Positions 1 to 64,000 of a DNA stretch of 64,000 nt are shown piece after piece. This DNA is from Nesterenkonia muleiensis (GTDB lineage: Bacteria > Actinomycetota > Actinomycetes > Actinomycetales > Micrococcaceae). The stretch lies in contig NZ_QWLD01000056.1 of the NCBI RefSeq assembly GCF_003600155.1, positions 124,001 through 188,000 on the forward strand, in the 5' to 3' direction. The notes under the pieces are model-generated. The model did no database searches. It saw nothing but the letters and a program-made list of their open reading frames with translations, and had not been told where the DNA came from. Numbering within the stretch: the stretch's first letter is position 1; each line of letters opens with the position of its first letter. Made by a program: the position numbers and the translations under genes.

Positions 1-1
1 C

Positions 2-541
2 GACATCCTGCTCCAGGTGCTCGACGACGGCCGGCTCACCGATGGACAGGGCCGCACCGTCGACTTCCGCAACGTGGTGCTGATCCTGACCTCCAACCTC
101 GGCTCGCAGTTCCTGGTGGACCAGTCGATGGATGAGCGGGCTAAGCGTGAGGCGGTGATGGGCGTGGTCAACGCCAGCTTCAAGCCGGAGTTCCTGAACC
201 GGCTTGACGACACGGTGATGTTCGACCCGCTGTCCATGGAGCAGCTGACCTCTATTGTGGACCTGCAGATCCGTCTGCTGGCTCAGCGGATGTCGGCTCG
301 TCGGCTGACTCTGGAGGTCACCGACGCGGCCAGGGAATGGCTGGCGCTGACCGGCTACGACCCCGCCTACGGTGCCAGGCCGCTGCGCCGGCTGGTGCAG
401 CGTGAGATCGGCGATCAGCTGGCCAAGGCGCTGCTGTCGGGCGAGATCGACGATGGTGATACCGTCCTGGTGGACCGCGATGAGCTCTCCCTGGAGCATG
501 ACTCGGTCCACGGGCTGACGGTGCAGAAGAGGATTGACTGA
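2..541 (+). CDS. clpB: ATP-dependent chaperone ClpB, C-terminal part (cut by window edge)
   Basis: This is the last 179 residues of an AAA+ disaggregase, which with DnaK rescues aggregated proteins in the cytoplasm. The reading frame is open to the window edge, so the start lies upstream. The visible part holds the end of the second AAA+ module: the LQVLDDGRLTDGQGRTVDFR stretch after Walker B, the sensor segment LTSNLGS, the arginine-containing FKPEFLNRLDD segment and the small C-terminal D2 domain ending with GARPLRRLVQREI. The absence of a ClpX-binding IGF/L loop cannot be judged because that region is not included. ClpB is preferred over ClpC from the wording of the D2 motifs. A long hairpin follows the stop codon. 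Confidence 0.9.
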   Translation, partial: DILLQVLDDGRLTDGQGRTVDFRNVVLILTSNLGSQFLVDQSMDERAKREAVMGVVNASFKPEFLNRLDDTVMFDPLSMEQLTSIVDLQIRLLAQRMSARRLTLEVTDAAREWLALTGYDPAYGARPLRRLVQREIGDQLAKALLSGEIDDGDTVLVDRDELSLEHDSVHGLTVQKRID

Positions 542-577
542 GCCAGTCAGGCGGCCTCAGGCGGCTTCAGACGGCTG

Positions 578-643
578 AACTGCGCGGCCTATGAACTTAT
601 GCGCGGGTGATATCGCGCGCACTTGTTCATAGGCCGCGCAGTT
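578..643. terminator. Long perfect hairpin between convergent genes, likely bidirectional terminator
   Basis: Two perfectly complementary 19-bp arms (578-596 and 625-643) enclose a 28-nt loop. Inside the loop a second 6-bp stem forms (TGCGCG at 600-605 with CGCGCA at 616-621). The element lies between the end of clpB and the end of the convergent membrane protein gene, where a bidirectional terminator is expected. There is no clear T-tract on either side, as is common in actinobacteria, so a different role such as a cruciform or a repeat element cannot be excluded. Confidence 0.6.
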
Positions 644-731
644 TGTGTGCGAGGTGCGGGTGGGGCAGGGCGCGGGAGCGTATACGGACACCGACGTGCG
701 GTGCGGGGAAGGCCAGCTCAGATGTTTCTGC

Positions 732-1496
732 TCAGCCTTCGTCGGAGTCGGCGCCCTCTTCGGCGTCAGTCTCGTCCTCGTTCTCCGCAGTGTCCTGATT
801 CCCGCCGTCGTCGTCCTCTTCTTCTCTGGGCTCACGGCCTTCCTCGGTGAGGTCGACGGTGGAATCCTCAGCTGATGTCTCGTCGTCATCCACGGTGGCC
901 AGGAAGTCCCCTCGCAGGCTCCCTCCATCGGCGCGAGAGAGGAAGCAGGAGACCAGGCGGTCGTCCTGGCGGTTCCAGGTGGACTCGGTGGGATGCCACA
1001 GTTCGATCTGCAGCTCGGCCTCGGCAGCTTCGAGAGCGGCGGAGCTGAGCTCGACCTCCTCATGGCACCATTGCTCAGCGGTGGAAGTCACGATGTCATC
1101 GCCGGGGTAGTCGCCGTCGGTGACATTGTCATCCATCTCACGCTGGAGCAGGATCTGGACGTCATAGTTGCGCTCGCAGCGTACAGCGTCGGCTGGGGAG
1201 TCCTCATCGGTGAAGCCGGAGAGGCACCAGCCGGTCTCCCAGTCCTCCGGAGGCACGCCCCGGGCGTGGACGCCGTCGGCAGGCTCTTCAACCCACGTCC
1301 ATTCGGCGGCCTCCTCGGGCTCTTCGCGGAGGCCGAACCACCACAACAGGCCTGCTGTGACAAGTACCACCAGGACTCCGGCGATCAGGAACGGAATAGC
1401 GTTGAGTCGGAAGCCGGTATTGCCTGCTGCTGCCCTGCGAGCCCGCCGTGACAAGGGCTGTGGCGTGTCCTCGCCGGCCTGCGGTGACTCGCTCAT
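732..1496 (-). CDS. Septum-formation-like single-pass membrane protein with acidic tail
   Basis: The 254-residue product has a basic cytoplasmic N-terminus (SRRARRAAAG), one transmembrane segment at about residues 33-52 (IPFLIAGVLVVLVTAGLLWW) and an extracytoplasmic domain with four cysteines (WCLSGF, RCERN, QWCHEE, SCFLS) that could form disulfides. The arrangement resembles the actinobacterial septum-formation family, in which a Cys-rich domain follows one membrane helix. The last 55 residues are almost all Asp, Glu, Gly and Ser and are probably disordered. A purine-rich AGGAGAGG lies about 12 nt before the ATG. The exact biochemical role is unknown. Confidence 0.6.
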   Translation of the reverse strand: MSESPQAGEDTPQPLSRRARRAAAGNTGFRLNAIPFLIAGVLVVLVTAGLLWWFGLREEPEEAAEWTWVEEPADGVHARGVPPEDWETGWCLSGFTDEDSPADAVRCERNYDVQILLQREMDDNVTDGDYPGDDIVTSTAEQWCHEEVELSSAALEAAEAELQIELWHPTESTWNRQDDRLVSCFLSRADGGSLRGDFLATVDDDETSAEDSTVDLTEEGREPREEEDDDGGNQDTAENEDETDAEEGADSDEG

Positions 1497-1587
1497 AGAA
1501 GTGCGGCCCTCTCCTATCGGTGCGACGCTGTGGTGGCACTCATGTTAACCTAGAAGGCACCAACCACTTCATCCAACAGTCAAGCCG

Positions 1588-1605
1588 ACGGTGAATCTTC
1601 ACCGT
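1588..1605. promoter_or_regulatory. Perfect 18-bp palindrome upstream of the DUF3073 gene
   Basis: ACGGTGAATCTTCACCGT reads as two 8-bp arms around a 2-nt centre. It lies 37 bp before the DUF3073 start in the divergent gap between two genes, so it could be an operator acting on either gene. No regulator can be assigned. Confidence 0.45.
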
Positions 1606-1642
1606 GAGGCGGCATCGAGACGACGTTAAGGGGGTCCCGCTC

Positions 1643-1834
1643 ATGGGGCGTGGCCGTCAAAAGGCGAAAGCGACGAAACAGGCGCGGGAGATCAAGTACT
1701 ACACCCCGAGCACTGATCTGTCCGCATTGGAGCGCGAGCTGGCCCAGGCCCGGGGAGAGAACCCGGATCACGGCAGCGACGGCGCCGACGAGGACGAGTA
1801 CCCAGATGATGGGGCAGATGACCACCACCGCTGA
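1643..1834 (+). CDS. DUF3073 family protein
   Basis: A 63-residue protein that begins MGRGRQKAKATKQAREIKYY, the hallmark of the DUF3073 family that is almost universal in Actinobacteria and has no known function. The N-terminal half is strongly basic and the C-terminal half strongly acidic (GADEDEYPDDGADD), which suggests a disordered nucleic-acid or protein partner. The ATG at 1643 is chosen because a purine-rich AAGGGGG lies just upstream and the family always starts with MGRGRQK; an upstream in-frame GTG would add non-family residues. Confidence 0.9.
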   Translation: MGRGRQKAKATKQAREIKYYTPSTDLSALERELAQARGENPDHGSDGADEDEYPDDGADDHHR

Positions 1835-1841
1835 GCGGTAA

Positions 1842-2777
1842 GTGTTCAACCACCAGGCTGAGCAGGCACACCGTGCTGCCCTGCGATCTATAGCGCGCAC
1901 AGTCCAGGAGACTGCTGGGCCACAAGACCCGGGGGTGGCACGGGCCGGGGTCTTGTCCTTACTGCGCTCTGGTTCTGTGCTGTGCGTGACCGGGGCGGGC
2001 ATCTCCACCGACTCCGGCATCCCTGACTACCGGGGTCCGGCCGGTTCGCTGCAGAGGCACCGGCCGATGACGTTTCAGGAGTTCGAGTACGATGCCGCCG
2101 CGCGCCGCCGCTACTGGGCACGCTCCTTTGTGGGCTGGCGGCACCTGGGTGACGCCAAGCCCAACCGGGGGCATGAGATTCTGGCGCACTGGCAGCGCTC
2201 CGGGGTGCTCACAGGGATCGTCACCCAGAACGTCGATGGCCTACATGCTGCCGCTGGGGCCGACACTATCGCCCTGCACGGGGATCTGGTGCGGGTGATC
2301 TGCCTGACCTGTGGGAACGTCGAAGATCGGCATGCGCTGGATATCCGGCTGGAGCAGGCGAACCCCGGATACGCGGAGGCCGCTGCGGTAGCTGCGGAGA
2401 ATGTGAACCCGGACGGCGATGTCACTCTGGAGGACTCCTGGGTGCAGCGCTTCACCCTGGTCGGCTGCCTGGTGTGCGGAGCCGATACCCTCAAGCCCGA
2501 CGTCGTCTACTTCGGTGAGAACGTGCCCGCAGAGCGGAAGGCCGCGGTGGAAGAACTGGTTTCCGCCTCGTCGTCGCTGCTGGTGGTGGGCTCTTCCATG
2601 GCGGTGATGAGCGGGTACTCCATCGCGCTGCGCATGCACCGAGCAGGCAAGCAGATCGCCGTCATCAACGGCGGACCTTCCCGTGCCGATGCCAAAGCCG
2701 CATGGCGGTGGCGCACCCGCATCACCGGAGCTTTGGAATCCCTCAACGCTGAGCTGCAGGCCCCAGCGGTGCCGTGA
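1842..2777 (+). CDS. Sir2 family NAD-dependent protein deacylase
   Basis: Sirtuins remove acyl groups from lysines using NAD. The 311-residue product shows the NAD-binding GAGIS (residues 51-55) followed by DSGIPDYRG, the TQNVDGLH motif, the catalytic His in LHGDL, and two zinc Cys pairs (CLTCG, CLVCG). DVVYFGENVP and VVGSSMAV complete the Rossmann part. The GTG at 1842 is only 7 bp after the DUF3073 stop, so the genes may be cotranscribed; an alternative start further in is possible because the first 35 residues are not conserved. The overall form fits the actinobacterial class of sirtuins near acetyl-CoA synthetase regulators, but no target can be assigned here. Confidence 0.9.
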   Translation: MFNHQAEQAHRAALRSIARTVQETAGPQDPGVARAGVLSLLRSGSVLCVTGAGISTDSGIPDYRGPAGSLQRHRPMTFQEFEYDAAARRRYWARSFVGWRHLGDAKPNRGHEILAHWQRSGVLTGIVTQNVDGLHAAAGADTIALHGDLVRVICLTCGNVEDRHALDIRLEQANPGYAEAAAVAAENVNPDGDVTLEDSWVQRFTLVGCLVCGADTLKPDVVYFGENVPAERKAAVEELVSASSSLLVVGSSMAVMSGYSIALRMHRAGKQIAVINGGPSRADAKAAWRWRTRITGALESLNAELQAPAVP

Positions 2778-2844
2778 CTGGCACGCACGGGCTCCGAGGC
2801 CGAAGACGCGCAGAAACAGTTCAGGCGAAGATTACATCTGTAGG

Positions 2845-2850
2845 TAAGAT
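2845..2850 (+). promoter_or_regulatory. -10 box for leaderless tetR transcript
   Basis: TAAGAT is followed by exactly 7 nt and then the ATG at 2858. No ribosome binding site precedes this ATG. This spacing predicts that transcription begins at the start codon, and it supports 2858 over the in-frame start at 2774. Confidence 0.5.
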
Positions 2851-2857
2851 CACGCCT

Positions 2858-3580
2858 ATGGCCAAATCGACAGCTGTAGGAGGGCGCCCGCGCCAGAGTG
2901 GCATCGTCACTGATGATCCGCGTGATGGGATCCTCACCGCCGCTGCCTCCCTCTTCGCGAAAAAAGGCTTCAGCGCCACCCGGATGAATGAGATTGCAGA
3001 GCTTTCCGGGCTGCGGCAATCCTCTATCTACTATTGGTTTCGCTCCAAAGAGCAGATCCTGCGCACCATCATGGACCAAAACCGGGTCTCACTCATGGCG
3101 GCTCGCGCCTTGGCCGAGCGGAAAGAACCTGCCGCGGACCGGCTTTACATCGTCCTCTATCAGGATGTGGTGCAGATGTGCTCGGCGCCGTTGAACTTCT
3201 ACGACCTCGAAGAGGCGGCCATCGGCCAGCCCGATGTATTCAGCGACTTCACCCGCGACTACCAGGAGCTGGTCGGGAGACTGGAGGCCGTTGTGCGCAG
3301 CGGGTTGGCCTCAGGGGAGTTCATCGACTTTCCTGCCGAACTCTTCGTGCGCAATGCCCTCAGCCTCAACGAGGGCAGTCAGTACCGGTTCCATACGGCG
3401 AGCGGCAATGCCGAAGACATGCACGAATATGCCGACGCCGCTGCTCAGATCTCGGTGCGGGCACTGTTGGCCGATGTGAGCCGGCTGCCCAAGGTGCGGC
3501 AGGCCGCACAGGATGGTGTCGCCGGATTCCGGGCCTACCGGGAGGCTATGCAGCCGACCGGTGGGGATCAGCCGGCCTAG
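2858..3580 (+). CDS. TetR family regulator of the adjacent catabolic island
   Basis: The 240-residue product has a TetR helix-turn-helix at about residues 18-70 (ILTAAASLFAKKGFSATRMNEIAELSG, then SSIYYWFRSKEQIL) and a larger ligand-binding half. It sits upstream of and in the same direction as a glutamine-synthetase-like gene whose promoter region carries two copies of a 19-bp inverted repeat, and a third copy occurs 5.7 kb further on. The simplest reading is that this protein binds those sites and senses a substrate or intermediate of the pathway. The assignment of regulator to sites is inference. The start at 2858 is favoured by a -10 box 7 nt upstream. Confidence 0.88.
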   Translation: MAKSTAVGGRPRQSGIVTDDPRDGILTAAASLFAKKGFSATRMNEIAELSGLRQSSIYYWFRSKEQILRTIMDQNRVSLMAARALAERKEPAADRLYIVLYQDVVQMCSAPLNFYDLEEAAIGQPDVFSDFTRDYQELVGRLEAVVRSGLASGEFIDFPAELFVRNALSLNEGSQYRFHTASGNAEDMHEYADAAAQISVRALLADVSRLPKVRQAAQDGVAGFRAYREAMQPTGGDQPA

Positions 3581-3665
3581 GCAAGCCCGGCTTTCGCCCA
3601 GACAACTCCGCAGGAGACCCTCTGCCGAGCGCTCGCGCCGGATGCCTGAAACTTTCGCGTAACGA

Positions 3666-3684
3666 TATCGATACTGTATCGAAA
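3666..3684. promoter_or_regulatory. Putative TetR operator O1
   Basis: TATCGATACTGTATCGAAA contains a perfect 15-bp palindrome (TCGATAC-T-GTATCGA). Read on the reverse strand it matches operator O2 at 15 of 19 positions. It lies 56-74 bp before the GTG of the glutamine-synthetase-like gene in an AT-richer gap. Confidence 0.6.
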
Positions 3685-3700
3685 TACCCGTCTTCTAATG

Positions 3701-3719
3701 TTTCGATACATAGTCGAAA
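3701..3719. promoter_or_regulatory. Putative TetR operator O2
   Basis: TTTCGATACATAGTCGAAA, flanked by G and C, has 7-bp inverted arms (GTTTCGA and TCGAAAC) spaced by 7 nt. It is 21 bp before the GTG of the ligase gene and shares its pattern with O1 and with the site at 9402. Confidence 0.6.
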
Positions 3720-3739
3720 CCTAAGAAAGAAGGGCAATA

Positions 3740-5095
3740 GTGGCCTCTGACAACTCCCAGGCAGCAGCTCTAGGGCACAAGCTGAAAGACCAAGGTGTGC
3801 GGTTCGCGCTCGCTGGATACACCGACCTCCACGGCAACCTCAAAGGCAAGATGGTGCCCATCGATCATTTCGTGGATATGGCCAACGGTTCAGAGCTGTT
3901 CACCGGTGCTGCCCTGGACGGACTGCCCCAGGACGTCAGCGATGAGGAGCTTTCCGCCCGCCCGGACCTCAGCCGCGGCGTGGTGCTGCCCTACCGGCCC
4001 GACGTCGCTCTCTTCCTCTCCAACCTGTATGTGGCCGGTGAGGAGTTCGAAGCCTCCACCCGAAATATCCTCGGCCGGCAGACCCAGGCTGCCGCCGAGA
4101 TGGGCTACACCTTCAACCTCGGTGTCGAGGCGGAGTTCTTCGTATTCCAGGACGGTGAGGACGGTCCGGAGAACATCAGCGATCGGGACAACTTGGACAA
4201 GCCCTGCTATGCGGTGCCCAGCCTGTTCGACAATATGGCGTGGATCCAGGAGTTGGTGGACCATATGAATACGCTGGGCTGGGATGTTTACTCCTTCGAC
4301 CACGAGGACGCCCAGAGCCAGTTCGAGATCGACTTCGCCTATGCCGACGGTATGACTACCGCTGACCGCATGGTCATTTTCCGCGATATGGCCAATGCAG
4401 TGGCCCGTAAACACGGTGCCTACGCCAGCTTCATGCCCAAACCGTTTGCCGACCGGACCGGCTCCGGGGCTCACTTCAACATGTCCCTGGCTGATGTTGA
4501 CACTGGGCAGAACCTGTTTGACTCTGATGAGGACCCCCGCGAGGCGGGCCTCAGCGAGATGGGTTACCACTTCGCCGCTGGCATCGTGCGCCACGCCGCC
4601 GCCATCTGCGCTGTCATCGCGCCGACGGTCAACAGCTATAAGCGACTGGTCCGTCAGGGCAGCATGTCCGGATCCACCTGGGCGCCGATCTTTGCCAGCT
4701 GTGGTAACAACAACCGCACCAATATGCTGCGCATCCCTTTGGGCGGCGGGCGTGTCGAGTGCCGCGCGGTGGACTCCTCCGCCAACCCGCATCTGGCAGC
4801 GGCCCTGCTGCTGGCCGCCGGGCTGGCAGGTATCCGGGAGAAGGCCGAGCTGGAGCACTTCCATACCGAGAACCTCTACGAGGTGGACCCCAAGGATTAC
4901 GCCAAGCGAGGCTTGGAACTGCTGCCGCGCACGCTCGACGATGCTATCGATGCCTTTGAGGCCGATCCTTTCGTCCAGGAGATTTGCGGGGAGGCCTTTA
5001 CGAGGTCCTTTATCGAGTACAAGCGTGCTGAGTGGGAGTCCTACGCCACCGCCGTCACCGACTGGGAGCGTGACCGGTACCTGAAGTTCTATTGA
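3740..5095 (+). CDS. Glutamine-synthetase-like ligase (type III / gamma-glutamylamide synthetase family)
   Basis: The 451-residue product belongs to the glutamine synthetase fold: beta-grasp N-terminal part (DLHGNLKGKMVP) and catalytic part with metal and substrate residues in GVEAEFFVF, QSQFEIDF, GSGAHFNMSL, NSYKRL, NNRTNMLRIP and ECRAVDSSANPH. It resembles the type III glutamate-ammonia ligase group, which includes gamma-glutamylmethylamide synthetase and amine-activating enzymes (for example IpuC and the aniline glutamylating enzymes). Located first in a catabolic cluster, it more probably joins glutamate to an amine substrate than makes glutamine, but that is inference. The GTG start at 3740 follows AAGAAAGAAGGG. 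It is probably the first gene of a unit running to 9312. Confidence 0.85.
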   Translation: MASDNSQAAALGHKLKDQGVRFALAGYTDLHGNLKGKMVPIDHFVDMANGSELFTGAALDGLPQDVSDEELSARPDLSRGVVLPYRPDVALFLSNLYVAGEEFEASTRNILGRQTQAAAEMGYTFNLGVEAEFFVFQDGEDGPENISDRDNLDKPCYAVPSLFDNMAWIQELVDHMNTLGWDVYSFDHEDAQSQFEIDFAYADGMTTADRMVIFRDMANAVARKHGAYASFMPKPFADRTGSGAHFNMSLADVDTGQNLFDSDEDPREAGLSEMGYHFAAGIVRHAAAICAVIAPTVNSYKRLVRQGSMSGSTWAPIFASCGNNNRTNMLRIPLGGGRVECRAVDSSANPHLAAALLLAAGLAGIREKAELEHFHTENLYEVDPKDYAKRGLELLPRTLDDAIDAFEADPFVQEICGEAFTRSFIEYKRAEWESYATAVTDWERDRYLKFY

Positions 5096-5179
5096 GCCCG
5101 CATTCTGCTGAGCCGAACCGTGCATGCCAGCTGACCGCCAGCCCCCTCGACACTAAGAGCCACTGCAGGAGAGCACCTG

Positions 5180-6202
5180 ATGACCAGCCTGAAGTCCCTA
5201 ACACTCGAGGAGTTCCCCCTCGAGTCCTCAGCGGTGCTCCCGGGGGTAACGGGGCGCGGTGCGCAGGTGTGCTACCGGACCTATGGGCAGCTTTCCGGGG
5301 CCGGGGACAACTGCGTGCTGCTGTTCACCTACTACACCGGCACCGATCTCAGCTACACCCCCTGGATGGGTCGGGACCGCCCGTTGGATCCGGACCGGCA
5401 CTTCATCGTGGTGATCAACCACTTCGGCGGCGGGGTCTCTTCCTCCCCCTCGACCACCGGTGCGCTGGTTCCCGGTCAATTTCCCCAGGTCAGCATCGGG
5501 GACAACGCGCGGGCCGCGAAACTGGTGCTCGACAGGCTCCGGGTGACCCGAGTGGTGCTGGTCGCCGGATGGTCCATAGGCGGTATGCAGTCACTGGAGT
5601 ACGCCGCCCAGAATCCCGAGCAGGTGGGTGCGGTGCTGGCCCTCTGCTCAGCGGCCCGCTGTGCGGAGAACAACCAGGTGTTCCTGGATTCCGTCAGCGC
5701 GGCCTTGCAGGCTGACCCGAGTTACGCGGTTGCTGATCCCCAGCGTCCGCCCCTGGATGGTCTGGACGCCTTCGGCCGTGTCTACGCCGGCTGGGCCTAT
5801 TGTGAAGCGTTCTACGCCGAGGGCCACTACCGGGAGTTCGGATATGACAGCCCTCAGAATGTGCTGGCCGGTTGGGGCAAGGAGCATCAGGAGCACAGCG
5901 CCTATGACCTGATGGCCAGTCTGCAGATGTGGCGCAGAGCGGATCTGGGTGCCTCCCGCGGTGGGCTGGAGGCGGGCCTGGGTGCTGTTGTTGCCCCCAC
6001 CATTCTGATGCCCTCGACCTCTGATGCCTACTTCACCTTGGGGGAGAACCGCGCGGAGGTGGAGCACCTGCCCCATGGGCGGCTTTGGGAGCTGGATTCC
6101 CCGCTGGGGCACGTGGCCGGCCGTCCTGGCATCCGGGCCGCGGAGCAGCAGCAGGTGGACCGAGCTCTGGAGGGGCTGCTGGAGGAATCGGCCACCGAGT
6201 AA
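5180..6202 (+). CDS. MetX-like alpha/beta-fold hydrolase or acyltransferase
   Basis: The 340-residue protein has the homoserine O-acetyltransferase style of the alpha/beta hydrolase fold: an early strand-turn VINHFGGG, the nucleophile elbow GWSIGGMQSLEYA, and a C-terminal SPLGHVAGRPG carrying the catalytic His. In true MetX the elbow is usually G(W/F)SMGGM, so the motif is close but not identical. No methionine genes are nearby; the setting, 84 bp after the ligase and before two dehydrogenases, suggests a hydrolase or acyl transferase of the catabolic route. A GCAGGAGAGC ribosome binding site precedes the ATG. The substrate is unknown. Confidence 0.75.
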   Translation: MTSLKSLTLEEFPLESSAVLPGVTGRGAQVCYRTYGQLSGAGDNCVLLFTYYTGTDLSYTPWMGRDRPLDPDRHFIVVINHFGGGVSSSPSTTGALVPGQFPQVSIGDNARAAKLVLDRLRVTRVVLVAGWSIGGMQSLEYAAQNPEQVGAVLALCSAARCAENNQVFLDSVSAALQADPSYAVADPQRPPLDGLDAFGRVYAGWAYCEAFYAEGHYREFGYDSPQNVLAGWGKEHQEHSAYDLMASLQMWRRADLGASRGGLEAGLGAVVAPTILMPSTSDAYFTLGENRAEVEHLPHGRLWELDSPLGHVAGRPGIRAAEQQQVDRALEGLLEESATE

Positions 6203-6240
6203 GCATTGTCTGTGAAAGCGTGAGAGAGGAAGAAGAGCAT

Positions 6241-7275
6241 ATGTCGCTCAATATTGTTGTCGCCGGCCTACCCAAAGCCGTGCAGGGCGCCGCCGACCCC
6301 GATGAGGGCATCTGGCTCACCGAGGAGCAGAAACTGCGGATCACCGCGGTGGATGACGATGTCTGGCTGGAGCATATTCCCGTCTCGGAGCTGCATTCCG
6401 GCCGGGGGCCACAGCGGCCCCCCCATGCCATTATGGTGGAGACTTCCGGCTCGAAGAAGGGCATCGAAGGTGAGCAAGGCATCCTGAGGAGGACCGGCCT
6501 GGAGCGGCTGTTCAACCCGGAGCTGAAGTTGCTGCAGTCTATGAGCGCCGGAGCTGAGCACCTGGTCAACATCATGCCCGAGGGCGTGGCGCTGGCCAAT
6601 GCCGGCGGTGTGGCTGCCAACGCGATCGCCGAAACCGTCATCGCCGGCATCCTGGCTGATGCCAAAATGCTCAAGCAGCGCTGGGCCAATCAGGAAGCCA
6701 AGCAGTGGAAAGAGCTTCCGGCTCGTGAGGTGGACGGTTCGGTGATGTCCATCTTGGGCACCGGCAACATCGGCACCAGCACGGCCCGGATCGCGAAGGC
6801 ACTGGGGCTCCGCACCATCGGAGTGAACCGCCGGGGCAACAAGGTTGACGGCTTCGATGAGATCCGCACCACAGATCAGTTGCACTCCGCCCTCGCTGAA
6901 TCCGACTATTTCCTCATCGCCGCACCCCTGACCCCACAGACTGAAGGATTGGTCGACGTCCAGGCGTTGGACGCGATGAAGCCCGGAGGCTGGGTGGCCA
7001 ATGTCTCCCGCGGTGCCATCCACGATTCGGCTGCTTTGGTGAACGCCCTGCACCGCGGCCACCTGCGGGGAGCGCTTATCGACTGCCATGTCCAGGAGCC
7101 GCTGCCCGCCGATGACCCGTTGTGGGCTGCCCCCGGTGCCCAGTTGTTTCCTCATGACTCCCACGCCTCCCAGCTGCTGGGGGACCGGCAGGTGAACGTC
7201 TTCGTAGACAACCTCAGCCGCCTGGTGGCCGGCCGCGATTTCCGCAACGTCGTCGACCTGACCCGTGGGTACTGA
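6241..7275 (+). CDS. D-isomer-specific 2-hydroxyacid dehydrogenase family protein
   Basis: The 344-residue product has the two-domain architecture of NAD-dependent 2-hydroxyacid dehydrogenases, with the coenzyme fold beginning at MSILGTGNIGTSTARIAKAL, the Arg in NVSRGAIHD and a C-terminal HDSHASQL where the usual catalytic His stands. The normal Glu of the triad is not obvious; HVQEPLP may provide it. The ATG at 6241 is preceded by GAGAGAGGAAGAAG. It lies 38 bp after the MetX-like gene and 37 bp before another dehydrogenase, in the same direction, so it is very likely part of the operon. The oxidised or reduced substrate cannot be read from sequence. Confidence 0.8.
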   Translation: MSLNIVVAGLPKAVQGAADPDEGIWLTEEQKLRITAVDDDVWLEHIPVSELHSGRGPQRPPHAIMVETSGSKKGIEGEQGILRRTGLERLFNPELKLLQSMSAGAEHLVNIMPEGVALANAGGVAANAIAETVIAGILADAKMLKQRWANQEAKQWKELPAREVDGSVMSILGTGNIGTSTARIAKALGLRTIGVNRRGNKVDGFDEIRTTDQLHSALAESDYFLIAAPLTPQTEGLVDVQALDAMKPGGWVANVSRGAIHDSAALVNALHRGHLRGALIDCHVQEPLPADDPLWAAPGAQLFPHDSHASQLLGDRQVNVFVDNLSRLVAGRDFRNVVDLTRGY

Positions 7276-7312
7276 CCCGACCGACTCGCAGAATTAAAGG
7301 AGAGCACAGACT

Positions 7313-8218
7313 ATGAAAATCGGTTTCATCGGCCTTGGCGTCATGGGAAAGCCCATGGCCGGTCACCTGGTGGACGCTGGGCATGAGGTCATCGCCTACA
7401 ACCGCTCCCGCTCCAAAGTGGAGGAGTTGGCAGCAAAAGGTGCCATTCCCGCCGCCACGTTGGCCGATGCCGGGCAGGCGGAGGCGGTTATCACTATGTT
7501 GCCCGACTCCTCGGATGTGGAGGCGGTGCTCTTCGGCGAGGACGGGCTGGTCTCGGTGATGAAGCCCGGGACCCTAGTCATCGACTGCTCCACTATCTCT
7601 CCGGAGACTACCGCCTCTATCGGCGCGCGACTGAGGGAGTCCCAGATTCAGTTCGTGGACGCTCCGGTCAGCGGGGGCGAGGTCGGCGCGGTCTCTGGCA
7701 AGCTGGCCATCATGATGGGCGGGGAGGATGCCGCTATCGCCAAAGCTCAGGAGGTCTTGGGAGTCTTCGCCGCAGTCATGGCGCATGTGGGTCCGGTCAG
7801 CGCGGGGCAGTTGGTCAAGGCCGCCAACCAGATGCTGGTGGCAGGAAATATTGCCCTTGTCGGTGAAGCACTGGCCCTGCTGCAGCGTACCGGAGTGGAT
7901 GTACCCTCCGCGCTGGAGGTCCTCAACGGCGGGCTAGCCGCCAGCCGCGTGTTGGAGGTCAAGGCACCCAAGATGCTGGAGCGTGACTTTGCCCCAGGTT
8001 TTCGCCTTGACCTGCATCACAAGGACCTGATGATCGCCTTAGCCGCAGCCGAGCAGGCGAAGATTGCGGTACCGCTGACCGGCATCATCACCCAGCTGGT
8101 GAACGCTCTGCGTTCCGCCGGGGAGGGCGGAGAGGATCACGGCGCCCTGATCAAAGCCATTGAGCGGCTCTCCGGTGCGGAGGCTCCGGCGGCTCCCGTT
8201 GAGGAAGGGAACGCCTGA
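7313..8218 (+). CDS. NAD(P)-dependent beta-hydroxyacid dehydrogenase (HIBADH/GarR family)
   Basis: The 301-residue product begins with the Rossmann motif IGFIGLGVMGKPMAGHL, has the substrate-binding DAPVSGGEVGA segment and the catalytic lysine in GQLVKAANQML. This is the pattern of 3-hydroxyisobutyrate dehydrogenases, tartronate semialdehyde reductases and related enzymes that interconvert a beta-hydroxyacid and its semialdehyde. AAAGGAGAG precedes the ATG. The stop TGA overlaps the ATG of the following monooxygenase (ATG shares the A), which implies translational coupling. Its specific substrate in this cluster is unknown. Confidence 0.88.
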   Translation: MKIGFIGLGVMGKPMAGHLVDAGHEVIAYNRSRSKVEELAAKGAIPAATLADAGQAEAVITMLPDSSDVEAVLFGEDGLVSVMKPGTLVIDCSTISPETTASIGARLRESQIQFVDAPVSGGEVGAVSGKLAIMMGGEDAAIAKAQEVLGVFAAVMAHVGPVSAGQLVKAANQMLVAGNIALVGEALALLQRTGVDVPSALEVLNGGLAASRVLEVKAPKMLERDFAPGFRLDLHHKDLMIALAAAEQAKIAVPLTGIITQLVNALRSAGEGGEDHGALIKAIERLSGAEAPAAPVEEGNA

Positions 8219-9312
8219 TGCCCAGAGCGCTGATCTGTGGAGGCGGTGTGGCGGGGCTCTCCTCTGCCTTACACCTGAAGAAGCACGGCTGGGATATCCA
8301 GATCTTTGAGAAGGACTCCGAGCTGCGCACTGCCGGGGTGGGTCTGAACATCTGGCCCAATGGGGTCCGAGTGCTCAAGGGGCTGGGCCTGGGTGAGGAG
8401 TTTCTCTCATTCGCTGGAGCGATGGAGCGTTGGTGGGCGCTGGACAGCGACGGCACGGTCACCTCCGACATTGATGTCAGCACCTGGCCGCAAGAACTCA
8501 GCGCACCTATCACGGGGGCCCGCCGCCGCAGGCTTAACGCCATGCTCGCTGATGCGTTAGAGGACGGTGACATCATCTTCAATACCACCGCTCAGAGCTA
8601 CACCCAGACCGCAGAAGACGTGACAGTTCACTTCGCCGACGGCGGTTCCGAGACAGGTGACCTGCTGTTGGGCACCGAGGGCATTGGCTCCAAGATCAGG
8701 AATCAGATGCTGGGCGGGCCTCCGGAGTTCACCGATGAAGGGTTCGTCCGGTGGCGCGGAGTGTTTGAGTGCGCCGCCGCAGGGGTGTCCACCGACGTGC
8801 AGGCGGATGTCTATGGTGCCAATGGACATTTCGGTTGGATTCCGATCGATGCTACCCACGCCTACTGGTACGGAACCCTGGGGGGGCTGTCGACTTTTGA
8901 GGAGTTCCGGAACGAATACAACACCTGGTCGAGCACCCCGGTGCCGAAGATCATTGCGGTCAGCGAACCTGAGAGCATTCTGGGCCGGGAGATCACCCAC
9001 TATAAGAACCATCTGCCGCAGTGGGTGGATGGCCGAGTGGCGCTGGTGGGTGATTCGGCCCATCCTATGTACCCGGGCATGGCGCAGGGTGCAAATCAGG
9101 CGCTGATCGACGGGCAGACCCTGGCCCAGTACCTGGATGACCACCCGACGGTGCAGGAAGCCCTGCATCAGTTCGAGAAGGAGCGCATGCCGGTGGCCAA
9201 CAAGATGGTGGAGTACTCTCGCCTGCACTTCAGCTTCGAACAAACCCGCGAGGAATATCGTACCGCAGGGAGCAACCTCCAAATCGACCGCTACATGGAG
9301 TTCGAGAACTAA
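8218..9312 (+). CDS. FAD-dependent aromatic-type monooxygenase
   Basis: The 364-residue product is a class A flavoprotein hydroxylase. It shows the dinucleotide motif GGGVAGLSSALHLKKHGW at the N-terminus, followed by an acidic FEKD, the middle segment GTEGIGSKIR near the DG motif, and the C-terminal VALVGDSAHPMYPGMAQGAN that binds FAD ribityl phosphate. Such enzymes use NAD(P)H and oxygen to hydroxylate aromatic or heteroaromatic rings. It overlaps the preceding dehydrogenase by one base and closes the first half of the island. Downstream is a 190-bp AT-rich gap with an operator. Confidence 0.88.
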   Translation: MPRALICGGGVAGLSSALHLKKHGWDIQIFEKDSELRTAGVGLNIWPNGVRVLKGLGLGEEFLSFAGAMERWWALDSDGTVTSDIDVSTWPQELSAPITGARRRRLNAMLADALEDGDIIFNTTAQSYTQTAEDVTVHFADGGSETGDLLLGTEGIGSKIRNQMLGGPPEFTDEGFVRWRGVFECAAAGVSTDVQADVYGANGHFGWIPIDATHAYWYGTLGGLSTFEEFRNEYNTWSSTPVPKIIAVSEPESILGREITHYKNHLPQWVDGRVALVGDSAHPMYPGMAQGANQALIDGQTLAQYLDDHPTVQEALHQFEKERMPVANKMVEYSRLHFSFEQTREEYRTAGSNLQIDRYMEFEN

Positions 9313-9401
9313 AATATTGTTCATTTGCGCAACTAAAAGCGCAGAATGAAACCTAGATGTAACACTGCTGAAGACACAGAGAAACACTGCAACAGATAGA
9401 C

Positions 9402-9420
9402 TTTCAATACATCTTTGAAA
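9402..9420. promoter_or_regulatory. Putative TetR operator O3 before the flavin reductase
   Basis: TTTCAATACATCTTTGAAA has perfect 6-bp arms (TTTCAA and TTGAAA) with a 7-nt spacer and matches O2 at 15 of 19 positions, including the TTTC, ATACAT and GAAA blocks. It lies 83 bp before the flavin reductase ATG, inside an AT-rich 190-bp gap (9313-9502), and marks a second promoter in the island under the same regulator. Confidence 0.58.
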
Positions 9421-9502
9421 CCGAGTCTTCTCCAGTGTTCATGTCCCAAAAAACTAGACAGAACGTCGCATTGTCATTTCCTCGGAAGGGGCGGAGCAAC
9501 TC

Positions 9503-10039
9503 ATGACATTCCTGGAAAACGAAACAACGGCGCGCGACGATCGCGAGCTCGCCGCTGTAGGCGAAGGTGGTGAGGTGGTGCGTCGAGCCTTCGCCAATTT
9601 TCCCTCGGGGGTGGCAGCGCTATGCGCTCATATTGAGGGAGAGCCGGTGGGGATTGTGGCTTCCTCCTTCGCGGTGGGAGTGTCATTCTCGCCGCCGATG
9701 GTGCTGTTCTCCGTACATAACGATTCCGCCACGTGGCCGGTACTGCGACAGGCAAAGAACATCGGGATTTCAGTTCTGGGAGACGAGCACGGCCCCATAT
9801 GCCGGCAGCTTGCTTCCAAAACGGGTGATCGCTTCGGAGGGCTGGACCTGACAGTTACGCACACTGGTGCTGTGCTCATCGGTGGCTCTCCCCTGTGGAT
9901 TGAGTCCAAAATCGTCAGTGAGACCCCGGCCGGAGATCACACGATCATCGTACTCCAGGTGCTCAGCGTGAACTCGCAAGATGGCGTGGACCCTCTTATA
10001 TTTCATAAATCATCGTTTCGGCAACTACAACCTGCTTAA
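9503..10039 (+). CDS. Flavin reductase (HpaC-like), partner of the FMN monooxygenase
   Basis: The 178-residue protein has the split-barrel fold of NAD(P)H:flavin oxidoreductases: FANFPSGVAAL, the flavin phosphate-binding VGIVASSFAVGVSFSPPMVLFSV and the C-terminal half with DHTIIVLQV. These enzymes supply reduced FMN to two-component monooxygenases, and an NtaA/DszA-family oxygenase lies 5.3 kb downstream in the same direction. GGAAGGGGCGGAG precedes the ATG. It is the first gene after the O3 operator and is probably cotranscribed with the importer. Confidence 0.88.
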   Translation: MTFLENETTARDDRELAAVGEGGEVVRRAFANFPSGVAALCAHIEGEPVGIVASSFAVGVSFSPPMVLFSVHNDSATWPVLRQAKNIGISVLGDEHGPICRQLASKTGDRFGGLDLTVTHTGAVLIGGSPLWIESKIVSETPAGDHTIIVLQVLSVNSQDGVDPLIFHKSSFRQLQPA

Positions 10040-10053
10040 TTTATGTAACAAAA

Positions 10054-10078
10054 TTAGAAATAAAATTAATTATTCTAA
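10054..10078. promoter_or_regulatory. Inverted repeat in AT-rich gap before the substrate-binding protein
   Basis: TTAGAA (10054-10059) and TTCTAA (10073-10078) form a perfect inverted repeat with a 13-nt spacer. The 59-bp gap 10040-10098 is almost entirely A and T, in strong contrast to its surroundings, which fits an additional promoter or processing site for the strongly expressed binding-protein gene. It does not match the 19-bp operator. Confidence 0.35.
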
Positions 10079-10098
10079 AATAGAACTAAGGAAATATC

Positions 10099-11796
10099 AT
10101 GAGTAAACTCTTTAAGAAGGGACGGCTAATAGGCGTCACTTCCCTAATAGCCTCAACAGCGATTCTGCTTACTGCCTGTCAGGACCCGCAACAGACAGGG
10201 AGCGGTGGTGGCGACGGAGAAGAGGGAGGAAATGGGGGTGTGGCAGAGGATGACCTCCGAGCCGGTGAAGATGTCACCAGTATTCCCATTGATGGCCAAG
10301 AGATATCCGATGGAGGGCGCCTTGTGGTCGCAGTGAACACTGAGCCTGGCACTCTTGACCCCACATTCAACGGAACCATGCAGATGCGTCAGGTGGCAGA
10401 GCCATACTGCGAGAAGCTATACGACCTTGATGATGAAGGTGGTGTGGTTCCCATGCTGGCCACTGACATGCCAGAATTCTCTGATGACGGTCTAACGGTG
10501 AACATCTCGGTTCGTACCGGGATCCAGTTCGCTGACGGATCAGAGTTCGATGCAGAGGCCGTAGCGATCAGCCTTCGCCGGCACTTTGAAGAGCCTGAAT
10601 CTGTGCGGGCAAGTGAGATGGGCCCCATCGAGTCTATTGAGGCAGTTGATGAAGAGACCGTCGAGATTACCTACGAGCGCCCGTTTGCTCCGGTGGCAGC
10701 GATTTTCGCAGACCGGGCAGGGATGATCATGTCTCCCGATGCTCTCGAAGAGCTTGGCGAAAACTTCGGCGATGATCCTGTATGTGTGGGAGCTTTCCGG
10801 GTGGTGGAGCACGTTCCGCAGACCGGAGTAACCCTAGAGGCGGACCCGAACTACTACGACGCCGATAATGTCTACTTGGACGAGATCGAATTCCGAGTCA
10901 TCACTGACGGTTCCATTCGCACCGCGAACCTCCAGTCGGGAGACGTCCACATCGCCGCTCCCATCGCTGCCCAGGACATGGATGAGATCGTGGGAGATGA
11001 GAATCTCAACGCGATGCAGACAGCATCCCTAGGCAATCATTACTTCCAGGTGAACATCGGAAACCAGAATGGCATTGGGACCGATCCGGTGCAGATCGAG
11101 ACACCCATCGCGGAGAACCCTGAGATTCGCCGAGCCTTCTCAATGGCGATTGATCGAGGAGCCCTTGTTGATTCAGTCTTCGATGGGTGGTACGACGTTG
11201 CCTGTTCCCCGATTGCTCCGAATACGCCGTTTGCTACCGAGGCCTCTGATGACTGCCACGAATACGATCCAGAGGCGGCCATGGAGCTTCTGGAGGAGCA
11301 GGGAGTGGACATTCCCATCGATGTTGAAATGATGATCAATAACCAGCCCGAGAATGTCCGCTTTGCGCAGGCGCTGCAGGCTCAGGTGGAACAGTCTGGC
11401 TTCAACCTCAGCATTGTGCCTGTGGAGGGTACTACGCTCGTGGAGGCCCAACGTGAGGGTGACTATGAGACTGCCTTCCAGTTCTTCTCAGGCCGTATTG
11501 ACCCGCAGGCCAATGTGAACAATTACTTGGAAACGGGTGCTGCCAGCAACTTCAGTGGCTACTCAAACGATGAGGTCGACGAACTGCTCCAAGCCGCAGC
11601 TGCAACTCCAGATACTGATGAGCGTGCCGAGCTTTATGGTCAAGCGATCAGTATGATCCACGAGGACAACCCAATCGTGTACCTCTACCGGATGCGTAAC
11701 CTGCTAGGGCTGTCCAGCGACATCGCTGGTGTCACCTATTACAGCGACGGCTTAGTTCGCGTCAGCCACGCTGCGTTCGTCGAGGACGGCGACTGA
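10099..11796 (+). CDS. ABC importer substrate-binding lipoprotein (family 5, oligopeptide type)
   Basis: The 565-residue protein starts with a basic stretch, a hydrophobic core and the lipobox LTAC, with lipidated Cys at residue 27, followed by a Gly/Glu-rich linker. The mature part has the family 5 signature region (GTLDPTFNGTMQMRQVAEPYCEKLYD and later EIRRAFSMAIDR). Family 5 proteins bind di- and oligopeptides, nickel or many other solutes. With two permease genes and a double ATPase gene following in order, it defines a complete importer, presumably for the compound degraded by the flanking enzymes. AAGGAAA precedes the ATG. Confidence 0.92.
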   Translation: MSKLFKKGRLIGVTSLIASTAILLTACQDPQQTGSGGGDGEEGGNGGVAEDDLRAGEDVTSIPIDGQEISDGGRLVVAVNTEPGTLDPTFNGTMQMRQVAEPYCEKLYDLDDEGGVVPMLATDMPEFSDDGLTVNISVRTGIQFADGSEFDAEAVAISLRRHFEEPESVRASEMGPIESIEAVDEETVEITYERPFAPVAAIFADRAGMIMSPDALEELGENFGDDPVCVGAFRVVEHVPQTGVTLEADPNYYDADNVYLDEIEFRVITDGSIRTANLQSGDVHIAAPIAAQDMDEIVGDENLNAMQTASLGNHYFQVNIGNQNGIGTDPVQIETPIAENPEIRRAFSMAIDRGALVDSVFDGWYDVACSPIAPNTPFATEASDDCHEYDPEAAMELLEEQGVDIPIDVEMMINNQPENVRFAQALQAQVEQSGFNLSIVPVEGTTLVEAQREGDYETAFQFFSGRIDPQANVNNYLETGAASNFSGYSNDEVDELLQAAAATPDTDERAELYGQAISMIHEDNPIVYLYRMRNLLGLSSDIAGVTYYSDGLVRVSHAAFVEDGD

Positions 11797-11800
11797 TTCC

Positions 11801-12754
11801 ATGGGGCGTTTCCTCCTCACCCGCCTGTGGCAGTCTGCCATCACTCTGGTGCTGGCTTCGATCGTGATCTTCCTGGGAATCAGGCTCCTCCCAGGAGACC
11901 CGGCCACTGCGATGGCGGGTGAGGACGCCAGCCCTGAGCAGCTTGCCGCTGTGCGAGCTGAGCTCGGACTTGATGACCCACTTTTCATGCAGTACATGGC
12001 ATATATGGGCCAGGTGCTGACAGGGGACCTGGGGCGGTCGACAATGCACGGCAACCCCGTGATTGACATGATCGGAGCCACTCTGCCGGTCACCTTGCTT
12101 CTTGCTACATACGCGATGGTAATCGCCGTCGTTTTCGGCCTCCTTTTAGGGGTGTTGGCTGAGCGGCAACGGGGGAGATGGCCAGAGTGGTTTGCGAATG
12201 GAGCGGCTCTGATAGGGCTTTCCGTTCCCAATTTTTGGCTGGGAATCATGGCGATTCTGACCCTGGCGGTGGGGCTCAGCCTGTTCCCGGCATCAGGCTA
12301 CGTTCCCTTCCGAACGGATCCGCTGCGAGCGCTCTACCACTTGACGCTTCCGGCCATCATTCTGGGTGCTTCTGTGATGGCAGTCATCATGCGTCAGACC
12401 AGGGCCTCAATGCTGGAGACAATGCAGGCAGACTTTGTCCGTACAGCCCGCGCCAAAGGGCTGAGCAGAATCAGAGTGCTGCTCCGGTACGGATTACGTA
12501 ATTCGCTTATCGTCGTCGTTACCATAGTGGGCCTACAGCTTGGAATGTTGATTTCAGGAACAGTCGTCACCGAACAGATCTTTGCGCTCCCTGGTTTTGG
12601 GCGGCTCATCCTCGATGCGGTGTTTACCAGAGATTATCCGGTCATCCAATCGGCAGTTCTCGTGGTCACCTTCGGCTATGTGGTGATTAACCTCATCGTC
12701 GACGTCCTCTACTCCGTGATCAATCCCAAAATCCGCGTGGGAGGGGGTAGATAA
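11801..12754 (+). CDS. ABC importer permease (DppB type)
   Basis: The 317-residue integral membrane protein has six predicted helices, a typical N-terminal stretch (FLLTRLWQSAITLVLASIVIFL) and LLPGDPA, and the EAA loop around ADFVRTARAKGLSRIRVLLRYGLRN that docks on the ATPase. It begins 4 bp after the binding-protein gene and its stop shares one base with the next permease start. It forms half of the membrane channel. Confidence 0.93.
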   Translation: MGRFLLTRLWQSAITLVLASIVIFLGIRLLPGDPATAMAGEDASPEQLAAVRAELGLDDPLFMQYMAYMGQVLTGDLGRSTMHGNPVIDMIGATLPVTLLLATYAMVIAVVFGLLLGVLAERQRGRWPEWFANGAALIGLSVPNFWLGIMAILTLAVGLSLFPASGYVPFRTDPLRALYHLTLPAIILGASVMAVIMRQTRASMLETMQADFVRTARAKGLSRIRVLLRYGLRNSLIVVVTIVGLQLGMLISGTVVTEQIFALPGFGRLILDAVFTRDYPVIQSAVLVVTFGYVVINLIVDVLYSVINPKIRVGGGR

Positions 12755-13626
12755 TGACCGTTGTCGAATCGGGGCACGATCTGGGTTCCAACAGAGGACA
12801 GATTTGGAAGTCTTTGCGCTCCAGCACGCTGGGTATGGTCGGAGCCGGGATCCTGATGCTCATGGCAGCTGCCGCTATTCTGGCACCCTTAGTCGCGCCC
12901 CATCCGCCCACCCACGTGAATTTCGGGCTGAGTTACCAACCCCCGCTCACCAGGGGATATGTTCTTGGCACTGACGATCTTGGCAGGGACATATTATCGC
13001 GGATGCTCTACGGGATACGGGTTTCACTCCAAGTGGGGGTTCTCTCTGTGGCCATCGCGGTAGTCGTCGGAGTGCCGCTCGGCCTGCTAGCCGGGTACTG
13101 GAGGTGGCTCGATGGCATCATCTCCCGTCTCACGGACCTCATGCTTGCGTTCCCCTTCTTGATCCTTGCTGTCGGACTGGCTGCCATTAACGGTCCGAGC
13201 CTGAATAATGCCGTCATCGCTCTGGGGGTTGCGCAGATTCCCATCATGCTACGCGTGGTACGAGGAGAGACCCTCAGAATCAAGGCGTCTGACTTCGTCA
13301 CGAGCGCGGAAGCTATGAACGCATCCGGGCTGCGCATTATGGGACAGCACGTGCTGCCCAACTGCACTTCGGCGATCATCGTGCAAGCCACTGTGATCAT
13401 TCCTGTGGTAGTTATCGGAGAGGCGTTGCTCTCGTTCCTCGGGATCGGCGTTCAACCACCGACGCCGAGTCTGGGAATTATGCTGTCCGATGCACAGCAG
13501 TACATTAGTCAGTCACCCACAGCGGCTATATTCCCAGGCACAGCCATTGTCCTCATATGCCTCGGCTTTAACCTTTTTGGAGATGCCCTCCGAGATGCCC
13601 TCGATCCATCCAATGCGAACACGTGA
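12754..13626 (+). CDS. ABC importer permease (DppC type)
   Basis: The 290-residue protein has the DppC architecture: one N-terminal helix, an extracytoplasmic segment ending GTDDLGRDILSRMLYGIRVSL, and five further helices with the EAA loop at SDFVTSAEAMNASGLRIMGQHVLPN. The ATG overlaps the stop of the DppB-type gene. The C-terminal LGFNLFGDALRDALDP is typical of the family. Confidence 0.93.
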   Translation: MTVVESGHDLGSNRGQIWKSLRSSTLGMVGAGILMLMAAAAILAPLVAPHPPTHVNFGLSYQPPLTRGYVLGTDDLGRDILSRMLYGIRVSLQVGVLSVAIAVVVGVPLGLLAGYWRWLDGIISRLTDLMLAFPFLILAVGLAAINGPSLNNAVIALGVAQIPIMLRVVRGETLRIKASDFVTSAEAMNASGLRIMGQHVLPNCTSAIIVQATVIIPVVVIGEALLSFLGIGVQPPTPSLGIMLSDAQQYISQSPTAAIFPGTAIVLICLGFNLFGDALRDALDPSNANT

Positions 13627-13636
13627 GGGAACAGAG

Positions 13637-15277
13637 ATGACTGATCTGCCATCAGCTGACCATCAGGCGCTTCTGTCCATTCGCGATTTGCGCGTGAATT
13701 TTGGTGACACCGAAGTGGTTCACGGTGTGGACCTAGAGGTCAAAGCCGGGGAACGTGTGGCCATTGTGGGGCAGTCTGGCTCCGGGAAATCTACCGTAAT
13801 GTCGGCGATTCTGCGCCTCCTTCCTGGATCGGGTCACATCACCGGCGGCTCGATTGTTATGGATGGATTTGATCTCACGCAGGCAGATGACCGGGCCATG
13901 AGAGACGTCAGGGGTAACAGGATCGGACTCGTGCCCCAAGATCCGGCCACCAATCTCAACCCTTCGATGAAAGTAGGGGCGCAGATCGGTGACGCCCTCA
14001 AAGCCCACGGACTCAGAGACCGCGTATCTCGCAAACGGCGCACGATCGAACTGATGGATGAAGCCGGTATTCCTGAGCCTGAGCGGAGAGCGGGTCAGTT
14101 CCCTCACGAATTCTCCGGGGGAATGCGTCAGCGCATCTTGATTGCCATCGCGTTGGCGCGCGAGCCACAACTGATTATCGCTGATGAGCCTACCTCCGCT
14201 TTGGACGTGACAGTCCAGGCTCGAATACTGGACCATCTCCAGACACTTGTGGACGACCACGGAACTTCATTGCTTTTCATCACCCACGACCTCGGTGTGG
14301 CGGCGGACCGTACTGATCGAGTGGCGGTCATGTTGGATGGGCGAGTAGTGGAGAACGGCGATCCTCAGGAGATCCTTCGGAACCCGCAGCATGAGTACAC
14401 ACGTAAACTGATCGCCGCAGCACCATCCGTTTCCGCAACGGAGGGCGTCGCTCGGGTGACTGCCCGGTCCCAAGGGGTTGAGAAGCGTGGAGCCCTGGAA
14501 CCGATTCTGCTGGTCCAGGATGTCGTCAAGGATTACAAGCTCCGCGGTCAGCGTGGTCAGACCATCCGGGCGGTGGACCATGTCTCCTTTAAAGTCCAGC
14601 GGGGAGCCACGACTGCGGTGGTGGGAGAGTCCGGCTCCGGCAAATCGACATTGGCTAAGATTGCGCTGGGGCTTGAGCAGCCCAGCGCCGGCAAAGTGCT
14701 GATCAACGGTAGAGCCTTCAATGACCGTGCCGCGCGTAAGGAACTCCGACGGTGCGTTCAGCCGGTGTTCCAAGATCCTTATGGTTCATTGAACCCCACC
14801 TTTACCATTGAACGCCTGATTGATGAACCACTGCGCATTTTCAGAATGGGAGATCGGACCAGTCGGCGCACTCGTGTTGCGGATCTGCTTGATCAGGTCG
14901 CTTTGCCGCGCAATATCGCCCAACGGAGGGCGGGGGAGCTTTCGGGCGGACAGAGACAGCGCGTGGCCATCGCCCGGGCGCTGGCTCTGGATTCAGAACT
15001 GGTCATCCTCGATGAAGCAGTATCGGCGCTCGACGTATTGGTCCAGCACCAAATACTCAAGCTTCTACGGGACCTTCAGGAACAGCTCGGATTGAGCTAT
15101 CTCTTCATCACACACGATCTTGCCGTCGTGCGGGAACTTGCCCACCACGTTGTCGTGATGCGTCGGGGACAAGTTGTTGAAGAGGGGGGTGTTGAGGAAG
15201 TGTTCACTGTCCCCCAACACGAGTACACCACTGGCCTTCTGGACGCTATTCCCGGAGCCAGTCTCACAGCTTCTTAG
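13637..15277 (+). CDS. ABC importer ATP-binding protein with two fused ATPase domains (DppDF type)
   Basis: The 546-residue protein carries two complete nucleotide-binding domains. The first has Walker A GQSGSGKST, signature FSGGMRQR and Walker B LIIADEPTSALD; the second has GESGSGKST, LSGGQRQR and LVILDEAVSALD. DppD-like and DppF-like ATPases are thus fused in one chain. ATG 13637 is chosen because GAGGGA lies just before it and the domain starts 11 residues in; an upstream in-frame ATG lies inside the permease gene. It completes the importer. Confidence 0.93.
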   Translation: MTDLPSADHQALLSIRDLRVNFGDTEVVHGVDLEVKAGERVAIVGQSGSGKSTVMSAILRLLPGSGHITGGSIVMDGFDLTQADDRAMRDVRGNRIGLVPQDPATNLNPSMKVGAQIGDALKAHGLRDRVSRKRRTIELMDEAGIPEPERRAGQFPHEFSGGMRQRILIAIALAREPQLIIADEPTSALDVTVQARILDHLQTLVDDHGTSLLFITHDLGVAADRTDRVAVMLDGRVVENGDPQEILRNPQHEYTRKLIAAAPSVSATEGVARVTARSQGVEKRGALEPILLVQDVVKDYKLRGQRGQTIRAVDHVSFKVQRGATTAVVGESGSGKSTLAKIALGLEQPSAGKVLINGRAFNDRAARKELRRCVQPVFQDPYGSLNPTFTIERLIDEPLRIFRMGDRTSRRTRVADLLDQVALPRNIAQRRAGELSGGQRQRVAIARALALDSELVILDEAVSALDVLVQHQILKLLRDLQEQLGLSYLFITHDLAVVRELAHHVVVMRRGQVVEEGGVEEVFTVPQHEYTTGLLDAIPGASLTAS

Positions 15278-15334
15278 GAAGACCCTCGGCGGCAGAGGTT
15301 CATCTCTGTCGAGCAACGACGAAAGGTACGAGTT

Positions 15335-16660
15335 ATGACAAAGAGAATTGCGCTGGCCTATCTGGCTGACTTTCCTGGAATGTCCCGGGGGGCGTGGCGG
15401 CACCCGGAGGTGGACCCTGCGAACGCCACAGATCTCGAAGCCTGGGAGAAACTCGCCCAGACAGCGGAACGCGGTTTCTTTGACCTCTTCTTCAAAGCTG
15501 ACAACCCTGGAACTCGCAATGACGGAATGGAGACCTACGCGCAGTCCCCCTTCTTCTTCTATCCCCTCGAGCCGCTTACCCTGATCTCTGCCCTCGCGCG
15601 ATCCACCGAACACATCGGATTGGGAGGCACGGTTTCTACCAGCTTTTTCGAGCCGGCCAATATAGCTCGAATTTTCGCATCACTGGATCATCTGACCAGG
15701 GGTCGAGCAGCGTGGAATATCGTCACGACCGCAAATGACTATGCGGCGCGGAATTTCGGTCTAGATCGCCTACCTCCACGCGACCAGAGATATGCGCAGG
15801 CCAAAGAAAGCTATGACATCGTCACCTCGTATTGGGATACATGGGAAGATGATGCTTTTATTCACGACAAAACAAACGCTAGATATTTTGACCCCAAGAG
15901 ATTCCATAACACGAACTTCGACGGAGAGTTCTTCAAAGTCCAAGGGGGAATATCAATACCACGTCCGCCTCAGGGACACCCGGTCATTATCCAGGCAGGG
16001 GCTTCAGAGACCGGAAAAAACTTTGCTGCAGAGACGGCTGAGATTGTCTTCGGTACGGGGTCAAGTTTTGAAGGTGCGAAGGACTTTTACGACGACCTCA
16101 AGGAGAGAGTCACCCACTTCGGGCGTACCGCAGATTCGATGAAGATCCTATCTGGCGTAGAAGTCGTCGTCGGCGAGACGGAAGAGGCGGCACGCGAGAA
16201 GCAGGAGGAGTTCGAAGCTCTGGTTCCCATCGATATTCAGGTCCGGGTGGTCTCGGAGGACCTGGAGACCGACCTGAGCGATCTCCCGCTGGATCAGCCA
16301 ATTCCTGTGGAGCGCGTGCCCAAAGAGTCGAATCACCACCAGCAGTACTTCAACGAAATTGTTGCTCTCATTGAAAAGGGTATGACTCTGCGTGAGGTTG
16401 CGAAGACCTATAAGTCCAGCAGCACCACCATTATCGGCTCACCCAAACAAGTCGCAGACCATATGCAAGAGTGGATCGAGGGCGGCGCAGGAGATGGCTT
16501 CATGGTCCGGGGCTTATGGAACCCCGGCAACCTCGAAGATTTCGTTGACATGGTGATCCCAGAACTCCAGGGTCGGGGCATGGTGCGGACCGCCTACGAG
16601 GGCAGGACCCTGCGGGAGAATCTCGGCCTTGCACGGCCCGCCAACCGTCACGCCAAGTAA
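15335..16660 (+). CDS. FMN-dependent monooxygenase of the NtaA/SnaA/DszA family
   Basis: The 441-residue protein is a luciferase-like TIM-barrel oxygenase of the NtaA/SnaA/DszA group: LAYLADFPG and WRHPEVDP at the start, AERGFFDLFFKAD, STEHIGLGGTVST, ARIFASLDHLTRGRAAWNIVTT, HPVIIQAGASETGKNFAAETAE and the C-terminal GDGFMVRG. Family members cleave C-N or C-S bonds, or open rings, in nitrilotriacetate, dibenzothiophene sulfone or pyridine, using FMNH2 from a separate reductase. That reductase is probably the product at 9503. GAAAGG precedes the ATG. The substrate cannot be read from sequence. Confidence 0.92.
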   Translation: MTKRIALAYLADFPGMSRGAWRHPEVDPANATDLEAWEKLAQTAERGFFDLFFKADNPGTRNDGMETYAQSPFFFYPLEPLTLISALARSTEHIGLGGTVSTSFFEPANIARIFASLDHLTRGRAAWNIVTTANDYAARNFGLDRLPPRDQRYAQAKESYDIVTSYWDTWEDDAFIHDKTNARYFDPKRFHNTNFDGEFFKVQGGISIPRPPQGHPVIIQAGASETGKNFAAETAEIVFGTGSSFEGAKDFYDDLKERVTHFGRTADSMKILSGVEVVVGETEEAAREKQEEFEALVPIDIQVRVVSEDLETDLSDLPLDQPIPVERVPKESNHHQQYFNEIVALIEKGMTLREVAKTYKSSSTTIIGSPKQVADHMQEWIEGGAGDGFMVRGLWNPGNLEDFVDMVIPELQGRGMVRTAYEGRTLRENLGLARPANRHAK

Positions 16661-16677
16661 ACCACGTCTGCACCGAG

Positions 16678-17946
16678 GTGTTGAAGCCTGCTACTAGCGC
16701 CCACGCCGTCTGGCTGTGGGTGCTAGTAGCATCGACCGTCCTCACCCAATCGACGGTCTTTCTTGTACGTCCAACAACTACTTACAAGCTGCTGAGCTTC
16801 AACGCTGACGGCATGACGGTCGGCCTCATCGCCGGCCTCTATGCGTTGTTTCCGCTGTTGCTGGCCATGCCCATTGCCTTGCGAGCACAGCGTACGGGCA
16901 CTCTCATTTACCTGCTGGTCGCTGGCGTAGCAACCCTGATCATCGGGGCAGCGACTATCGCCTTGGCTCCTTCGACCCTGTGGGTGGGGGTCGGCAGTGC
17001 GATCTTGGGGTTAGGTCAGATCACCTTCGTGGTGTCGGGTCAAGCTGCTGTGGGTCGGTTTGCAGAAGACCCGGCTTTGGACACTTCGTTCGGCTGGTTC
17101 ACCGCCGGAATTTCCAGTGGTCAGATGATTGGGCCCTTAGTGGGAGGTCTCCTGATTCAGGAGAGGGCTGGAGGAGGTTCGACAAGTGCAGAACTGCGGT
17201 CGGTGGAGCAGACGCTTTGGGTAGGCGCGGCACTGTCCATGTGTGTGATCGTTCTGCTGCTGTTCTTTCGACGATCATTCCGTCAAGAAAAAAACGGCCT
17301 GACAGATGATTCCGGTAACTCTGATCGCGAAGATCCTGTCCCGGCTCCACAGAATGAGGACCCGAAGCCCAGTGCGTTGAAGATCATCAGAATCCCACGT
17401 GTGAAGTCTCACTTCTTCGCGGCCATTGTGTTGGTGGCTACTGTAGAGGTGCTGTCGGCGTACCTTCCGCTGGTCGGAGAAGAACATGGGATCTCTCCGA
17501 CCTGGATCGGTGCCCTGTTGGCTATGCGTGCAGCCGCTTCACTGGTCTCACGCATGACGCTGCCTCTTATGAGACGACGATTCTCTCGCCACCATCTTCT
17601 GCTGGTGTCTCTTTTTGTCGCCGGTCTGGGCCTGAGCCTCGCTGTGGCGTTCATCAACGTTCTTGCGTTTTCTGTGCCGATGTTCATCGTTGCAGGTTTC
17701 TGCATGGGAGTGGGCGTGCCGTTGACGATGTCGGTCATCGCTCAGACAGTTCCCCAACAATGGCGATCTTCGGCGCTTGCGCTCTCACTGGCAGGAAACA
17801 GATTCGGCCAACTCGCAATACCTCTCGTTGCTGGAACTGTGACCGGAGTAGTAGGCGCCGGAGCGGCGATTTGGCTCTCCTGCGCCCTGCTCCTGAGTTC
17901 TGGTGCAGAGAAGCTCCTGAGGAGTAGAAGCACAGGACCGGACTAG
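16678..17946 (+). CDS. MFS transporter at the end of the catabolic island
   Basis: The 422-residue protein has about 12 hydrophobic segments in two halves separated by a hydrophilic loop (about residues 200-230, rich in Glu, Asp and Asn). It has a weak MFS loop motif and no assignable substrate. The start is uncertain: a GTG at 16678 and a TTG at 16681 are both close to GAGG, and later GTG codons exist. It begins 17 bp after the oxygenase gene and is probably cotranscribed, so export of a product or uptake of a related compound is likely. The GC content is a little lower than in the core genes. Confidence 0.8.
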   Translation: MLKPATSAHAVWLWVLVASTVLTQSTVFLVRPTTTYKLLSFNADGMTVGLIAGLYALFPLLLAMPIALRAQRTGTLIYLLVAGVATLIIGAATIALAPSTLWVGVGSAILGLGQITFVVSGQAAVGRFAEDPALDTSFGWFTAGISSGQMIGPLVGGLLIQERAGGGSTSAELRSVEQTLWVGAALSMCVIVLLLFFRRSFRQEKNGLTDDSGNSDREDPVPAPQNEDPKPSALKIIRIPRVKSHFFAAIVLVATVEVLSAYLPLVGEEHGISPTWIGALLAMRAAASLVSRMTLPLMRRRFSRHHLLLVSLFVAGLGLSLAVAFINVLAFSVPMFIVAGFCMGVGVPLTMSVIAQTVPQQWRSSALALSLAGNRFGQLAIPLVAGTVTGVVGAGAAIWLSCALLLSSGAEKLLRSRSTGPD

Positions 17947-18006
17947 ACGGCTGGTGGGGAGGGACCAGAACGGCGCCGGAGCGGCGAAGGAGCTCTTCGC
18001 GCTGGT

Positions 18007-18034
18007 AAACTTTACCGTACGTAAGGTATAGTTT
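18007..18034. promoter_or_regulatory. 28-bp near-perfect palindrome overlapping the drug exporter promoter
   Basis: Twelve of fourteen base pairs match across the dyad (outer arms AAACT and AGTTT, inner TACC and GGTA, centre TACGTA). The probable -10 box TATAGT (18027-18032) lies inside the right arm and is followed by 7 nt and the GTG at 18040. A repressor bound here would block the promoter; the TetR encoded behind the exporter is the natural candidate. This pairing is inference. Confidence 0.65.
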
Positions 18035-18039
18035 GTGCG

Positions 18040-19644
18040 GTGGTGACGAATCGCAGACTTCACGCAGAGCCGGAGAGCACCGACACCGGAGCGCTCCGGC
18101 TCGCTGGTGTGGCGGCAGAGACCGCTGCTCCGGATCATTCGCTGACCCGCTGGCAGCGGTGGACGGTGCTGGGCATCGTCTCCTCTGCCCTGCTGCTGAT
18201 CGCCCTGGACAATACGATCCTCTACACGGCATTGCCGGTGCTCTCCAGCGATTTGGGGGCCTCAAGCTCACAACAGCTGTGGATCATCAACGGCTATCCG
18301 CTCACCATGGCTGGGCTGCTGCTGGGATCTGGTGCGCTCGGCGACCGGTTCGGGCACAAACGAGTCTTCCAGATCGGACTGCTGATCTTCGGGGCGGCCT
18401 CACTGACCGCTGCCTTCGCCCCGAACCCCGAGGCGCTGATACTCGCCCGGCTGCTCAAGGGTGTCGGGGCAGCGGCGATGATGCCGGCCACCCTGGCGTT
18501 GATTCGCATCAGCTTCGCCGCCGAGCGCGAGCGCAACATCGCTATCGCTATCTGGGCAGCCACCGCTACAGTGGGCATGGCGGCCGGCCCGGTGGTCTCA
18601 GGGGTCCTGCTGGAGTGGTTCTGGTGGGGCTCGGTGTTCTTGGTCAACGTGCCGATCGTGATCATGGCGAGCATCCTGATCATCGCCATCGGACCGCGCA
18701 ATCTCACCAATCCCGCCCGCCGCTGGGACGCGGTCTCCTCCGCCCAGGCATTGGTGGGGATGGCCGCCTCAGTGCTGGCGATGAAAACCTGGGCCGAGGC
18801 TCCCCTGAACCTTCTGCTGGCAGTGGTCTCCACCCTCATCGGTGCCCTGGCGATCACCGTGTTCGTGCGCCGCCAGCTCCGCCTGATGCGTTCGGACACC
18901 GAACCGCTGGTGGACTTCGCCGTCTTCCGCAACCGCGGATTCAGCGGTGGTGTGGTGGCGGCCGGGGCCTCCATCTTCGCCATCATGGGCCTGCAGCTGG
19001 TCATCACTCAGCGCTACCAACTGGTGGAAGGCTTCACCCCACTGCAGGCCGGGCTGCTGGTCACCGCACTGGCGGTAGCCTCCATGCCCTTCGCGCTCTT
19101 CGGCGGTGCGGTGCTGCACCGGGTGGGGCTGTTGGTACTCATTGCAGGCGGTATCGGCACCGCCGCAGTGGGTTCAGGGATCACCATCATTGCCGCACTC
19201 CAGGATTCACTGCCGCTGCTGATCAGCGGACTGGTGGTCGCAGGAACAGGCCTCGGGGCATCGATGTCGGTGGCCTCCAGTGCGATCATGGGCAATGTTC
19301 CGCCACACCGGGCGGGGATGGCCGCCTCCCTGGAAGAGGTGTCCTACGAGTTCGGCGGACTGGTGGCCGTGGCGACCATGGGCTCGCTGCTGACCTTCGT
19401 CTACTCCCGGGCGCTGGTCCTCCCGGCAGGGCAACACGAGTGGATCAGCCATGCTCCAGCGGTGGCGCTGTCCAGCGACGACGCCCGGATCGTCTCTGCG
19501 GCTGCGGCTGCTTTCGACTCCGCCTACCTGGCGGTTTTGGTGGCCACCTGCGTGGTCGTCGTTCTGGGCGCTGCCGGCTGTGCCTGGCTGCTGGCCCGCT
19601 ACACCCCGGGGACACCGTCCCAGGCGTTCCCGGACAACCATTAG
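18040..19644 (+). CDS. DHA2-type multidrug MFS exporter (EmrB/QacA-like)
   Basis: The 534-residue protein has 14 predicted helices, the motif-A loop GSGALGDRFGHKRVF, the motif-C region AATATVGMAAGPVVSGVLLEW and LDNTILYTALPVL near the first helix, all usual in drug/proton antiporters of the QacA group. GTG 18040 and GTG 18043 are adjacent; the first fits a leaderless transcript from the TATAGT box. The TetR gene follows after 12 bp and a large operator overlaps the promoter, the standard autoregulated drug-efflux arrangement. Confidence 0.9.
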   Translation: MVTNRRLHAEPESTDTGALRLAGVAAETAAPDHSLTRWQRWTVLGIVSSALLLIALDNTILYTALPVLSSDLGASSSQQLWIINGYPLTMAGLLLGSGALGDRFGHKRVFQIGLLIFGAASLTAAFAPNPEALILARLLKGVGAAAMMPATLALIRISFAAERERNIAIAIWAATATVGMAAGPVVSGVLLEWFWWGSVFLVNVPIVIMASILIIAIGPRNLTNPARRWDAVSSAQALVGMAASVLAMKTWAEAPLNLLLAVVSTLIGALAITVFVRRQLRLMRSDTEPLVDFAVFRNRGFSGGVVAAGASIFAIMGLQLVITQRYQLVEGFTPLQAGLLVTALAVASMPFALFGGAVLHRVGLLVLIAGGIGTAAVGSGITIIAALQDSLPLLISGLVVAGTGLGASMSVASSAIMGNVPPHRAGMAASLEEVSYEFGGLVAVATMGSLLTFVYSRALVLPAGQHEWISHAPAVALSSDDARIVSAAAAAFDSAYLAVLVATCVVVVLGAAGCAWLLARYTPGTPSQAFPDNH

Positions 19645-19656
19645 GCTGGTGTCTCG

Positions 19657-20205
19657 ATGAGGGAGTCCAAACGAGAAGCTGCCCTGGAGGCAGCCAAGCG
19701 CGTGGTTCAGCGCGACGGCGTGACCGCACTGTCCTATGAGGCGGTGGCTGCCGAGGCCGAACTCACCAAGGGCGGGCTGCTCTACCACTTCCCTTCGCGT
19801 GAGAATCTGCTGCTGGCGCTGCATGAGTATGTGGCCGGTCAGTGGGAGCAGTGTATGTGCCGTGAAGTGGGTCAGCAGGACGACGCCGGCCTGGACGACC
19901 AGACCAAGCTCGAAGCCTATGTGCGCGCCTCGCAGAACCCTGACCGTGCCGAGCTGCTGCTGACCCTGGAGGCCGCTACTCAGAACGAGGCCGCACATGC
20001 GGTCTGGAGCCGAATCTATGACCGGTGGGCGGCTCCGATGCCGGTGGCTGCCGAGGATGACGAGGCAGTGCGCCGCTTCATCGCCCGGCTGGCCGCCGAC
20101 GGTCTCTGGCTCTACGAGTCGATCAACGAGGCCACGGTAGACCCGCAGGTCCGTGACCGGCTGGTGCAGGAGATCACTGCCCTGGGTCAGACCGGTCAGC
20201 CGTAG
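19657..20205 (+). CDS. TetR family repressor of the drug exporter
   Basis: The 182-residue product has the TetR helix-turn-helix near residues 5-50 (ALEAAKRVVQRDGVTALSYEAVAAEAE, then KGGLLYHFPSRENLL) and a C-terminal ligand domain. It is in the same direction as the exporter and probably cotranscribed. TAGGCT (19642-19647), overlapping the exporter stop codon, lies 9 nt before the ATG and might be an extra promoter. Its end overlaps the end of the convergent transporter gene by 10 bp. Confidence 0.88.
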   Translation: MRESKREAALEAAKRVVQRDGVTALSYEAVAAEAELTKGGLLYHFPSRENLLLALHEYVAGQWEQCMCREVGQQDDAGLDDQTKLEAYVRASQNPDRAELLLTLEAATQNEAAHAVWSRIYDRWAAPMPVAAEDDEAVRRFIARLAADGLWLYESINEATVDPQVRDRLVQEITALGQTGQP

Positions 20206-20960
20206 GTGGGCTCGCGCCTCTTGAGCGTCCGCACTACCGCATAGGTCACCGGTAGGAGCAGCCACTCCACCAGGCACTTGTAGATCACGCCGAAGACGAA
20301 GTAGCTGCCGAACTCGGTCCAGCTCATCATCACGAAGAGGTCGACACCGGGAAGGGCGTTCAGAAACAGCGGGAACGCGGTGAAGGCCAGCAGTCCGAAG
20401 ACGAAGGTGTCCACGGTCTGGCCGAAGACGGTCGAGGACATGATGCGCGCCCAGAGATTGGACTCGCCGAAGCGCTGTTTGATCTTCACGATGATGATCG
20501 AGTTCATCATCTGGCCGAGTACAAAACCGATCAGGGAGGCGGCCAGAATCCGTACGTAGACCCCGTCCCAGCCGAAGAGCACCTCGAAGGCCTCCTGGTT
20601 GTGGGAGTCTCCCAGTGCGGGGGAGGCGGTGACCAGGCCGAAGACGACTGCGCCGATGACCATGACCGCGAAGCCGACGAGCACCGCCCGCAGAGCTGCT
20701 GTGAAGCCGTAGACCTCGGAGATGATGCCGCCGAGCAGATAGGTCAGCGGGAAGAGGAAGACGCCGCCGTCGACGACCCAGCCGCCGAAGTCCATCTGCT
20801 TGGTGGCGGCGATATTGGAGATCAGGTAGAAGGCCGCGAGCAGGGAGACCAACACAGCGTAGAACTGGCTGCCGGGGTGGGCGAAGCGGGCGTTGCGGGT
20901 TTCTCCGGGGGCCGCAGCAGGTGCGGACCCCTGCCCAGGGGCGCTATCAGACATCGTCAT
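20196..20960 (-). CDS. Queuosine precursor transporter (YhhQ family)
   Basis: The 254-residue membrane protein has about six hydrophobic segments and the family patterns YLISNIAATKQ, LTYLLGGIISEVYGF and a later GQTVDTFVF. YhhQ-type proteins import queuine, preQ0, preQ1 or in some cases other forms of queuosine precursors. The first 28 residues are Ala, Pro and Gly rich. It overlaps the end of the upstream nucleoside hydrolase by 14 bp, so the two are one operon. No queuosine synthesis genes occur here, which fits a salvaging strain. Confidence 0.9.
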   Translation of the reverse strand: MTMSDSAPGQGSAPAAAPGETRNARFAHPGSQFYAVLVSLLAAFYLISNIAATKQMDFGGWVVDGGVFLFPLTYLLGGIISEVYGFTAALRAVLVGFAVMVIGAVVFGLVTASPALGDSHNQEAFEVLFGWDGVYVRILAASLIGFVLGQMMNSIIIVKIKQRFGESNLWARIMSSTVFGQTVDTFVFGLLAFTAFPLFLNALPGVDLFVMMSWTEFGSYFVFGVIYKCLVEWLLLPVTYAVVRTLKRREPTYG

Positions 20961-22050
20961 AGGTGGGTCCTCTCGTCAGGGTGGTTTCCAGGTGATTCAG
21001 AAAGCCCTCCGCATCAATGGAGCGGATGAGCTCAGCGTTGGGCGCACAGCCCCAACGACCAAGCCAGTCTGCCACAGTCTCACCCCTGGTGAGGGTGCCT
21101 CTCAGCTCGACGTCGACGGCGGCGGTGCTGGTCCCGGCGGCGGGGAAACCCCGCTCGCCTCTCGGCTGGCTTGCGCGAGCCTTCGGGCCTGAAGCGCTGG
21201 TCCCGGCGGCAGGCACAGGTCCGGTCCAGGGGATGCTCGCCTCAGGTTTCCGCGCCCACTGCAGGGCTGCGGCGAGCACATAGGGGTCGTGGATCTGGGC
21301 CAAATAGCCGTGGCCGTCGTACTCATGGAACTCGAAGTAGAAGCGCAGCGCCTCAGCCAGATGTCCCAGCCACCGGCGCCATACCGGATCCGCTGCGCCG
21401 TGAAGGATCCGCTCAAGCCGCTCCGGTGTCATGACGATGGATTCGGTGGCCTCAAGGGGAGCGAGCACGGGAAGCTGCTGGGCAGCGGCGAACTGCCGGT
21501 AGACCATGGCAGTGGCCTCCGGGTCGAAGTCTGTGTTCCACTCCGTGGTCGGCTTGGTATTGCCCCGGTGGTTGAAAGCCCCGCCCATGATGAAGATCCG
21601 TCTGAGCAATCGGGGCAGTTCTGGTTCCAGCTCCAGGGCGAGCGCAAGGTTCGTGCAGGGTCCGGTGACCACAGCGATCAGCTCGCCCGGATGTGTGTGG
21701 GCGGCATCCACCCAGGCACGGGCCGCGGAGACCGGAGACGGTGTCGCCGACGGCTGCGGGAGAACAGCGTATCCAGTGCCGGAGGGGCCGTGGGTGTCAT
21801 CTGCGTATGCAGGCACGGTGCCTTCGGCGGCATGCCGAAGCGGCAGCTCTGCCCCAGGGTGCACCGGAATCTCGGCTCGGCCGGCCAACTCCAGCCAGCC
21901 CAGCGCGTTGTACACGGTCTGCTCAGCGGGCACATTCCCTGCGGTGGCTGCGACGCAGGTGATCTCCACATCGTCTTGACACAGCAGATAGCCGAGGGCC
22001 ACGGCGTCGTCGATGCCGGGATCGCAGTCTAGGAACAGTGGAATCATCAC
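20947..22050 (-). CDS. Inosine-uridine-type nucleoside hydrolase with in-frame repeat insertion
   Basis: The 367-residue product has the Ca-binding LDCDPGIDDAVAL at the N-terminus, VVTGPCTNLALAL, IMGGAF and EWNTDFDPEA, and the late DPYVLAAAL, all marks of the ribonucleoside hydrolase family. It is about 40 residues longer than usual. The excess lies near residues 280-308 and is encoded by a two-hairpin repeat (21127-21210) whose 15-bp ends give the repeated PAAGTS segments. Coupled to a YhhQ transporter it may act on queuosine, as QueK does, releasing queuine; this is inference. GGAGG lies 11 nt before the GTG. Confidence 0.88.
   Translation of the reverse strand: MMIPLFLDCDPGIDDAVALGYLLCQDDVEITCVAATAGNVPAEQTVYNALGWLELAGRAEIPVHPGAELPLRHAAEGTVPAYADDTHGPSGTGYAVLPQPSATPSPVSAARAWVDAAHTHPGELIAVVTGPCTNLALALELEPELPRLLRRIFIMGGAFNHRGNTKPTTEWNTDFDPEATAMVYRQFAAAQQLPVLAPLEATESIVMTPERLERILHGAADPVWRRWLGHLAEALRFYFEFHEYDGHGYLAQIHDPYVLAAALQWARKPEASIPWTGPVPAAGTSASGPKARASQPRGERGFPAAGTSTAAVDVELRGTLTRGETVADWLGRWGCAPNAELIRSIDAEGFLNHLETTLTRGPTYDDV
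21127..21210. repeat. Two-hairpin repeat, copy A, inside the nucleoside hydrolase gene
   Basis: The 15-bp sequence GCTGGTCCCGGCGGC occurs at 21127-21141 and again at 21196-21210 in direct orientation, 69 bp apart. The reverse complement of the segment between them aligns with copy B (51531-51607): shared blocks include GAAGGC, GCCGAGAGGCG and CCCGCCGCCGG. It can form two small hairpins, one with GCGGGG pairing to CCCCGC. Because the length is a multiple of three the host gene remains open. Confidence 0.7.
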
Positions 22051-22123
22051 CGTCTATTCTGCCTCCGTCTCTTGACCTGACGGGGGGAATTCTTCATAAG
22101 GTGGAATGAAGGGAGTGAGGTTC

Positions 22124-22516
22124 ATGACAGAGACCGTCCGAGCTGAGAAGGCAGAGACTGAGACCGGAATCCGGCAGGACGATGTGCCGTGGGGCCGGGG
22201 ATGGAACTGGCTGCTGACCAATCCGGAGAAGACCGGCTACCGAAGGGTGTTCTTCAACGGTTGTGGGCTGCTGTTTGGCGCGGTCCTCGCCGTATATCTG
22301 TTCCAGAGCACCTCGCAGGACGGCCTGTTCCTCCAACTCGGCAACGGAGTGCAGGTGATTGGCGGATCGCTGGGGCTGGTGATGCTGTGGGCCGGAGGTG
22401 AGTTGCGTCGCGCGCAGAAACCGCTGCGGGACGCGGAGAAGCTGCGGCAAGCCTCGGGTGCTTCGGCGGACTTCCAGGCCCGCCGGGTCAGCATTTCTAG
22501 CGGCAGTCAGGCGTAG
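22124..22516 (+). CDS. Hypothetical membrane protein with two helices
   Basis: The 130-residue product has a hydrophilic N-terminus with a WGRGWNWLLTNPEKTGYRR segment and two hydrophobic stretches (VFFNGCGLLFGAVLAVYLFQ and VQVIGGSLGLVMLWAGG), so both ends are probably cytoplasmic. No family is recognised. The ATG at 22124 is preferred because GGGAGTGAGG lies just upstream. Its end overlaps the convergent purM by 10 bp. Confidence 0.6.
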   Translation: MTETVRAEKAETETGIRQDDVPWGRGWNWLLTNPEKTGYRRVFFNGCGLLFGAVLAVYLFQSTSQDGLFLQLGNGVQVIGGSLGLVMLWAGGELRRAQKPLRDAEKLRQASGASADFQARRVSISSGSQA

Positions 22517-23658
22517 CTGCCGGCCAGCAGCACGCCACCGCCGTCGACTCCCTTGGCGCCCTGGATGAAGTCCTCACCGGCACCAGCGACATCGTCACTG
22601 GAGTAACGATCCACAATGCCCATGACCCAGGACTTCTGCCCAGCGGCGTGGAGACGGGCGACGACGCCGTCGGCCGCCTCAGCCGCCACGACCGCAATCA
22701 TGCCCACCCCCAGATTCAGCGTCCGCTCCAGATCGGCCTGCGGCACCCGACCCAGCTCGGCCATGACGGAGAAGACCTCTGGCCAGGCCCAGGTGGAACG
22801 GTCCACTGTTGCCAGCAGGCCGGCGGGCAGCACGCGGGCCAGATTGGCAGCCATTCCGCCGCCGGTGACATGGCTGAAGCCGCGCACCGGAGCATCGGGG
22901 GCGATCTCCTGCTCAGCAGGATCCCCATTGAAGGCCCTGATGAGGTCCAGGCAGGCTGCGGTGTAGAGCCTGGTCGGCTCCAGAAGCTCCTCGCCCAGGG
23001 TCCGCCCAAACTCGGGGACCTGACGCGAATGGGCCCAGCCGGCTTCCCGTACGATCCGGCGGACCAGGGAATACCCATTGGAATGGAGGCCGGAGGAGGC
23101 CATCCCGATCACCGCATCACCGGGCTGCACCCGTTCTGGACCCAGCACTGCGGAGGCGTCGACGACGCCGGTCGCCGCGCCGGCGACGTCGTACTCGTCC
23201 TCGCCCAGCAAGCCCGGATGCTCTGCGGTCTCCCCGCCCACCAGAGCGGTCTCCGCCTCAGCGGCGGCTTTGGCGATTCCGGAGACGATGGAGGCAATCC
23301 GTGCCGGCTCCACTTTGCCGCAGGCGATGTAGTCGGTCATGAACAGCGGCTTGGCCCCGGTGACCACGATGTCGTCGACCACCATGCCGACCAGGTCGTA
23401 TCCGATGGTGTCGTGGAGGTCCATCGCCTGGGCGATCGCCACCTTGGTGCCCACGCCGTCGGTGGAGGTCGCCAGCAGGGGCCGAGGCAGCCGCTTGAGT
23501 TCCGAAGCGTCATAGAGTCCTGCGAACCCGCCGAACCCGCCGACCACCTGCGGGGTGTGAGTGGCCTCGATATGGGCCTTCATCAGCTCCACGGCACGGT
23601 CGCCGGCCTCCACGTCCACTCCAGCTGAGGCATAGGTGATCGGTGAAGTGTCAGTCAT
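22507..23658 (-). CDS. purM: Phosphoribosylformylglycinamidine cyclo-ligase
   Basis: PurM closes the imidazole ring of aminoimidazole ribotide in purine synthesis, using ATP. The 383-residue product shows TYASAGVDVEAGDRAVELMK, ATSTDGVGTKVAIAQ, DLVGMVVDDIVVTGAKPLF, ALVGGETAEHPG and the late HVTGGGMAANLARVLP that are typical of the family. Its ATG overlaps the purF stop codon by 4 bp, so translation is coupled. The length is near 360-380 as in other actinobacteria. Confidence 0.97.
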   Translation of the reverse strand: MTDTSPITYASAGVDVEAGDRAVELMKAHIEATHTPQVVGGFGGFAGLYDASELKRLPRPLLATSTDGVGTKVAIAQAMDLHDTIGYDLVGMVVDDIVVTGAKPLFMTDYIACGKVEPARIASIVSGIAKAAAEAETALVGGETAEHPGLLGEDEYDVAGAATGVVDASAVLGPERVQPGDAVIGMASSGLHSNGYSLVRRIVREAGWAHSRQVPEFGRTLGEELLEPTRLYTAACLDLIRAFNGDPAEQEIAPDAPVRGFSHVTGGGMAANLARVLPAGLLATVDRSTWAWPEVFSVMAELGRVPQADLERTLNLGVGMIAVVAAEAADGVVARLHAAGQKSWVMGIVDRYSSDDVAGAGEDFIQGAKGVDGGGVLLAGSYA

Positions 23659-25277
23659 CGGCGCGCCCCAGTGGTGATGTCGAAGGCACCGTTGCTGGCA
23701 CCGTTGGCAAGTGCTTCCTCCCTCAGCGGAGGCTCGGCCCCATCGAGCTCGAACTCAGCGTCCGGGCCGGGCTCGCAGCCGGACTGGGGACGGCGATGCG
23801 GCATACCGGGCAGCACCGGCTGCTCCAGCAGCATCTTGCCGCGCCGCTCATCCGGGGGAAGCTCAATCGGGTACTGGCCTGAGAAGCAGGCGGTGCACAG
23901 TGTGGAGCGCGGCTGCCCGGTGGCGGCGATCATGCCCTCCTCTGAGATATAGGCCAGGGAGTCTGCGCCGACGGCGTTGTTGATCTCCTCCAGGGTGGCT
24001 CCGTTGGCGATCAGCTCGGCACGGGTGGCGAAGTCGATCCCGTAGAAGCAGGGCCATTTGATCGGCGGGGAGGAGATCTTCACGTGAATCTCGGCCGCGC
24101 CGGCCTCTTTGAGCATTCTGACAATGGCCCGCTGGGTGTTGCCGCGGACGATGGAATCATCCACCACCACGACCTTCTTGCCGCGCACTACATGCTCCTG
24201 CACGTTGAGCTTGAGCCGGATGCCCAGCTGGCGGAGGGTCTGGCTGGGCTGGATGAAGGTGCGGCCAACGTAGGCGTTCTTGATGAATCCCTGGGCGAAC
24301 GGCAGCCCGGAGGCCTCGGCGTAGCCCACTGCGGCGGGGGTGCCGGACTCGGGCACCGGGATGACGATATCGGCGTCGTGGGTGTCCTCCCGGGCCAGCT
24401 GCCGGCCCATCTCCACGCGGGACTCGTAGACGCTGCGGCCGTTGATATTGGCATCCGGTCTGGCCAAGTACACATATTCGAATACACAGCGCGCCGGAGC
24501 GGACTCTGCGAACTGGTGGGTGCGCACGCCGTCGGCGTCGATGGCGATGAACTCCCCGGGCTCGACCTCCCGGATGATGGAGGCGCCCACAGTGGCCAAG
24601 GCGGACTGCTCCGAAGCCACCACCCAGCCATTGTTGAGCCGGCCCAGCACCAGCGGACGCACGCCCTGTGGATCACGGGCCGCGTAGAGGGTGTTCTCGT
24701 CCATGAATACCAGGCAGAACGCGCCCTTCAGCGTGGGCAGCAGGGCCAGGGCCTGCTCCTCCAGGGACTCCCCGGGCTGGTCCTTCAGCAAAGCGGTGAC
24801 CAGAGCGGTGTCGGTGGTGTTGCCTTGGGCCAGCTCGCCGAACTTGGCCGCGCCGTGGCGGGCGACCACCTGGTCATAGAGATCTGCGGAATTGGTCAGG
24901 TTCCCGTTGTGGCCCAGGGCCACCGTGCCGTGCGGGGTGGCCCCGAGGGTGGGTTGGGCATTGGACCACTGGTTGCCGCCGGTGGTGGAGTAGCGGCAGT
25001 GGCCGATGGCGATGTGTCCGCGCAGCGCATTGAGGGTGGCCTCGTCGAAGACCTGGGAGACCAGTCCGACATCCTTGTAGACCTGGATGTGGTCACCGTC
25101 GGAAGTGGCAATGCCGGCCGACTCCTGGCCGCGGTGCTGCAGAGCGAACAGGCCGTAGAAGGCCAGCTTGGCGACTTCCTCACCGGGGGCCCAGACGCCA
25201 AAGACTCCACATTCGTCTTGAGGGAGCGGGTCCTCATCAAGGAGGTGGTGATTGAGGCGGCCGTCTCCGCGAGCCAT
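23655..25277 (-). CDS. purF: Amidophosphoribosyltransferase
   Basis: PurF performs the first committed step of purine synthesis, transferring glutamine ammonia to PRPP. The 540-residue product has a short propeptide, then the nucleophilic Cys in DECGVFGVW that becomes N-terminal after processing, the glutaminase half with GHCRYSTTGG and GHNGNL, and the PRPP loop VVVVDDSIVRGNT in the phosphoribosyltransferase half. The cysteines in ATRAEL to CTACFSGQYP may hold an iron-sulfur cluster. The C-terminal 50 residues are hydrophilic and unconserved. It is cotranscribed with a small membrane protein 2 bp upstream and purM downstream. Confidence 0.97.
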   Translation of the reverse strand: MARGDGRLNHHLLDEDPLPQDECGVFGVWAPGEEVAKLAFYGLFALQHRGQESAGIATSDGDHIQVYKDVGLVSQVFDEATLNALRGHIAIGHCRYSTTGGNQWSNAQPTLGATPHGTVALGHNGNLTNSADLYDQVVARHGAAKFGELAQGNTTDTALVTALLKDQPGESLEEQALALLPTLKGAFCLVFMDENTLYAARDPQGVRPLVLGRLNNGWVVASEQSALATVGASIIREVEPGEFIAIDADGVRTHQFAESAPARCVFEYVYLARPDANINGRSVYESRVEMGRQLAREDTHDADIVIPVPESGTPAAVGYAEASGLPFAQGFIKNAYVGRTFIQPSQTLRQLGIRLKLNVQEHVVRGKKVVVVDDSIVRGNTQRAIVRMLKEAGAAEIHVKISSPPIKWPCFYGIDFATRAELIANGATLEEINNAVGADSLAYISEEGMIAATGQPRSTLCTACFSGQYPIELPPDERRGKMLLEQPVLPGMPHRRPQSGCEPGPDAEFELDGAEPPLREEALANGASNGAFDITTGARR

Positions 25278-25279
25278 GC

Positions 25280-25561
25280 TCAGCGTTCTCCCGCCGGTTC
25301 GATGTCATAGGTGGTGCTCCGCCGTCGCATCATCTTCTCCACCGTCAGCCATGCTGTGGCTCCCAGTGTGACCGCCGGCAGGCAGAGCACCAACGTGATA
25401 TAGCCCAGTGAGGCGCCACGCGAGTAGTTGGGGTCTTGGGGAGTGGAATACACCAGGACGACTGCCGCGGTGAACGCTACCGCCGCTGCGCCGACCATGA
25501 ACGGCAGAAGCTTGGGGGCGCGGCGAACGCTCACCTGACGGTGCTGCGTGCTTGGGGGCAT
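25280..25561 (-). CDS. Small two-helix membrane protein upstream of purF
   Basis: The 93-residue product has two hydrophobic segments (LLPFMVGAAAVAFTAAVVLVY and LGYITLVLCLPAVTLGATAW) with a PQDPNYSRG loop between and a basic tail. Similar small proteins often precede purF in Micrococcaceae, but their function is unknown. It ends 2 bp before purF begins and is the first gene of the purF-purM operon. The start is supported by a -10 box 7 nt upstream and no ribosome binding site. Confidence 0.7.
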   Translation of the reverse strand: MPPSTQHRQVSVRRAPKLLPFMVGAAAVAFTAAVVLVYSTPQDPNYSRGASLGYITLVLCLPAVTLGATAWLTVEKMMRRRSTTYDIEPAGER

Positions 25562-25568
25562 AGAGACG

Positions 25569-25574
25569 ATTCTA
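25569..25574 (-). promoter_or_regulatory. -10 box for leaderless purF operon transcript
   Basis: On the minus strand TAGAAT is followed by 7 nt and the ATG at 25561. The spacing predicts that the mRNA of the membrane protein-purF-purM operon begins at or next to the start codon. Confidence 0.55.
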
Positions 25575-25625
25575 CTGCGCTGGCGCTCTAACCCTCAATC
25601 GCCTCGAAAATCTGGACGCGGGTGC

Positions 25626-26051
25626 TCATCCGGCGATCCGCAGCAGCGGCAGATGGACTGAGAGGTCGGCACGGGTACCAGAGGCAGTGATGCTGCCCGC
25701 CTGGTGGGCTGCAGCCCAGCTGATGCCTCCGGTGGCCAGCCTCAACCACGTGGTCGGATCGATCTCGATCACATTCGGCGGGGTGCCGCGGGTGTGGCTA
25801 GGACCTTCTACGCACTGGGTGACGCCGAAAGGCGGAACCCGGACCTCCACCGAGTGCCCAGGTGCGCGTTCGGTTAGCTCCTCCAAAAGATAACGCACAG
25901 CGGTGGCAAGTGTCCGGCGGTCAGGGGAGTGCCCGGCATCGTGCCGCTGGCCCCACGTCCGCACCGCAGCCTGACCGTCCTGAGCGGCAATCCGGCGTCG
26001 TGCCACAGTGCGCTTCTCCTTTTCAGTGGTTTTGGGGAAATCAGCAAGCAT
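25626..26051 (-). CDS. Sterol carrier-like family protein
   Basis: The 141-residue product carries the pattern ARRRIAAQDGQAAVRTW, TLATAVRYLLEELTERAPGHSVEVRVPPFG, GPSHTRGTPPNVIEIDPTTWLRLA and SASGTRADLS-like ending, which belongs to the actinobacterial sterol carrier family (SCP-like fold, presumed lipid or hydrophobic ligand binder of unknown function). The ATG at 26051 is chosen over an upstream ATG because the extra 37 residues would run into the asparaginase-type gene and are not family-like. It lies 64 bp after that gene in the same direction. Confidence 0.8.
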   Translation of the reverse strand: MLADFPKTTEKEKRTVARRRIAAQDGQAAVRTWGQRHDAGHSPDRRTLATAVRYLLEELTERAPGHSVEVRVPPFGVTQCVEGPSHTRGTPPNVIEIDPTTWLRLATGGISWAAAHQAGSITASGTRADLSVHLPLLRIAG

Positions 26052-26115
26052 CCTAGAGGACCCTGAAATCCCAACAAGGGCCTGGTATTTCCTTTGGACG
26101 GATCGGGGGCAGGTC

Positions 26116-27144
26116 TCAGAGTGCTGAGGCCACGCTCTCTGAGACGCGCAGTTCACCGGCAAGCAGTTGGTCAGCGCCGCCGGTGATCGGTTTGACCAGG
26201 ATCTTCAACACCCGCTCGAGATCATGGAGCTCGACTTTGCCGGCGGCAGCCAACAGGCTCAGCGCCACCAGATGGTTGGGCCGCGAGGAGCCGTCGAGGG
26301 TCTTGACCGCAACGGTTGTGCCGTCGCCAGCGGCCACCACCAGTACGCCCTCAGCCCCGGACTTGGCCAGCAGCCCGAGCTGCTCAGTGACCACCGTGTC
26401 TGATTCACCCTCCCCGCGGACCGCCCAGGGGTAGTCGAGCATGGCCTGGGCCACGGTGAAGGCGTGCACCTCAGCCTCCCGGCGGCTCAGCGAGGAAGTC
26501 ATCCGCCCGATGCCGCGGGCCAGGGCCGTCAGGCTCATGGCAGCCGCCGGCGCCCCGCAACCGTCGACTCCCGTGGCCGCAGGTTCCTCGCCGCAGTATT
26601 CGGCATACACCTGATTGACCACCTGCTGGACCGGATGGTCGGGCTCTGCATAGGTGGCCAGGCGTGAACCCTGGGTCCGTGCGGCGGCAAGGAAAGCTGC
26701 ATGCTTGCCCGAACAGTTGAACGCCAGCGCGGTCTTGCCCCGCCCAGCCTGAAGGTGAGTTCGCAGGTCAGCGCTGTGTCCCGGATATGCCGCGGGGCAC
26801 CTCAGATAGGACTCATCCAGCCGTTCCTTAGCCAGTGTGGCGGCGGCCAGGTCCTGGTGCCGTGGTGAGCCCACGTGCGATCCGCAGGCCAGAGCCACGG
26901 CTTCGGGGCTGATCAGCGCACCTGCTCGCAGCGAGGCAACAGCCTGCAGCGGTTTAAGCGCAGAGCGGGGAAACATCGGCTTCTGCACGGCGCCGAGACT
27001 TTGCAGAACGGTGCCGTCGGGGGCGATGAGTACCGCTGATCCGATGTGGCGGGATTCAATGATCCCTCCCCGGGTCACCACCGCCAGCTCAGCAGATTCC
27101 GATGCAGTGGGTGTATGCAGAACGGTGGTGGAGGTTCCTGTCAT
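26116..27144 (-). CDS. Asparaginase of the Rhizobium type II family
   Basis: The 342-residue protein matches the thermolabile Rhizobium etli-type asparaginase family rather than the bacterial type I/II enzymes: ELAVVTRGGIIESRHIGSAV, FPRSALKPLQA, CGSHVGSPRH, FNCSGKHAAFLAA and GVDGCGAPAAAMSL are visible. The conserved Ser-Lys pair (RSALKP) and the Cys residues of the metal-binding site in that family are present (ALACGSH, VDGCGAP). It should hydrolyse asparagine to aspartate and ammonia in the cytoplasm. A -10 box lies 6 nt before the ATG. Confidence 0.88.
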   Translation of the reverse strand: MTGTSTTVLHTPTASESAELAVVTRGGIIESRHIGSAVLIAPDGTVLQSLGAVQKPMFPRSALKPLQAVASLRAGALISPEAVALACGSHVGSPRHQDLAAATLAKERLDESYLRCPAAYPGHSADLRTHLQAGRGKTALAFNCSGKHAAFLAAARTQGSRLATYAEPDHPVQQVVNQVYAEYCGEEPAATGVDGCGAPAAAMSLTALARGIGRMTSSLSRREAEVHAFTVAQAMLDYPWAVRGEGESDTVVTEQLGLLAKSGAEGVLVVAAGDGTTVAVKTLDGSSRPNHLVALSLLAAAGKVELHDLERVLKILVKPITGGADQLLAGELRVSESVASAL

Positions 27145-27150
27145 GGAGCC

Positions 27151-27156
27151 AGTCTA
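27151..27156 (-). promoter_or_regulatory. -10 box for leaderless asparaginase transcript
   Basis: On the minus strand TAGACT is followed by 6 nt and the ATG at 27144, with no ribosome binding site between. The rest of the gap 27157-27299 shows no recognised feature. Confidence 0.5.
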
Positions 27157-27299
27157 CGGGTGTGATTTTGTCCGCTGCAGGACCAAGAGCAACTTACCCG
27201 GGTCCAGGGCGCGGTACTGGTGGGCGGTGATTCTCGTCTGACCTGCCGGGGTACCGACTGTGCGGTTCAAGGGTCCATCAAGGGTTTGGTGCGTGCATC

Positions 27300-28049
27300 T
27301 TAGGGGTGGTTCACAGGTTGAATGTCCGTGAGGATTCGGTCAGGATTCGGGTCCAGTCTTGGGGGGGAGGGGTGATGGCCCATCGGGTCCAGTTCCACAA
27401 GTTTCGCGTTCGGGGCCGCTTTCGCCAGCCGTTTCCCCTGCCCTGGCGGAGCCATCGAATCCTGCCTCCCTGTGACGATGAGCATCGGGTGAACCAGGCT
27501 CTGGGCATGGGTCAACGGGGACGAATCTCGCCACTGGGTGGCCTGCAACGTGGCGTCCAGATATCGCCGAACGCCTCCGTAGGCGGTATCACGGTAGAAC
27601 GAGATGAGCTCGCTTGGAGCATTCACTACTGTCAGTCCAGCAAGTTCGTCCTGCTCTTCTTCCGCTGCGGCCAATGCCGCCATGAGCCCGCCCATCGAGA
27701 ACCCCAGCAACACGATGGATGAAACACGCGGTTGTCCTCTGATCCAGGTAAGAACACGGCCGATGTCCTGTGCTGCGCTGAGGCCGTAATCGTCGACTCC
27801 GCTGGAACCTGGCCATCCGCGCATCGAGATGCTGACCGCATGCCAGGAGCGGGAACGCACCTGATGAGCCACCGGTGCCATCGTCGAGGCGTCTTCGCCC
27901 CAGCCGTGCAATAGCAGAATCGCCGGAGCGATGCTGTCATCCCACCATGTGTACCCGCCAAGCTCTACATCGCCCACATCGAGGGTGACCGGTAGAGCCC
28001 CGCCAATGTCGGGCAGGTGGTTCAGTGCCACCATCGCGCCCTTCTGCAT
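27300..28049 (-). CDS. Alpha/beta-fold hydrolase
   Basis: The 249-residue protein has LLLHGWGED near residue 50, the nucleophile elbow LGFSMGGLMA, the acid in VTGRQDSMAPP and the catalytic His in MGHHPSPP, a full Ser-Asp-His triad. It is a single-domain esterase or lipase-like enzyme with unknown substrate. It is followed at 27299 by an intergenic stretch and is transcribed separately from the asparaginase-type gene. The N-terminal start is uncertain by a few residues (a second ATG is five codons in). Confidence 0.82.
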   Translation of the reverse strand: MQKGAMVALNHLPDIGGALPVTLDVGDVELGGYTWWDDSIAPAILLLHGWGEDASTMAPVAHQVRSRSWHAVSISMRGWPGSSGVDDYGLSAAQDIGRVLTWIRGQPRVSSIVLLGFSMGGLMAALAAAEEEQDELAGLTVVNAPSELISFYRDTAYGGVRRYLDATLQATQWRDSSPLTHAQSLVHPMLIVTGRQDSMAPPGQGKRLAKAAPNAKLVELDPMGHHPSPPRLDPNPDRILTDIQPVNHP

Positions 28050-28534
28050 GCAGGTCTCATAGGATCGATCCTCTCATCGCGAGCACACAATGCAGCGGGA
28101 TCTTCGAGACGAACGCACCTTCGCAACATGCACTGAACAGTTATCGACGGCCTATAGGCATTCGGTCCCCCGGACGGCAGATCGACGTCCTGGAACGACA
28201 CTAGCCGGGCCAGCACCCGCAGAGGCAACTGTGCGGCTGTGGTGAGCACTGTGGAGGCACAGTGACGTTCGTGATTCTTGAAATCTCTTAAGCCGTTGAG
28301 AAGGTGCCCTATGTTCCGATTCAGTTAACCGAATGTAAACAGCTCATCAAAACTCCCTCCCAAACCGCCAATTCATACAGAGTAAGACACGCAACTGGCC
28401 TTAAAGACTGTTGAATCGGGGCCTGGTGGGGTGTTTCACCGTGAATATACGCTTTTTCTAGCCCTATCCGCACCAGAGTTTTCCGTCTACGACGATCCCC
28501 CTGCGGGTCCACGACGACCACGAAGAGAGCAGCC
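28050..28534. other. 485-bp gene-free region between divergent genes
   Basis: No open reading frame with family features was seen in either strand. The stretch is AT-richer near 28260-28480 and must hold the promoters of the hydrolase (leftward) and the purine permease (rightward). One 16-bp imperfect palindrome is described separately. No purine riboswitch structure was recognised. Confidence 0.6.
28319..28334. promoter_or_regulatory. 16-bp palindrome upstream of the purine permease
   Basis: ATTCAGTTAACCGAAT pairs at 7 of 8 positions around a GTTAAC centre. It lies about 200 bp before the permease ATG. It could be a PucR or other operator; no second copy was seen in the group. Confidence 0.35.
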
Positions 28535-30544
28535 ATGACAGTCAAGAAATCCACAGACGAGATATCGCCCAAGGGCGGGTCCCGGCGCGTACATCCGGTG
28601 GACCAGGTCCCTCCCACACCCAAGCTGTTGACCTATGGTTTCCAGCATGTCGCAGCGTTCTACGCCGGCGCTGTGATCGTTCCACTGATCATCGGTGGGG
28701 CACTGGGGGTCTCCGGGGATGACATGATCCGCCTCATTCAGGCCGATCTGCTCACCTGCGGAATAGCATCGCTCCTGCAGGCTGTCGGAATTCGCATCGG
28801 TAAGTTCCGCATCGGTGTGCAGCTGCCCTTGCTGCAAGGGGTGGCATTCGCCGGCGTCGCGCCGATCATCACCATCGGTTTCATGGCCGGAGGCGGCTCT
28901 GAATCTCTGCCGCTCATCTTCGGCTCAGTGATCATCGGCGGGATTGTCTTCTTCCTCGTCGCTCCGTTCATCGCCAGACTCGTGAGGTTCTTTCCTCCTG
29001 TGGTCACCGGCTCGGTGCTGACCATCATCGGCATCACGTTGCTGCCGGTCGCCGCGAACCATGCCATCGGAGGGCAGCTCGGACTGCCCGGCTTCGACTG
29101 GTCCTATGACGTGATGGGGGCCTCTCCCGGGGGTCACGGGGACCCCACCAGTTCGACGAACCTTGCCTTCGCTGTCGGAACCATCCTCTTCATCCTGTTG
29201 CTTCAGCGATTCTTCAAGGGCTTTATGTCCACCATCGCGGTGCTCCTGGGCCTGATCGCCGGTTCTGCAGCGTGGTACATCGTCCATCCCCACGAGGACT
29301 GGTCGAGTGTGACCGAGGCAAGCTGGTTCTGGTTTGCGACTCCATTTCACTTCGGAGCGCCAGAGTTTGCCATCATCCCCAGCCTGCTGATCGTTCTGGT
29401 CATGATGATCACCGCCATTGAGACGGTCGGCAGTCTTTACGCCACCGGCGACATTGTCGGCAAAAGGATCAAGAAGCAGGACATCTCCGCCGCGCTACGA
29501 GCAGATGGCGTCTCTACTGTGCTTGGCGGATCTATGGGATCGTTCCCCTATACCTGCTTCGCCGAGAACATCGGTCTGGTCCGGGTCACTGGCGTGAAGA
29601 GCCGGTGGATCGTCGCAGTTGCCGGTGGATTCATGATCATCCTGGGGCTCTTCCCGAAAGCCGCCGCTCTGGTGGGAATGATTCCCGAGCCAGTCCTTGG
29701 CGGAGCTGCTCTCATTCTCTTCGCCGCTGTTGCGATCGTGGGGATTCAGACCTTGTCCACGGTGAACTTCAATGACCACCGCAACCTGGTGGTGGCCGGT
29801 ACATCGATCGCCATGGGTGCCTATGTGATGGCATTCCCCGCGGTGGAAGAGGCTGTCCCTACCTGGCTCTCCTGGTACTTCTCCGGCGGTATCGCCGCCG
29901 GTGCATTCACCGCTCTGCTGCTGAACATCCTCTTCTTCCACATCGGTGGGAAGAAGGGCCCGGCCGTCACCACGGACGCCAGCGGTGAACGAGTCCATCT
30001 GGCCGAAATCAATGAGATGACCGAAGAGCAGTTTGAGAAGACGTTCGACTACGTCGTCCAGGGCAGCAAGTCGACTCTCGAGGCTGCGTATTCACTGCGT
30101 CCGTACAAGTCGGCATCTGCCCTGGGAGAAGCATTCCAGGACGCTCTGCTCACAGCGAATGAGGCCCAGCAGAATGAACTGCTGCAGTCCTTCCCGGATC
30201 TCGGGGCAGAGGAGTCCGAGGGAAACTATCTCGCCAGAGAGCACGGTGAGAGAGCCCTGGGGAACCTCCAAGAGGATGAGCACAATGACATTGTCGAGCT
30301 TGCCACGACCTATCGGGGCAAGTTCGGGTTCCCCTTGATCGTCTCCGCACGAGACCACGACCGGTTCGACCAGCTCTTACGCTCCGGGTGGACCAGAATG
30401 GACAACTCATTCACCACGGAGCGCCAGGCGGCACTGATCGAGATATCCAAAATCGTCAACTACCGCTACGAGCAGCTCGTTGCCGAAGCTAACCCTATTT
30501 CGAGTGCGCGTTTCGGCCGTTTCGACGAGCTGGAAAGTCAGTAG
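28535..30544 (+). CDS. NCS2 purine permease fused to a degenerate OHCU-decarboxylase (UraD) domain
   Basis: The first about 480 residues form a 12 to 14 helix xanthine/urate permease of the NCS2 family (LLTYGFQHVAAFYAGAVIVP, GVQLPLLQGVAF, and the AIETVGSLYATGD to GGSMGSFPYTCFAENIGLV core). The last about 190 residues resemble UraD, which decarboxylates OHCU in urate breakdown: INEMTEEQFEKTFDYVVQGS, YRGKFGFPLIVSARDHDRF and KIVNYRYEQLV. In UraD the catalytic His lies in an HPDL motif; here the sequence is SFPDLG with Phe at residue 553, so the domain is probably inactive or altered. It is followed 10 bp later by guanine deaminase. Confidence 0.85.
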   Translation: MTVKKSTDEISPKGGSRRVHPVDQVPPTPKLLTYGFQHVAAFYAGAVIVPLIIGGALGVSGDDMIRLIQADLLTCGIASLLQAVGIRIGKFRIGVQLPLLQGVAFAGVAPIITIGFMAGGGSESLPLIFGSVIIGGIVFFLVAPFIARLVRFFPPVVTGSVLTIIGITLLPVAANHAIGGQLGLPGFDWSYDVMGASPGGHGDPTSSTNLAFAVGTILFILLLQRFFKGFMSTIAVLLGLIAGSAAWYIVHPHEDWSSVTEASWFWFATPFHFGAPEFAIIPSLLIVLVMMITAIETVGSLYATGDIVGKRIKKQDISAALRADGVSTVLGGSMGSFPYTCFAENIGLVRVTGVKSRWIVAVAGGFMIILGLFPKAAALVGMIPEPVLGGAALILFAAVAIVGIQTLSTVNFNDHRNLVVAGTSIAMGAYVMAFPAVEEAVPTWLSWYFSGGIAAGAFTALLLNILFFHIGGKKGPAVTTDASGERVHLAEINEMTEEQFEKTFDYVVQGSKSTLEAAYSLRPYKSASALGEAFQDALLTANEAQQNELLQSFPDLGAEESEGNYLAREHGERALGNLQEDEHNDIVELATTYRGKFGFPLIVSARDHDRFDQLLRSGWTRMDNSFTTERQAALIEISKIVNYRYEQLVAEANPISSARFGRFDELESQ

Positions 30545-30554
30545 AAGGAACGTC

Positions 30555-31949
30555 ATGCGAACGTACCGCGGTCATCTCTTCCACATCACCGGCTCACCGT
30601 CTCTCGAAGATGTTGCCGACCATCTCGTGTCGATTCCCGATGGCGCTCTTGTGATCGCAGATCAGGGCACCATCGAATGGATCGGGCCGTTCGACTCATT
30701 GCCAGAGGTGTACGGCTCTGCACCATTGACAGACACCGGCGGGTTCATCCTGCCGGGCTTCGTCGACACCCATATCCACTTCCCGCAGACATACTCAACA
30801 CAGGCGTTCGGCGGTGGTCAGCTGCTTGAATGGCTTGATCAGAGCATCTTCCCGGCCGAAGCACAGCTGGCAGATGATAGCCTTGCGGACCAGGTGGCCA
30901 GTGACTTTGTCAGGCGGCGGATCACCTCAGGTACGACTGCTGCCATGGTGGTCGGCTCAGCCTTTCCCGGTGCGCAGGACGCCCTGTTCCAGAGGAGCCT
31001 CGCAGCTGGTCTGCGTGTGGTGAGTGGCCGTGGTGTCCAAACGGTGGGGCCCCCTTCAGCAGGTGCACTTCTCACCGGTGAAGATGAAGCCATCCAGCTG
31101 GTGGAGGAGGAGATCACGCGCTGGCACGCTGTGGACACGGGGGATCATACAACTGCTCTGGTTCAGGTGGCCGTCGTGCCCAGGTTCAGCCTCTCGGTCA
31201 CGCCACGCACGCTGGAAGCGCTCGGTGAGCTTTATGCCGGCGTCCGCGATCAGGGAGTCTATTTTCATTCCCACCTCAACGAGAACAACCGACCTGGGGA
31301 TGGGGAGATTGCTGCGGTGCTGGCTCAGTACGGGGTGAGCAGCTACCTGGATACCTACGATGGCAAGTTCCTGCCCGGATCAGCTGCGGGCGGCCGATCA
31401 CTCTTGGGCAGGCGGAGCATCATGGCACATGCCGTGCACTGCCAGGACTCGGAACTGAGCCGAATGGCTGAAACGGGAACGTCGATCGCCCACTGCCCCA
31501 CCTCTCAGCTGTACCTCGGATCAGGCACGATGCCGTGGCGGCGTTCTGCAGCGAAAGGAGTCACTATTGCCCTGGGCACCGATGTCGGGGCCGGGGACGA
31601 ATGGCTGATCCCCCGGGTGCTCGGTGACTGCTACAAGGTTCACCTCTCCGAGTCCGGCGATGCAGGCATTGCGCTGGGCCCAGCCGAACTCCTGCACACC
31701 GCCACGCTTGCCGGAGCACGTGCCCTGGATATGGAGGAGCGGTTCGGCAATCTCGACCTGGGCAAGGACGCCGACTTCATCGTCGTCGACCCGCAGAGAT
31801 GGGAGCCACTGGCCCAGGTGATTGAACACGGCGTGCGCTCTGATGATGCGGCACTGGCAACACAGCAGCTCTTGTTCACTCTTCTCCTGGGGCTGCGGGA
31901 ACCGGCTATCGCCGAGGTCTATGTCCAAGGCCGCAGGGTCCAGGCCTAG
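30555..31949 (+). CDS. guaD: Guanine deaminase
   Basis: This amidohydrolase turns guanine into xanthine. The 464-residue product has the metal-binding GFVDTHIHFPQT, the GuaD-type YFHSHLNENN, the zinc His in IMAHAVHCQDSE, SIAHCPTSQLYLGSG and the catalytic Asp in GTDVGAGDEW. The family often shows PQ after the HIHF motif, as here. AAGGAAC precedes the ATG at 30555, 10 bp after the permease. It ends 11 bp before the convergent pucR. Confidence 0.93.
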   Translation: MRTYRGHLFHITGSPSLEDVADHLVSIPDGALVIADQGTIEWIGPFDSLPEVYGSAPLTDTGGFILPGFVDTHIHFPQTYSTQAFGGGQLLEWLDQSIFPAEAQLADDSLADQVASDFVRRRITSGTTAAMVVGSAFPGAQDALFQRSLAAGLRVVSGRGVQTVGPPSAGALLTGEDEAIQLVEEEITRWHAVDTGDHTTALVQVAVVPRFSLSVTPRTLEALGELYAGVRDQGVYFHSHLNENNRPGDGEIAAVLAQYGVSSYLDTYDGKFLPGSAAGGRSLLGRRSIMAHAVHCQDSELSRMAETGTSIAHCPTSQLYLGSGTMPWRRSAAKGVTIALGTDVGAGDEWLIPRVLGDCYKVHLSESGDAGIALGPAELLHTATLAGARALDMEERFGNLDLGKDADFIVVDPQRWEPLAQVIEHGVRSDDAALATQQLLFTLLLGLREPAIAEVYVQGRRVQA

Positions 31950-31960
31950 AAGCCGCAGGG

Positions 31961-33547
31961 TTACATCAGCTTCAGCGCCAGATAGAGGTCCGTTCGGTCA
32001 GCATTGTTGCTCAGGTCCTTGTTCGTGATCTTCTCCACCCTCGCGATGCGATACCGAAGCGAGTTCACATGAAGATGCATGGCTTCCGCAGTGCGGACCC
32101 ATGAGCAGTCACAGTCGAGAAAGGTACGGAGTGTGGCCACAAGCTCTCCTCGGTAACGGGCATCATGAGCAATCAGGTCCTTCATGATGGAATCGACGAA
32201 AACCCGCCGCAACGGATCGGGAACCGCAGCCAGAAGCATCGTCGAGGACATGGTACTTGTGCTGTCCCGTATCACCAGCGATGTGGTCGGCTCAGTCTCG
32301 GCGGCAGCCAGTTGCAGACAGTAGCGGGCGATTCGCAGGGCACCGCCCAACTGATGAGAGCCGGCAGAAGCACTGATGCCCACCTGCAGGGTCCCCAGCT
32401 CAGTGCAGGTAGTGGCCAGCAGAGTGAGCGCCTTGGTGAACACCTGCACGGGCTCGGCGCCAACATAGGGTGGTGCGTCAATCGACTTGGCAGGAAGAAT
32501 CACGATGACGTGCTCCTCAGCCTCTGTGGCCACAATGGTGCCGGGAACATGCTCGGCGGCATCCGCCAGAACCCAAAAAGCAAGGTCCTGGAGGTCGTCC
32601 CGGCTATTTCTGTCGAAAGCCCCAGCGAGGACGTAGAACTGGTCTGAGTCCTCCATTCCAGCATGACGGCGGTACACCGCCAACTCCGGTCCCTCGTGGT
32701 CGCCGGCAATGAGTTGAACCAGGCGGTTGGCGGAGGCGTTCGTCGAGTCGCGCAAGCTGCCCCTGTGCTGGACCCGGTACAGACCCACGACTGCCGCCAG
32801 CTCTCGGACGGTGTCGAGAACGGTCGGATGCCACTGCCGCCAATCGCCGCTGACAACCAAGAACCAGCCGGTTGCTTGATGCTCGCCGGTTCCGGTGATC
32901 ATCAGGGCGCTTATGGGCTCACCGCGCGAATCGGCGAAGGTGAAGGGGGATTGATCTGAGGATATGGCCTCATGCAGAAGTGCGGCAGTCTCGTTCTGTG
33001 AAAGGGGCGTCGGACTGAGCACAACTTGCCGGCCGGAGGCCGTGATCACCCAGACGGCTCGCCCGAGGTCATCGGCTGAGCGGGTGATGAGCTCATCCAG
33101 CATCTGACCGCGGTAGACATCGGTGAGAAGATCTCGTTGGCGGATGAGACCAGCTGCCAAGTGGTCCACTCGTTTGCTGGCCAGGGCGTCAGAGACAAAC
33201 GCAGTGATCGAGGCAAAAGACACCTCCGCGGGAACAGAGAACAGCGGGAGCCTGTGCCGATGGCAGGCTGCTACGACATCGTCGGGAACATATCCCAGAA
33301 GTCCCTCGCCGGCGAACAGCGCAATTGCTCCTGCGTTGGCCACTCTCCCCACGAAAGCATCACTGTCTCCGGGGTTCCTCCGCCACACCATGCCGGTCAT
33401 GACCAGTTGGCCGCGCGAGAGATAACGACCCGGATCAAGCAGGTCAGTGGTGTATGTCCAGTTCACCTCTCGTTCAGGTGCCCCGTCGACCGAGTAGAGG
33501 GTACGGATGCGCAGCTGGCGAGCATCAAGCAGCTCCTGCAGCTTCAT
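31961..33547 (-). CDS. PucR family transcriptional regulator
   Basis: The 528-residue protein has an N-terminal PucR ligand domain (about residues 1-125, LQELLDARQLRIRTL then DAFVGRVANAGAIALFAGEGLLGYVPDD), a GGDEF-like middle and the C-terminal PucR helix-turn-helix FLDCDCSWVRTAEAMHLHVNSLRYRIARVEKI. PucR of Bacillus controls purine use, and this gene converges on guaD and the purine permease, so it is the likely regulator of that group. Divergently it faces the acetoin reductase gene across a 382-bp gap with palindromes. Confidence 0.9.
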   Translation of the reverse strand: MKLQELLDARQLRIRTLYSVDGAPEREVNWTYTTDLLDPGRYLSRGQLVMTGMVWRRNPGDSDAFVGRVANAGAIALFAGEGLLGYVPDDVVAACHRHRLPLFSVPAEVSFASITAFVSDALASKRVDHLAAGLIRQRDLLTDVYRGQMLDELITRSADDLGRAVWVITASGRQVVLSPTPLSQNETAALLHEAISSDQSPFTFADSRGEPISALMITGTGEHQATGWFLVVSGDWRQWHPTVLDTVRELAAVVGLYRVQHRGSLRDSTNASANRLVQLIAGDHEGPELAVYRRHAGMEDSDQFYVLAGAFDRNSRDDLQDLAFWVLADAAEHVPGTIVATEAEEHVIVILPAKSIDAPPYVGAEPVQVFTKALTLLATTCTELGTLQVGISASAGSHQLGGALRIARYCLQLAAAETEPTTSLVIRDSTSTMSSTMLLAAVPDPLRRVFVDSIMKDLIAHDARYRGELVATLRTFLDCDCSWVRTAEAMHLHVNSLRYRIARVEKITNKDLSNNADRTDLYLALKLM

Positions 33548-33702
33548 TGCTCAACTCCTGCGGCAGGCAGGGTCCGGGGGGCGGCTCGCAAGGAGCGGGA
33601 TGCGACTTAGGTGCTCGGCCATATGCGACTCCGTCTACAGTGCTGTGATCTCTCAATCGTAGCGCGGGCGGGGGAGATGTCCGAGCGGGACCGCGTGTGC
33701 TT

Positions 33703-33726
33703 CAGGTCATACCTGACCTGGGTATG
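33703..33726. promoter_or_regulatory. Overlapping inverted repeats, possible operator
   Basis: CAGGTCA (33703-33709) and TGACCTG (33714-33720) are perfect 7-bp arms around a 4-nt spacer. CATACC (33708-33713) and GGTATG (33721-33726) form a second inverted repeat that overlaps the first. This nested symmetry in a divergent gap suggests competing regulators, or one regulator with two modes of binding. Confidence 0.5.
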
Positions 33727-33814
33727 TAAACCGGCCAGTGCCCTGCCGGTCATCGACGACCCGGCTTGGTGTCCACCTCACGATGCTTACGCCTTCAAAG
33801 AGGTGACAGGGAAT

Positions 33815-33834
33815 ATATTTCAATTTTGAAATAT
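33815..33834. promoter_or_regulatory. Perfect 20-bp AT-rich palindrome before budC
   Basis: ATATTTCAATTTTGAAATAT has two 9-bp arms around a 2-nt centre. It lies about 95 bp before the acetoin reductase ATG. Its TTTCAA/TTGAAA arms recall operator O3 of the catabolic island but the spacing is 2 instead of 7, so it is a different site. Confidence 0.45.
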
Positions 33835-33881
33835 TGTGAGTAGTGCGGCTGACGAGACTTCACCGGACACCATGCCCGTGA

Positions 33882-34715
<834 letters not shown>

Positions 34716-34747
34716 ATCGTTACGTCCGAATCCCACCCGGTCTGAAT

Positions 34748-34753
34748 TAGGCT
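34748..34753 (+). promoter_or_regulatory. -10 box for leaderless purD transcript
   Basis: TAGGCT is followed by 6 nt and the GTG at 34760. No ribosome binding site is present, so the purD-purC mRNA probably starts at the GTG. Confidence 0.55.
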
Positions 34754-34759
34754 GGAGCC

Positions 34760-36076
34760 GTGAAGATCTTAGTGGTGGGCCCTGGCGGCCGTGAGCACGC
34801 GATTGTCCGAGCGCTGCGGCGCGATGATGCCGTCACTGAGGTGCATGCCGCACCCGGCAATGCGGGCATCGCCCTGGATGTGGTGACCCATAGCGGTGTC
34901 GATGCCAGCGACCCGGCCGCGGTGACCGCCCTGGCCTCCGCAGAGAACTTCGACCTGGTCGTCGTAGGCCCCGAAGCTCCTTTGGCTGCCGGCGTTACTG
35001 ATGCCGTCCGTGATGCTGGCATTCCCGCCTTCGGCCCCAGCGCAGCCGCCGCGCAGTTGGAGGCATCGAAGGCTTTCGCCAAAGAGATCATGGCCGCAGC
35101 CGGTGTACCCACCGCAGAGGCTGTCCATGCCAGTGACCTCGGTACCGCTGCTGGGGCACTGGACCGCTTCGGCGCCCCCCACGTGGTCAAGGACGACGGC
35201 CTCGCCGCGGGTAAGGGCGTGGTGGTTACCGATGACCGGCAGGCCGCGCTCGCCCACGCTCAGGCATGCTTCGATGCCGGGGGCACGGTGGTCATCGAAG
35301 AGTTCCTGGACGGACCGGAGGTCTCGCTGTTCGTGATCAGCGACGGCGAGAACCTGGTTCCGCTCTCACCTGCCCAGGACTTCAAGCGGATTTATGACGA
35401 CGACGCCGGCCCGAACACCGGCGGCATGGGCGCCTATACTCCGCTGGACTGGCTGCAGGATTACACCGAGACCGATGCTGCCGGCCTCACCCGGAACTTT
35501 ACCGAGGTGGTGGTGGACCAGGTGGCCCGCCCGACTCTGGCGGAGATGGCACGGCGTGGCAAGCCCTTCATCGGCGTGCTCTACTGCGGCCTCGCGGTGA
35601 CCTCCCGCGGCGTGCGCGTAGTGGAGTTCAATGTGCGCTTTGGCGATCCCGAGACCCAGGCCGTGCTGGAGCGGCTGGCCACCCCGCTGGGCGGACTGCT
35701 GCTGGATGCGTCCACCGGTGTCCTCGGCGCTGACCGTCAGCTGGAGTGGTCCGAGGGCTACGCCGCGGATGTGGTGATCGCCGCAGAGAACTATCCTGAC
35801 TCGCCCCGCAGGGGAGATGTGATCACCGGGGTGCCGGAGGCCGAAGCACTCGACGGTGTGGCTGTTCTCCATGCCGGCACCGCGGATCAGGAGGGTGCGC
35901 TGGTCACAGCCGGCGGGCGGGTGCTCGCCGTGGTCGGCACCGGTGACACGCTGCAAGAGGCAGTGGACCGTGCTTATGCCGGAGTAGATGCGATCAGCTG
36001 GCAGGGTGCCCAGCACCGCACCGATATTGCCGCCAAGGCGCTGCGCGGAGAGATCACAGTAGGGGCCGAGGGATGA
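34760..36076 (+). CDS. purD: Phosphoribosylamine-glycine ligase
   Basis: PurD joins glycine to phosphoribosylamine with ATP in the second step of purine synthesis. The 438-residue product begins MKILVVGPGGREHAI, has PEAPLAAGVTDA, the ATP-grasp core VVKDDGLAAGKGVVV, EEFLDGPEVSLFVISDG, DAGPNTGGMGAYTP and VVEFNVRFGDPETQ. Start is a GTG matching the family N-terminus. The stop overlaps the purC ATG by 4 bp. Confidence 0.97.
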   Translation: MKILVVGPGGREHAIVRALRRDDAVTEVHAAPGNAGIALDVVTHSGVDASDPAAVTALASAENFDLVVVGPEAPLAAGVTDAVRDAGIPAFGPSAAAAQLEASKAFAKEIMAAAGVPTAEAVHASDLGTAAGALDRFGAPHVVKDDGLAAGKGVVVTDDRQAALAHAQACFDAGGTVVIEEFLDGPEVSLFVISDGENLVPLSPAQDFKRIYDDDAGPNTGGMGAYTPLDWLQDYTETDAAGLTRNFTEVVVDQVARPTLAEMARRGKPFIGVLYCGLAVTSRGVRVVEFNVRFGDPETQAVLERLATPLGGLLLDASTGVLGADRQLEWSEGYAADVVIAAENYPDSPRRGDVITGVPEAEALDGVAVLHAGTADQEGALVTAGGRVLAVVGTGDTLQEAVDRAYAGVDAISWQGAQHRTDIAAKALRGEITVGAEG

Positions 36077-37098
36077 GCGCGGCCGTGCAGGACACGAGCC
36101 CGTACAGTCCGCAGGAATTGCCAGGGTGGGAGCACGTCTCCTCCGGCAAGGTCCGCGAGATCTACGCCCCGGCCTCGGGCTCCGCGTGGCACGGGAAGCA
36201 GGTTCTCCTGATGGTCGCCACTGATCGGATCAGCGCCTATGACCATGTGCTCACCCCGGGGATCCCGGACAAAGGCGTGATCCTCACCCAGCTGAGCCTC
36301 TGGTGGTTCCAGCAGTTGGCGGCTGAAGGCATCGGCAACCATGTGGTCACCGCCGAGGTGGGAGAGCGTGGTGTGCCAGAGTCCGTCGCCGGGCGCGGGA
36401 TGATCGTGAAGCGACTGGAGATGGTCGAGGCCGAGGCCATTGTGCGCGGATACCTGACCGGCTCCGGGCTGGCCGAGTACCGTGAGTTCGGCACAGTCAA
36501 CGAGATTCCGCTGCCTGCAGGGCTTGAGGACGGAAGCCGACTGCTCAAGCCGATCTTCACCCCCTCGACCAAGGCCGAGCAGGGCGGCCACGACGAGAAC
36601 ATCAGCTTCGAGGACTTGGAGCACACGATCGGCACCGACCTGGCGAGTAAGCTGCGCGAGGCCAGCCTGAAGGTTTACTCCCTGGCTGAGGCCATCGCGC
36701 GTCAAGCTGGCATCATCCTGGCCGACACCAAGTTCGAGTTCGGTCTGGATGAAGCAGGTGGGCTGGTGCTCGCCGATGAGGTACTCACCCCGGATTCCTC
36801 ACGGTTCTGGCCGGAAGCCGAATGGGAGCCTGGGAAAGCTCAGCCCAGCTTTGATAAGCAGTTCGTGCGCAACTGGCTCAGCTCGCCGGAGTCCGGGTGG
36901 ACGAATCAGAGATCCGTCCTTCCCTCAATCGCCTCGGGAGGCCCTGAGCAAGCTCAGGTCTCCTCTCGGCTCAATCGTCCACGGGACAGAGCCGGTGATA
37001 CCGCCCCGCCACCGCTTCCAGAGCACATCGTCATTGCTACCCGGGACCGCTATCTGGACGCCTACCGCCGGCTCACCGGAACTGATCTGAACCTCTGA
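36073..37098 (+). CDS. purC: SAICAR synthase with palindromic in-frame insertion
   Basis: PurC joins aspartate to CAIR using ATP. The 341-residue product has GKVREIY, MVATDRISAYDHV, VEAIVRGYLTGSG-like EAEAIVRGYLTGSGLAEYR, PSTKAEQGGHDENI and ILADTKFEFGL, then FDKQFVRNWLSSPESGW. Usually only a few residues separate this from the APPPLP segment; here residues 277-310 intervene, encoded by a palindromic element. The insert is at the C-terminal edge, away from the active site, so the enzyme is expected to work. The gene ends inside the 3-prime end of the convergent channel gene (26-bp overlap). Confidence 0.95.
   Translation: MSAAVQDTSPYSPQELPGWEHVSSGKVREIYAPASGSAWHGKQVLLMVATDRISAYDHVLTPGIPDKGVILTQLSLWWFQQLAAEGIGNHVVTAEVGERGVPESVAGRGMIVKRLEMVEAEAIVRGYLTGSGLAEYREFGTVNEIPLPAGLEDGSRLLKPIFTPSTKAEQGGHDENISFEDLEHTIGTDLASKLREASLKVYSLAEAIARQAGIILADTKFEFGLDEAGGLVLADEVLTPDSSRFWPEAEWEPGKAQPSFDKQFVRNWLSSPESGWTNQRSVLPSIASGGPEQAQVSSRLNRPRDRAGDTAPPPLPEHIVIATRDRYLDAYRRLTGTDLNL
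36898..37002. repeat. Palindromic in-frame element in purC
   Basis: The segment encoding the extra purC residues is bounded by GGACGA (36898-36903) and TCGTCC and contains a strong inner hairpin (CCTGAGC and GCTCAGG separated by AA, extended by GGAG and CTCC). A 15-nt piece, CCCTCAATCGCCTCG at 36922-36936, occurs again at 25592-25606 next to the purF operon. The element does not align over its length with the two-hairpin repeat family apart from a shared AGCCGAGAGG (reverse strand). Confidence 0.5.
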
Positions 37099-37966
37099 GC
37101 TGGGCGGAGTCTTTCAGCTGCGCGGAGAGCTCGGCAACATCCGCCCGCAGTAGGCGTATTTGCTGGTGGAGCAGCTGATGGTCGGGCTGCGGCTCCTCGG
37201 GCACCTTGGGTGAGGAATCGCTGTGGTCTTTTCCGGCGCCTGCATGGACGGAGGGCATATCGTGCAGGGTGTTCATGGCGTCCACGATCACCGCGATGAT
37301 CAGGTTCAGCGCGGTGAAGGCCGCCAGGATGATGAAGGGGATGAAGAACGCCCACGCCCAGGGATGCTCAGCCATCGCCGGCCGGACGATGGTCTCCCAG
37401 CTGGAGAGTGTGGCGATCTGAAACAGGCTGAACAAAGAGGCGCCGAAGCTGCCGAAGAACTCCGGCAGGGTCTCGCGGAAGAAGGTGGTGGCCATCACGG
37501 TGGCTACGTAGAAGATCAGGGCCAGCAGGGCACCGGTGGAGAGGATCCCCGGCACAGCGTGCAGTAGGGCTGAGATGACTTTCCGCAGCTGTGGCAGCGA
37601 GGAGATCAGTCGGAGCACACGTAGTACGCGCAGGGTGCGAAGCACCTCGAACCCAGCACCTGCCGGCACCAGTGCAACGCCGACCACCACAAAATCGAAG
37701 ACGTTCCACGGATCGCGGAAGAACCGCCAGCCGAAGGAGACTAGCTTCAGCGCGATCTCCATCACAAAGATCACCAGGCAGGCGGTGTCGATGCTGATCA
37801 GCACCGGACCCACAGAGTCCATCAAGGCATCCGAGGTCTCCATGCCCAGCACAGCGGCGTTGAGCAGGATGACAGCGATCACGAACCGCTGGATGGCGGC
37901 AGACTCCATCCATGCGCCGAGACGGGCGCGCCAGGGCGCAACAGAAGTTTCGGGGGCATATGACAT
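37073..37966 (-). CDS. Voltage-gated sodium channel-like ion transporter with altered filter
   Basis: The 297-residue protein has the six-helix single-domain plan of bacterial Nav channels: S4 with Arg at 110, 113, 116 and 119, a pore loop with FQIATLSSWET (residues 183-192), S6 ending in LNLIIAVIVDAMNTLHD and a C-terminal coiled-coil (QLLHQQIRLLRADVAELSAQL) that would hold the tetramer. In NavAb/NaChBac the filter is TLESW; here residue 188 is Ser instead of Glu, and a Glu follows Trp at 191. Selectivity may therefore differ. A -10 box lies 7 nt before the ATG. Confidence 0.85.
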   Translation of the reverse strand: MSYAPETSVAPWRARLGAWMESAAIQRFVIAVILLNAAVLGMETSDALMDSVGPVLISIDTACLVIFVMEIALKLVSFGWRFFRDPWNVFDFVVVGVALVPAGAGFEVLRTLRVLRVLRLISSLPQLRKVISALLHAVPGILSTGALLALIFYVATVMATTFFRETLPEFFGSFGASLFSLFQIATLSSWETIVRPAMAEHPWAWAFFIPFIILAAFTALNLIIAVIVDAMNTLHDMPSVHAGAGKDHSDSSPKVPEEPQPDHQLLHQQIRLLRADVAELSAQLKDSAQLRGSDQFR

Positions 37967-37973
37967 CTGTTAA

Positions 37974-37979
37974 ATCGTA
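37974..37979 (-). promoter_or_regulatory. -10 box for leaderless channel transcript
   Basis: On the minus strand TACGAT is followed by 7 nt and the ATG at 37966, without a ribosome binding site. Confidence 0.5.
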
Positions 37980-38006
37980 TCCCGATCCTCCGACGTGCGG
38001 TGTGGG

Positions 38007-39941
38007 TCAGGACTGCATGGTGGCGCTCCAGGCGCTGTGCAGCTTGGCGAAGTAGCCGCCGTTGGCGATGAGCTCGTCGGGTGAGCCGTCTTCGATCACG
38101 CGGCCCTCGTCGATGACCAGCACCCTGTCGGCAATGGCGACGGTGGAGAGCCGGTGGGCGATGATCAGTGCTGTCCGGTTGCCCAGCAGCCGCTCCAGCC
38201 CCTGCTGCACCAGCTGCTCAGAGGGAAGGTCCAACGATGACGTCGCCTCGTCCAGAATCAGCACCGCCGGGTCGGCCAGGAACGCCCGGGCGAAGGAGAC
38301 CAGCTGCCGTTGTCCGGCGGAGATGCGCCCGCCGCGTTTGTTGACGTCGGTGTCGTAGCCTTCGGGAAGGCTCAGGATGAACTCATGGGCCCCCACTGCC
38401 TTGGCTGCGGCGATGACCTGCTCATCGGTGGCCTCGGGCTGGGAGAGCGCGATGTTCTCGCGGATCGAGCCGGAGAACAGGAACGCCTCCTGGGTCACCA
38501 TGGCCACATGCCGGTGATGATCATCTTCGGCAAGCTCGCGCAGCTCGACCCCGTCCAGGGTCAGTGAGCCGGAGGTGACATCGTAGAACCGGGCCAGCAG
38601 CTTCACCAGGGTGGACTTCCCGGCCCCGGTTCGGCCCACCACGGCTACGGTCTGGCCAGCCGGAATGTGGAGGTCGAGCTTCTGCATCACCACAGGGCCG
38701 TCATCGGTGTACTGGAATTCAGCCTCTCTGAACTCGATCTCGCCCTGGCAGTCGGAGAGCCGCTGAGGCTTCTTCACCTGCCGGACTTTGGGGGTCTCCT
38801 CCAGCAGGCCGGAGACCTTCTCCAGGGCGGCGGTGGCTGACTGCAGTGAGTTGTAGAACATGGCGATCATGTCCAGCGGCTGGAAGACCCGCTTGGTGGA
38901 GAGCACAATGCCCAGCAGCAGCCCGGCGCCCAGGTCCCCTTCCAGCACCCGGAATCCGCCCCAGAGCAGCACGGCGGCCACAGAGATGTTGCCGATGAGC
39001 ATCAGTCCGGGCTGGAGCACACCGAAGAGCCCGATGGAGCGAACCATGTCATCCCGGTAGACCTTGGCCAGCTTCCGGTACTGCCGGGAGCGCGCGTCCT
39101 CCCGGCGGAAGGCCTGCACGGCGCGGATGCCGGTCATCGACTCCACAAAGTGCACGATCATCCGGGCACTGGAGATGCGGGTCTGACGGTAGGCGATCTC
39201 TGCGTTCTTCTGGTACCAGCGGCCCAGGAAGAAGATGGGCACCAGGGCGCACAGCAGCACCAGTCCGGACCGGAAGTCGCTGATCCAGATGTAGACAGTG
39301 GTGAAGAACATGAACATCAGTCCCTGCACCAGCTGGTTGACCCCGCCGTCGAGCAGTTCGCGTAGCGCTTCCAGGTCCGAGGTCTGCCGGGAGATGACCT
39401 TCCCGGAGGTGTAGTCCTCGTGGAAGTCCAGGCTCAGCGCCTGGGTCTTGCGGAAGACCTCATCGCGCAGCTTATAGAGCATAGCCTGGGAGGCCTCGGC
39501 CGTCATGCGGGTGTACCAGTAGAGCAGCACTCCGGCGGTGATCGCGCACAGCAGATACAGCAGAGCCGGAAGCCAGAGCCCGACGGCGTCGCCGTCGATC
39601 AGCCGCGGCAGCCCCCAGTCGATGGCCAGCCCGCCGGCGATGAAGGGAGTGGCGGCCTGGGCGGCCTGGGAGACGACTACCGCAAGCGCGGTCACCAGCA
39701 GCTTGCCGCGCACGCCCTCTGAAGCTCGCCAGAGCAGCCAGAGCGACCGGCGTCGGATGAACTTCCGTTCGGCCTTGCCGAAGGTGACTTCTTCCTCGGC
39801 GGCGGTGCCGCGCAGATGGGCGAAGTCGTCCTGGTCCCGCGGCGGGGTGATCTTGGAGAGATCAAGTGCAGCAGTATCAACGAAGTGAGCGTCGTCGTTA
39901 TCCACCGGGCGGCCGTTGGAAGGTGCATTATCAGCACTCAT
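38007..39941 (-). CDS. ABC exporter half-transporter, catalytically complete subunit
   Basis: The 644-residue protein has a six-helix type IV exporter domain (about residues 75-370) and a C-terminal ATPase domain with Walker A GRTGAGKST, Q-loop MVTQEAFLF, Walker B VLILDEATSSLD and H-loop IAHRLST. The signature is ISAGQRQ instead of LSGGQ. It begins inside the last codon of the partner gene (4-bp overlap), so the two form a heterodimer. Its Walker A and B with the partner LSGGQ make the consensus site; its altered signature faces the defective Walker A of the partner. The cargo is unknown. Confidence 0.9.
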   Translation of the reverse strand: MSADNAPSNGRPVDNDDAHFVDTAALDLSKITPPRDQDDFAHLRGTAAEEEVTFGKAERKFIRRRSLWLLWRASEGVRGKLLVTALAVVVSQAAQAATPFIAGGLAIDWGLPRLIDGDAVGLWLPALLYLLCAITAGVLLYWYTRMTAEASQAMLYKLRDEVFRKTQALSLDFHEDYTSGKVISRQTSDLEALRELLDGGVNQLVQGLMFMFFTTVYIWISDFRSGLVLLCALVPIFFLGRWYQKNAEIAYRQTRISSARMIVHFVESMTGIRAVQAFRREDARSRQYRKLAKVYRDDMVRSIGLFGVLQPGLMLIGNISVAAVLLWGGFRVLEGDLGAGLLLGIVLSTKRVFQPLDMIAMFYNSLQSATAALEKVSGLLEETPKVRQVKKPQRLSDCQGEIEFREAEFQYTDDGPVVMQKLDLHIPAGQTVAVVGRTGAGKSTLVKLLARFYDVTSGSLTLDGVELRELAEDDHHRHVAMVTQEAFLFSGSIRENIALSQPEATDEQVIAAAKAVGAHEFILSLPEGYDTDVNKRGGRISAGQRQLVSFARAFLADPAVLILDEATSSLDLPSEQLVQQGLERLLGNRTALIIAHRLSTVAIADRVLVIDEGRVIEDGSPDELIANGGYFAKLHSAWSATMQS

Positions 39942-41878
39942 GTATGCACCTCCGTAGTTGCTTCTTCGGCGGGAATGGCGTCCATCAGCTCTTCGCCGGA
40001 GGGAACCGGCGGTTTCATGATGCTGGAGTAGGTCTCGTTGCGGGTCAGCAGCTCGGTGTGGGTCCCGACGTCGTCAATGCGGCCTTCGTGGAGCAAGGCC
40101 ACCCGGTCGGCCATTGCCACCGTGGAGGGCCGGTGCGCCACGATCAGCGTAGTGGTGCCCTCCAGAACCTGGCGGAGCCGTCCGGTCACGCGCTCCTCGG
40201 TGCGCACATCCAGGGCCGACAGCGGATCATCCAGCAGCAGCACGGAGGGCTTCGCAGCGATCGCGCGGGCCAGAGCAAGGCGCTGGCGCTGGCCGCCGGA
40301 GAGGCTCAGGCCCTCCTCGCCGATCCTCGACTCCAGCCCTTCGGGCAGGGTTTCGGCGAACTCGGCGTCGGCGGTGTGCAGCGCCTCAGAGAGCACCTCC
40401 TGAAGCTGATCAGACTGTGGCGCTGCCGCTCGGTGCGGATGGGATGGATCGTCGTCGTCGCGCTGGTGGCCGGTGCCCAGCAGCACATTGGACTTCACCG
40501 TGGTGGAGAACAGGGTGGGATCCTCGAAGGCGACCGCCACCCGGGAGCGCAGGTCGGGCAGGCTGTAGTCGCGGACGTCGACGCCGTCGATCCGCACGCT
40601 GCCGCCGGTGACGTCGTAGAGCCGCGGCACCAGGTTCAGCAGGGTGGAGGTGCCCCCGCCGGTGGCGGAGACCAGGGCCATCGTCTCTCCGGGCTCGATG
40701 CGCAGGGTGGCACCGCGGATGAGATCCTCCGCGGCGTCGGGGTAGCGGAAGTGAACGTCCTCCAGCTCCACCAGGCCACGCTCCTGCGCGGTATGGGGTT
40801 GGGCAGGGGAGACGATGTCCGGCTCCACGTCCATCACGTCGATATGCCGGTCGATGGAGGTCTTGGCCATGAACACCATGCCGATGAGCATGCCGATGCC
40901 CTCAATGGGCTGCTTGAGCACCACCGCCATGGCGAAGAATCCTGCCAGTGTGCCGGGGGTGAGGTCTCCCTGTGCTGCCAGGTAGAGCCCGGTGAAGATG
41001 CACAGGGCCAGCACGCCTTCGGGCAGCAGCACCATGAGCATCTGGAATTTGGCCAGGGTGCGCATCTTGGAGACTTCCAGGTCGCGCAGGGTGCCGGCTT
41101 CCTCTTTGAAGCTGGAGCGCGCCCAGTCCCCGCGTCCGAAAGCCTTCAGCACACGGATCCCGTGTACAGACTCCTCGACCTTGGTGGCGACCTCGCCGGC
41201 CTGGTCCTGGGCGGACCTGGAGTAGTGGACGAACTTCCTGCGGAAGGCGGGCCCGAGCGCGATCACCGGCACCGCGGCGCAGAGGAACAGGCCGGCCAGG
41301 ATCGGCGACCAGCTGAACATCACGCCGATGCCCACCAGCACGGTGATGGTGGCGGTGACCAGCATCAGCGAGCCGAAGGCGAAGAACCTGCGCAGCATGT
41401 TCAAATCAGCGATCGCCCGGGACTGCAGCTGACCGGCCTCCCAGGCGCCGTGGAACGCTGCCGACTGGTGGATCAGCCGCTCAAACAGGGAGACGCGCAT
41501 ATTGGTCTCGGCGTCCGAGGCCGGGGGGATGACGAAGAAACGGCGCAGGAAGACGAAGATGGCTTCCAGGACTCCCAGGCTGAGAATCACCGCGAAGGCA
41601 GTCCAGACCACCGCAGCGGTAGTGCCCCCAGCTTCGATGTCATCCACCAGCCCGCCCAGCACCACCGGAATCGCCAATGCGATCACGCCAGCCCCAATGG
41701 CCGCGAGCACGCCGAAGAACCAGCGCAGCTTCAGCCCCTCGATGTAAGGGATCAGGCGCGCCAGTGCCTGGATGAGAGTGCGGCGCTGACCCGATTCGAC
41801 CCTCTGCCGGGCAACCCTTTGCTGGGCGCCGGCCTGCCGGGAAGGCTCATCGCCGCGTTTCCGTTCAGATTGTTGCAT
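39938..41878 (-). CDS. ABC exporter half-transporter with degenerate ATP site
   Basis: The 646-residue protein has the exporter membrane domain and an ATPase domain with signature LSGGQRQRLALARAI and H-loop VAHRPST. Its Walker A reads SATGGGTST: the first Gly is Ser and the Lys, essential in nearly all ABC proteins, is Thr at residue 410. Walker B is VLLLDDPLSALD with Asp in place of the catalytic Glu. An about 20-residue acidic/basic insertion (GHQRDDDDPSHPH) lies before the helical subdomain. Heterodimeric exporters commonly have one degenerate site, but loss of the Walker A lysine is rare. It is first in the operon. Confidence 0.9.
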   Translation of the reverse strand: MQQSERKRGDEPSRQAGAQQRVARQRVESGQRRTLIQALARLIPYIEGLKLRWFFGVLAAIGAGVIALAIPVVLGGLVDDIEAGGTTAAVVWTAFAVILSLGVLEAIFVFLRRFFVIPPASDAETNMRVSLFERLIHQSAAFHGAWEAGQLQSRAIADLNMLRRFFAFGSLMLVTATITVLVGIGVMFSWSPILAGLFLCAAVPVIALGPAFRRKFVHYSRSAQDQAGEVATKVEESVHGIRVLKAFGRGDWARSSFKEEAGTLRDLEVSKMRTLAKFQMLMVLLPEGVLALCIFTGLYLAAQGDLTPGTLAGFFAMAVVLKQPIEGIGMLIGMVFMAKTSIDRHIDVMDVEPDIVSPAQPHTAQERGLVELEDVHFRYPDAAEDLIRGATLRIEPGETMALVSATGGGTSTLLNLVPRLYDVTGGSVRIDGVDVRDYSLPDLRSRVAVAFEDPTLFSTTVKSNVLLGTGHQRDDDDPSHPHRAAAPQSDQLQEVLSEALHTADAEFAETLPEGLESRIGEEGLSLSGGQRQRLALARAIAAKPSVLLLDDPLSALDVRTEERVTGRLRQVLEGTTTLIVAHRPSTVAMADRVALLHEGRIDDVGTHTELLTRNETYSSIMKPPVPSGEELMDAIPAEEATTEVHT

Positions 41879-41927
41879 ACTGCAACTACTTTACTCCTCG
41901 ATCCGGGGGAAGGACAAGCTGCTCCTG

Positions 41928-42902
41928 TCATGCCCCTTTGACAGTGATCAGAGTCGCCTCGGGCGGGCAGAACAGGCGGATGGGGGCCTTGGCGGAGGTG
42001 CCGATTCCTGCCGAGACATGCACGTGGGTCACACCCCCGTCAGCCCTTCGCGCCGTGTGGAGCCCCTTGGCGTACTTGGTGGGCAGATCGCAGTTGGTGA
42101 CCAGGGCCCTGCCGCCCTGTCCGGACAAGGAAGGAAGACACACCTGTCCGCCATGGGTGTGACCGGCGAGCACCAGGCCGGCCCCGGAGTCGGCGAAGGT
42201 CTCCAGTACCCGCCGCACCGGTGCGTGGGCCACTCCGAGCTTCAGGGCGGGGGCTCCCTCCGGCCAACCGGTGAATGCGTCGAGCTCCAGGTGAGGGTCG
42301 TCCACGCCGGAGAACTCCAGCCTGAGACCGGCGATCTCTGCGGCACTGTGCGCATTGGTCAGATTCGCCCAGCCGGCGGCTTCGAACGCGCCGAACAGTT
42401 CCTCGGTCGGCAGGGTCGTCGCGTGCGGGTGCAGGGTGGAGGGGCCGCGGAAGTACTTCAGAGGGTTCTTGTACCGCGGGGCGTAGTAGTCATTCGACCC
42501 CGGCACGAAGCAGCCGGGCAAGCCCATCAGCGGTTCCAGGGCCTCCAGCACCTCATGCACGGCCCGCGGGTCCGAGAGATTGTCCCCGGTGTTGACCACC
42601 AGATCAGGTTCCAGCTCCGCCAGCCGCTGCAGCCACCGGTACTTCTTCCGTTGCCCGGGGACGTAGTGGATATCGGAGATGTGCAGCACTCTCAGCTCAC
42701 CCGGAAGGTCAGGGACTGCCACTTCTGCACGCCGCAGAGTGAAGCGGGTGAGCTCCACCCTGTTGGCATAGATCAGAGTGCCCAGACCGAGGGCACCGAG
42801 GGCGCCGGCTGCGGCGGCCACTGCCTGGGCCCTTGTTCTCGGCCGGGTGTTCTCCGCTCTGGCTGTTCCTGCCCCGAAGGCAGGATCAGTCGTCGTCGTC
42901 AT
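41928..42902 (-). CDS. Membrane-anchored metallophosphoesterase
   Basis: The 324-residue protein has an N-terminal hydrophobic segment (about residues 27-46) followed by a calcineurin-like domain with metal motifs DIHYVPG, VVNTGDNLSD, VPGSNDYY and AGHTHGGQ. It overlaps the upstream penicillin-binding protein gene by 17 bp, as in the conserved pair next to ponA in other actinobacteria (Rv3683-like). The substrate is unknown; a role in cell-envelope phosphoester turnover is possible. Confidence 0.88.
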   Translation of the reverse strand: MTTTTDPAFGAGTARAENTRPRTRAQAVAAAAGALGALGLGTLIYANRVELTRFTLRRAEVAVPDLPGELRVLHISDIHYVPGQRKKYRWLQRLAELEPDLVVNTGDNLSDPRAVHEVLEALEPLMGLPGCFVPGSNDYYAPRYKNPLKYFRGPSTLHPHATTLPTEELFGAFEAAGWANLTNAHSAAEIAGLRLEFSGVDDPHLELDAFTGWPEGAPALKLGVAHAPVRRVLETFADSGAGLVLAGHTHGGQVCLPSLSGQGGRALVTNCDLPTKYAKGLHTARRADGGVTHVHVSAGIGTSAKAPIRLFCPPEATLITVKGA

Positions 42903-45117
42903 CGTCGTCGTCGCTGCTGGAGCTGCCGCCGCCCAGCTCGGACATGGAGTAGCGGCCGCCGTATCCGGAGCGACGCTCGTCGAACGGTGAGTCGTCGGCC
43001 TGGCGGAAGTCTCCGGTGTCCCGGGAGGGGGCCACCTCGCGCATGTAGTCGTACCACACGGGGAAGGCGATGGTGCCGGCGTAGGTGTCGTCGGGGACGT
43101 TTCCTTCGTCCCACATGTTGTTGTTGTCGTCCATGCGGGTGACGAATGCGCTGGTGGCGATGCCCTCGGTGTAGCCCTGGAAGGACATGCCCGAGGCCCT
43201 GTGATTCGTGCCGGTTTTGCCGGCCATGGGGAAAGGGGCGTCCCCGTCGCGCTGTCCGACGTACAGGTTCTGCTCGGCGATGTTGATCATGGTGTCGTTG
43301 ACCTGAGCGACCACGTCGGGATCCACGACCTGTTCGCAGTCCGACTCTGGAACCTCGTACTCGTTGCCCTGGGCGTCAGTGATCTCCAGGAGTGACCGGG
43401 GGGTGCAGATGGTTCCGTCATTGGCAAAGGCGGCATAGGCGCGGTTCATCACCAGCGGAGTGATAGAGGCCGATCCCAGCACGAAGGATGGGGTGTCTGC
43501 GCGCAGTGGGCCCAGCGGTATGTCGGCGCTTGTTCCCTCGATGCCTAGCCGGTTGGTCAGATCAGTGATCGCGCAGAGATCCATGTCATTGGCTGTGGCC
43601 ATTGTGGCGGTGTTGATGGAGTGGAACAGTCCCCAGTCCACGCTCATCCGCCGTTCAGTATTGTCCAACACGTTGGACACTGAGTAGTGGTCTGGGTCGT
43701 CGCCCTCGCCCTGGAGCAGGGTCACCGAACCACCGTCCATGCAGCTTGCTTCCCAGCGTTCTCCGTATTCGTATTCGGTCTGGCTGGCATCCACGGTGTC
43801 GTCCATCGAATTGCCCTCTTCAACCCAGGCTGCGGCGACGAACGGTTTCAAGATGGAACCGCCCTGGAACCCGTTACCGCCGTTATGAGAGGAGCCCACG
43901 TTCATGTTCATGGAGGTGGAGTTCCAGTCATCACTTTCGTCATTGGGGTCATAACGCGTGGACTGAGCCATGGCCAGGATGTCGCCGGTTTGCGGATCCA
44001 TGGAATTGATCAGTGCCGCGGCATGGGTGCCACCTGGCTGGTGCTGTTCAACGGTGTCCTGGGCATGATGCTGCATATCCGGGTCGAGCGTAGTCACTAT
44101 GCGCAGGCCACCACGGGACAGCAGCTGCTGACGCTGCTCCTCATCCTCGCCAAAGGCCTCGTTCATCATGAAGTCCTGAATCGCATAGTCGCAGAAGTAC
44201 GAAGCGAAGTCGGCGGCGATGCAACCGCGCTCATTGTCGAATTCGTCCACCAGGCTCTCTTCCAGGTTGGTGTTCCGGGCCTCCTCGTACTCCTCCTCGG
44301 TGATGTACTCCTGGTCGTACATGTTGAACAGCACCGTGTTCCGTCGATTCTCAGCGGCCTCGGGGCTCAGGTCCGGACGGTAATAGTTCGGCGCCTGCAC
44401 AATGCCGGCCAGAGTGGCAGCCTGCTGGATGTTGAGCTCAGCCGCTGAGATGCCCCAGTAGTACTGTGCAGCAGCTTCCACGCCGTAGTTGACCCCGCCG
44501 AGCATGATGATGTTCAGGTAACTGACCAGGATCTCCTCCTTGGTCATCTCCTGCTCCACCTGCACTGCGAGTTTCATCTCCCGCAGTTTGTCGGCATAGG
44601 TCTTCTCCTGGATGCCGGCGGCGAGGAAGTTGCCCTCACCGGTGACCACCGCAGCATTGTTGAGCACATTGTTGACGTACTGCATGGTCAGGGTGGAGGC
44701 ACCCTGCTGGGTCTCTGAGGTGAAGTTGTGCACCGCTGCTCGGGCCACACCCTGGGCGTCCACACCGCCGTGGTCGTAGAACCGCTCATCCTCGATGGCG
44801 ATCATCGCGTCCTTCATGGTCTGGGCGATGTCATCGGACTCCACCGGGATGCGGTTCTCTTCGTAGAAGGTGGCGATCCAGGTCTCCCCGTCAGAGGCGT
44901 ACATATGTGAAGGCGTGGACAGCGGCTCCTCGTGGAGCTCGGCGGGAACCTCATCGAGAATGTCGCTGCCGGCGGTGGCCGCGGCGCCGCCGGTGGCAGC
45001 CAAGGGGAACACCAGGCCCGCAGCCAGCAGGCCGCAGAGCGTGCTGATGCCCAAGAAGGACATGATTTTTCCCACGGTGGTAGCCGTGTCAAAAAGAGGG
45101 GATTTGCGGGGAGCCAT
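42886..45117 (-). CDS. Class A penicillin-binding protein (PonA-type)
   Basis: The 743-residue bifunctional peptidoglycan synthase has one N-terminal membrane helix, a glycosyltransferase domain with the catalytic Glu in AIEDERFYDHGG (residues 109-111) and GASTLTMQYVNN, and a transpeptidase domain with SILK (Ser 421), SIN and KTGT motifs. The C-terminus is a run of Ser and then eight or more Asp, encoded by a GAC/GAT trinucleotide repeat at about 42889-42915, which can vary in length. A PASTA domain is absent. A -10 box lies 7 nt before the ATG. It is divergent from the first ATP-grasp gene. Confidence 0.93.
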   Translation of the reverse strand: MAPRKSPLFDTATTVGKIMSFLGISTLCGLLAAGLVFPLAATGGAAATAGSDILDEVPAELHEEPLSTPSHMYASDGETWIATFYEENRIPVESDDIAQTMKDAMIAIEDERFYDHGGVDAQGVARAAVHNFTSETQQGASTLTMQYVNNVLNNAAVVTGEGNFLAAGIQEKTYADKLREMKLAVQVEQEMTKEEILVSYLNIIMLGGVNYGVEAAAQYYWGISAAELNIQQAATLAGIVQAPNYYRPDLSPEAAENRRNTVLFNMYDQEYITEEEYEEARNTNLEESLVDEFDNERGCIAADFASYFCDYAIQDFMMNEAFGEDEEQRQQLLSRGGLRIVTTLDPDMQHHAQDTVEQHQPGGTHAAALINSMDPQTGDILAMAQSTRYDPNDESDDWNSTSMNMNVGSSHNGGNGFQGGSILKPFVAAAWVEEGNSMDDTVDASQTEYEYGERWEASCMDGGSVTLLQGEGDDPDHYSVSNVLDNTERRMSVDWGLFHSINTATMATANDMDLCAITDLTNRLGIEGTSADIPLGPLRADTPSFVLGSASITPLVMNRAYAAFANDGTICTPRSLLEITDAQGNEYEVPESDCEQVVDPDVVAQVNDTMINIAEQNLYVGQRDGDAPFPMAGKTGTNHRASGMSFQGYTEGIATSAFVTRMDDNNNMWDEGNVPDDTYAGTIAFPVWYDYMREVAPSRDTGDFRQADDSPFDERRSGYGGRYSMSELGGGSSSSDDDDDDDD

Positions 45118-45124
45118 GATCTAT

Positions 45125-45130
45125 ATGATA
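45125..45130 (-). promoter_or_regulatory. -10 box for leaderless PBP transcript
   Basis: On the minus strand TATCAT is followed by 7 nt and the ATG at 45117, with no ribosome binding site. Confidence 0.5.
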
Positions 45131-45276
45131 TCGGCCCCGTCAAACCGCGCAGGATCCCACGCTCAAGGGGCGCATGAACCCCTGACAGGTGTGATGGTCG
45201 GCATCAGCTGACCGAGGCGGGCCCTTCCTGACATCAGGGGCCGAGGTGGCCTTGCCGCCCGGCAGAACCGGCGCTG

Positions 45277-45282
45277 TAGCAT
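45277..45282 (+). promoter_or_regulatory. -10 box for leaderless ATP-grasp ligase 1 transcript
   Basis: TAGCAT is followed by 6 nt and the GTG at 45289. The gap 45131-45276 shows no other recognised signal and no WhiB-like gene. Confidence 0.45.
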
Positions 45283-45288
45283 GAGGCG

Positions 45289-46536
45289 GTGACTTCCACT
45301 GCAGTTCAAGCCGCCCGCAGCGCTGGATTCCTGCCGGTGATCCTCGGCACCAATATCCACGGCTACACCCATGCCCGCAGCTTCCACGAGACCTACGGCG
45401 TCAAACCGGTGATGATCGGCAAGATCAAACTGGGTTTCACCTGGGACAGCAGCATTCTGGAGCTGGAACTCCACCAGGACATTGCCGACGACGCCGGTTT
45501 CCTCCCCCGGCTCACCGAGCGGGCCCAGGAGCTGTCCCAGCAGTACCAGGTTCCGCTGCTGCTGGTGCCCAGCACCGATATCTATGTGGAACTGGTCACC
45601 CGGCACCAGCAGGCCCTGTCCGAGCACTTCCTCTTCAACACCCCGGAGGAGCCGCTGCGCCAGAAGTTCATGGACAAGCAGCGGTTCTACGAGCTGGCCG
45701 CCGAACACGGTGTGGACATTCCCGAGACTCAGGTGCACCAGGTCGGCGAGGCTTTCGAGCTTGAGGTGGACCGCTTCCCGGTGATCATCAAGCCGGCCAA
45801 CCCCAACCAGTGGTGGCACAACCAGCACAAGGTGGCCAGGCACCAGAAGGTCTACCGGCTCAACACAGCACAAGAGGTGGCCCAGGTGGTTGCTGCCGTG
45901 GAGGCCTCCGACTACCGGGATGCGCTCATCATCCAGGAGTTCATCCCCGGCGACGACACCAACATCTGGGACTCGGTGCTCTATCTCAACACGGAGGGCA
46001 AGTGCGAACTGGTCACCCTGGGGCGAGTCGCTCTCCAGGAGCATGAGTCACACCTGGTGGGCTCCTACACCGCGATCATCTCCCGCTACGACGAATCGTT
46101 GATGCTGACCTACAAGGACTTCCTGGAGGCCGTCGGCTATACCGGAGTGGCCAATGTGGACATCAAATACGACCCCCGCGACAACAAGTACAAAGTCATG
46201 GAGATCAACGCGCGCCCGGGCCGCTCCAGCTACTACACCGCCCTGCTGGGCCACCCGGTCATGCAGTACCTGGTCGATGACCTGGTCTTCGGCCGGCGCA
46301 AGGAGACCACCCTGGCCCAAGGGGATGTGCTCTTCCACGTCGCGCCCCGCTACATCCTCCGGAAATACGTCACCAATACCGAAGTCCGCGCCGAGGTGGA
46401 CCGGCTCATCAAGCAGGGCAAGGCGACCAACCCCCTGTGGTACCGGGCAGACCGCTCACCCAAGCGGCTGGCCTATCTGGCCGGCCGGCACCTCCGCCAA
46501 GGCAAGAAATACCAATCTGCGACCTGGCGGCTGTGA
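45289..46536 (+). CDS. ATP-grasp carboxylate-amine ligase 1, D-aspartate-ligase-like
   Basis: The 415-residue protein starts with FLPVILGTNIHGYTHARSFHETYG, the form seen in D-aspartate ligases that activate D-Asp for the peptidoglycan cross-bridge of enterococci and lactococci (PVVLG-type start, ARSF). An ATP-grasp core follows (FPVIIKPANPNQWW, ALIIQEFIPGDDTNIWDSV, metal-binding MEINARPGRSS). It lies beside a class A PBP and a paralogue is 2 kb away. Micrococcaceae with A4alpha peptidoglycan need an enzyme to add D-Asp or L-Glu to the lysine side chain, so that role is inferred. The start is a GTG. Confidence 0.78.
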   Translation: MTSTAVQAARSAGFLPVILGTNIHGYTHARSFHETYGVKPVMIGKIKLGFTWDSSILELELHQDIADDAGFLPRLTERAQELSQQYQVPLLLVPSTDIYVELVTRHQQALSEHFLFNTPEEPLRQKFMDKQRFYELAAEHGVDIPETQVHQVGEAFELEVDRFPVIIKPANPNQWWHNQHKVARHQKVYRLNTAQEVAQVVAAVEASDYRDALIIQEFIPGDDTNIWDSVLYLNTEGKCELVTLGRVALQEHESHLVGSYTAIISRYDESLMLTYKDFLEAVGYTGVANVDIKYDPRDNKYKVMEINARPGRSSYYTALLGHPVMQYLVDDLVFGRRKETTLAQGDVLFHVAPRYILRKYVTNTEVRAEVDRLIKQGKATNPLWYRADRSPKRLAYLAGRHLRQGKKYQSATWRL

Positions 46537-46560
46537 CGGCGCTGTGCTTTACACGTCCGC

Positions 46561-46566
46561 TAGGCT
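46561..46566 (+). promoter_or_regulatory. -10 box for leaderless DUF4177 transcript
   Basis: TAGGCT is followed by 7 nt and the ATG at 46574. It is 25 bp after the ATP-grasp stop codon. Confidence 0.45.
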
Positions 46567-46573
46567 GTGAGGC

Positions 46574-46738
46574 ATGGCTGAACTGACACAGTGGGAGTAC
46601 GCCACTATTCCGCTCATCATCCACAACACTAAAGGGATCCTGGACCAGTGGGGCGAGGACGGCTGGGAGCTGGTCGCCGTGCTTCCTGGGCCTGAGGGGA
46701 ACGCCCCGGTGGCCTATCTGAAGCGTCCCAAGCAATAA
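46574..46738 (+). CDS. DUF4177 small protein
   Basis: A 54-residue protein starting MAELTQWEYATIPL with the family pattern GEDGWELVAVLPGPE and YLKRP at the end. DUF4177 proteins have about 50 to 60 residues, unknown function and lie next to RidA in many actinobacteria (Rv3678A-like). It is too short for usual gene callers but its codon use and its family pattern are convincing. The RidA gene begins 13 bp after its stop, so they are cotranscribed. Confidence 0.85.
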   Translation: MAELTQWEYATIPLIIHNTKGILDQWGEDGWELVAVLPGPEGNAPVAYLKRPKQ

Positions 46739-46751
46739 GTAGGAGCCCTGA

Positions 46752-47219
46752 ATGTCCTCAGTAGAAGAACGCCTCTCCGCACTCGGCCTCACCGTGCCTG
46801 AGGTGGTGCCGCCGGTGGCCGCCTACCAGCCCGCCGTCGTGATCGACAATGTCGTCTACGTCTCCGGACAGCTTCCGCTGATCAATGGAGAGCTTCCGGC
46901 CGCCGGAAAGGTCGGCACCGGCCCCAACGCCCAGGTGACCCCCGAACAGGCATACGAGCTGGCCAAGCAGTGCGGGCTGAACCTGATCGCCGCCCTGAAG
47001 TCGGTGGTCGACCTGGACAGCATCACCAGAATCGGCAAAGTCGGTGGCTTCGTGGCCTCCGAGCCGGACTTCACCGGTCAGCCCACAGTGATCAACGGTG
47101 CCTCCGAGCTCCTGGGACATGCCTTCGGTGAGATGGGAACCCATGCCCGCAGCGCTGTCGGGGTGGCGGTGCTGCCGCTGGACACCCCGGTCGAAGTGGA
47201 CCTGATCGCTCACCTGTGA
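46752..47219 (+). CDS. RidA family protein
   Basis: RidA proteins hydrolyse reactive enamines or imines formed by PLP enzymes. The 155-residue product has the trimer barrel pattern VYVSGQLPLINGELPAAGKVG, ITRIGKVGGFVASEPDF and HARSAVGVAVLPLDTPVEVDLIA, with the Arg (HAR) in the usual place. It is of the longer YjgF-like type common in actinobacteria. TAGGAG precedes the ATG and the gene directly follows DUF4177. Confidence 0.9.
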   Translation: MSSVEERLSALGLTVPEVVPPVAAYQPAVVIDNVVYVSGQLPLINGELPAAGKVGTGPNAQVTPEQAYELAKQCGLNLIAALKSVVDLDSITRIGKVGGFVASEPDFTGQPTVINGASELLGHAFGEMGTHARSAVGVAVLPLDTPVEVDLIAHL

Positions 47220-47321
47220 GGCCTGGGCGGGCACTGGATCAGCGCTCGCCTCGGTCACTGGCCAAACGCGGCCCGCTTCCCTCAGCTCCCTTGCCCAGCA
47301 CTCCGCCAGAACCACACAGGA

Positions 47322-48563
47322 ATGCACTTGCCACAGAAATTCGTCCCCGTCATCATCGGGACAGACCTGAACGCCTACCACATGGCGGCCTCCTTCCACG
47401 AGGCCTTTGGCGTGAAGCCGCATGTCATCGGTAAGGTGCAGCTGGGATTCACGCACTACTCGACCATCATCGGGCCCATCACCTATGTGGAGAACCTCGA
47501 CGACGCCGAGGTGTTCGTCCCCGCCCTGCGGGAGTACGCCGAACAGCTGGCCGCTGAGGTGCCGCTGCTGCTGGTGGGCACCAGCGACCACTATGTGCGG
47601 CTGATCATCGAGAACGCTGCCCAGCTGGAGGATCTCTACCGGTTCAACTACCCCTCCGAGGACCTGCTCAACGCTCTGCACGTCAAGGACGCCTTCTACC
47701 CTCTGGCGCAGCAGCACGGGCTGGAGATCCCGGAGACGCAGATCCACCAGGTCGGGGACCCCGTGGAGGCGCTCGACGGTGCCATCACCCGTTACCCGGT
47801 CATTCTCAAACCGGGCAACAGCGTGGAGTACTACCGCAAGAAGTTCCCCGGACAGGAGAAGGTCTACCGGCTGAACTCCTATCAGGAAGTGGCCGGCGTC
47901 GTCGGGCGTATTGCTGACTCCGGCTACCGCGGCACCCTCATCATCCAGGACTTCATCCCCGGCGACGACACCTTCATCTGGGACTCAGTGCTCTACCTCA
48001 ATACTGAGGGCAGGGCAGAGTTCGTGAACTTCGGGCAGGTGCTGCTGCAGGAGCACGAGGCCTCCGCAATCGGCAACTACACCGCGATCATCTCCCGGTT
48101 CAACCGCGAAGTCATGACCCAGCTCAAAGAGTTCTTAGAGACCATCGGCTACACCGGGATCGCGAACTTCGACATCAAGTACGACGCCCGCGACGACGCC
48201 TTCAAAGTCCTCGAGGTTAATGTGCGCCAGGGCCGGTCCAGCTGGTATGCGACCGCACAGGGGCACAACCTCGCCGGATATCTGGTGGAAGACCTGATCC
48301 GCGGCAACCGCCGGGATGAGGGGAAGTGTGCGTATGCGGATGCCGAGGTGCTGTTCACCGTGGTGCCCAAGTACATCCTGCGCAGATACGTCACCGCACC
48401 CGGGGTGCGCGACGACGTCGCCCGCCTCATCCGGCAGAAGAAGGTGCGCAACCCGCTTTACTACCGCGGGGACCACTCAGCGCTGCGCCGTGCGTGGCTG
48501 GCAGTCCGGGCCGTGCGCTACCGCAGGAAGTACGCCAAAGCCACCTGGCGTGAGCAGGTCTAG
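47322..48563 (+). CDS. ATP-grasp carboxylate-amine ligase 2, paralogue of ligase 1
   Basis: The 413-residue protein is alike over its length with the product at 45289: FVPVIIGTDLNAYHMAASFHEAFG, YPVILKPGNSVEYY, TLIIQDFIPGDDTFIWDSVLYLNTEG, GYTGIANFDIKYDARDD and LEVNVRQGRSSWY. The two are clearly paralogues in the D-aspartate-ligase-like ATP-grasp group. The TDLNAY stretch is closer to the Asl family than ligase 1. The ATG at 47322 is close to AGGA, and TTG 47328 is a possible alternative start. It sits where the metallo-beta-lactamase gene is usually found between RidA and Crp in related loci. It ends 12 bp before the convergent crp. Confidence 0.8.
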   Translation: MHLPQKFVPVIIGTDLNAYHMAASFHEAFGVKPHVIGKVQLGFTHYSTIIGPITYVENLDDAEVFVPALREYAEQLAAEVPLLLVGTSDHYVRLIIENAAQLEDLYRFNYPSEDLLNALHVKDAFYPLAQQHGLEIPETQIHQVGDPVEALDGAITRYPVILKPGNSVEYYRKKFPGQEKVYRLNSYQEVAGVVGRIADSGYRGTLIIQDFIPGDDTFIWDSVLYLNTEGRAEFVNFGQVLLQEHEASAIGNYTAIISRFNREVMTQLKEFLETIGYTGIANFDIKYDARDDAFKVLEVNVRQGRSSWYATAQGHNLAGYLVEDLIRGNRRDEGKCAYADAEVLFTVVPKYILRRYVTAPGVRDDVARLIRQKKVRNPLYYRGDHSALRRAWLAVRAVRYRRKYAKATWREQV

Positions 48564-48575
48564 AACCAACCGGCC

Positions 48576-49253
48576 CTAGCGGGAGCGCTGGCGGATCCGC
48601 TGGATGTCGAGGATGACCACGGCGCGTGCCTCCAACCGCAGCCAGCCGCGCTGGACGAACTCGGCCAGCGCCTTGTTGACCGTCTCCCGGGAGGCGCCGA
48701 CCAGCTGGGCCAGCTCCTCCTGGGTGAGTTCGTGGGCCACCAGGATGCCGTCGGGTGCGGGGCGGCCGAAGCGGTCGGCCAGATCCAGCAGCGCCTTGGC
48801 CACACGGCCTGGCACATCGGAGAAGACCAGGTCAGCCAGGGATTCGTTGGTGCGGGTCAGGCGCTTGGCCAGCGCCTGCAGCAGCTGCACCGAGATATCC
48901 GGGTTGGAGGCGATGATGTCCTTGAGGTTCTGGTGCTTCAGGCCGGCCAGCCGGGTCTCGGAGACCGCAGTGGCTGTCGCGGTGCGCGGTGCCGGGTTGA
49001 ACAGGGCCATTTCGCCGAAGATCTCACCGGGGCCCAGTACGGCCAGCAGGTTCTCACGGCCGTCCGGTGTGGAGCGGCCCAGCTTGATCTTGCCGGAGAT
49101 GATGAAGTAAAGCTGATCGCCCTGATCGCCTTCGTGGAACACAGAGGATCCGCGGGAGAGCTCCACCTCGGTGAGCTCATTGGTCAGCGCTGAGAACACA
49201 TCGTCATCAAGGGTGGCGAACAGTGGAGCGCGCCGCAGCACTTCGAGATCCAT
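48576..49253 (-). CDS. Crp/GlxR family cAMP-type regulator
   Basis: The 225-residue product has a cyclic nucleotide-binding domain (FHEGDQGDQLYFIISGKIKLGR, GPGEIFGEMALF-NPAPRTATATA with the phosphate-binding Arg) and a Crp-type helix-turn-helix (LTQEELAQLVGASRETVNKALAEF). It is nearly the family consensus of GlxR/Crp in Actinobacteria, a global regulator of carbon metabolism. The ATG at 49253 (MDLEVLRRAPLF) is chosen because the family starts there; an in-frame ATG at 49280 would add nine residues. It is divergent from marP. Confidence 0.95.
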   Translation of the reverse strand: MDLEVLRRAPLFATLDDDVFSALTNELTEVELSRGSSVFHEGDQGDQLYFIISGKIKLGRSTPDGRENLLAVLGPGEIFGEMALFNPAPRTATATAVSETRLAGLKHQNLKDIIASNPDISVQLLQALAKRLTRTNESLADLVFSDVPGRVAKALLDLADRFGRPAPDGILVAHELTQEELAQLVGASRETVNKALAEFVQRGWLRLEARAVVILDIQRIRQRSR

Positions 49254-49336
49254 TACCGTTCCATTCTCTGGGTGTGACATTGACCTTGGGTATGGAATAG
49301 AAGTTACCAGGTTGTAGTCCTGTCAGGCTAACGTAT

Positions 49337-50515
49337 ATGTTCGTGACTTTACTGGACATCGTCCTGGCGCTTGTGGTGTTGGGCTTCGTGGCCGCCGGTT
49401 TCGCCCGCGGAGTGTGGGCAACCTTGGGCGGCGCCGCGGGGTTTTTGGTCGGCGCAGTGGCGGCGTTCTTCGCGATCCCCCTCGTGGCGTCCTGGGTGCC
49501 GGACCCGCTGTGGAGGGTGATCGCTGTGATCGGTTGTGCGATCGTGCTGGTGGTCGCCGGACATGCCCTGGGCACGGCGGCAGGTGCCGAGGTGCAGCGG
49601 ATGTTCCGCTCCCCGGCGTTGCGGACCGTCTCTGCGCTGGTGGGGGCGGTGGTGAACCTCCTGGTGGCTTTCGTGGTCATCGCGGCCTTGAGCTTCTCGG
49701 TCCAGGCCATGGGATTTCCGCAGGTCAACCAGCATATGAAGCAGTCGGTGGTGCTGCAGGGCATCAACACGGCCATGCCGGACCGGGTGGAGGCGGTGTT
49801 CGCCGATATGCGCTCTGCGGTGATGGCCTCAGACATCCCGGAGCTCGCCCAGCTGCTGGTCCCGGAGGTCGAACACGCGCCGGAGTCGGGTGAGCTGACC
49901 GACGCCGCGGCGGCGACGTCGCAGGCGGTGGCCCGGATCACCGGTGTGGCTCAGCAGTGCGGCCAGTCCCAGTCCGGTTCGGGGGTGGCGGTCTCGCCGA
50001 ACCGTGTGGTGACCAACGCCCATGTGGTGGCCGGTGTCTCTGAACCTACGGTGGAGATGCCCGGCGGCGAGGTCCTCACCGCCCGGGTGGTTCATTTCAA
50101 CCCCGCCAGGGACCTTGCCCTCTTGGCGGTGGATACGCTCGAGGTCGCCCCCGCCCCGGTTGCCGGACCCATGGAAGCCGGTGTCACCGGCTATGTGATG
50201 GGCTATCCCTCCGGTGGGCCGTTCGTGGCGTCCCCGGCAGTGGTGCAGGCCCGCGATGTCTCCCAGATCAACAACATCTACGGGGCCTCGCCCTCCGAGG
50301 TGGAGATCTATCAGCTCAACGCCGATGTGCGGCAGGGCAACTCCGGCGGGCCGCTGGTGGACCGGGACGGGAATGTGGCCGGAATCGTCTTCGCCCGCGC
50401 CATGGAGGGCAATGCGGTGGGGTTCGCGGTCACAGCCGACGCCGCCGGCGATGTGCTCTCCAGCCCGGACTCCTTCACCGAGACGGTCTCCACCGGTCAA
50501 TGTGTGGAGCGTTGA
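49337..50515 (+). CDS. MarP-like periplasmic serine protease with CvpA-like membrane domain
   Basis: The 392-residue protein has four N-terminal helices of CvpA type and a trypsin-like domain with triad His 229 (TNAHVV), Asp 259 (ARDLALL) and Ser 336 (GNSGGPL). Two cysteines, in QQCGQSQSG and TGQCVER, could form the disulfide known to activate MarP. In mycobacteria this protein is needed for acid and oxidative stress resistance through envelope hydrolase processing. A possible alternative start is GTG 49343, 8 nt after a TAACGT box. It lies beside crp as in other actinobacteria. Confidence 0.93.
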   Translation: MFVTLLDIVLALVVLGFVAAGFARGVWATLGGAAGFLVGAVAAFFAIPLVASWVPDPLWRVIAVIGCAIVLVVAGHALGTAAGAEVQRMFRSPALRTVSALVGAVVNLLVAFVVIAALSFSVQAMGFPQVNQHMKQSVVLQGINTAMPDRVEAVFADMRSAVMASDIPELAQLLVPEVEHAPESGELTDAAAATSQAVARITGVAQQCGQSQSGSGVAVSPNRVVTNAHVVAGVSEPTVEMPGGEVLTARVVHFNPARDLALLAVDTLEVAPAPVAGPMEAGVTGYVMGYPSGGPFVASPAVVQARDVSQINNIYGASPSEVEIYQLNADVRQGNSGGPLVDRDGNVAGIVFARAMEGNAVGFAVTADAAGDVLSSPDSFTETVSTGQCVER

Positions 50516-50572
50516 TCATCCCACAGCCCACACTGCGCACAAGTGCATCACGCGCGCAGGCTGCGGTCGCGG

Positions 50573-51019
50573 TCAGGATCGAAGCAGCGCAGCGAGGTGC
50601 TCGACGGCGAACCGGTAGCCGGCTACCCCCGCCCCGGCGATCACCGCGCTGGCGTGGGGGGAGACGTAGGAATGGTGCCGGAAGGATTCACGGGCGTGCA
50701 CATTCGACAGGTGCACCTCCACCACCGGGAGATTCACCGCCGCCAGCGCATCGGCGATCGCCACCGAGGTGTGGGTGTAGGCGGCCGGATTGATCACGAT
50801 GCCTTCGGCCGTGCCGTGGGCAGCCTGGATCGTATCGACCAGCTGGCCCTCATGGTTCGACTGCACCGTGTCCACCGCGAAGCCGCGTGCGGCAGCGGTC
50901 GTTCGGCACAGCTCATTGATGTCCTCGAGACTCTGTGTGCCGTAGATCCCCGGTTCACGGGTCCCGAGCAGGTTGAGGTTCGGCCCATGCACAATCAGCA
51001 GCCGTCCGGTCTCAGTCAT
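50573..51019 (-). CDS. aroQ: Type II 3-dehydroquinate dehydratase
   Basis: The enzyme dehydrates 3-dehydroquinate in the shikimate pathway. The 148-residue product has [17 protein letters not shown] with the catalytic Tyr, [35 protein letters not shown] and FRHHSYVS, all conserved in the dodecameric type II family. The ATG at 51019 follows GGAAGCGAG; an in-frame GTG at 51037 would add six residues. Its end runs close to that of the convergent marP (57-bp gap). Confidence 0.95.
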
Positions 51020-51090
51020 TATTCGCTCGCTTCCCACATGTCACTGCGCGAACCAGGGTGTCCCGGCTCGCTGTCTTGTCAGACTACCCC

Positions 51091-51435
51091 TCAGCACCGC
51101 GGGCCGCTGTAGACGTGGATGTGCAGGTGTTTCGAATCCTGGTAGTTGCCCAGATTCGTGAGCACGCCCGCTGCGCCGTGTTCCGTCTCCACTGCATGGG
51201 CGACTGCCTGGACCGTCTGGAACAGTGCTCGCATATCCGCTCCGTCCTCAGCGGTGACTGAACTCAGGGATGCGATATGACGCTTAGGCACCACAGCGAT
51301 GTGCACCTCCCAGAACGGGCGAGTGTGGTGGTAGGCCAGGACCAGCTCATCCTCGTGCACCACATCCAGCCGTTCAGGGTGCGGGATGGCGACGTCGCAG
51401 TAGAAGTCGGAGCCGGAATACAGATCTGAGGTCAC
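51091..51435 (-). CDS. HIT family nucleotide-binding protein
   Basis: The 114-residue protein has the histidine triad HLHIHVYSG (residues about 102-110) preceded by the beta-hairpin HTRPFWEVHIAVVPKRHIASL. HIT proteins hydrolyse AMP-lysine or related nucleoside phosphoramidates. It is upstream of aroQ on the same strand with a 71-bp gap. A TAGCTT box lies 6 nt before the GTG start. Confidence 0.85.
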   Translation of the reverse strand: MTSDLYSGSDFYCDVAIPHPERLDVVHEDELVLAYHHTRPFWEVHIAVVPKRHIASLSSVTAEDGADMRALFQTVQAVAHAVETEHGAAGVLTNLGNYQDSKHLHIHVYSGPRC

Positions 51436-51441
51436 TGGCTC

Positions 51442-51447
51442 AAGCTA
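51442..51447 (-). promoter_or_regulatory. -10 box for leaderless HIT gene transcript
   Basis: On the minus strand TAGCTT is followed by 6 nt and the GTG at 51435, with no ribosome binding site. Confidence 0.45.
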
Positions 51448-51530
51448 ACAGGGGGAGAGCGCATGGTTGCCGCTGTACCGTGAGGTGAGGCTCGGTGCGT
51501 AGTCAGCGAGCCGGCTTCAGGCGCGCCCCC

Positions 51531-51607
51531 GGAACCAGCTTTAGGCGTGAAGGCCGGCGTGAGCCGGCCGAGAGGCGGCGGGACATGTGCCCGCCGCCGG
51601 AACCGGC
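51531..51607. repeat. Two-hairpin repeat, copy B, intergenic
   Basis: GGAACCAGC (51531-51539) and GGAACCGGC (51599-51607) bound the element, 68 bp apart. Within it two perfect stems form: GGCCGGC (51552-51558) with GCCGGCC (51563-51569), loop GTGA, and GGCGGCGGG (51574-51582) with CCCGCCGCC (51590-51598), loop ACATGTG. It lies just past the acs stop codon on its downstream side, so it may also act as a terminator for acs. Confidence 0.7.
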
Positions 51608-51612
51608 ACTGA

Positions 51613-53604
<1,992 letters not shown>

Positions 53605-53781
53605 GGATGTACCTCCCATTGGACAGACAACTGTGTTGAGGCTCACAATAACGCGGTCGGGGCCTGTGATGCGAGACGTGAGCCGCAGAGTGACCGGCAT
53701 CACGGATGAACGGTCGGTTTCAGCAGATGAGCGGCACCTGGTTCAGAGGTCGGCCGCGTACAGCCTGAGGCCGATTCACCA

Positions 53782-53787
53782 TAGGAT
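53782..53787 (+). promoter_or_regulatory. -10 box for leaderless nth transcript
   Basis: TAGGAT is followed by 7 nt and the ATG at 53795. The remainder of the divergent gap 53605-53781 shows no other clear signal. Confidence 0.5.
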
Positions 53788-53794
53788 GGGTGTG

Positions 53795-54574
53795 ATGGAC
53801 AGGACACTCATGGGCAAGAAGAGGCGGGTTCGCAAGGTCAACCGGATCCTGGGGGAGACCTATCCCTACGCGGTGGCGGAGCTGGACTTCGAGAACCCCT
53901 TCCAGCTGCTGGTCGCCACGGTGCTCTCTGCTCAGACCACCGATGTGCGGGTCAATGCGATCACCCCGGAGCTGTTCGCCCGCTATCCGGATGCCGCCGC
54001 CATGGCAGCTGCTGAAGAGGCTGAGCTTTCGGAGATCATTCGGCCTACCGGCTTCTACCAGGCCAAGACCCGGTCGCTGCTGGGACTGGCCAGTGCCCTG
54101 GCGCAGGAGCACGACGGCGAGGTGCCGGGGGACTTGGATGAGCTGGTCAAGCTGCCCGGGGTGGGGCGCAAGACCGCGTTCGTGGTGCTGGGCAATGCCT
54201 TCGGGCAGCCAGGGCTGACGGTGGACACCCATTTCGGCCGGCTGGCCCGCAGGCTGGGGATGACGGAGCAGACCGACCCGGTCAAGGTCGAGCGCGAGGT
54301 GGCCGAGCTGTTCGAGCCTAAGGACTGGACGGATCTGAGCCACCGGCTGATCTACCACGGCCGGCGGGTCTGCCACTCCCGGCGCCCGGCCTGCGGAGCC
54401 TGCCCGGTGGCCCATCTGTGCCCCAGCTACGGGACCGGCGAAACCGACGCTGAGGCCGCGGCGCAGCTGCTGAAGTACGAGCTCGCTCCGGGGCGGGAGG
54501 AGCTGCATGAGAAGTTCCTGGCCGGCTACACCCGGAGTCAGCTGCAGACCGAAGGATACCCGCTCAGTGCCTGA
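53795..54574 (+). CDS. nth: Endonuclease III
   Basis: Nth removes oxidised pyrimidines from DNA and cuts the backbone. The 259-residue protein has the helix-hairpin-helix LPGVGRKTAFVVLG with the catalytic Lys, the Asp in TVDTHFGRLARRL, and a C-terminal 4Fe-4S cluster site (C-x6-C-x2-C-x5-C in CHSRRPACGACPVAHLC). The start is set at 53795 by a -10 box 7 nt upstream and the family beginning GKKRRVRKVNRIL. A further 25 residues follow the cluster. It overlaps the Nudix gene by 8 bp. Confidence 0.95.
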   Translation: MDRTLMGKKRRVRKVNRILGETYPYAVAELDFENPFQLLVATVLSAQTTDVRVNAITPELFARYPDAAAMAAAEEAELSEIIRPTGFYQAKTRSLLGLASALAQEHDGEVPGDLDELVKLPGVGRKTAFVVLGNAFGQPGLTVDTHFGRLARRLGMTEQTDPVKVEREVAELFEPKDWTDLSHRLIYHGRRVCHSRRPACGACPVAHLCPSYGTGETDAEAAAQLLKYELAPGREELHEKFLAGYTRSQLQTEGYPLSA

Positions 54575-55442
54575 ACAGGACGACGCCGCCCCGGGGCAAG
54601 CAGGCGCGAAGGCTGCGGCTTCTGCACGTGGCCGAGTGCCTGGCCGGGTCTCCCCGCCGGCGGGACTAGCGGGTGCCGAGCCCGCGGCTGATCTTCCGCA
54701 GAGCCTGCCGGAGTTGACTGCCGGGCTGGAGTCCCTGGTCAGTCTCGGGGCCGAGTACACCGAGCAGAACCCCCGGGAGGCGAGCACAGGGGTGTGGTGG
54801 TGGGGCGTACCCTCTACTGAGGTGCACCAGCGGAAGCCGGCTGGGGCGCAGTCGCGGGAAGCATCGGTGCTGGCACTGTTCTGGCCCGGTCCCGGCGGGC
54901 CCCAGGTGCTGCTGACCGAGCGCAGCCCGGAATTGGCCAAGCACCCGGGGCAGATCGCCTTCCCCGGCGGTGGGGCGGAGGACTTCGACCCAGATCCTGC
55001 GGCCACCGCACTGCGCGAGGCCCAGGAGGAGACCGGTCTGGACCCGGCCCGGCTCAGGGTGCTCGGGACGCTGCCGCCGGCTCCGATCCTGATCAGCGGC
55101 TTCAACGTCACCCCGGTGGTGGCCGTGGCCGAGGACCCCGGCGTGCTGGTCCCCCAGTCCGGTGAGGTCTCCCGGGTGCTCAAGCTCCCGGTCGCTGACC
55201 TCGCCCGGCCTGAGCACCGCTATACCGCCGTGGTGGTGCACCGGGGTCCGCGCCTGCCTTCCCCGGCGTTCCTGCGTTCTCCTGCGGGCGGCCCTCAACC
55301 GCTCGGCGAGCGCGATACCAATGAGGGGTTCTTCATCTGGGGGTTCACCGGCACTCTGCTGGACCGGATGCTGGGACGTCTGGGCTGGGCAGGGCAGTGG
55401 GACCGTTCTCGGGAGATCGATCCCCGCCGATTCCGCCGCTGA
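54567..55442 (+). CDS. CoA pyrophosphatase-like Nudix hydrolase with N-terminal repeat insertion
   Basis: The 291-residue product has a Nudix box in HPGQIAFPGGGAEDFD and ALREAQEETGLD, with LLTERSPEL before it, which is the pattern of the CoA diphosphatase group next to nth and marP in actinobacteria. The GTG at 54567 overlaps the end of nth by 8 bp and starts SVPEQDD-like VPEQDDAAPG. Residues 12-35 come from two-hairpin repeat copy C (54601-54671) and are low-complexity Ala, Gly, Arg and Pro; they precede the domain and are probably disordered. Translation is likely coupled to nth. Confidence 0.88.
   Translation: MPEQDDAAPGQAGAKAAASARGRVPGRVSPPAGLAGAEPAADLPQSLPELTAGLESLVSLGAEYTEQNPREASTGVWWWGVPSTEVHQRKPAGAQSREASVLALFWPGPGGPQVLLTERSPELAKHPGQIAFPGGGAEDFDPDPAATALREAQEETGLDPARLRVLGTLPPAPILISGFNVTPVVAVAEDPGVLVPQSGEVSRVLKLPVADLARPEHRYTAVVVHRGPRLPSPAFLRSPAGGPQPLGERDTNEGFFIWGFTGTLLDRMLGRLGWAGQWDRSREIDPRRFRR
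54601..54671. repeat. Two-hairpin repeat, copy C, in the Nudix gene
   Basis: The segment shares CAGGC-CGAAGGCT, GCCGAG and TCCCCGCCG-CGGGAC-AGC with the reverse complement of copy A, in the same order and spacing apart from a few extra bases in the middle. It is more diverged than A and B and has lost its left GGGACCAGC end. The reading frame is kept, encoding residues 12-35 of the Nudix protein. Confidence 0.55.
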
Positions 55443-55582
55443 GCGCCGAGCGACTCTGCCCTGACGTTCGGGGCCCCAGGGTTTTCCCCAGGTGGCGGGC
55501 GTTCATGCGCAACACGCCGGACCCTCCACAGATCTCAAAGTCAACCCGTTGCCGCTTCCGGCATCCCAGCACACTGAGTGCC

Positions 55583-56686
55583 ATGACAAGGACGGCAGCA
55601 CCCACGGTTTCCACAGGGCCCCCGGCAAGCAACGCGCAGGGCGAACCGGTCCTGCTGCTGGTTGCTGAGGACCAGCGGCTGCGTGACGATATCGCGCTGA
55701 TCGCCGCAGTGGTCGGTGCCCGTCTGGAGCTGCGCCTCCGCTGGAACCAGGTTGAGGATGCGGTCTCTGAGGCCGCAGTCGCTGTGCTCTGCTCGGCCCA
55801 GACCGCCCCGCGCACCGCAGCGCTTGCCGATGAGTGTCTGCTGGTCGGCCATGACACCGAGGCGGTGTGGGCTGCTGTTGCGGCGAACCCCGGCCTGAGT
55901 CCAGTGCCGCTGCCGGCGGCCGAGAAATGGCTGACCGAGCATCTCTTCGCCAAGGTGCTCGACCGCGCCCAGGGGCGCGTGATCGCCGTCGCTGGTGCCG
56001 CCGGGGGTGTGGGGGCTACGACCTTCACCTATCTCTGTGCGGCTGAGCTGGCCGTTCGCGGCCAGTCTCCGCTGATGCTCGACGCCGCCAGCGCACCGGG
56101 CAGCGGAATCTCCGACCTGGTTCGCACCGCGCGCAGCAGAGGAACGCTTACCGGCGGCATGCTGGACTGGCAGGAGCTCAAGGGCATAGAGGGGGAGCTG
56201 TCCTCTGCTCAGCTTCAGGGATCGGTCCCGCTGCTGGACGGCATCGGTGTGCTGACCGGACCACCTGCCTCGCGCCGATCGGTGGTCCGGCTCAATGCGG
56301 CAGTCGTGGCGGGCAGGAGAGCCTACGATGCCGTCGTCGTCGATGTCGGTCAGCAGACGGAGGCACTGACTGGACTCGGTGAAAACGTCGATGAGCTGCT
56401 GGTGGTCACCCGAGCCTCCCGCCGGGGTGCCGCTGCTGCCGCAGAGATGATCAGCTCGGCGCCGCAGAGAAGATCTCGTCTGGTGATCAACGGCGGGGCA
56501 GAGCCTGGATGGGGTGCTGCGGAGATGCAGGATGCCCTCGGCGTGCCGGTCGTCGCAGACTTGGCGGTGCAGAAATGGCTGGCCCGCAGCGACGACATCT
56601 CGGAGGCCTACGGTCTGCTGCGCAACAGACGTGGCGCGCGGCTCATCGCAGATCTCCTGCATGCGGTGGGTGTCGTCAATGCGTGA
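55583..56686 (+). CDS. Ssd/CpaE-like septum-site ATPase homologue of the Tad locus
   Basis: The 367-residue protein is a MinD/CpaE-type P-loop protein: an N-terminal receiver-like half (ACC domain region) then VIAVAGAAGGVGATTFTYLCAAEL, where the usual lysines of the deviant Walker A are replaced by Ala. VVVDVGQQTEAL resembles Walker B. In actinobacteria the protein (Ssd, Rv3660c-like) precedes tadA and affects septation or pilus placement. ATG 55583 is taken because the upstream part of the open frame is not protein-like. Its stop overlaps the tadA start by 8 bp. Confidence 0.82.
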   Translation: MTRTAAPTVSTGPPASNAQGEPVLLLVAEDQRLRDDIALIAAVVGARLELRLRWNQVEDAVSEAAVAVLCSAQTAPRTAALADECLLVGHDTEAVWAAVAANPGLSPVPLPAAEKWLTEHLFAKVLDRAQGRVIAVAGAAGGVGATTFTYLCAAELAVRGQSPLMLDAASAPGSGISDLVRTARSRGTLTGGMLDWQELKGIEGELSSAQLQGSVPLLDGIGVLTGPPASRRSVVRLNAAVVAGRRAYDAVVVDVGQQTEALTGLGENVDELLVVTRASRRGAAAAAEMISSAPQRRSRLVINGGAEPGWGAAEMQDALGVPVVADLAVQKWLARSDDISEAYGLLRNRRGARLIADLLHAVGVVNA

Positions 56687-57800
56687 AGAGCAGCTGGAGG
56701 CCGTTCGTGAACGGCTGACTTCTTCGTCGGAGCCGGTCACCGCCGAGCGGATCGCTGAAGCCGTCCGGGCCGAAGGGCTTGCCCTGGGCTCAGGTACGAC
56801 GGCGCAGCTGGTCAAGACCCTGCGTGATGAGCTGGTGGGTCTCGGTCCGCTGCAGCAGTTCGTCGACGCGGCCGGAGTCACCGATGTGGTGCTCGACGGC
56901 ACCGGAAGAATCTGGACTGACGGCGAAGACGGGCTGGTCGACACCGGGCAGCGGATCGGCTCTGAGGAGCAGGCTCGCACACTGGCACGCAGGCTCATCT
57001 CGATCGCCGGCGGCAGGCTCGACGAGGGGCATCCCTGCTCAGACGGCAGAATCGGCAACTGCCGGATCCACGCAGTCATCCCGCCCATCGCGGTGGAGGG
57101 CACCATGATCTCACTGAGGGTGGCTCGCAGCTCCACGGCTGGTTTGGAGCAGCTGGCCCAGCAGTGGAAGGGCGCTGACCAGTGGGTGCGGGCGCTGAAA
57201 GGACTGGTGGCCCGGGGCAGGAACTACCTGGTGTCCGGGGCGACCGGATCCGGCAAGACCGCTCTGCTGGCCGCCATGCTCAGCCAGGTGCCCAGCACTG
57301 AACGCATCCTGGTGGTCGAGGACACCACTGAGCTGATCCCGGACCACCCCCATGCCATGCACCTGCAAGGCCGTGGCGGCAACGTGGAGGGTGCTGGCCG
57401 AGTGGAGATGGGACAGCTGGTGCGCGAGACCCTGCGCATGCGGCCAGACCGGCTGATCGTCGGTGAATGCCGGGGAGCTGAGCTGCGGGACTTTCTCACC
57501 GCGATGAACACCGGTCATGCCGGGGCCGGCGGGACAGTGCACGCGAATTCACCTCAGGCGGTGCCGGCACGGCTGATCGCCATGGGCGCACTTGCCGGTC
57601 TCACCCCGGAGACGGTCGCGGTCCAGGCTGCGGCCGCATTGGACGCTGTGATCCACGTGGAGCGCCGTGAGGGGAAACGAATGCCCACCGCACTTGCCGC
57701 GCTGAGGTACGACGACGGCAGGCTCACCATGGTGCCGGCGCTCACCATCGGCGCCGCAGGCCTGGAGCGTGGACCTGCCTGGGAGGAGCTGTTGGGATGA
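56679..57800 (+). CDS. tadA: TadA/CpaF-type secretion ATPase
   Basis: The 373-residue ATPase powers the Tad (Flp) pilus. It has an N-terminal helical part, Walker A GATGSGKT (residues 187-194), ASP box VVEDTTEL, Walker B MRPDRLIVGECRGAE and the His-box MNTGHAGAGGTVHANS. It is shorter than many CpaF proteins at the N-terminus. ATG 56679 overlaps ssd; the earlier in-frame ATG would lie within ssd. The stop overlaps tadB by 4 bp. Confidence 0.92.
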   Translation: MREEQLEAVRERLTSSSEPVTAERIAEAVRAEGLALGSGTTAQLVKTLRDELVGLGPLQQFVDAAGVTDVVLDGTGRIWTDGEDGLVDTGQRIGSEEQARTLARRLISIAGGRLDEGHPCSDGRIGNCRIHAVIPPIAVEGTMISLRVARSSTAGLEQLAQQWKGADQWVRALKGLVARGRNYLVSGATGSGKTALLAAMLSQVPSTERILVVEDTTELIPDHPHAMHLQGRGGNVEGAGRVEMGQLVRETLRMRPDRLIVGECRGAELRDFLTAMNTGHAGAGGTVHANSPQAVPARLIAMGALAGLTPETVAVQAAAALDAVIHVERREGKRMPTALAALRYDDGRLTMVPALTIGAAGLERGPAWEELLG

Positions 57801-58534
57801 GCCTGTTCCTGGGGCTGTTGGCTTTCGTCTGTGCGGCCGCTTGTGTGCTTCTGCTCGTTCCGGCGTTGCGTGAGGCGACCACGAGCCTTCGGCGCGCCGT
57901 GAGCTTCTTCAGCCGACTGCCGCTGCTGGTCCGGGAACGTGTCCAGGCGCGTCCGGCGGAGACCCGGAAGGAGGCGGCAGAGCTGCTTCGGCAGTTTGCC
58001 GCACTTCTGATGTCCGGACGTGGTGAGGCCCAGGCCTGGACTGATCTGCGGGAGACCTGGCGCCGCAGAGCTCCGGATCACCAATTGACCAAGCTCTGCG
58101 CCCAGGTCGCAGCCGCCGAGGCAGCCGGTGCGGGGACAGCGGAGGGGCTGCGCCGCTGCCTGGCCGCTGAGTCTGACCGGGACCCGGAACTGACCAGGCT
58201 GCTCACCCGGCTGGTGGGCGTGACCAGGCTCTCCGAACAGACGGGCGCCCCATTGTCAGAACTGGTCGAGCAGCTTGCCTCCTCTGTGGACGACTCCGCA
58301 GAGCTTGCGGCAGCAGTCCAGACCGCCACCGCCGGTCCCAAGCTCACGCAGCTGATCCTCAGCCTGCTTCCGGTCGGTGGGCTGGCCCTGGGCCAAACCA
58401 TGGGGGCTGATCCTCTCGCCATGCTGTTCGGTGGGGGTCTGGGGCTGATCTGCCTGGCTGTAGGGCTGCTGTTCCTGGGCGCTGGAAGCCTCTGGAGCCG
58501 CCGAATGATCCAGTCAGTGATGCGGCATGCCTAA
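57797..58534 (+). CDS. tadB: TadB-like pilus assembly membrane protein
   Basis: The 245-residue protein has one N-terminal helix, a type II secretion F-like cytoplasmic helical domain (AAELLRQFAALLMSGRGEAQAW to ELVEQLASSVDDS) and two or three C-terminal helices. It forms the inner membrane base of the Tad machine with TadC. It overlaps both neighbours (ATGA with tadA and 8 bp with tadC). Confidence 0.85.
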   Translation: MSLFLGLLAFVCAAACVLLLVPALREATTSLRRAVSFFSRLPLLVRERVQARPAETRKEAAELLRQFAALLMSGRGEAQAWTDLRETWRRRAPDHQLTKLCAQVAAAEAAGAGTAEGLRRCLAAESDRDPELTRLLTRLVGVTRLSEQTGAPLSELVEQLASSVDDSAELAAAVQTATAGPKLTQLILSLLPVGGLALGQTMGADPLAMLFGGGLGLICLAVGLLFLGAGSLWSRRMIQSVMRHA

Positions 58535-59111
58535 CCTGCTGACCCTTGGGGCCGCGCTCGCGGCGGGCGCGGCGGTGATGTTGCTGCTGCCGGCGGTTCC
58601 CCATCAGACGCGGTCAGGAAGAACCCGGCTTTGGTGCGTTCCGGCGCGTTGGCGGTGTCGTCCGCAGGGCCGCGTGGCCGGCGACGCCGAGGCCGCTGCA
58701 CTGCTGGACCTCACCGCCGCCCTGCTCTCCGCAGGGGTCGGTATTGAAGCAAGCCTCCTGCGGCTGGCCAAAGCTGTGCCGGGAGCCGAGCCGTTGGCCG
58801 GTGTGCACCGGTCCCTGGCGGCGGGGGCCTCATGGGACCAGGCGGCAGAGCTGGTCTCCGAGCATCCGCCCTTGCGCGAGTTCTGCGACCATCTCAGCTT
58901 CGCCTACACCACCGGAGCGCCGAGTGCGCGGATGCTGCAGGCTGCTGCCACGCGCGCCCGCGCCGAGCGCAGGCACACCGCAGAGGCTGCGGCGGAGAAG
59001 CTCGGTGTCAGCATGATGCTGCCGCTGGGCGCCTGCTTCCTCCCCGCCTTCATCCTGCTCGGAGTAGTGCCTGTGGTGGTCAGCATGCTCCCCGAAGCCC
59101 TGGGAATGTGA
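58527..59111 (+). CDS. tadC: TadC-like pilus assembly membrane protein
   Basis: The 194-residue product has an N-terminal helix, a T2SSF domain (AAALLDLTAALLSAGVGIEASLLRLA, then FAYTTGAPSARMLQAAATRARAERR) and a C-terminal helix with LPAFILLGVVPVVVSML. It is the last gene of the tad cluster here. The pilin (DUF4244-like), TadE and related pseudopilin genes that normally follow in actinobacteria are absent; instead the toxin-antitoxin pair starts 83 bp later. Confidence 0.85.
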   Translation: MPNLLTLGAALAAGAAVMLLLPAVPHQTRSGRTRLWCVPARWRCRPQGRVAGDAEAAALLDLTAALLSAGVGIEASLLRLAKAVPGAEPLAGVHRSLAAGASWDQAAELVSEHPPLREFCDHLSFAYTTGAPSARMLQAAATRARAERRHTAEAAAEKLGVSMMLPLGACFLPAFILLGVVPVVVSMLPEALGM

Positions 59112-59135
59112 ACCAGAAGGAAGGACGAAAGGAGA

Positions 59136-59163
59136 TGTAGAGAATGTTCTACAATAGATCTAT
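59136..59163. promoter_or_regulatory. Tandem inverted repeats before the antitoxin gene
   Basis: TGTAGA (59136-59141) and TCTACA (59148-59153) are perfect arms with a 6-nt spacer, and directly after them ATAGATCTAT (59154-59163) is a perfect 10-bp palindrome. The pair ends 31 bp before the antitoxin ATG, where toxin-antitoxin complexes usually bind their own promoter. Confidence 0.55.
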
Positions 59164-59194
59164 CCTGGAGATGCCCCAGGAAAGGCATCATCCC

Positions 59195-59476
59195 ATGAAG
59201 ACCTACAGCAAACGTGAGCTGAACCAACACAGTGGCCGGATCCTTCGCGAGATCGAAGAGAGCGGCGAGCCGGTGCTGATCACACCCGGCAACGGCCGCG
59301 GCGGCACGTCGTTCATGATCAGCCCCGCGCCCGAGACACCGTATGAGCGGTTGAAGGCTGCCGGGAAGATTCGTCCGGCCACACGAAGGGGATTTCCCGG
59401 CCCCATTATGAAGTACGAGGGCGACTTCGACGAGCTGATGCACGAACTCCGTGCCGACTGGGGTGAGGAACGATGA
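59195..59476 (+). CDS. Antitoxin of the Phd/YefM type
   Basis: The 93-residue product begins MKTYSKRELNQHSGRILREIEESGEPVLIT, the DNA-binding Phd/YefM fold (TYSxxELNQHSGRIL and EPVLITxNGR-like turn), followed by a C-terminal tail with the toxin-binding helix FDELMHELRADWG. It should neutralise the PIN toxin encoded 4 bp into its end and repress the operon. GGAAAGG lies 8 nt before ATG 59195; an in-frame ATG at 59144 lies inside the operator and is unlikely. Confidence 0.85.
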   Translation: MKTYSKRELNQHSGRILREIEESGEPVLITPGNGRGGTSFMISPAPETPYERLKAAGKIRPATRRGFPGPIMKYEGDFDELMHELRADWGEER

Positions 59477-59862
59477 TCTACATCGACACGTCAGCCTTTC
59501 TCCGAAGTGTCCTGGACCAGGACCTCAGTGGCGCGGTAGCGCGACAGCGAGAGTGGGTAAAGTCCGATGGTCGGCGGCTTATCTCGTCCCAGCTGCTGAC
59601 GCTCGAGGTACGCAGGGTTCAAGTCCGTACAGGCAGGCAGTGGAGCGAATTCCAGAAGGAGCTCGATTACCTGGAGATGGCAGGGTTCGACGAGGAGGAC
59701 TTCCAGCTGGCCTTCGACATCGATGTCCATGTCAAGAGCCTGGACGCTCTTCACCTCGCCTCCTGCATGAAGGTCGGTGCCGATGTTCTGATCACCGCCG
59801 ACAAGACCATGTGCGGTGCCGCCCAGCACCTCGGCATCGAGGTCCGCTGGGCCGGTGACTGA
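59473..59862 (+). CDS. VapC-type PIN-domain toxin
   Basis: The 129-residue protein has the PIN fold with four acidic metal ligands: Asp 5 (YIDTSAF), Glu 45 (LEVRR), Asp 91 (LDALHLAS) and Asp 110 (TADK). VapC toxins cleave tRNA, rRNA or other RNA and are blocked by their antitoxin. It overlaps the antitoxin gene by 4 bp. The RNA repair genes hen1 and pnkp begin 53 bp later on the same strand. Confidence 0.9.
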   Translation: MIYIDTSAFLRSVLDQDLSGAVARQREWVKSDGRRLISSQLLTLEVRRVQVRTGRQWSEFQKELDYLEMAGFDEEDFQLAFDIDVHVKSLDALHLASCMKVGADVLITADKTMCGAAQHLGIEVRWAGD

Positions 59863-59915
59863 TTCCGGCTCAAGCGCCCGGCCATGTTTCCGCAGATGAG
59901 CGAGATACTGAGACC

Positions 59916-61322
59916 ATGCTGCTGACGATCACTACCACGCACGCTCCGGCCACGGACCTGGGATTCCTGCTGCACAAGCATCCCGACCGGGTCCAGGAGT
60001 TCCCGCAGTCCTTCGGCACCGCCACGGTGTTCTACCCTGAGGCCGGCCAGGAGCGCTGCACAGCTGCGCTGATGCTCCAGGTTGACCCCGTCAGGCTGGC
60101 CAGGACCCTGGACAAGAACCGCGTTGACTTCAGTTTGGCGCAGTATGTGAATGACCGGTCCTATGCGGCGTCGTCGTTGCTTGCCGTGGCCTTGGGCAAG
60201 GTCTTCTCCACCGCCCGCAGCGGGCGGTGCGACACGCTTCAGGACCTTGCCGACTCCGCCATTGCGTTGGAGATCTCCGTCCCGGCACTGCCCTGCCGCG
60301 GAGGTGCGGAGATCACCCAGCGGATCTTCGAACCACTGGGTTGGAGCGTTCAGGCAGTGCCCGTTCCGCTGGACCCTGAGTTCCCCGAATGGGGCGATTC
60401 CCGCTACATCGGTCTCAGGCTGACCGGAACGCAGAGGCTCGCCGAAGCGCTCAACCAGCTCTACGTCCTGCTCCCGGCGCTGGATGAGTCCAAGCACTAC
60501 TGGCAGAGCCCGGAGGAGGTGGACAAGCTCATAAGCGCAGGCACCGGCTGGCTCGCCGAGCACCCCGAGCGCGAGCTGATCACCCGCAGGTACCTTGGAC
60601 GCTCCCGCAGGCTCCTCGACGCCGCCCAGCAGCGGCTCCGAGAGCTCGACGACGCCAGCTCGCCTGAAGACGAGCCGTTCGAGGAGCTGCCCGAGCCGCC
60701 TCCAGGGAGAACCCCGCTGAACGTTCAGCGACAGCAGGCGGTGCTGGATGTGCTGCGAGAGCTCGGCGTGCACCGTGTCATCGACTTAGGATGCGGACCT
60801 GGCGCGCTGCTCGCCAGGCTGGTCGAGGACCCTATCTTCACCACGATTGCCGGCTGCGACGTCTCCACCGCGGCGCTGCGGCAGGCCGGGCGGACACTGC
60901 ACCTTGACCGGATGAGCGATCAGCAGCGCCAACGCATCGAGCTCTTCCAGGCTGCGCTCACCTATGCGGACGAACGTCTCGGCGGATATGACGCCGCGAT
61001 CCTCATGGAAGTCATCGAGCATGTGGACCTGCCCAGGCTTCCGGCACTGGAGAAGGTGGTGTTCGGCACTGCCTGTCCGGCAAGCGTCGTCGTCACCACT
61101 CCGAATCGGGAGTTCAACGTGGTCTACGGCGGCCAGGTGCGGCTGCGGCACCGTGATCACCGCTTCGAATGGACCCGTGGTGAGTTCAGCCAGTGGGTTC
61201 GGAGAGTCGGCGATACCTATGGGTATGCGGCGGAGATCCGCGGCGTGGGCGAGCACCTCGAGGAGCTGGGCAGCCCGACTCAGATGGCCGTATTCACCAG
61301 AGCAGGAGTGCAGGATGACTGA
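59916..61322 (+). CDS. hen1: Bacterial Hen1, RNA 3-prime end 2-prime-O-methyltransferase
   Basis: The 468-residue protein has the bacterial Hen1 N-terminal domain (LLTITTTHAPATDLGFLLHK, about residues 1-240) and a C-terminal methyltransferase with DLGCGPG (Asp 290) and the metal-binding Glu 365, Glu 368 and His 369 of MEVIEHVD plus a later His. Hen1 methylates the 3-prime terminal ribose at the break site so that the repaired RNA cannot be cut again. It overlaps pnkp by 8 bp and is known to form a complex with it. Confidence 0.95.
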   Translation: MLLTITTTHAPATDLGFLLHKHPDRVQEFPQSFGTATVFYPEAGQERCTAALMLQVDPVRLARTLDKNRVDFSLAQYVNDRSYAASSLLAVALGKVFSTARSGRCDTLQDLADSAIALEISVPALPCRGGAEITQRIFEPLGWSVQAVPVPLDPEFPEWGDSRYIGLRLTGTQRLAEALNQLYVLLPALDESKHYWQSPEEVDKLISAGTGWLAEHPERELITRRYLGRSRRLLDAAQQRLRELDDASSPEDEPFEELPEPPPGRTPLNVQRQQAVLDVLRELGVHRVIDLGCGPGALLARLVEDPIFTTIAGCDVSTAALRQAGRTLHLDRMSDQQRQRIELFQAALTYADERLGGYDAAILMEVIEHVDLPRLPALEKVVFGTACPASVVVTTPNREFNVVYGGQVRLRHRDHRFEWTRGEFSQWVRRVGDTYGYAAEIRGVGEHLEELGSPTQMAVFTRAGVQDD

Positions 61323-63837
61323 GCTTCGGCTGCCCGCCCGCGGACTGATCCTTCTGGTGGGTGTCTCCGGAAGCGGGAAGTCCACGTTTGCTGCACAGCA
61401 CTTCGCCCCGACCGAGGTGATCTCCAGCGACTGGTGCCGGGGGATCGTCTCCGATGACCAGACGGACCAATCCGCCACCCCGGACGCTTACGACGTGCTC
61501 CAGTACATTGTGGACACACGGCTGCGGCGCGGACTGCTCACCGTGGTGGATGCCACCAATGTGCAGCCCTCAGCTCGTGCCGCCCTGATCGAGGTGGGCA
61601 GGGAGCACGATGTGCTCATCGACGCGGTGGTACTGGAGGTCCCGGACAGTGTGGCTGTCCAGCGCAACCTCGAACGTGCTGACCGGAACCTCGGACCCGG
61701 AACGGTCAAGCGGCAGGCCCAGGATCTGCGGCGCTCGCTGAAGCGGATCAAGAAGGAGGGCTTCCGGCGCGTCCATCTCCTGAACGGTCCCGAGGAGATC
61801 GATGCGGCCCGGATCGTCCGCGAGCAACCCTGGAACGACCGCACAGAACTGACCGGCCCCTTCGACCTGATCGGTGATGTGCACGGCTGCGCCTGTGAGC
61901 TGAGCAGCCTGCTGCTGAAGCTGGGCTGGGAGCTTGAGTACGACGACGCCGGAAGAGCCGTCGGTGCCGCCCACCCCCAGCGGCGCACCGCAGTGTTCGT
62001 GGGCGACTTGGTGGACCGCGGCCCAGACACTCCGGGGGTGCTGCGCCTGGTCATGGGTATGGTGAGCTCGGGTTCCGCGCTCTGTGTGGCCGGAAACCAT
62101 GAGGCCAAGCTGGTGCGGGCCCTGCGCGGCAAGAGGGTCACCGTGAACCACGGGCTTGCCGAGTCGCTGGAGCAGCTGGAAGCCGAGGACGAGCGGTTCC
62201 GTCGGGACGCCTTGGAGTTCATGGATGGGCTCATCAGCCACTATGTGCTCGACGAGGGTCGGCTGGTGGTGGCCCATGCCGGGCTCAAGGAGAAGTACCA
62301 CGGGCGCACCTCGCGCAGAGTGCGCGATTTTGCGCTCAACGGGGAGACCACCGGGCAGAAGGATCAGGACGGTCTGCCGGTACGGGGTGCCTGGCAGACC
62401 GATTACCGCGGCGGAGCTACGGTGGTCTACGGGCACACCCCGGTCACCGCGGCCGAGTGGGTGAACAACACCATGTGTCTGGACACTGGCGCGGTCTTCG
62501 GCGGGGAGCTGAGCTCCCTGCGGTACCCGGAGCAGCAGATCGTCTCGGTGCCGGCCCAGCGGCAGTGGTACCCACCGCCTCGCCCCATCGGGCCGGTGGC
62601 CGGCGGGCGTGCTGGTTCGGCCCTGAAGATCACCGATGTGATCGGCCAGCGGTGGCTGCAGACCGAACATGCCGGAAAGGTGAAGATTCCCGAGCAGAAC
62701 GCGGCGGCGGCACTGGAAGTGATGAGCCGGTATGCCGTCGATCCCCGCTGGCTGGTGTACCTGCCGCCGACCATGTCACCGGTTCCCGCCACCGCGGTGG
62801 GGGAGCACCTGGAGCGCCCGGAGCAGGCGTTCGAAGACTACGCCTCATGGGGAGTCCAACGTGTGGTCTGCCAGGAGAAGCACATGGGCTCGCGGGCGAT
62901 TGCTGTCATCGCCAAGGACGCTGCGGCGGCTCAGCGACGTTTCGGCATCGATGACGGCTTCGCCGGGATGATCTACACCCGTACCGGCCGCCAGTTCTTC
63001 GAGGACGTCACGCCTCTGGTGGAGGGCCTGCGGGATGCGGTGGCGCCGTTGCTGGAATCGCTGGAGAGCGACTGGCTGATGCTGGACTGTGAGCTGCTTC
63101 CGTGGTCGGCCAAGGCTGAGGAGCTCATCAAGCACCAGTACGCCGCTGTTGGTGCGGCGGCAGGCGCCGCTCTGCCGGCGGCGGTGTCTCTGCTGGACCA
63201 GGCGGCGGCAAGGGGATTCGGGGCCGGGCCGCTGCATGACCTCGGGCAGCTCCGTGATGCAGTGGCTCAGCGGCTGCAGAACGCATGGGCCTTCCGAGAT
63301 GCCTACGCCCGCTACTGCGCACCTGCCGATGGGCTGACCGGCGTGACGCTGGCACCGTTCCAGGTCCTCGCCTCAGAGGGAGAGGTCCATACGTTGACCA
63401 AGTCCAACGCCTGGCACATGGAGCAGCTGGCACAGCTCGACCACCCGCTCATCACTGCCACCCGCCACCGGTACGTGGACCTGGCATCACCGGCAGAATG
63501 GGAAGCGGCCGCTCAATGGTGGGCGGATCTCACCGTTTCCGGGGGTGAGGGCATGGTCGTCAAACCCGCCGATGTTGCTCAGCGCAGGGTCCAGCCCGGG
63601 CTGAAGGTTCGCGGCCGTGAGTACCTGCGAATCATCTACGGTCCCGACTACACCGACTCCTTGGACCTGCTGCGCCGCCGGAAACTGGGGAAGAAACGGC
63701 AGATGGCTCAGCGTGAGCACGGTCTCGGCATCCAGGCGCTCGCTGACTTCATCGGCGGCGAGCCGCTGTGGAAGGTCCATCAGTCGGTCTTCGCCATCCT
63801 CGCGCTGGAATCCGACCCCGTGGACCCCCGCCTCTGA
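61315..63837 (+). CDS. pnkp: Polynucleotide kinase-phosphatase-ligase (Pnkp), RNA repair
   Basis: The 840-residue protein has three domains: a kinase with P-loop GVSGSGKST (residues 16-24), a binuclear metallophosphatase with GDVHG (187-191), GDLVDRG and GNHE, and an RNA ligase domain with the adenylated Lys 522 in QEKHMGSRA and later ligase motifs such as GGEGMVVKPAD. It heals and seals broken RNA, chiefly tRNA cut by ribotoxins, with Hen1. The ATG at 61315 overlaps the hen1 stop. An imperfect hairpin follows the stop. Confidence 0.95.
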   Translation: MTELRLPARGLILLVGVSGSGKSTFAAQHFAPTEVISSDWCRGIVSDDQTDQSATPDAYDVLQYIVDTRLRRGLLTVVDATNVQPSARAALIEVGREHDVLIDAVVLEVPDSVAVQRNLERADRNLGPGTVKRQAQDLRRSLKRIKKEGFRRVHLLNGPEEIDAARIVREQPWNDRTELTGPFDLIGDVHGCACELSSLLLKLGWELEYDDAGRAVGAAHPQRRTAVFVGDLVDRGPDTPGVLRLVMGMVSSGSALCVAGNHEAKLVRALRGKRVTVNHGLAESLEQLEAEDERFRRDALEFMDGLISHYVLDEGRLVVAHAGLKEKYHGRTSRRVRDFALNGETTGQKDQDGLPVRGAWQTDYRGGATVVYGHTPVTAAEWVNNTMCLDTGAVFGGELSSLRYPEQQIVSVPAQRQWYPPPRPIGPVAGGRAGSALKITDVIGQRWLQTEHAGKVKIPEQNAAAALEVMSRYAVDPRWLVYLPPTMSPVPATAVGEHLERPEQAFEDYASWGVQRVVCQEKHMGSRAIAVIAKDAAAAQRRFGIDDGFAGMIYTRTGRQFFEDVTPLVEGLRDAVAPLLESLESDWLMLDCELLPWSAKAEELIKHQYAAVGAAAGAALPAAVSLLDQAAARGFGAGPLHDLGQLRDAVAQRLQNAWAFRDAYARYCAPADGLTGVTLAPFQVLASEGEVHTLTKSNAWHMEQLAQLDHPLITATRHRYVDLASPAEWEAAAQWWADLTVSGGEGMVVKPADVAQRRVQPGLKVRGREYLRIIYGPDYTDSLDLLRRRKLGKKRQMAQREHGLGIQALADFIGGEPLWKVHQSVFAILALESDPVDPRL

Positions 63838-63855
63838 CTGCTCGGCTTGGAGGCG

Positions 63856-63883
63856 CGCCAATAGGCCGCGTAGGCTACTGGCG
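63856..63883 (+). terminator. Hairpin after pnkp
   Basis: A 28-nt segment folds with outer arms CGCCA and TGGCG and an inner TAG/CTA stem, broken by single mismatches. It lies 18 bp after the pnkp stop codon and before the convergent partial gene, so it can end transcription from either side. No T-tract is present. Confidence 0.4.
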
Positions 63884-63888
63884 AAATC

Positions 63889-64000
63889 TCAGGCCACTTG
63901 AGAACGTTCTTCGGCGGCCCGGCGTGCGTCGTTGAGCGCCAGGTGCTTGAGATACTGCAGTGCGTTGACGCCCAGCTCTCGGGCGCGCGCCTCAATCAGC
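63889..64000 (-). CDS. C-terminal end of a small protein, ribbon-helix-helix-like (cut by window edge)
   Basis: On the minus strand an open frame runs from the window edge to a TGA at 63889-63891 and encodes the last 37 residues, LIEARARELGVNALQYLKHL followed by ALNDARRAAEERSQVA. The pattern of an amphipathic helix, ELGV turn and second helix resembles ribbon-helix-helix antitoxins and MobC-like relaxosome proteins, but the fragment is too short to be sure. It may mark a further toxin-antitoxin or mobile unit beside the RNA repair genes. Confidence 0.4.
   Translation of the reverse strand, partial: LIEARARELGVNALQYLKHLALNDARRAAEERSQVA

Follow-up and report, generated by a model that had tools for sequence, protein, structure and literature searches.

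Two short segments of the Nesterenkonia muleiensis genome, one inside a gene and the other between genes, resemble each other over about 75 bp. Are these segments members of a dispersed repeat family, and if so, to which kind of repeat do they belong? The segments were found in a window of 64,000 nt (contig NZ_QWLD01000056.1, positions 124,001-188,000; assembly GCF_003600155.1). An earlier note proposed that both segments, called copies A and B, are undescribed small palindromic elements with two hairpins each, bounded by direct repeats and with a fold under selection. We compared the host genome of the window (G000 in our genome set) with other genomes, using a total of 30 Nesterenkonia genomes and 28 genomes of other genera.

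Repeat copies in the window

Both copies were present at the expected places, could be aligned over about 75 bp and contained the two hairpins. Copy A lies on the reverse strand. Its core unit, consisting of modules A-B-C and a tail, extends from 21121 to 21194 (covariance model R1, 86.6 bits, E = 7.9e-22). Hairpin B (21164-21181, reverse strand) has the loop GCAA and one of its seven pairs is broken, while hairpin C is located at 21136-21159 on the same strand; both assignments are based on the R1 alignment and on covariation across copies. The core unit adjoins the remnant of a preceding unit (21195-21214, reverse strand), recognised from its sequence as the end of a hairpin C and the tail CCGGGACCAGC.

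Copy B lies on the forward strand and reaches left to about 51485. It starts with a head module GTGAG... (51485-51512), similar to heads in other copies, which contains the head hairpin GGCTCG...CGAGCC (51489-51512). This head is followed by a truncated preceding unit, CTTCAGGCG...CCCCCGGAACCAG (51515-51538), comparable to partial tandem units elsewhere, and by the core unit at 51539-51607 (R1, 88.2 bits, E = 3e-22, match 51539-51613). According to the fold and the R1 alignment, hairpin B with loop GTGA occupies 51552-51569 and hairpin C 51574-51598. At the junction (51608-51615, ACTGA + TCA), the triplet TCA is the TGA stop codon of an acetyl-CoA synthetase gene on the reverse strand (51613-53703).

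Two more copies were found in the window, both on the forward strand. The third copy is of a long-loop type (54598-54676; R1, 38.6 bits) and forms part of the N-terminal region of an ORF at 54567-55442. Downstream of the copy, this ORF encodes a NUDIX domain above the Pfam cut-off, with a CoA pyrophosphatase model below the cut-off. The fourth copy, at 45183-45278 between genes, is decayed and interrupted, as judged from its sequence and its R1 match (29.5 bits, E = 4.7e-06).

The direct repeats GG(G/A)ACC(A/G)GC, reported to bound each copy at a distance of 68-69 bp, were indeed present. On the reverse strand, the motif CGGRACCRGC is found at 21127-21136 and again, 69 bp away, at 21196-21205; on the forward strand, it is found at 51530-51539 and, 68 bp away, at 51598-51607. 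In total, the window contains seven matches to this motif versus 1.55 expected, and none of 100 shuffles reached seven. However, the repeats are neither boundaries nor target duplications. They occur twice per copy because a partial unit precedes the full unit and the repeat is the 3' tail of the unit, which is thus repeated in the tandem arrangement. In copy A, the upstream repeat is supplied by the remnant at 21195-21214, and other copies show a fuller form of the same arrangement.

Anatomy of the unit

The core unit measures about 67-75 bp, in the order CTTCAGGYGTGAWG - hairpin B - GAGAG - hairpin C - GGRACCARC. Some copies have an extra TGAG... head, and some contain tandem or partial units or modules of other kinds. 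Flanks and modules were read in 97 of 101 places from the host-genome list, with 34 further places outside this set. In several of the copies listed, head, E and F modules were attached to units in a mosaic arrangement; the descriptions of the head, E, F and partial units are based on these listed copies rather than on all 135 matches in the host genome. The two-hairpin description of the element was correct, but the head module, the other modules and the tandem arrays could not show in two copies. An array of 12 matches in a register of about 67 bp was found in Nesterenkonia genome G005. Neighbouring tandem units differ in stem sequence, yet each of them stays paired, and the units in the printed multimers are arranged head to tail rather than as inverted pairs. 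A third stem in CTTCAGGCGTGAAG, seen by eye, was broken by copies with GATG and is not claimed here.

Family size and distribution

We searched the whole host genome and related genomes with a covariance model. All copy numbers are lower bounds, because a limited number of candidates was scored per genome. In N. muleiensis, 135 of the 150 candidates scored matched the model at E ≤ 0.1, and therefore the genome contains at least 135 matches. In the comparison of all 58 genomes, for which 84 candidates were scored per genome, the family was matched in 11 of the 30 Nesterenkonia genomes, with numbers ranging from 2 to at least 84 per bearing genome (84 of 84 candidates in the host genome). The 11 bearing genomes all fall inside one clade of 13 (tree support 0.952), of which the two members without matches are incomplete genomes (79% and 62% complete). 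No covariance-model matches were found in the 28 genomes of other genera. Likewise, a family-wide scan over 32 genera, with 16 candidates scored per genome and counts again being lower bounds, recovered the element in Nesterenkonia only.

Of 33 pattern loci in named genomes, 22 were from Nesterenkonia and all 22 matched the model. The other 11 loci were taken as chance; only one of these (L218) matched the model, weakly (18.4 bits, E = 0.024). Plasmid sequences gave no element match at E ≤ 1e-3, and the single pattern match in viral contigs was discarded, as its locus had no model match at E ≤ 0.1.

The element was also compared with known families. At the Rfam 15 gathering score, only a tRNA was matched across 12 sources, and the element had no match. 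At E ≤ 10, nine sub-threshold matches appeared in six loci, none of them to the element; the best was ctRNA_p42d beside a copy in locus L016 (30.2 bits versus a cut-off of 50). A literature search, with most subscription journals and preprints outside its coverage, yielded no description of the family either. These results support the idea of an undescribed element: scattered through the N. muleiensis genome are about a hundred or more short repeats that form hairpins, and their family seems not to have been described before.

Selection on the fold

In alignment A2, 98.6% of the cells were paired versus 83.5% in shuffles, and two-sided changes occurred in 12 of the 15 pairs versus 4.0 in shuffles, a number that none of 500 shuffles reached. 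Pairing in slid controls was 57.6% at most. In the fitted alignment A3, all 15 pairs had changes on both sides. Folding energies on the element strand were less uniform. Copy B had a z-score of -3.35 relative to shuffles, whereas copy A (z = -0.15) folded no better than its shuffles. Folding energy was therefore dropped as evidence for the element, and the fold is argued from covariation among copies instead. The compensatory changes across copies imply that the stem pairing is under selection, as was suggested from the first two copies. The tetraloops followed the pattern GNNA in 63 of 78 cases, and 42 of these 63 also fit the RNA-stable GNRA.

Gene ends and orthologous sites

The window and the retrieved loci served as training data for the gene finder that gave the gene positions around the copies. 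The copies often adjoin gene ends, where they touch or supply a stop codon. A convergent gene was found at or near the 3' end of 37 of 100 copies; its stop codon was at offset -6 (TGA) in 18 and at offset -11 (TAG) in seven of these 37. For 28 of the 100 copies no neighbouring gene end was found within the limits used. Copies occur in both orientations relative to genes.

At the acs site, the host genome carries the element, while genome G029 has no element beside the same neighbour gene. At the lipA and ilvC sites the element is present in some species and not in others, with native C-termini preserved (the names IlvC, LipA and AcuC are our own assignments, made from the protein sequences). 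Among the ilvC sites, five are filled and each has a different junction, which could reflect independent insertions or decay, and the unfilled lipA sites in G015 and G001 may have lost the element by deletion rather than never having had it. The tail is followed by WCWG in 34 of 62 copies with a readable tail; at the acs site this tetranucleotide seems to be part of the element rather than a fixed sequence of the host.

Could the resemblance between copies be due to chance, or to an ancestral protein segment? A high G+C content makes hairpins easy, as illustrated by the energy of copy A, but the genome-wide family and the unfilled orthologous sites refute this explanation, which we regard as practically out of the question.

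The repeats might instead be functional RNA or DNA elements, such as 3' mRNA stabilisers, attenuators or terminators, which selection keeps at gene ends and which multiply through recombination, not transposition. The strong compensatory pairing, the GNRA-type loops in 42 of 78 cases and the exact adjacency to stop codons would all fit. However, the occurrence of both orientations, in-frame coding copies, tandem arrays and patchy orthologous sites is unlike a conserved regulator, and Rfam gave no match. Moreover, by eye, the consensus has no T-run after hairpin C, but continues with GGGACCAGCACTG on one side and CTCTCGG on the other. We consider this explanation unlikely.

A miniature inverted-repeat element (MITE), i.e. 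the deletion derivative of an insertion sequence, mobilised by a DDE transposase, would agree with the size and copy number of the repeats and with the TGAG...CTCA symmetry that some copies show in their outermost four bases. Yet, inspection by eye of copy flanks and of the lipA and ilvC sites revealed no target duplication, and no terminal inverted repeat longer than about four bases; the conserved parts are the internal hairpins, not the ends. MITEs such as NEMIS and ERIC, named in PMC3733652, share the size range and the insertion next to genes, but differ from the Nesterenkonia repeat, in which neither target duplications nor terminal inverted repeats of 15-30 bp were seen. An origin as MITE is thus very improbable.

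Copies inside proteins

Most of the located copies (84 of 100) were not wholly within a predicted ORF. The other 16 were placed inside ORFs, three of which are probably spurious (51, 67 and 88 aa). Copy A lies within a nucleoside hydrolase gene (IU_nuc_hydro; 20947-22050, reverse strand; Pfam PF01156, 4e-80), as had been noticed, where it forms an in-frame insert of about 29 aa. We aligned 17 of 19 homologues, namely the host and 16 relatives; two (L105 and L107) were left out because they did not have the frame-picking motif. Only the host genome has the insert, which is missing from all 16 aligned relatives, so that it is not an ancestral part of the protein.

A long-loop subtype, with a loop of 9 nt, is enriched in ORFs, where it is read in one orientation and frame. 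It places similar peptides, resembling xAGPAGGETPxxSRPRAEAAAxTPEA, in several real proteins. Other in-frame copies, known by domain match only, include those in an Lhr-type helicase, a xanthine-dehydrogenase-like protein and a PhnL-like ATPase. In-frame copies in likely functional proteins are also described for Rickettsia palindromic elements in PMC3733652. Judged by their description, those elements are set apart by a different unit; the Nesterenkonia repeat further differs in that most copies lie outside ORFs, and in its ORF-enriched 9-nt-loop subtype with one orientation and frame. This subtype offers a natural experiment on the tolerance of proteins to inserted linkers.

Relation to REP-like repeats

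Could the repeats be ordinary REPs or REPINs moved by a RAYT (Y1) transposase? For REPs, PMC3733652 describes a high copy number, hairpins and a location at gene ends, as well as termini that supply stop codons and intragenic copies. However, a search for the transposase domain PF01797 at E ≤ 1e-4 gave no match in the 11 bearing genomes, although the control matched in E. coli and four other genomes. Among the 30 Nesterenkonia genomes it was found in one (G006, 79% complete), which has no element match. A search for the IS91-type Y2 transposase (PF04986) gave no match, and neither did its control. Furthermore, neither GTAG nor CGTC was seen as a tag at the base of hairpin B or C when the 23-copy consensus was inspected by eye, and the printed multimers are not inverted. 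As a present-day system in the bearing genomes, RAYT-driven REPs are largely refuted, and we find it quite improbable that the repeats are of this ordinary kind.

The repeats are probably modular, non-autonomous palindromic elements of the REP/BIME kind, which most likely arose once in one Nesterenkonia clade and were amplified there. The assignment to this kind is based on the high copy number, the spread over one clade in our sample, the compensated stems, the tandem units of about 67 bp, the filled and unfilled orthologous sites, the stop-codon positions and the in-frame copies in real proteins. Similar to REP/BIMEs, the repeats have short hairpin units in high copy number, form mosaics with other modules and are often located downstream of genes. 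They differ in their larger unit (two long hairpins, about 67-75 bp) with an optional head hairpin, their lack of a GTAG/CGTC tag, the direct multimers among those printed, and the lack of a RAYT in bearing genomes. REPINs differ by their inverted unit pair, which was not seen among the printed multimers. CGTC-tagged REPs are palindromic as well and, according to PMC3733652, seem to have no transposase dedicated to them; this they share with the Nesterenkonia repeat, which has no CGTC tag and another architecture. The same paper mentions untagged REP-like repeats in the actinomycete M. tuberculosis, and a table in PMC12306157 lists three Actinomycetota; both are known here by mention, not by sequence. 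PMC3733652 leaves two questions unanswered: the relation of untagged palindromic repeats to REPs, and the way in which CGTC REPs move.

The single origin in one clade was most likely followed by amplification, which gave from a few to at least 100 copies per genome. A folded single DNA strand may have been the substrate of an enzyme provided in trans, which has since been lost or was not recognised; that this strand was DNA is suggested solely by the loop preferences (63 of 78 GNNA, with 42 of those GNRA as well). The tail end of the element would have been linked to host DNA directly at a stop codon or close to one, with no target duplication, and recombination between neighbouring units may have produced the tandem and mosaic forms. 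Copies would have been kept mainly where they are harmless, i.e. after stops, before starts or as soft peptide linkers, and transcribed hairpins may additionally serve as 3' mRNA structures. Insertion as such is a putative step, given that neither target duplications nor long terminal inverted repeats were seen. It is possible, but doubtful, that the repeats represent a class of single-strand palindromic elements, independent of a transposase or using an unknown enzyme, of which the tail is joined at stops without target duplication and of which a separate protein-coding 9-nt-loop subtype keeps one frame open and adds a standard peptide to enzymes.

With this family, a well-defined REP/BIME-like case is added for a clade within the Actinomycetota; its architecture is new, and the search for an associated tyrosine transposase found none. 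Relatives with 2 to at least 84 matches make Nesterenkonia a tractable case for how such repeats move, and the repeats could be used for strain typing. Many contig breaks of the N. muleiensis assembly coincide with repeat copies.

Repeat family in the window and in the genome

The two repeat copies flagged in the earlier note, copy A (21127-21210) and copy B (51531-51607), were confirmed and share about 75 bp with the same order of blocks. The motif CGGRACCRGC occurs twice per copy, spaced by 69 bp in copy A and 68 bp in copy B, and is enriched in the window (7 occurrences observed versus 1.55 expected). With copy B as query, 45 matches at E<=10 were obtained in its own genome (G000). A covariance model (R1) was made from an alignment of 23 unit cores (A2); scanning the 3.68-Mb genome with it gave at least 135 hits at E<=0.1 among 150 candidates scored. 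Within the window, R1 matched four times: copies A and B, a third copy at 54598-54676 and a decayed copy at 45183-45278.

Many contigs of this genome start or finish within a unit. Repeats that interrupt assembly would behave in this way, and the breaks suggest longer arrays left unresolved. Contig ends in or adjoining units were seen in C13, C15, C16, C18, C25, C38, C39, C47, C53, C57 and others.

The core unit consists of CTTCAGGYGTGAWG, hairpin B, GAGAG, hairpin C and the tail GGRACCARC, often followed by ACTG, ACAG or TCAG. Copies are assembled in several ways, with an optional head, a preceding unit or extra modules. The head, present in some copies, is about 28 nt long, starts with TGAG and forms its own hairpin, mostly containing GCGNAGC. 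In 19 of 100 distinct copies, a loose head pattern or GCGNAGC was present at most 45 nt to the left, two of the 19 looking like chance; GCGNAGC alone accompanies 17 of the 100 copies, versus 155 of 5,000 control stretches. Some copies follow a complete or partial unit, and a unit tail lies immediately upstream in 31 of the 100. Hence, the direct repeats reported in the earlier note are present but do not bound an element: they are the unit's own tail and the tail of a preceding partial unit.

In other copies, modules E and F are joined to units; across the window and the loci examined from its genome, E was counted at nine and F at eight distinct places. Module E (CCGATTGAGCCGAG...CCGAGGCGATTGAGGGTTG) has its own inverted core and is sometimes joined to units; it lies at 36922-36977 on the minus strand of the window and at loci L144, L058, L160, L170, L060, L148, L054 and L159. 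Module F (L007, L050, L141, L172, L014, L035, L040 and L171) is a long imperfect palindrome, GACGTCAGGGACCCGTGCAAACGC...GCGTTTGTGCGGGCCACGTC, which at some sites adjoins a unit or replaces hairpin C.

Arrays also occur in related genomes. Tandem units in G014 differ in stem sequence with pairing apparently kept, as judged by eye. An array of G014 contains a stretch of N (L179, about 8986-9056) that marks either masking or a gap in the assembly. In G005, 12 R1 matches follow one another in a register of about 67 bp at L287 (G005:C5:65000-69000); these about 12 near-identical 67-bp units directly precede a possible start codon, making the array a candidate variable-number locus.

Selection on the fold

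Alignment A2 was built without regard to structure. In it, pairing was found in 98.6% of cells versus 83.5% in shuffles, and two-sided changes at 12 of 15 pairs versus 4.0 in shuffles, a value equalled by none of 500 shuffles. Sliding the partner by 1-3 columns gave at most 57.6% pairing. The two-sided changes and the slid-partner control bear out the earlier proposal of selection on the fold, of which the folding energy of copy A by itself gave no sign. Across the 100 distinct own-genome copies, in an alignment fitted to the structure, 95.4% of cells were paired, with two-sided changes at all 15 pairs.

The loop of hairpin B is a tetraloop in 78 of these copies, 8-9 nt long in 16 and of other lengths in six. 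Of the tetraloops, 63 are GNNA (42 GNRA and 17 GTCA); the 8-9-nt loops mostly resemble GCCTCTGCA. GNNA loops and GCGNAGC form unusually stable hairpins as DNA, which is the one hint that the DNA strand, beyond RNA alone, is the folded form. In A2, the A/T choice in GTGAWG tends to track the second stem C pair by eye; GATG accompanies GCCG-type stems, which could reflect lineage or contact.

Distribution among genomes and sites

At E<=0.001, with 84 candidates scored per genome, R1 matched 11 of the 30 Nesterenkonia genomes sampled and none of 28 genomes of other genera. In a family-wide sample (E<=1e-5, 16 candidates scored per genome), matches were confined to 10 of 295 genomes and one of 32 genera. 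A pattern scan of named genomes yielded 33 loci. Twenty-two were from Nesterenkonia (N. alkaliphila F10, N. massiliensis NP1, N. ebinurensis MD2, N. alba DSM 19423 and Nesterenkonia sp. bin114), and R1 confirmed each of them; the remaining 11 lacked such confirmation apart from one weak score. In a midpoint-rooted FastTree phylogeny of three concatenated proteins, all 11 bearing genomes fell inside one 13-genome clade (support 0.952); the two match-free members of this clade have completeness values of 79% and 62%. Matches per bearing genome ranged from two (G010) to at least 84 (G000). The one-clade spread and the unequal match counts speak for a single origin followed by uneven growth of the family.

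Sites were compared between genomes by eye. At acs, the element is absent from G029, where the neighbouring gene is the same. At lipA, units stand right or shortly after the stop in G000, G029 and G014, are apparently decayed in G024, and are missing in G015, G001, G005, G007, G010 and others; the unfilled sites of G015 and G001 could alternatively be clean losses. At ilvC, hairpin and tail are recognisable after the stop in five of 30 genomes (G000, G029, G004, G014 and G024), with junctions all different. No target duplication was visible in these comparisons.

Position relative to genes

Gene positions around the 100 distinct copies came from a gene finder whose training set was the window plus the retrieved loci. 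Sixteen copies lie within a predicted ORF and 19 just upstream of a gene start, and in 37 a convergent gene terminates on or close to the 3' end of the element; for 28, no gene end or start was found within the limits used. In 18 of the 37 convergent cases the stop falls at one common offset (TGA read from CTCAG), in seven at a second (TAG from GGGACTAR, mostly CTA), and in 12 at scattered offsets. For acetyl-CoA synthetase and for the products that we take to be IlvC, LipA and an AcuC-like deacetylase (the last compared with G014, G024, G004 and G013), the stop is at the position usual in relatives. In these four genes, the element thus touches or supplies the stop and leaves the protein unaltered. 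The termini of GTAG REPs are likewise reported to supply, in many cases, the stop codons of flanking ORFs (PMC3733652).

Copy A adds about 29 residues to a nucleoside hydrolase (PF01156), between IPW and TAAVDVEL. The comparison with relatives proposed earlier, which covers this protein only, found the insert missing in all 16 aligned; in some of them a variable linker occupies this position. Long-loop copies are over-represented in ORFs (8 of 16 versus 8 of 84, p = 0.0005). In every one of the eight, the reading frame runs antisense to the element and yields a recognisable version of one peptide, near SAGPAGGETPxxSRPRAEAAAxTPEA; one is cut at a contig end, one differs at its start and agrees from GETP, and one is more diverged. 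Their hosts include an Lhr-type helicase (two copies), a xanthine-dehydrogenase-like protein (two copies) and a PhnL-like ABC ATPase, all three named from NCBIfam scores under the curated cut-offs but with Pfam domains that pass, together with an SseB-domain protein, a TIGR03089 protein and an oxidoreductase with a Rossmann-like NAD-binding domain. The Pfam match spans the insert, with the query longer, in the helicase (inner copy), the xanthine-dehydrogenase-like protein (first copy) and the ATPase.

Relation to known repeats and putative mechanism

Known kinds include REPs and BIMEs, and RPEs within coding regions; CGTC REPs apparently lack a dedicated transposase, and untagged REP-like repeats are mentioned for M. 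tuberculosis (PMC3733652). The RepRanger paper tabulates three Actinomycetota, and its text, as far as available, does not name Nesterenkonia (PMC12306157). Our family has neither the REP tag nor MITE-type ends, no RAYT was found in the bearing genomes, and its multimers are direct rather than inverted where inspected; we therefore place it with the known, REP/BIME-like kind as a variant and outside any named family. The literature searched held no description of it, in keeping with the earlier view of an undescribed element.

On the most likely reading, this is a non-autonomous REP/BIME-like repeat whose folded strand would have served as substrate for an enzyme supplied in trans, with recombination elaborating the repeats afterwards. 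High copy number, spread within a single clade, pairing of the stems and differences in site occupancy among species are observed, and no target duplication was seen, whereas the mobilising enzyme and the strand are inferred. The usual REP enzyme, a Y1 transposase (RAYT), was found in none of the 11 bearing genomes. The sole Y1 transposase match among the 30 genus genomes is L178 (G006:C1:570565-570867), in a genome free of element matches. As a side effect, the hairpins may also play a part at the 3' ends of mRNAs.
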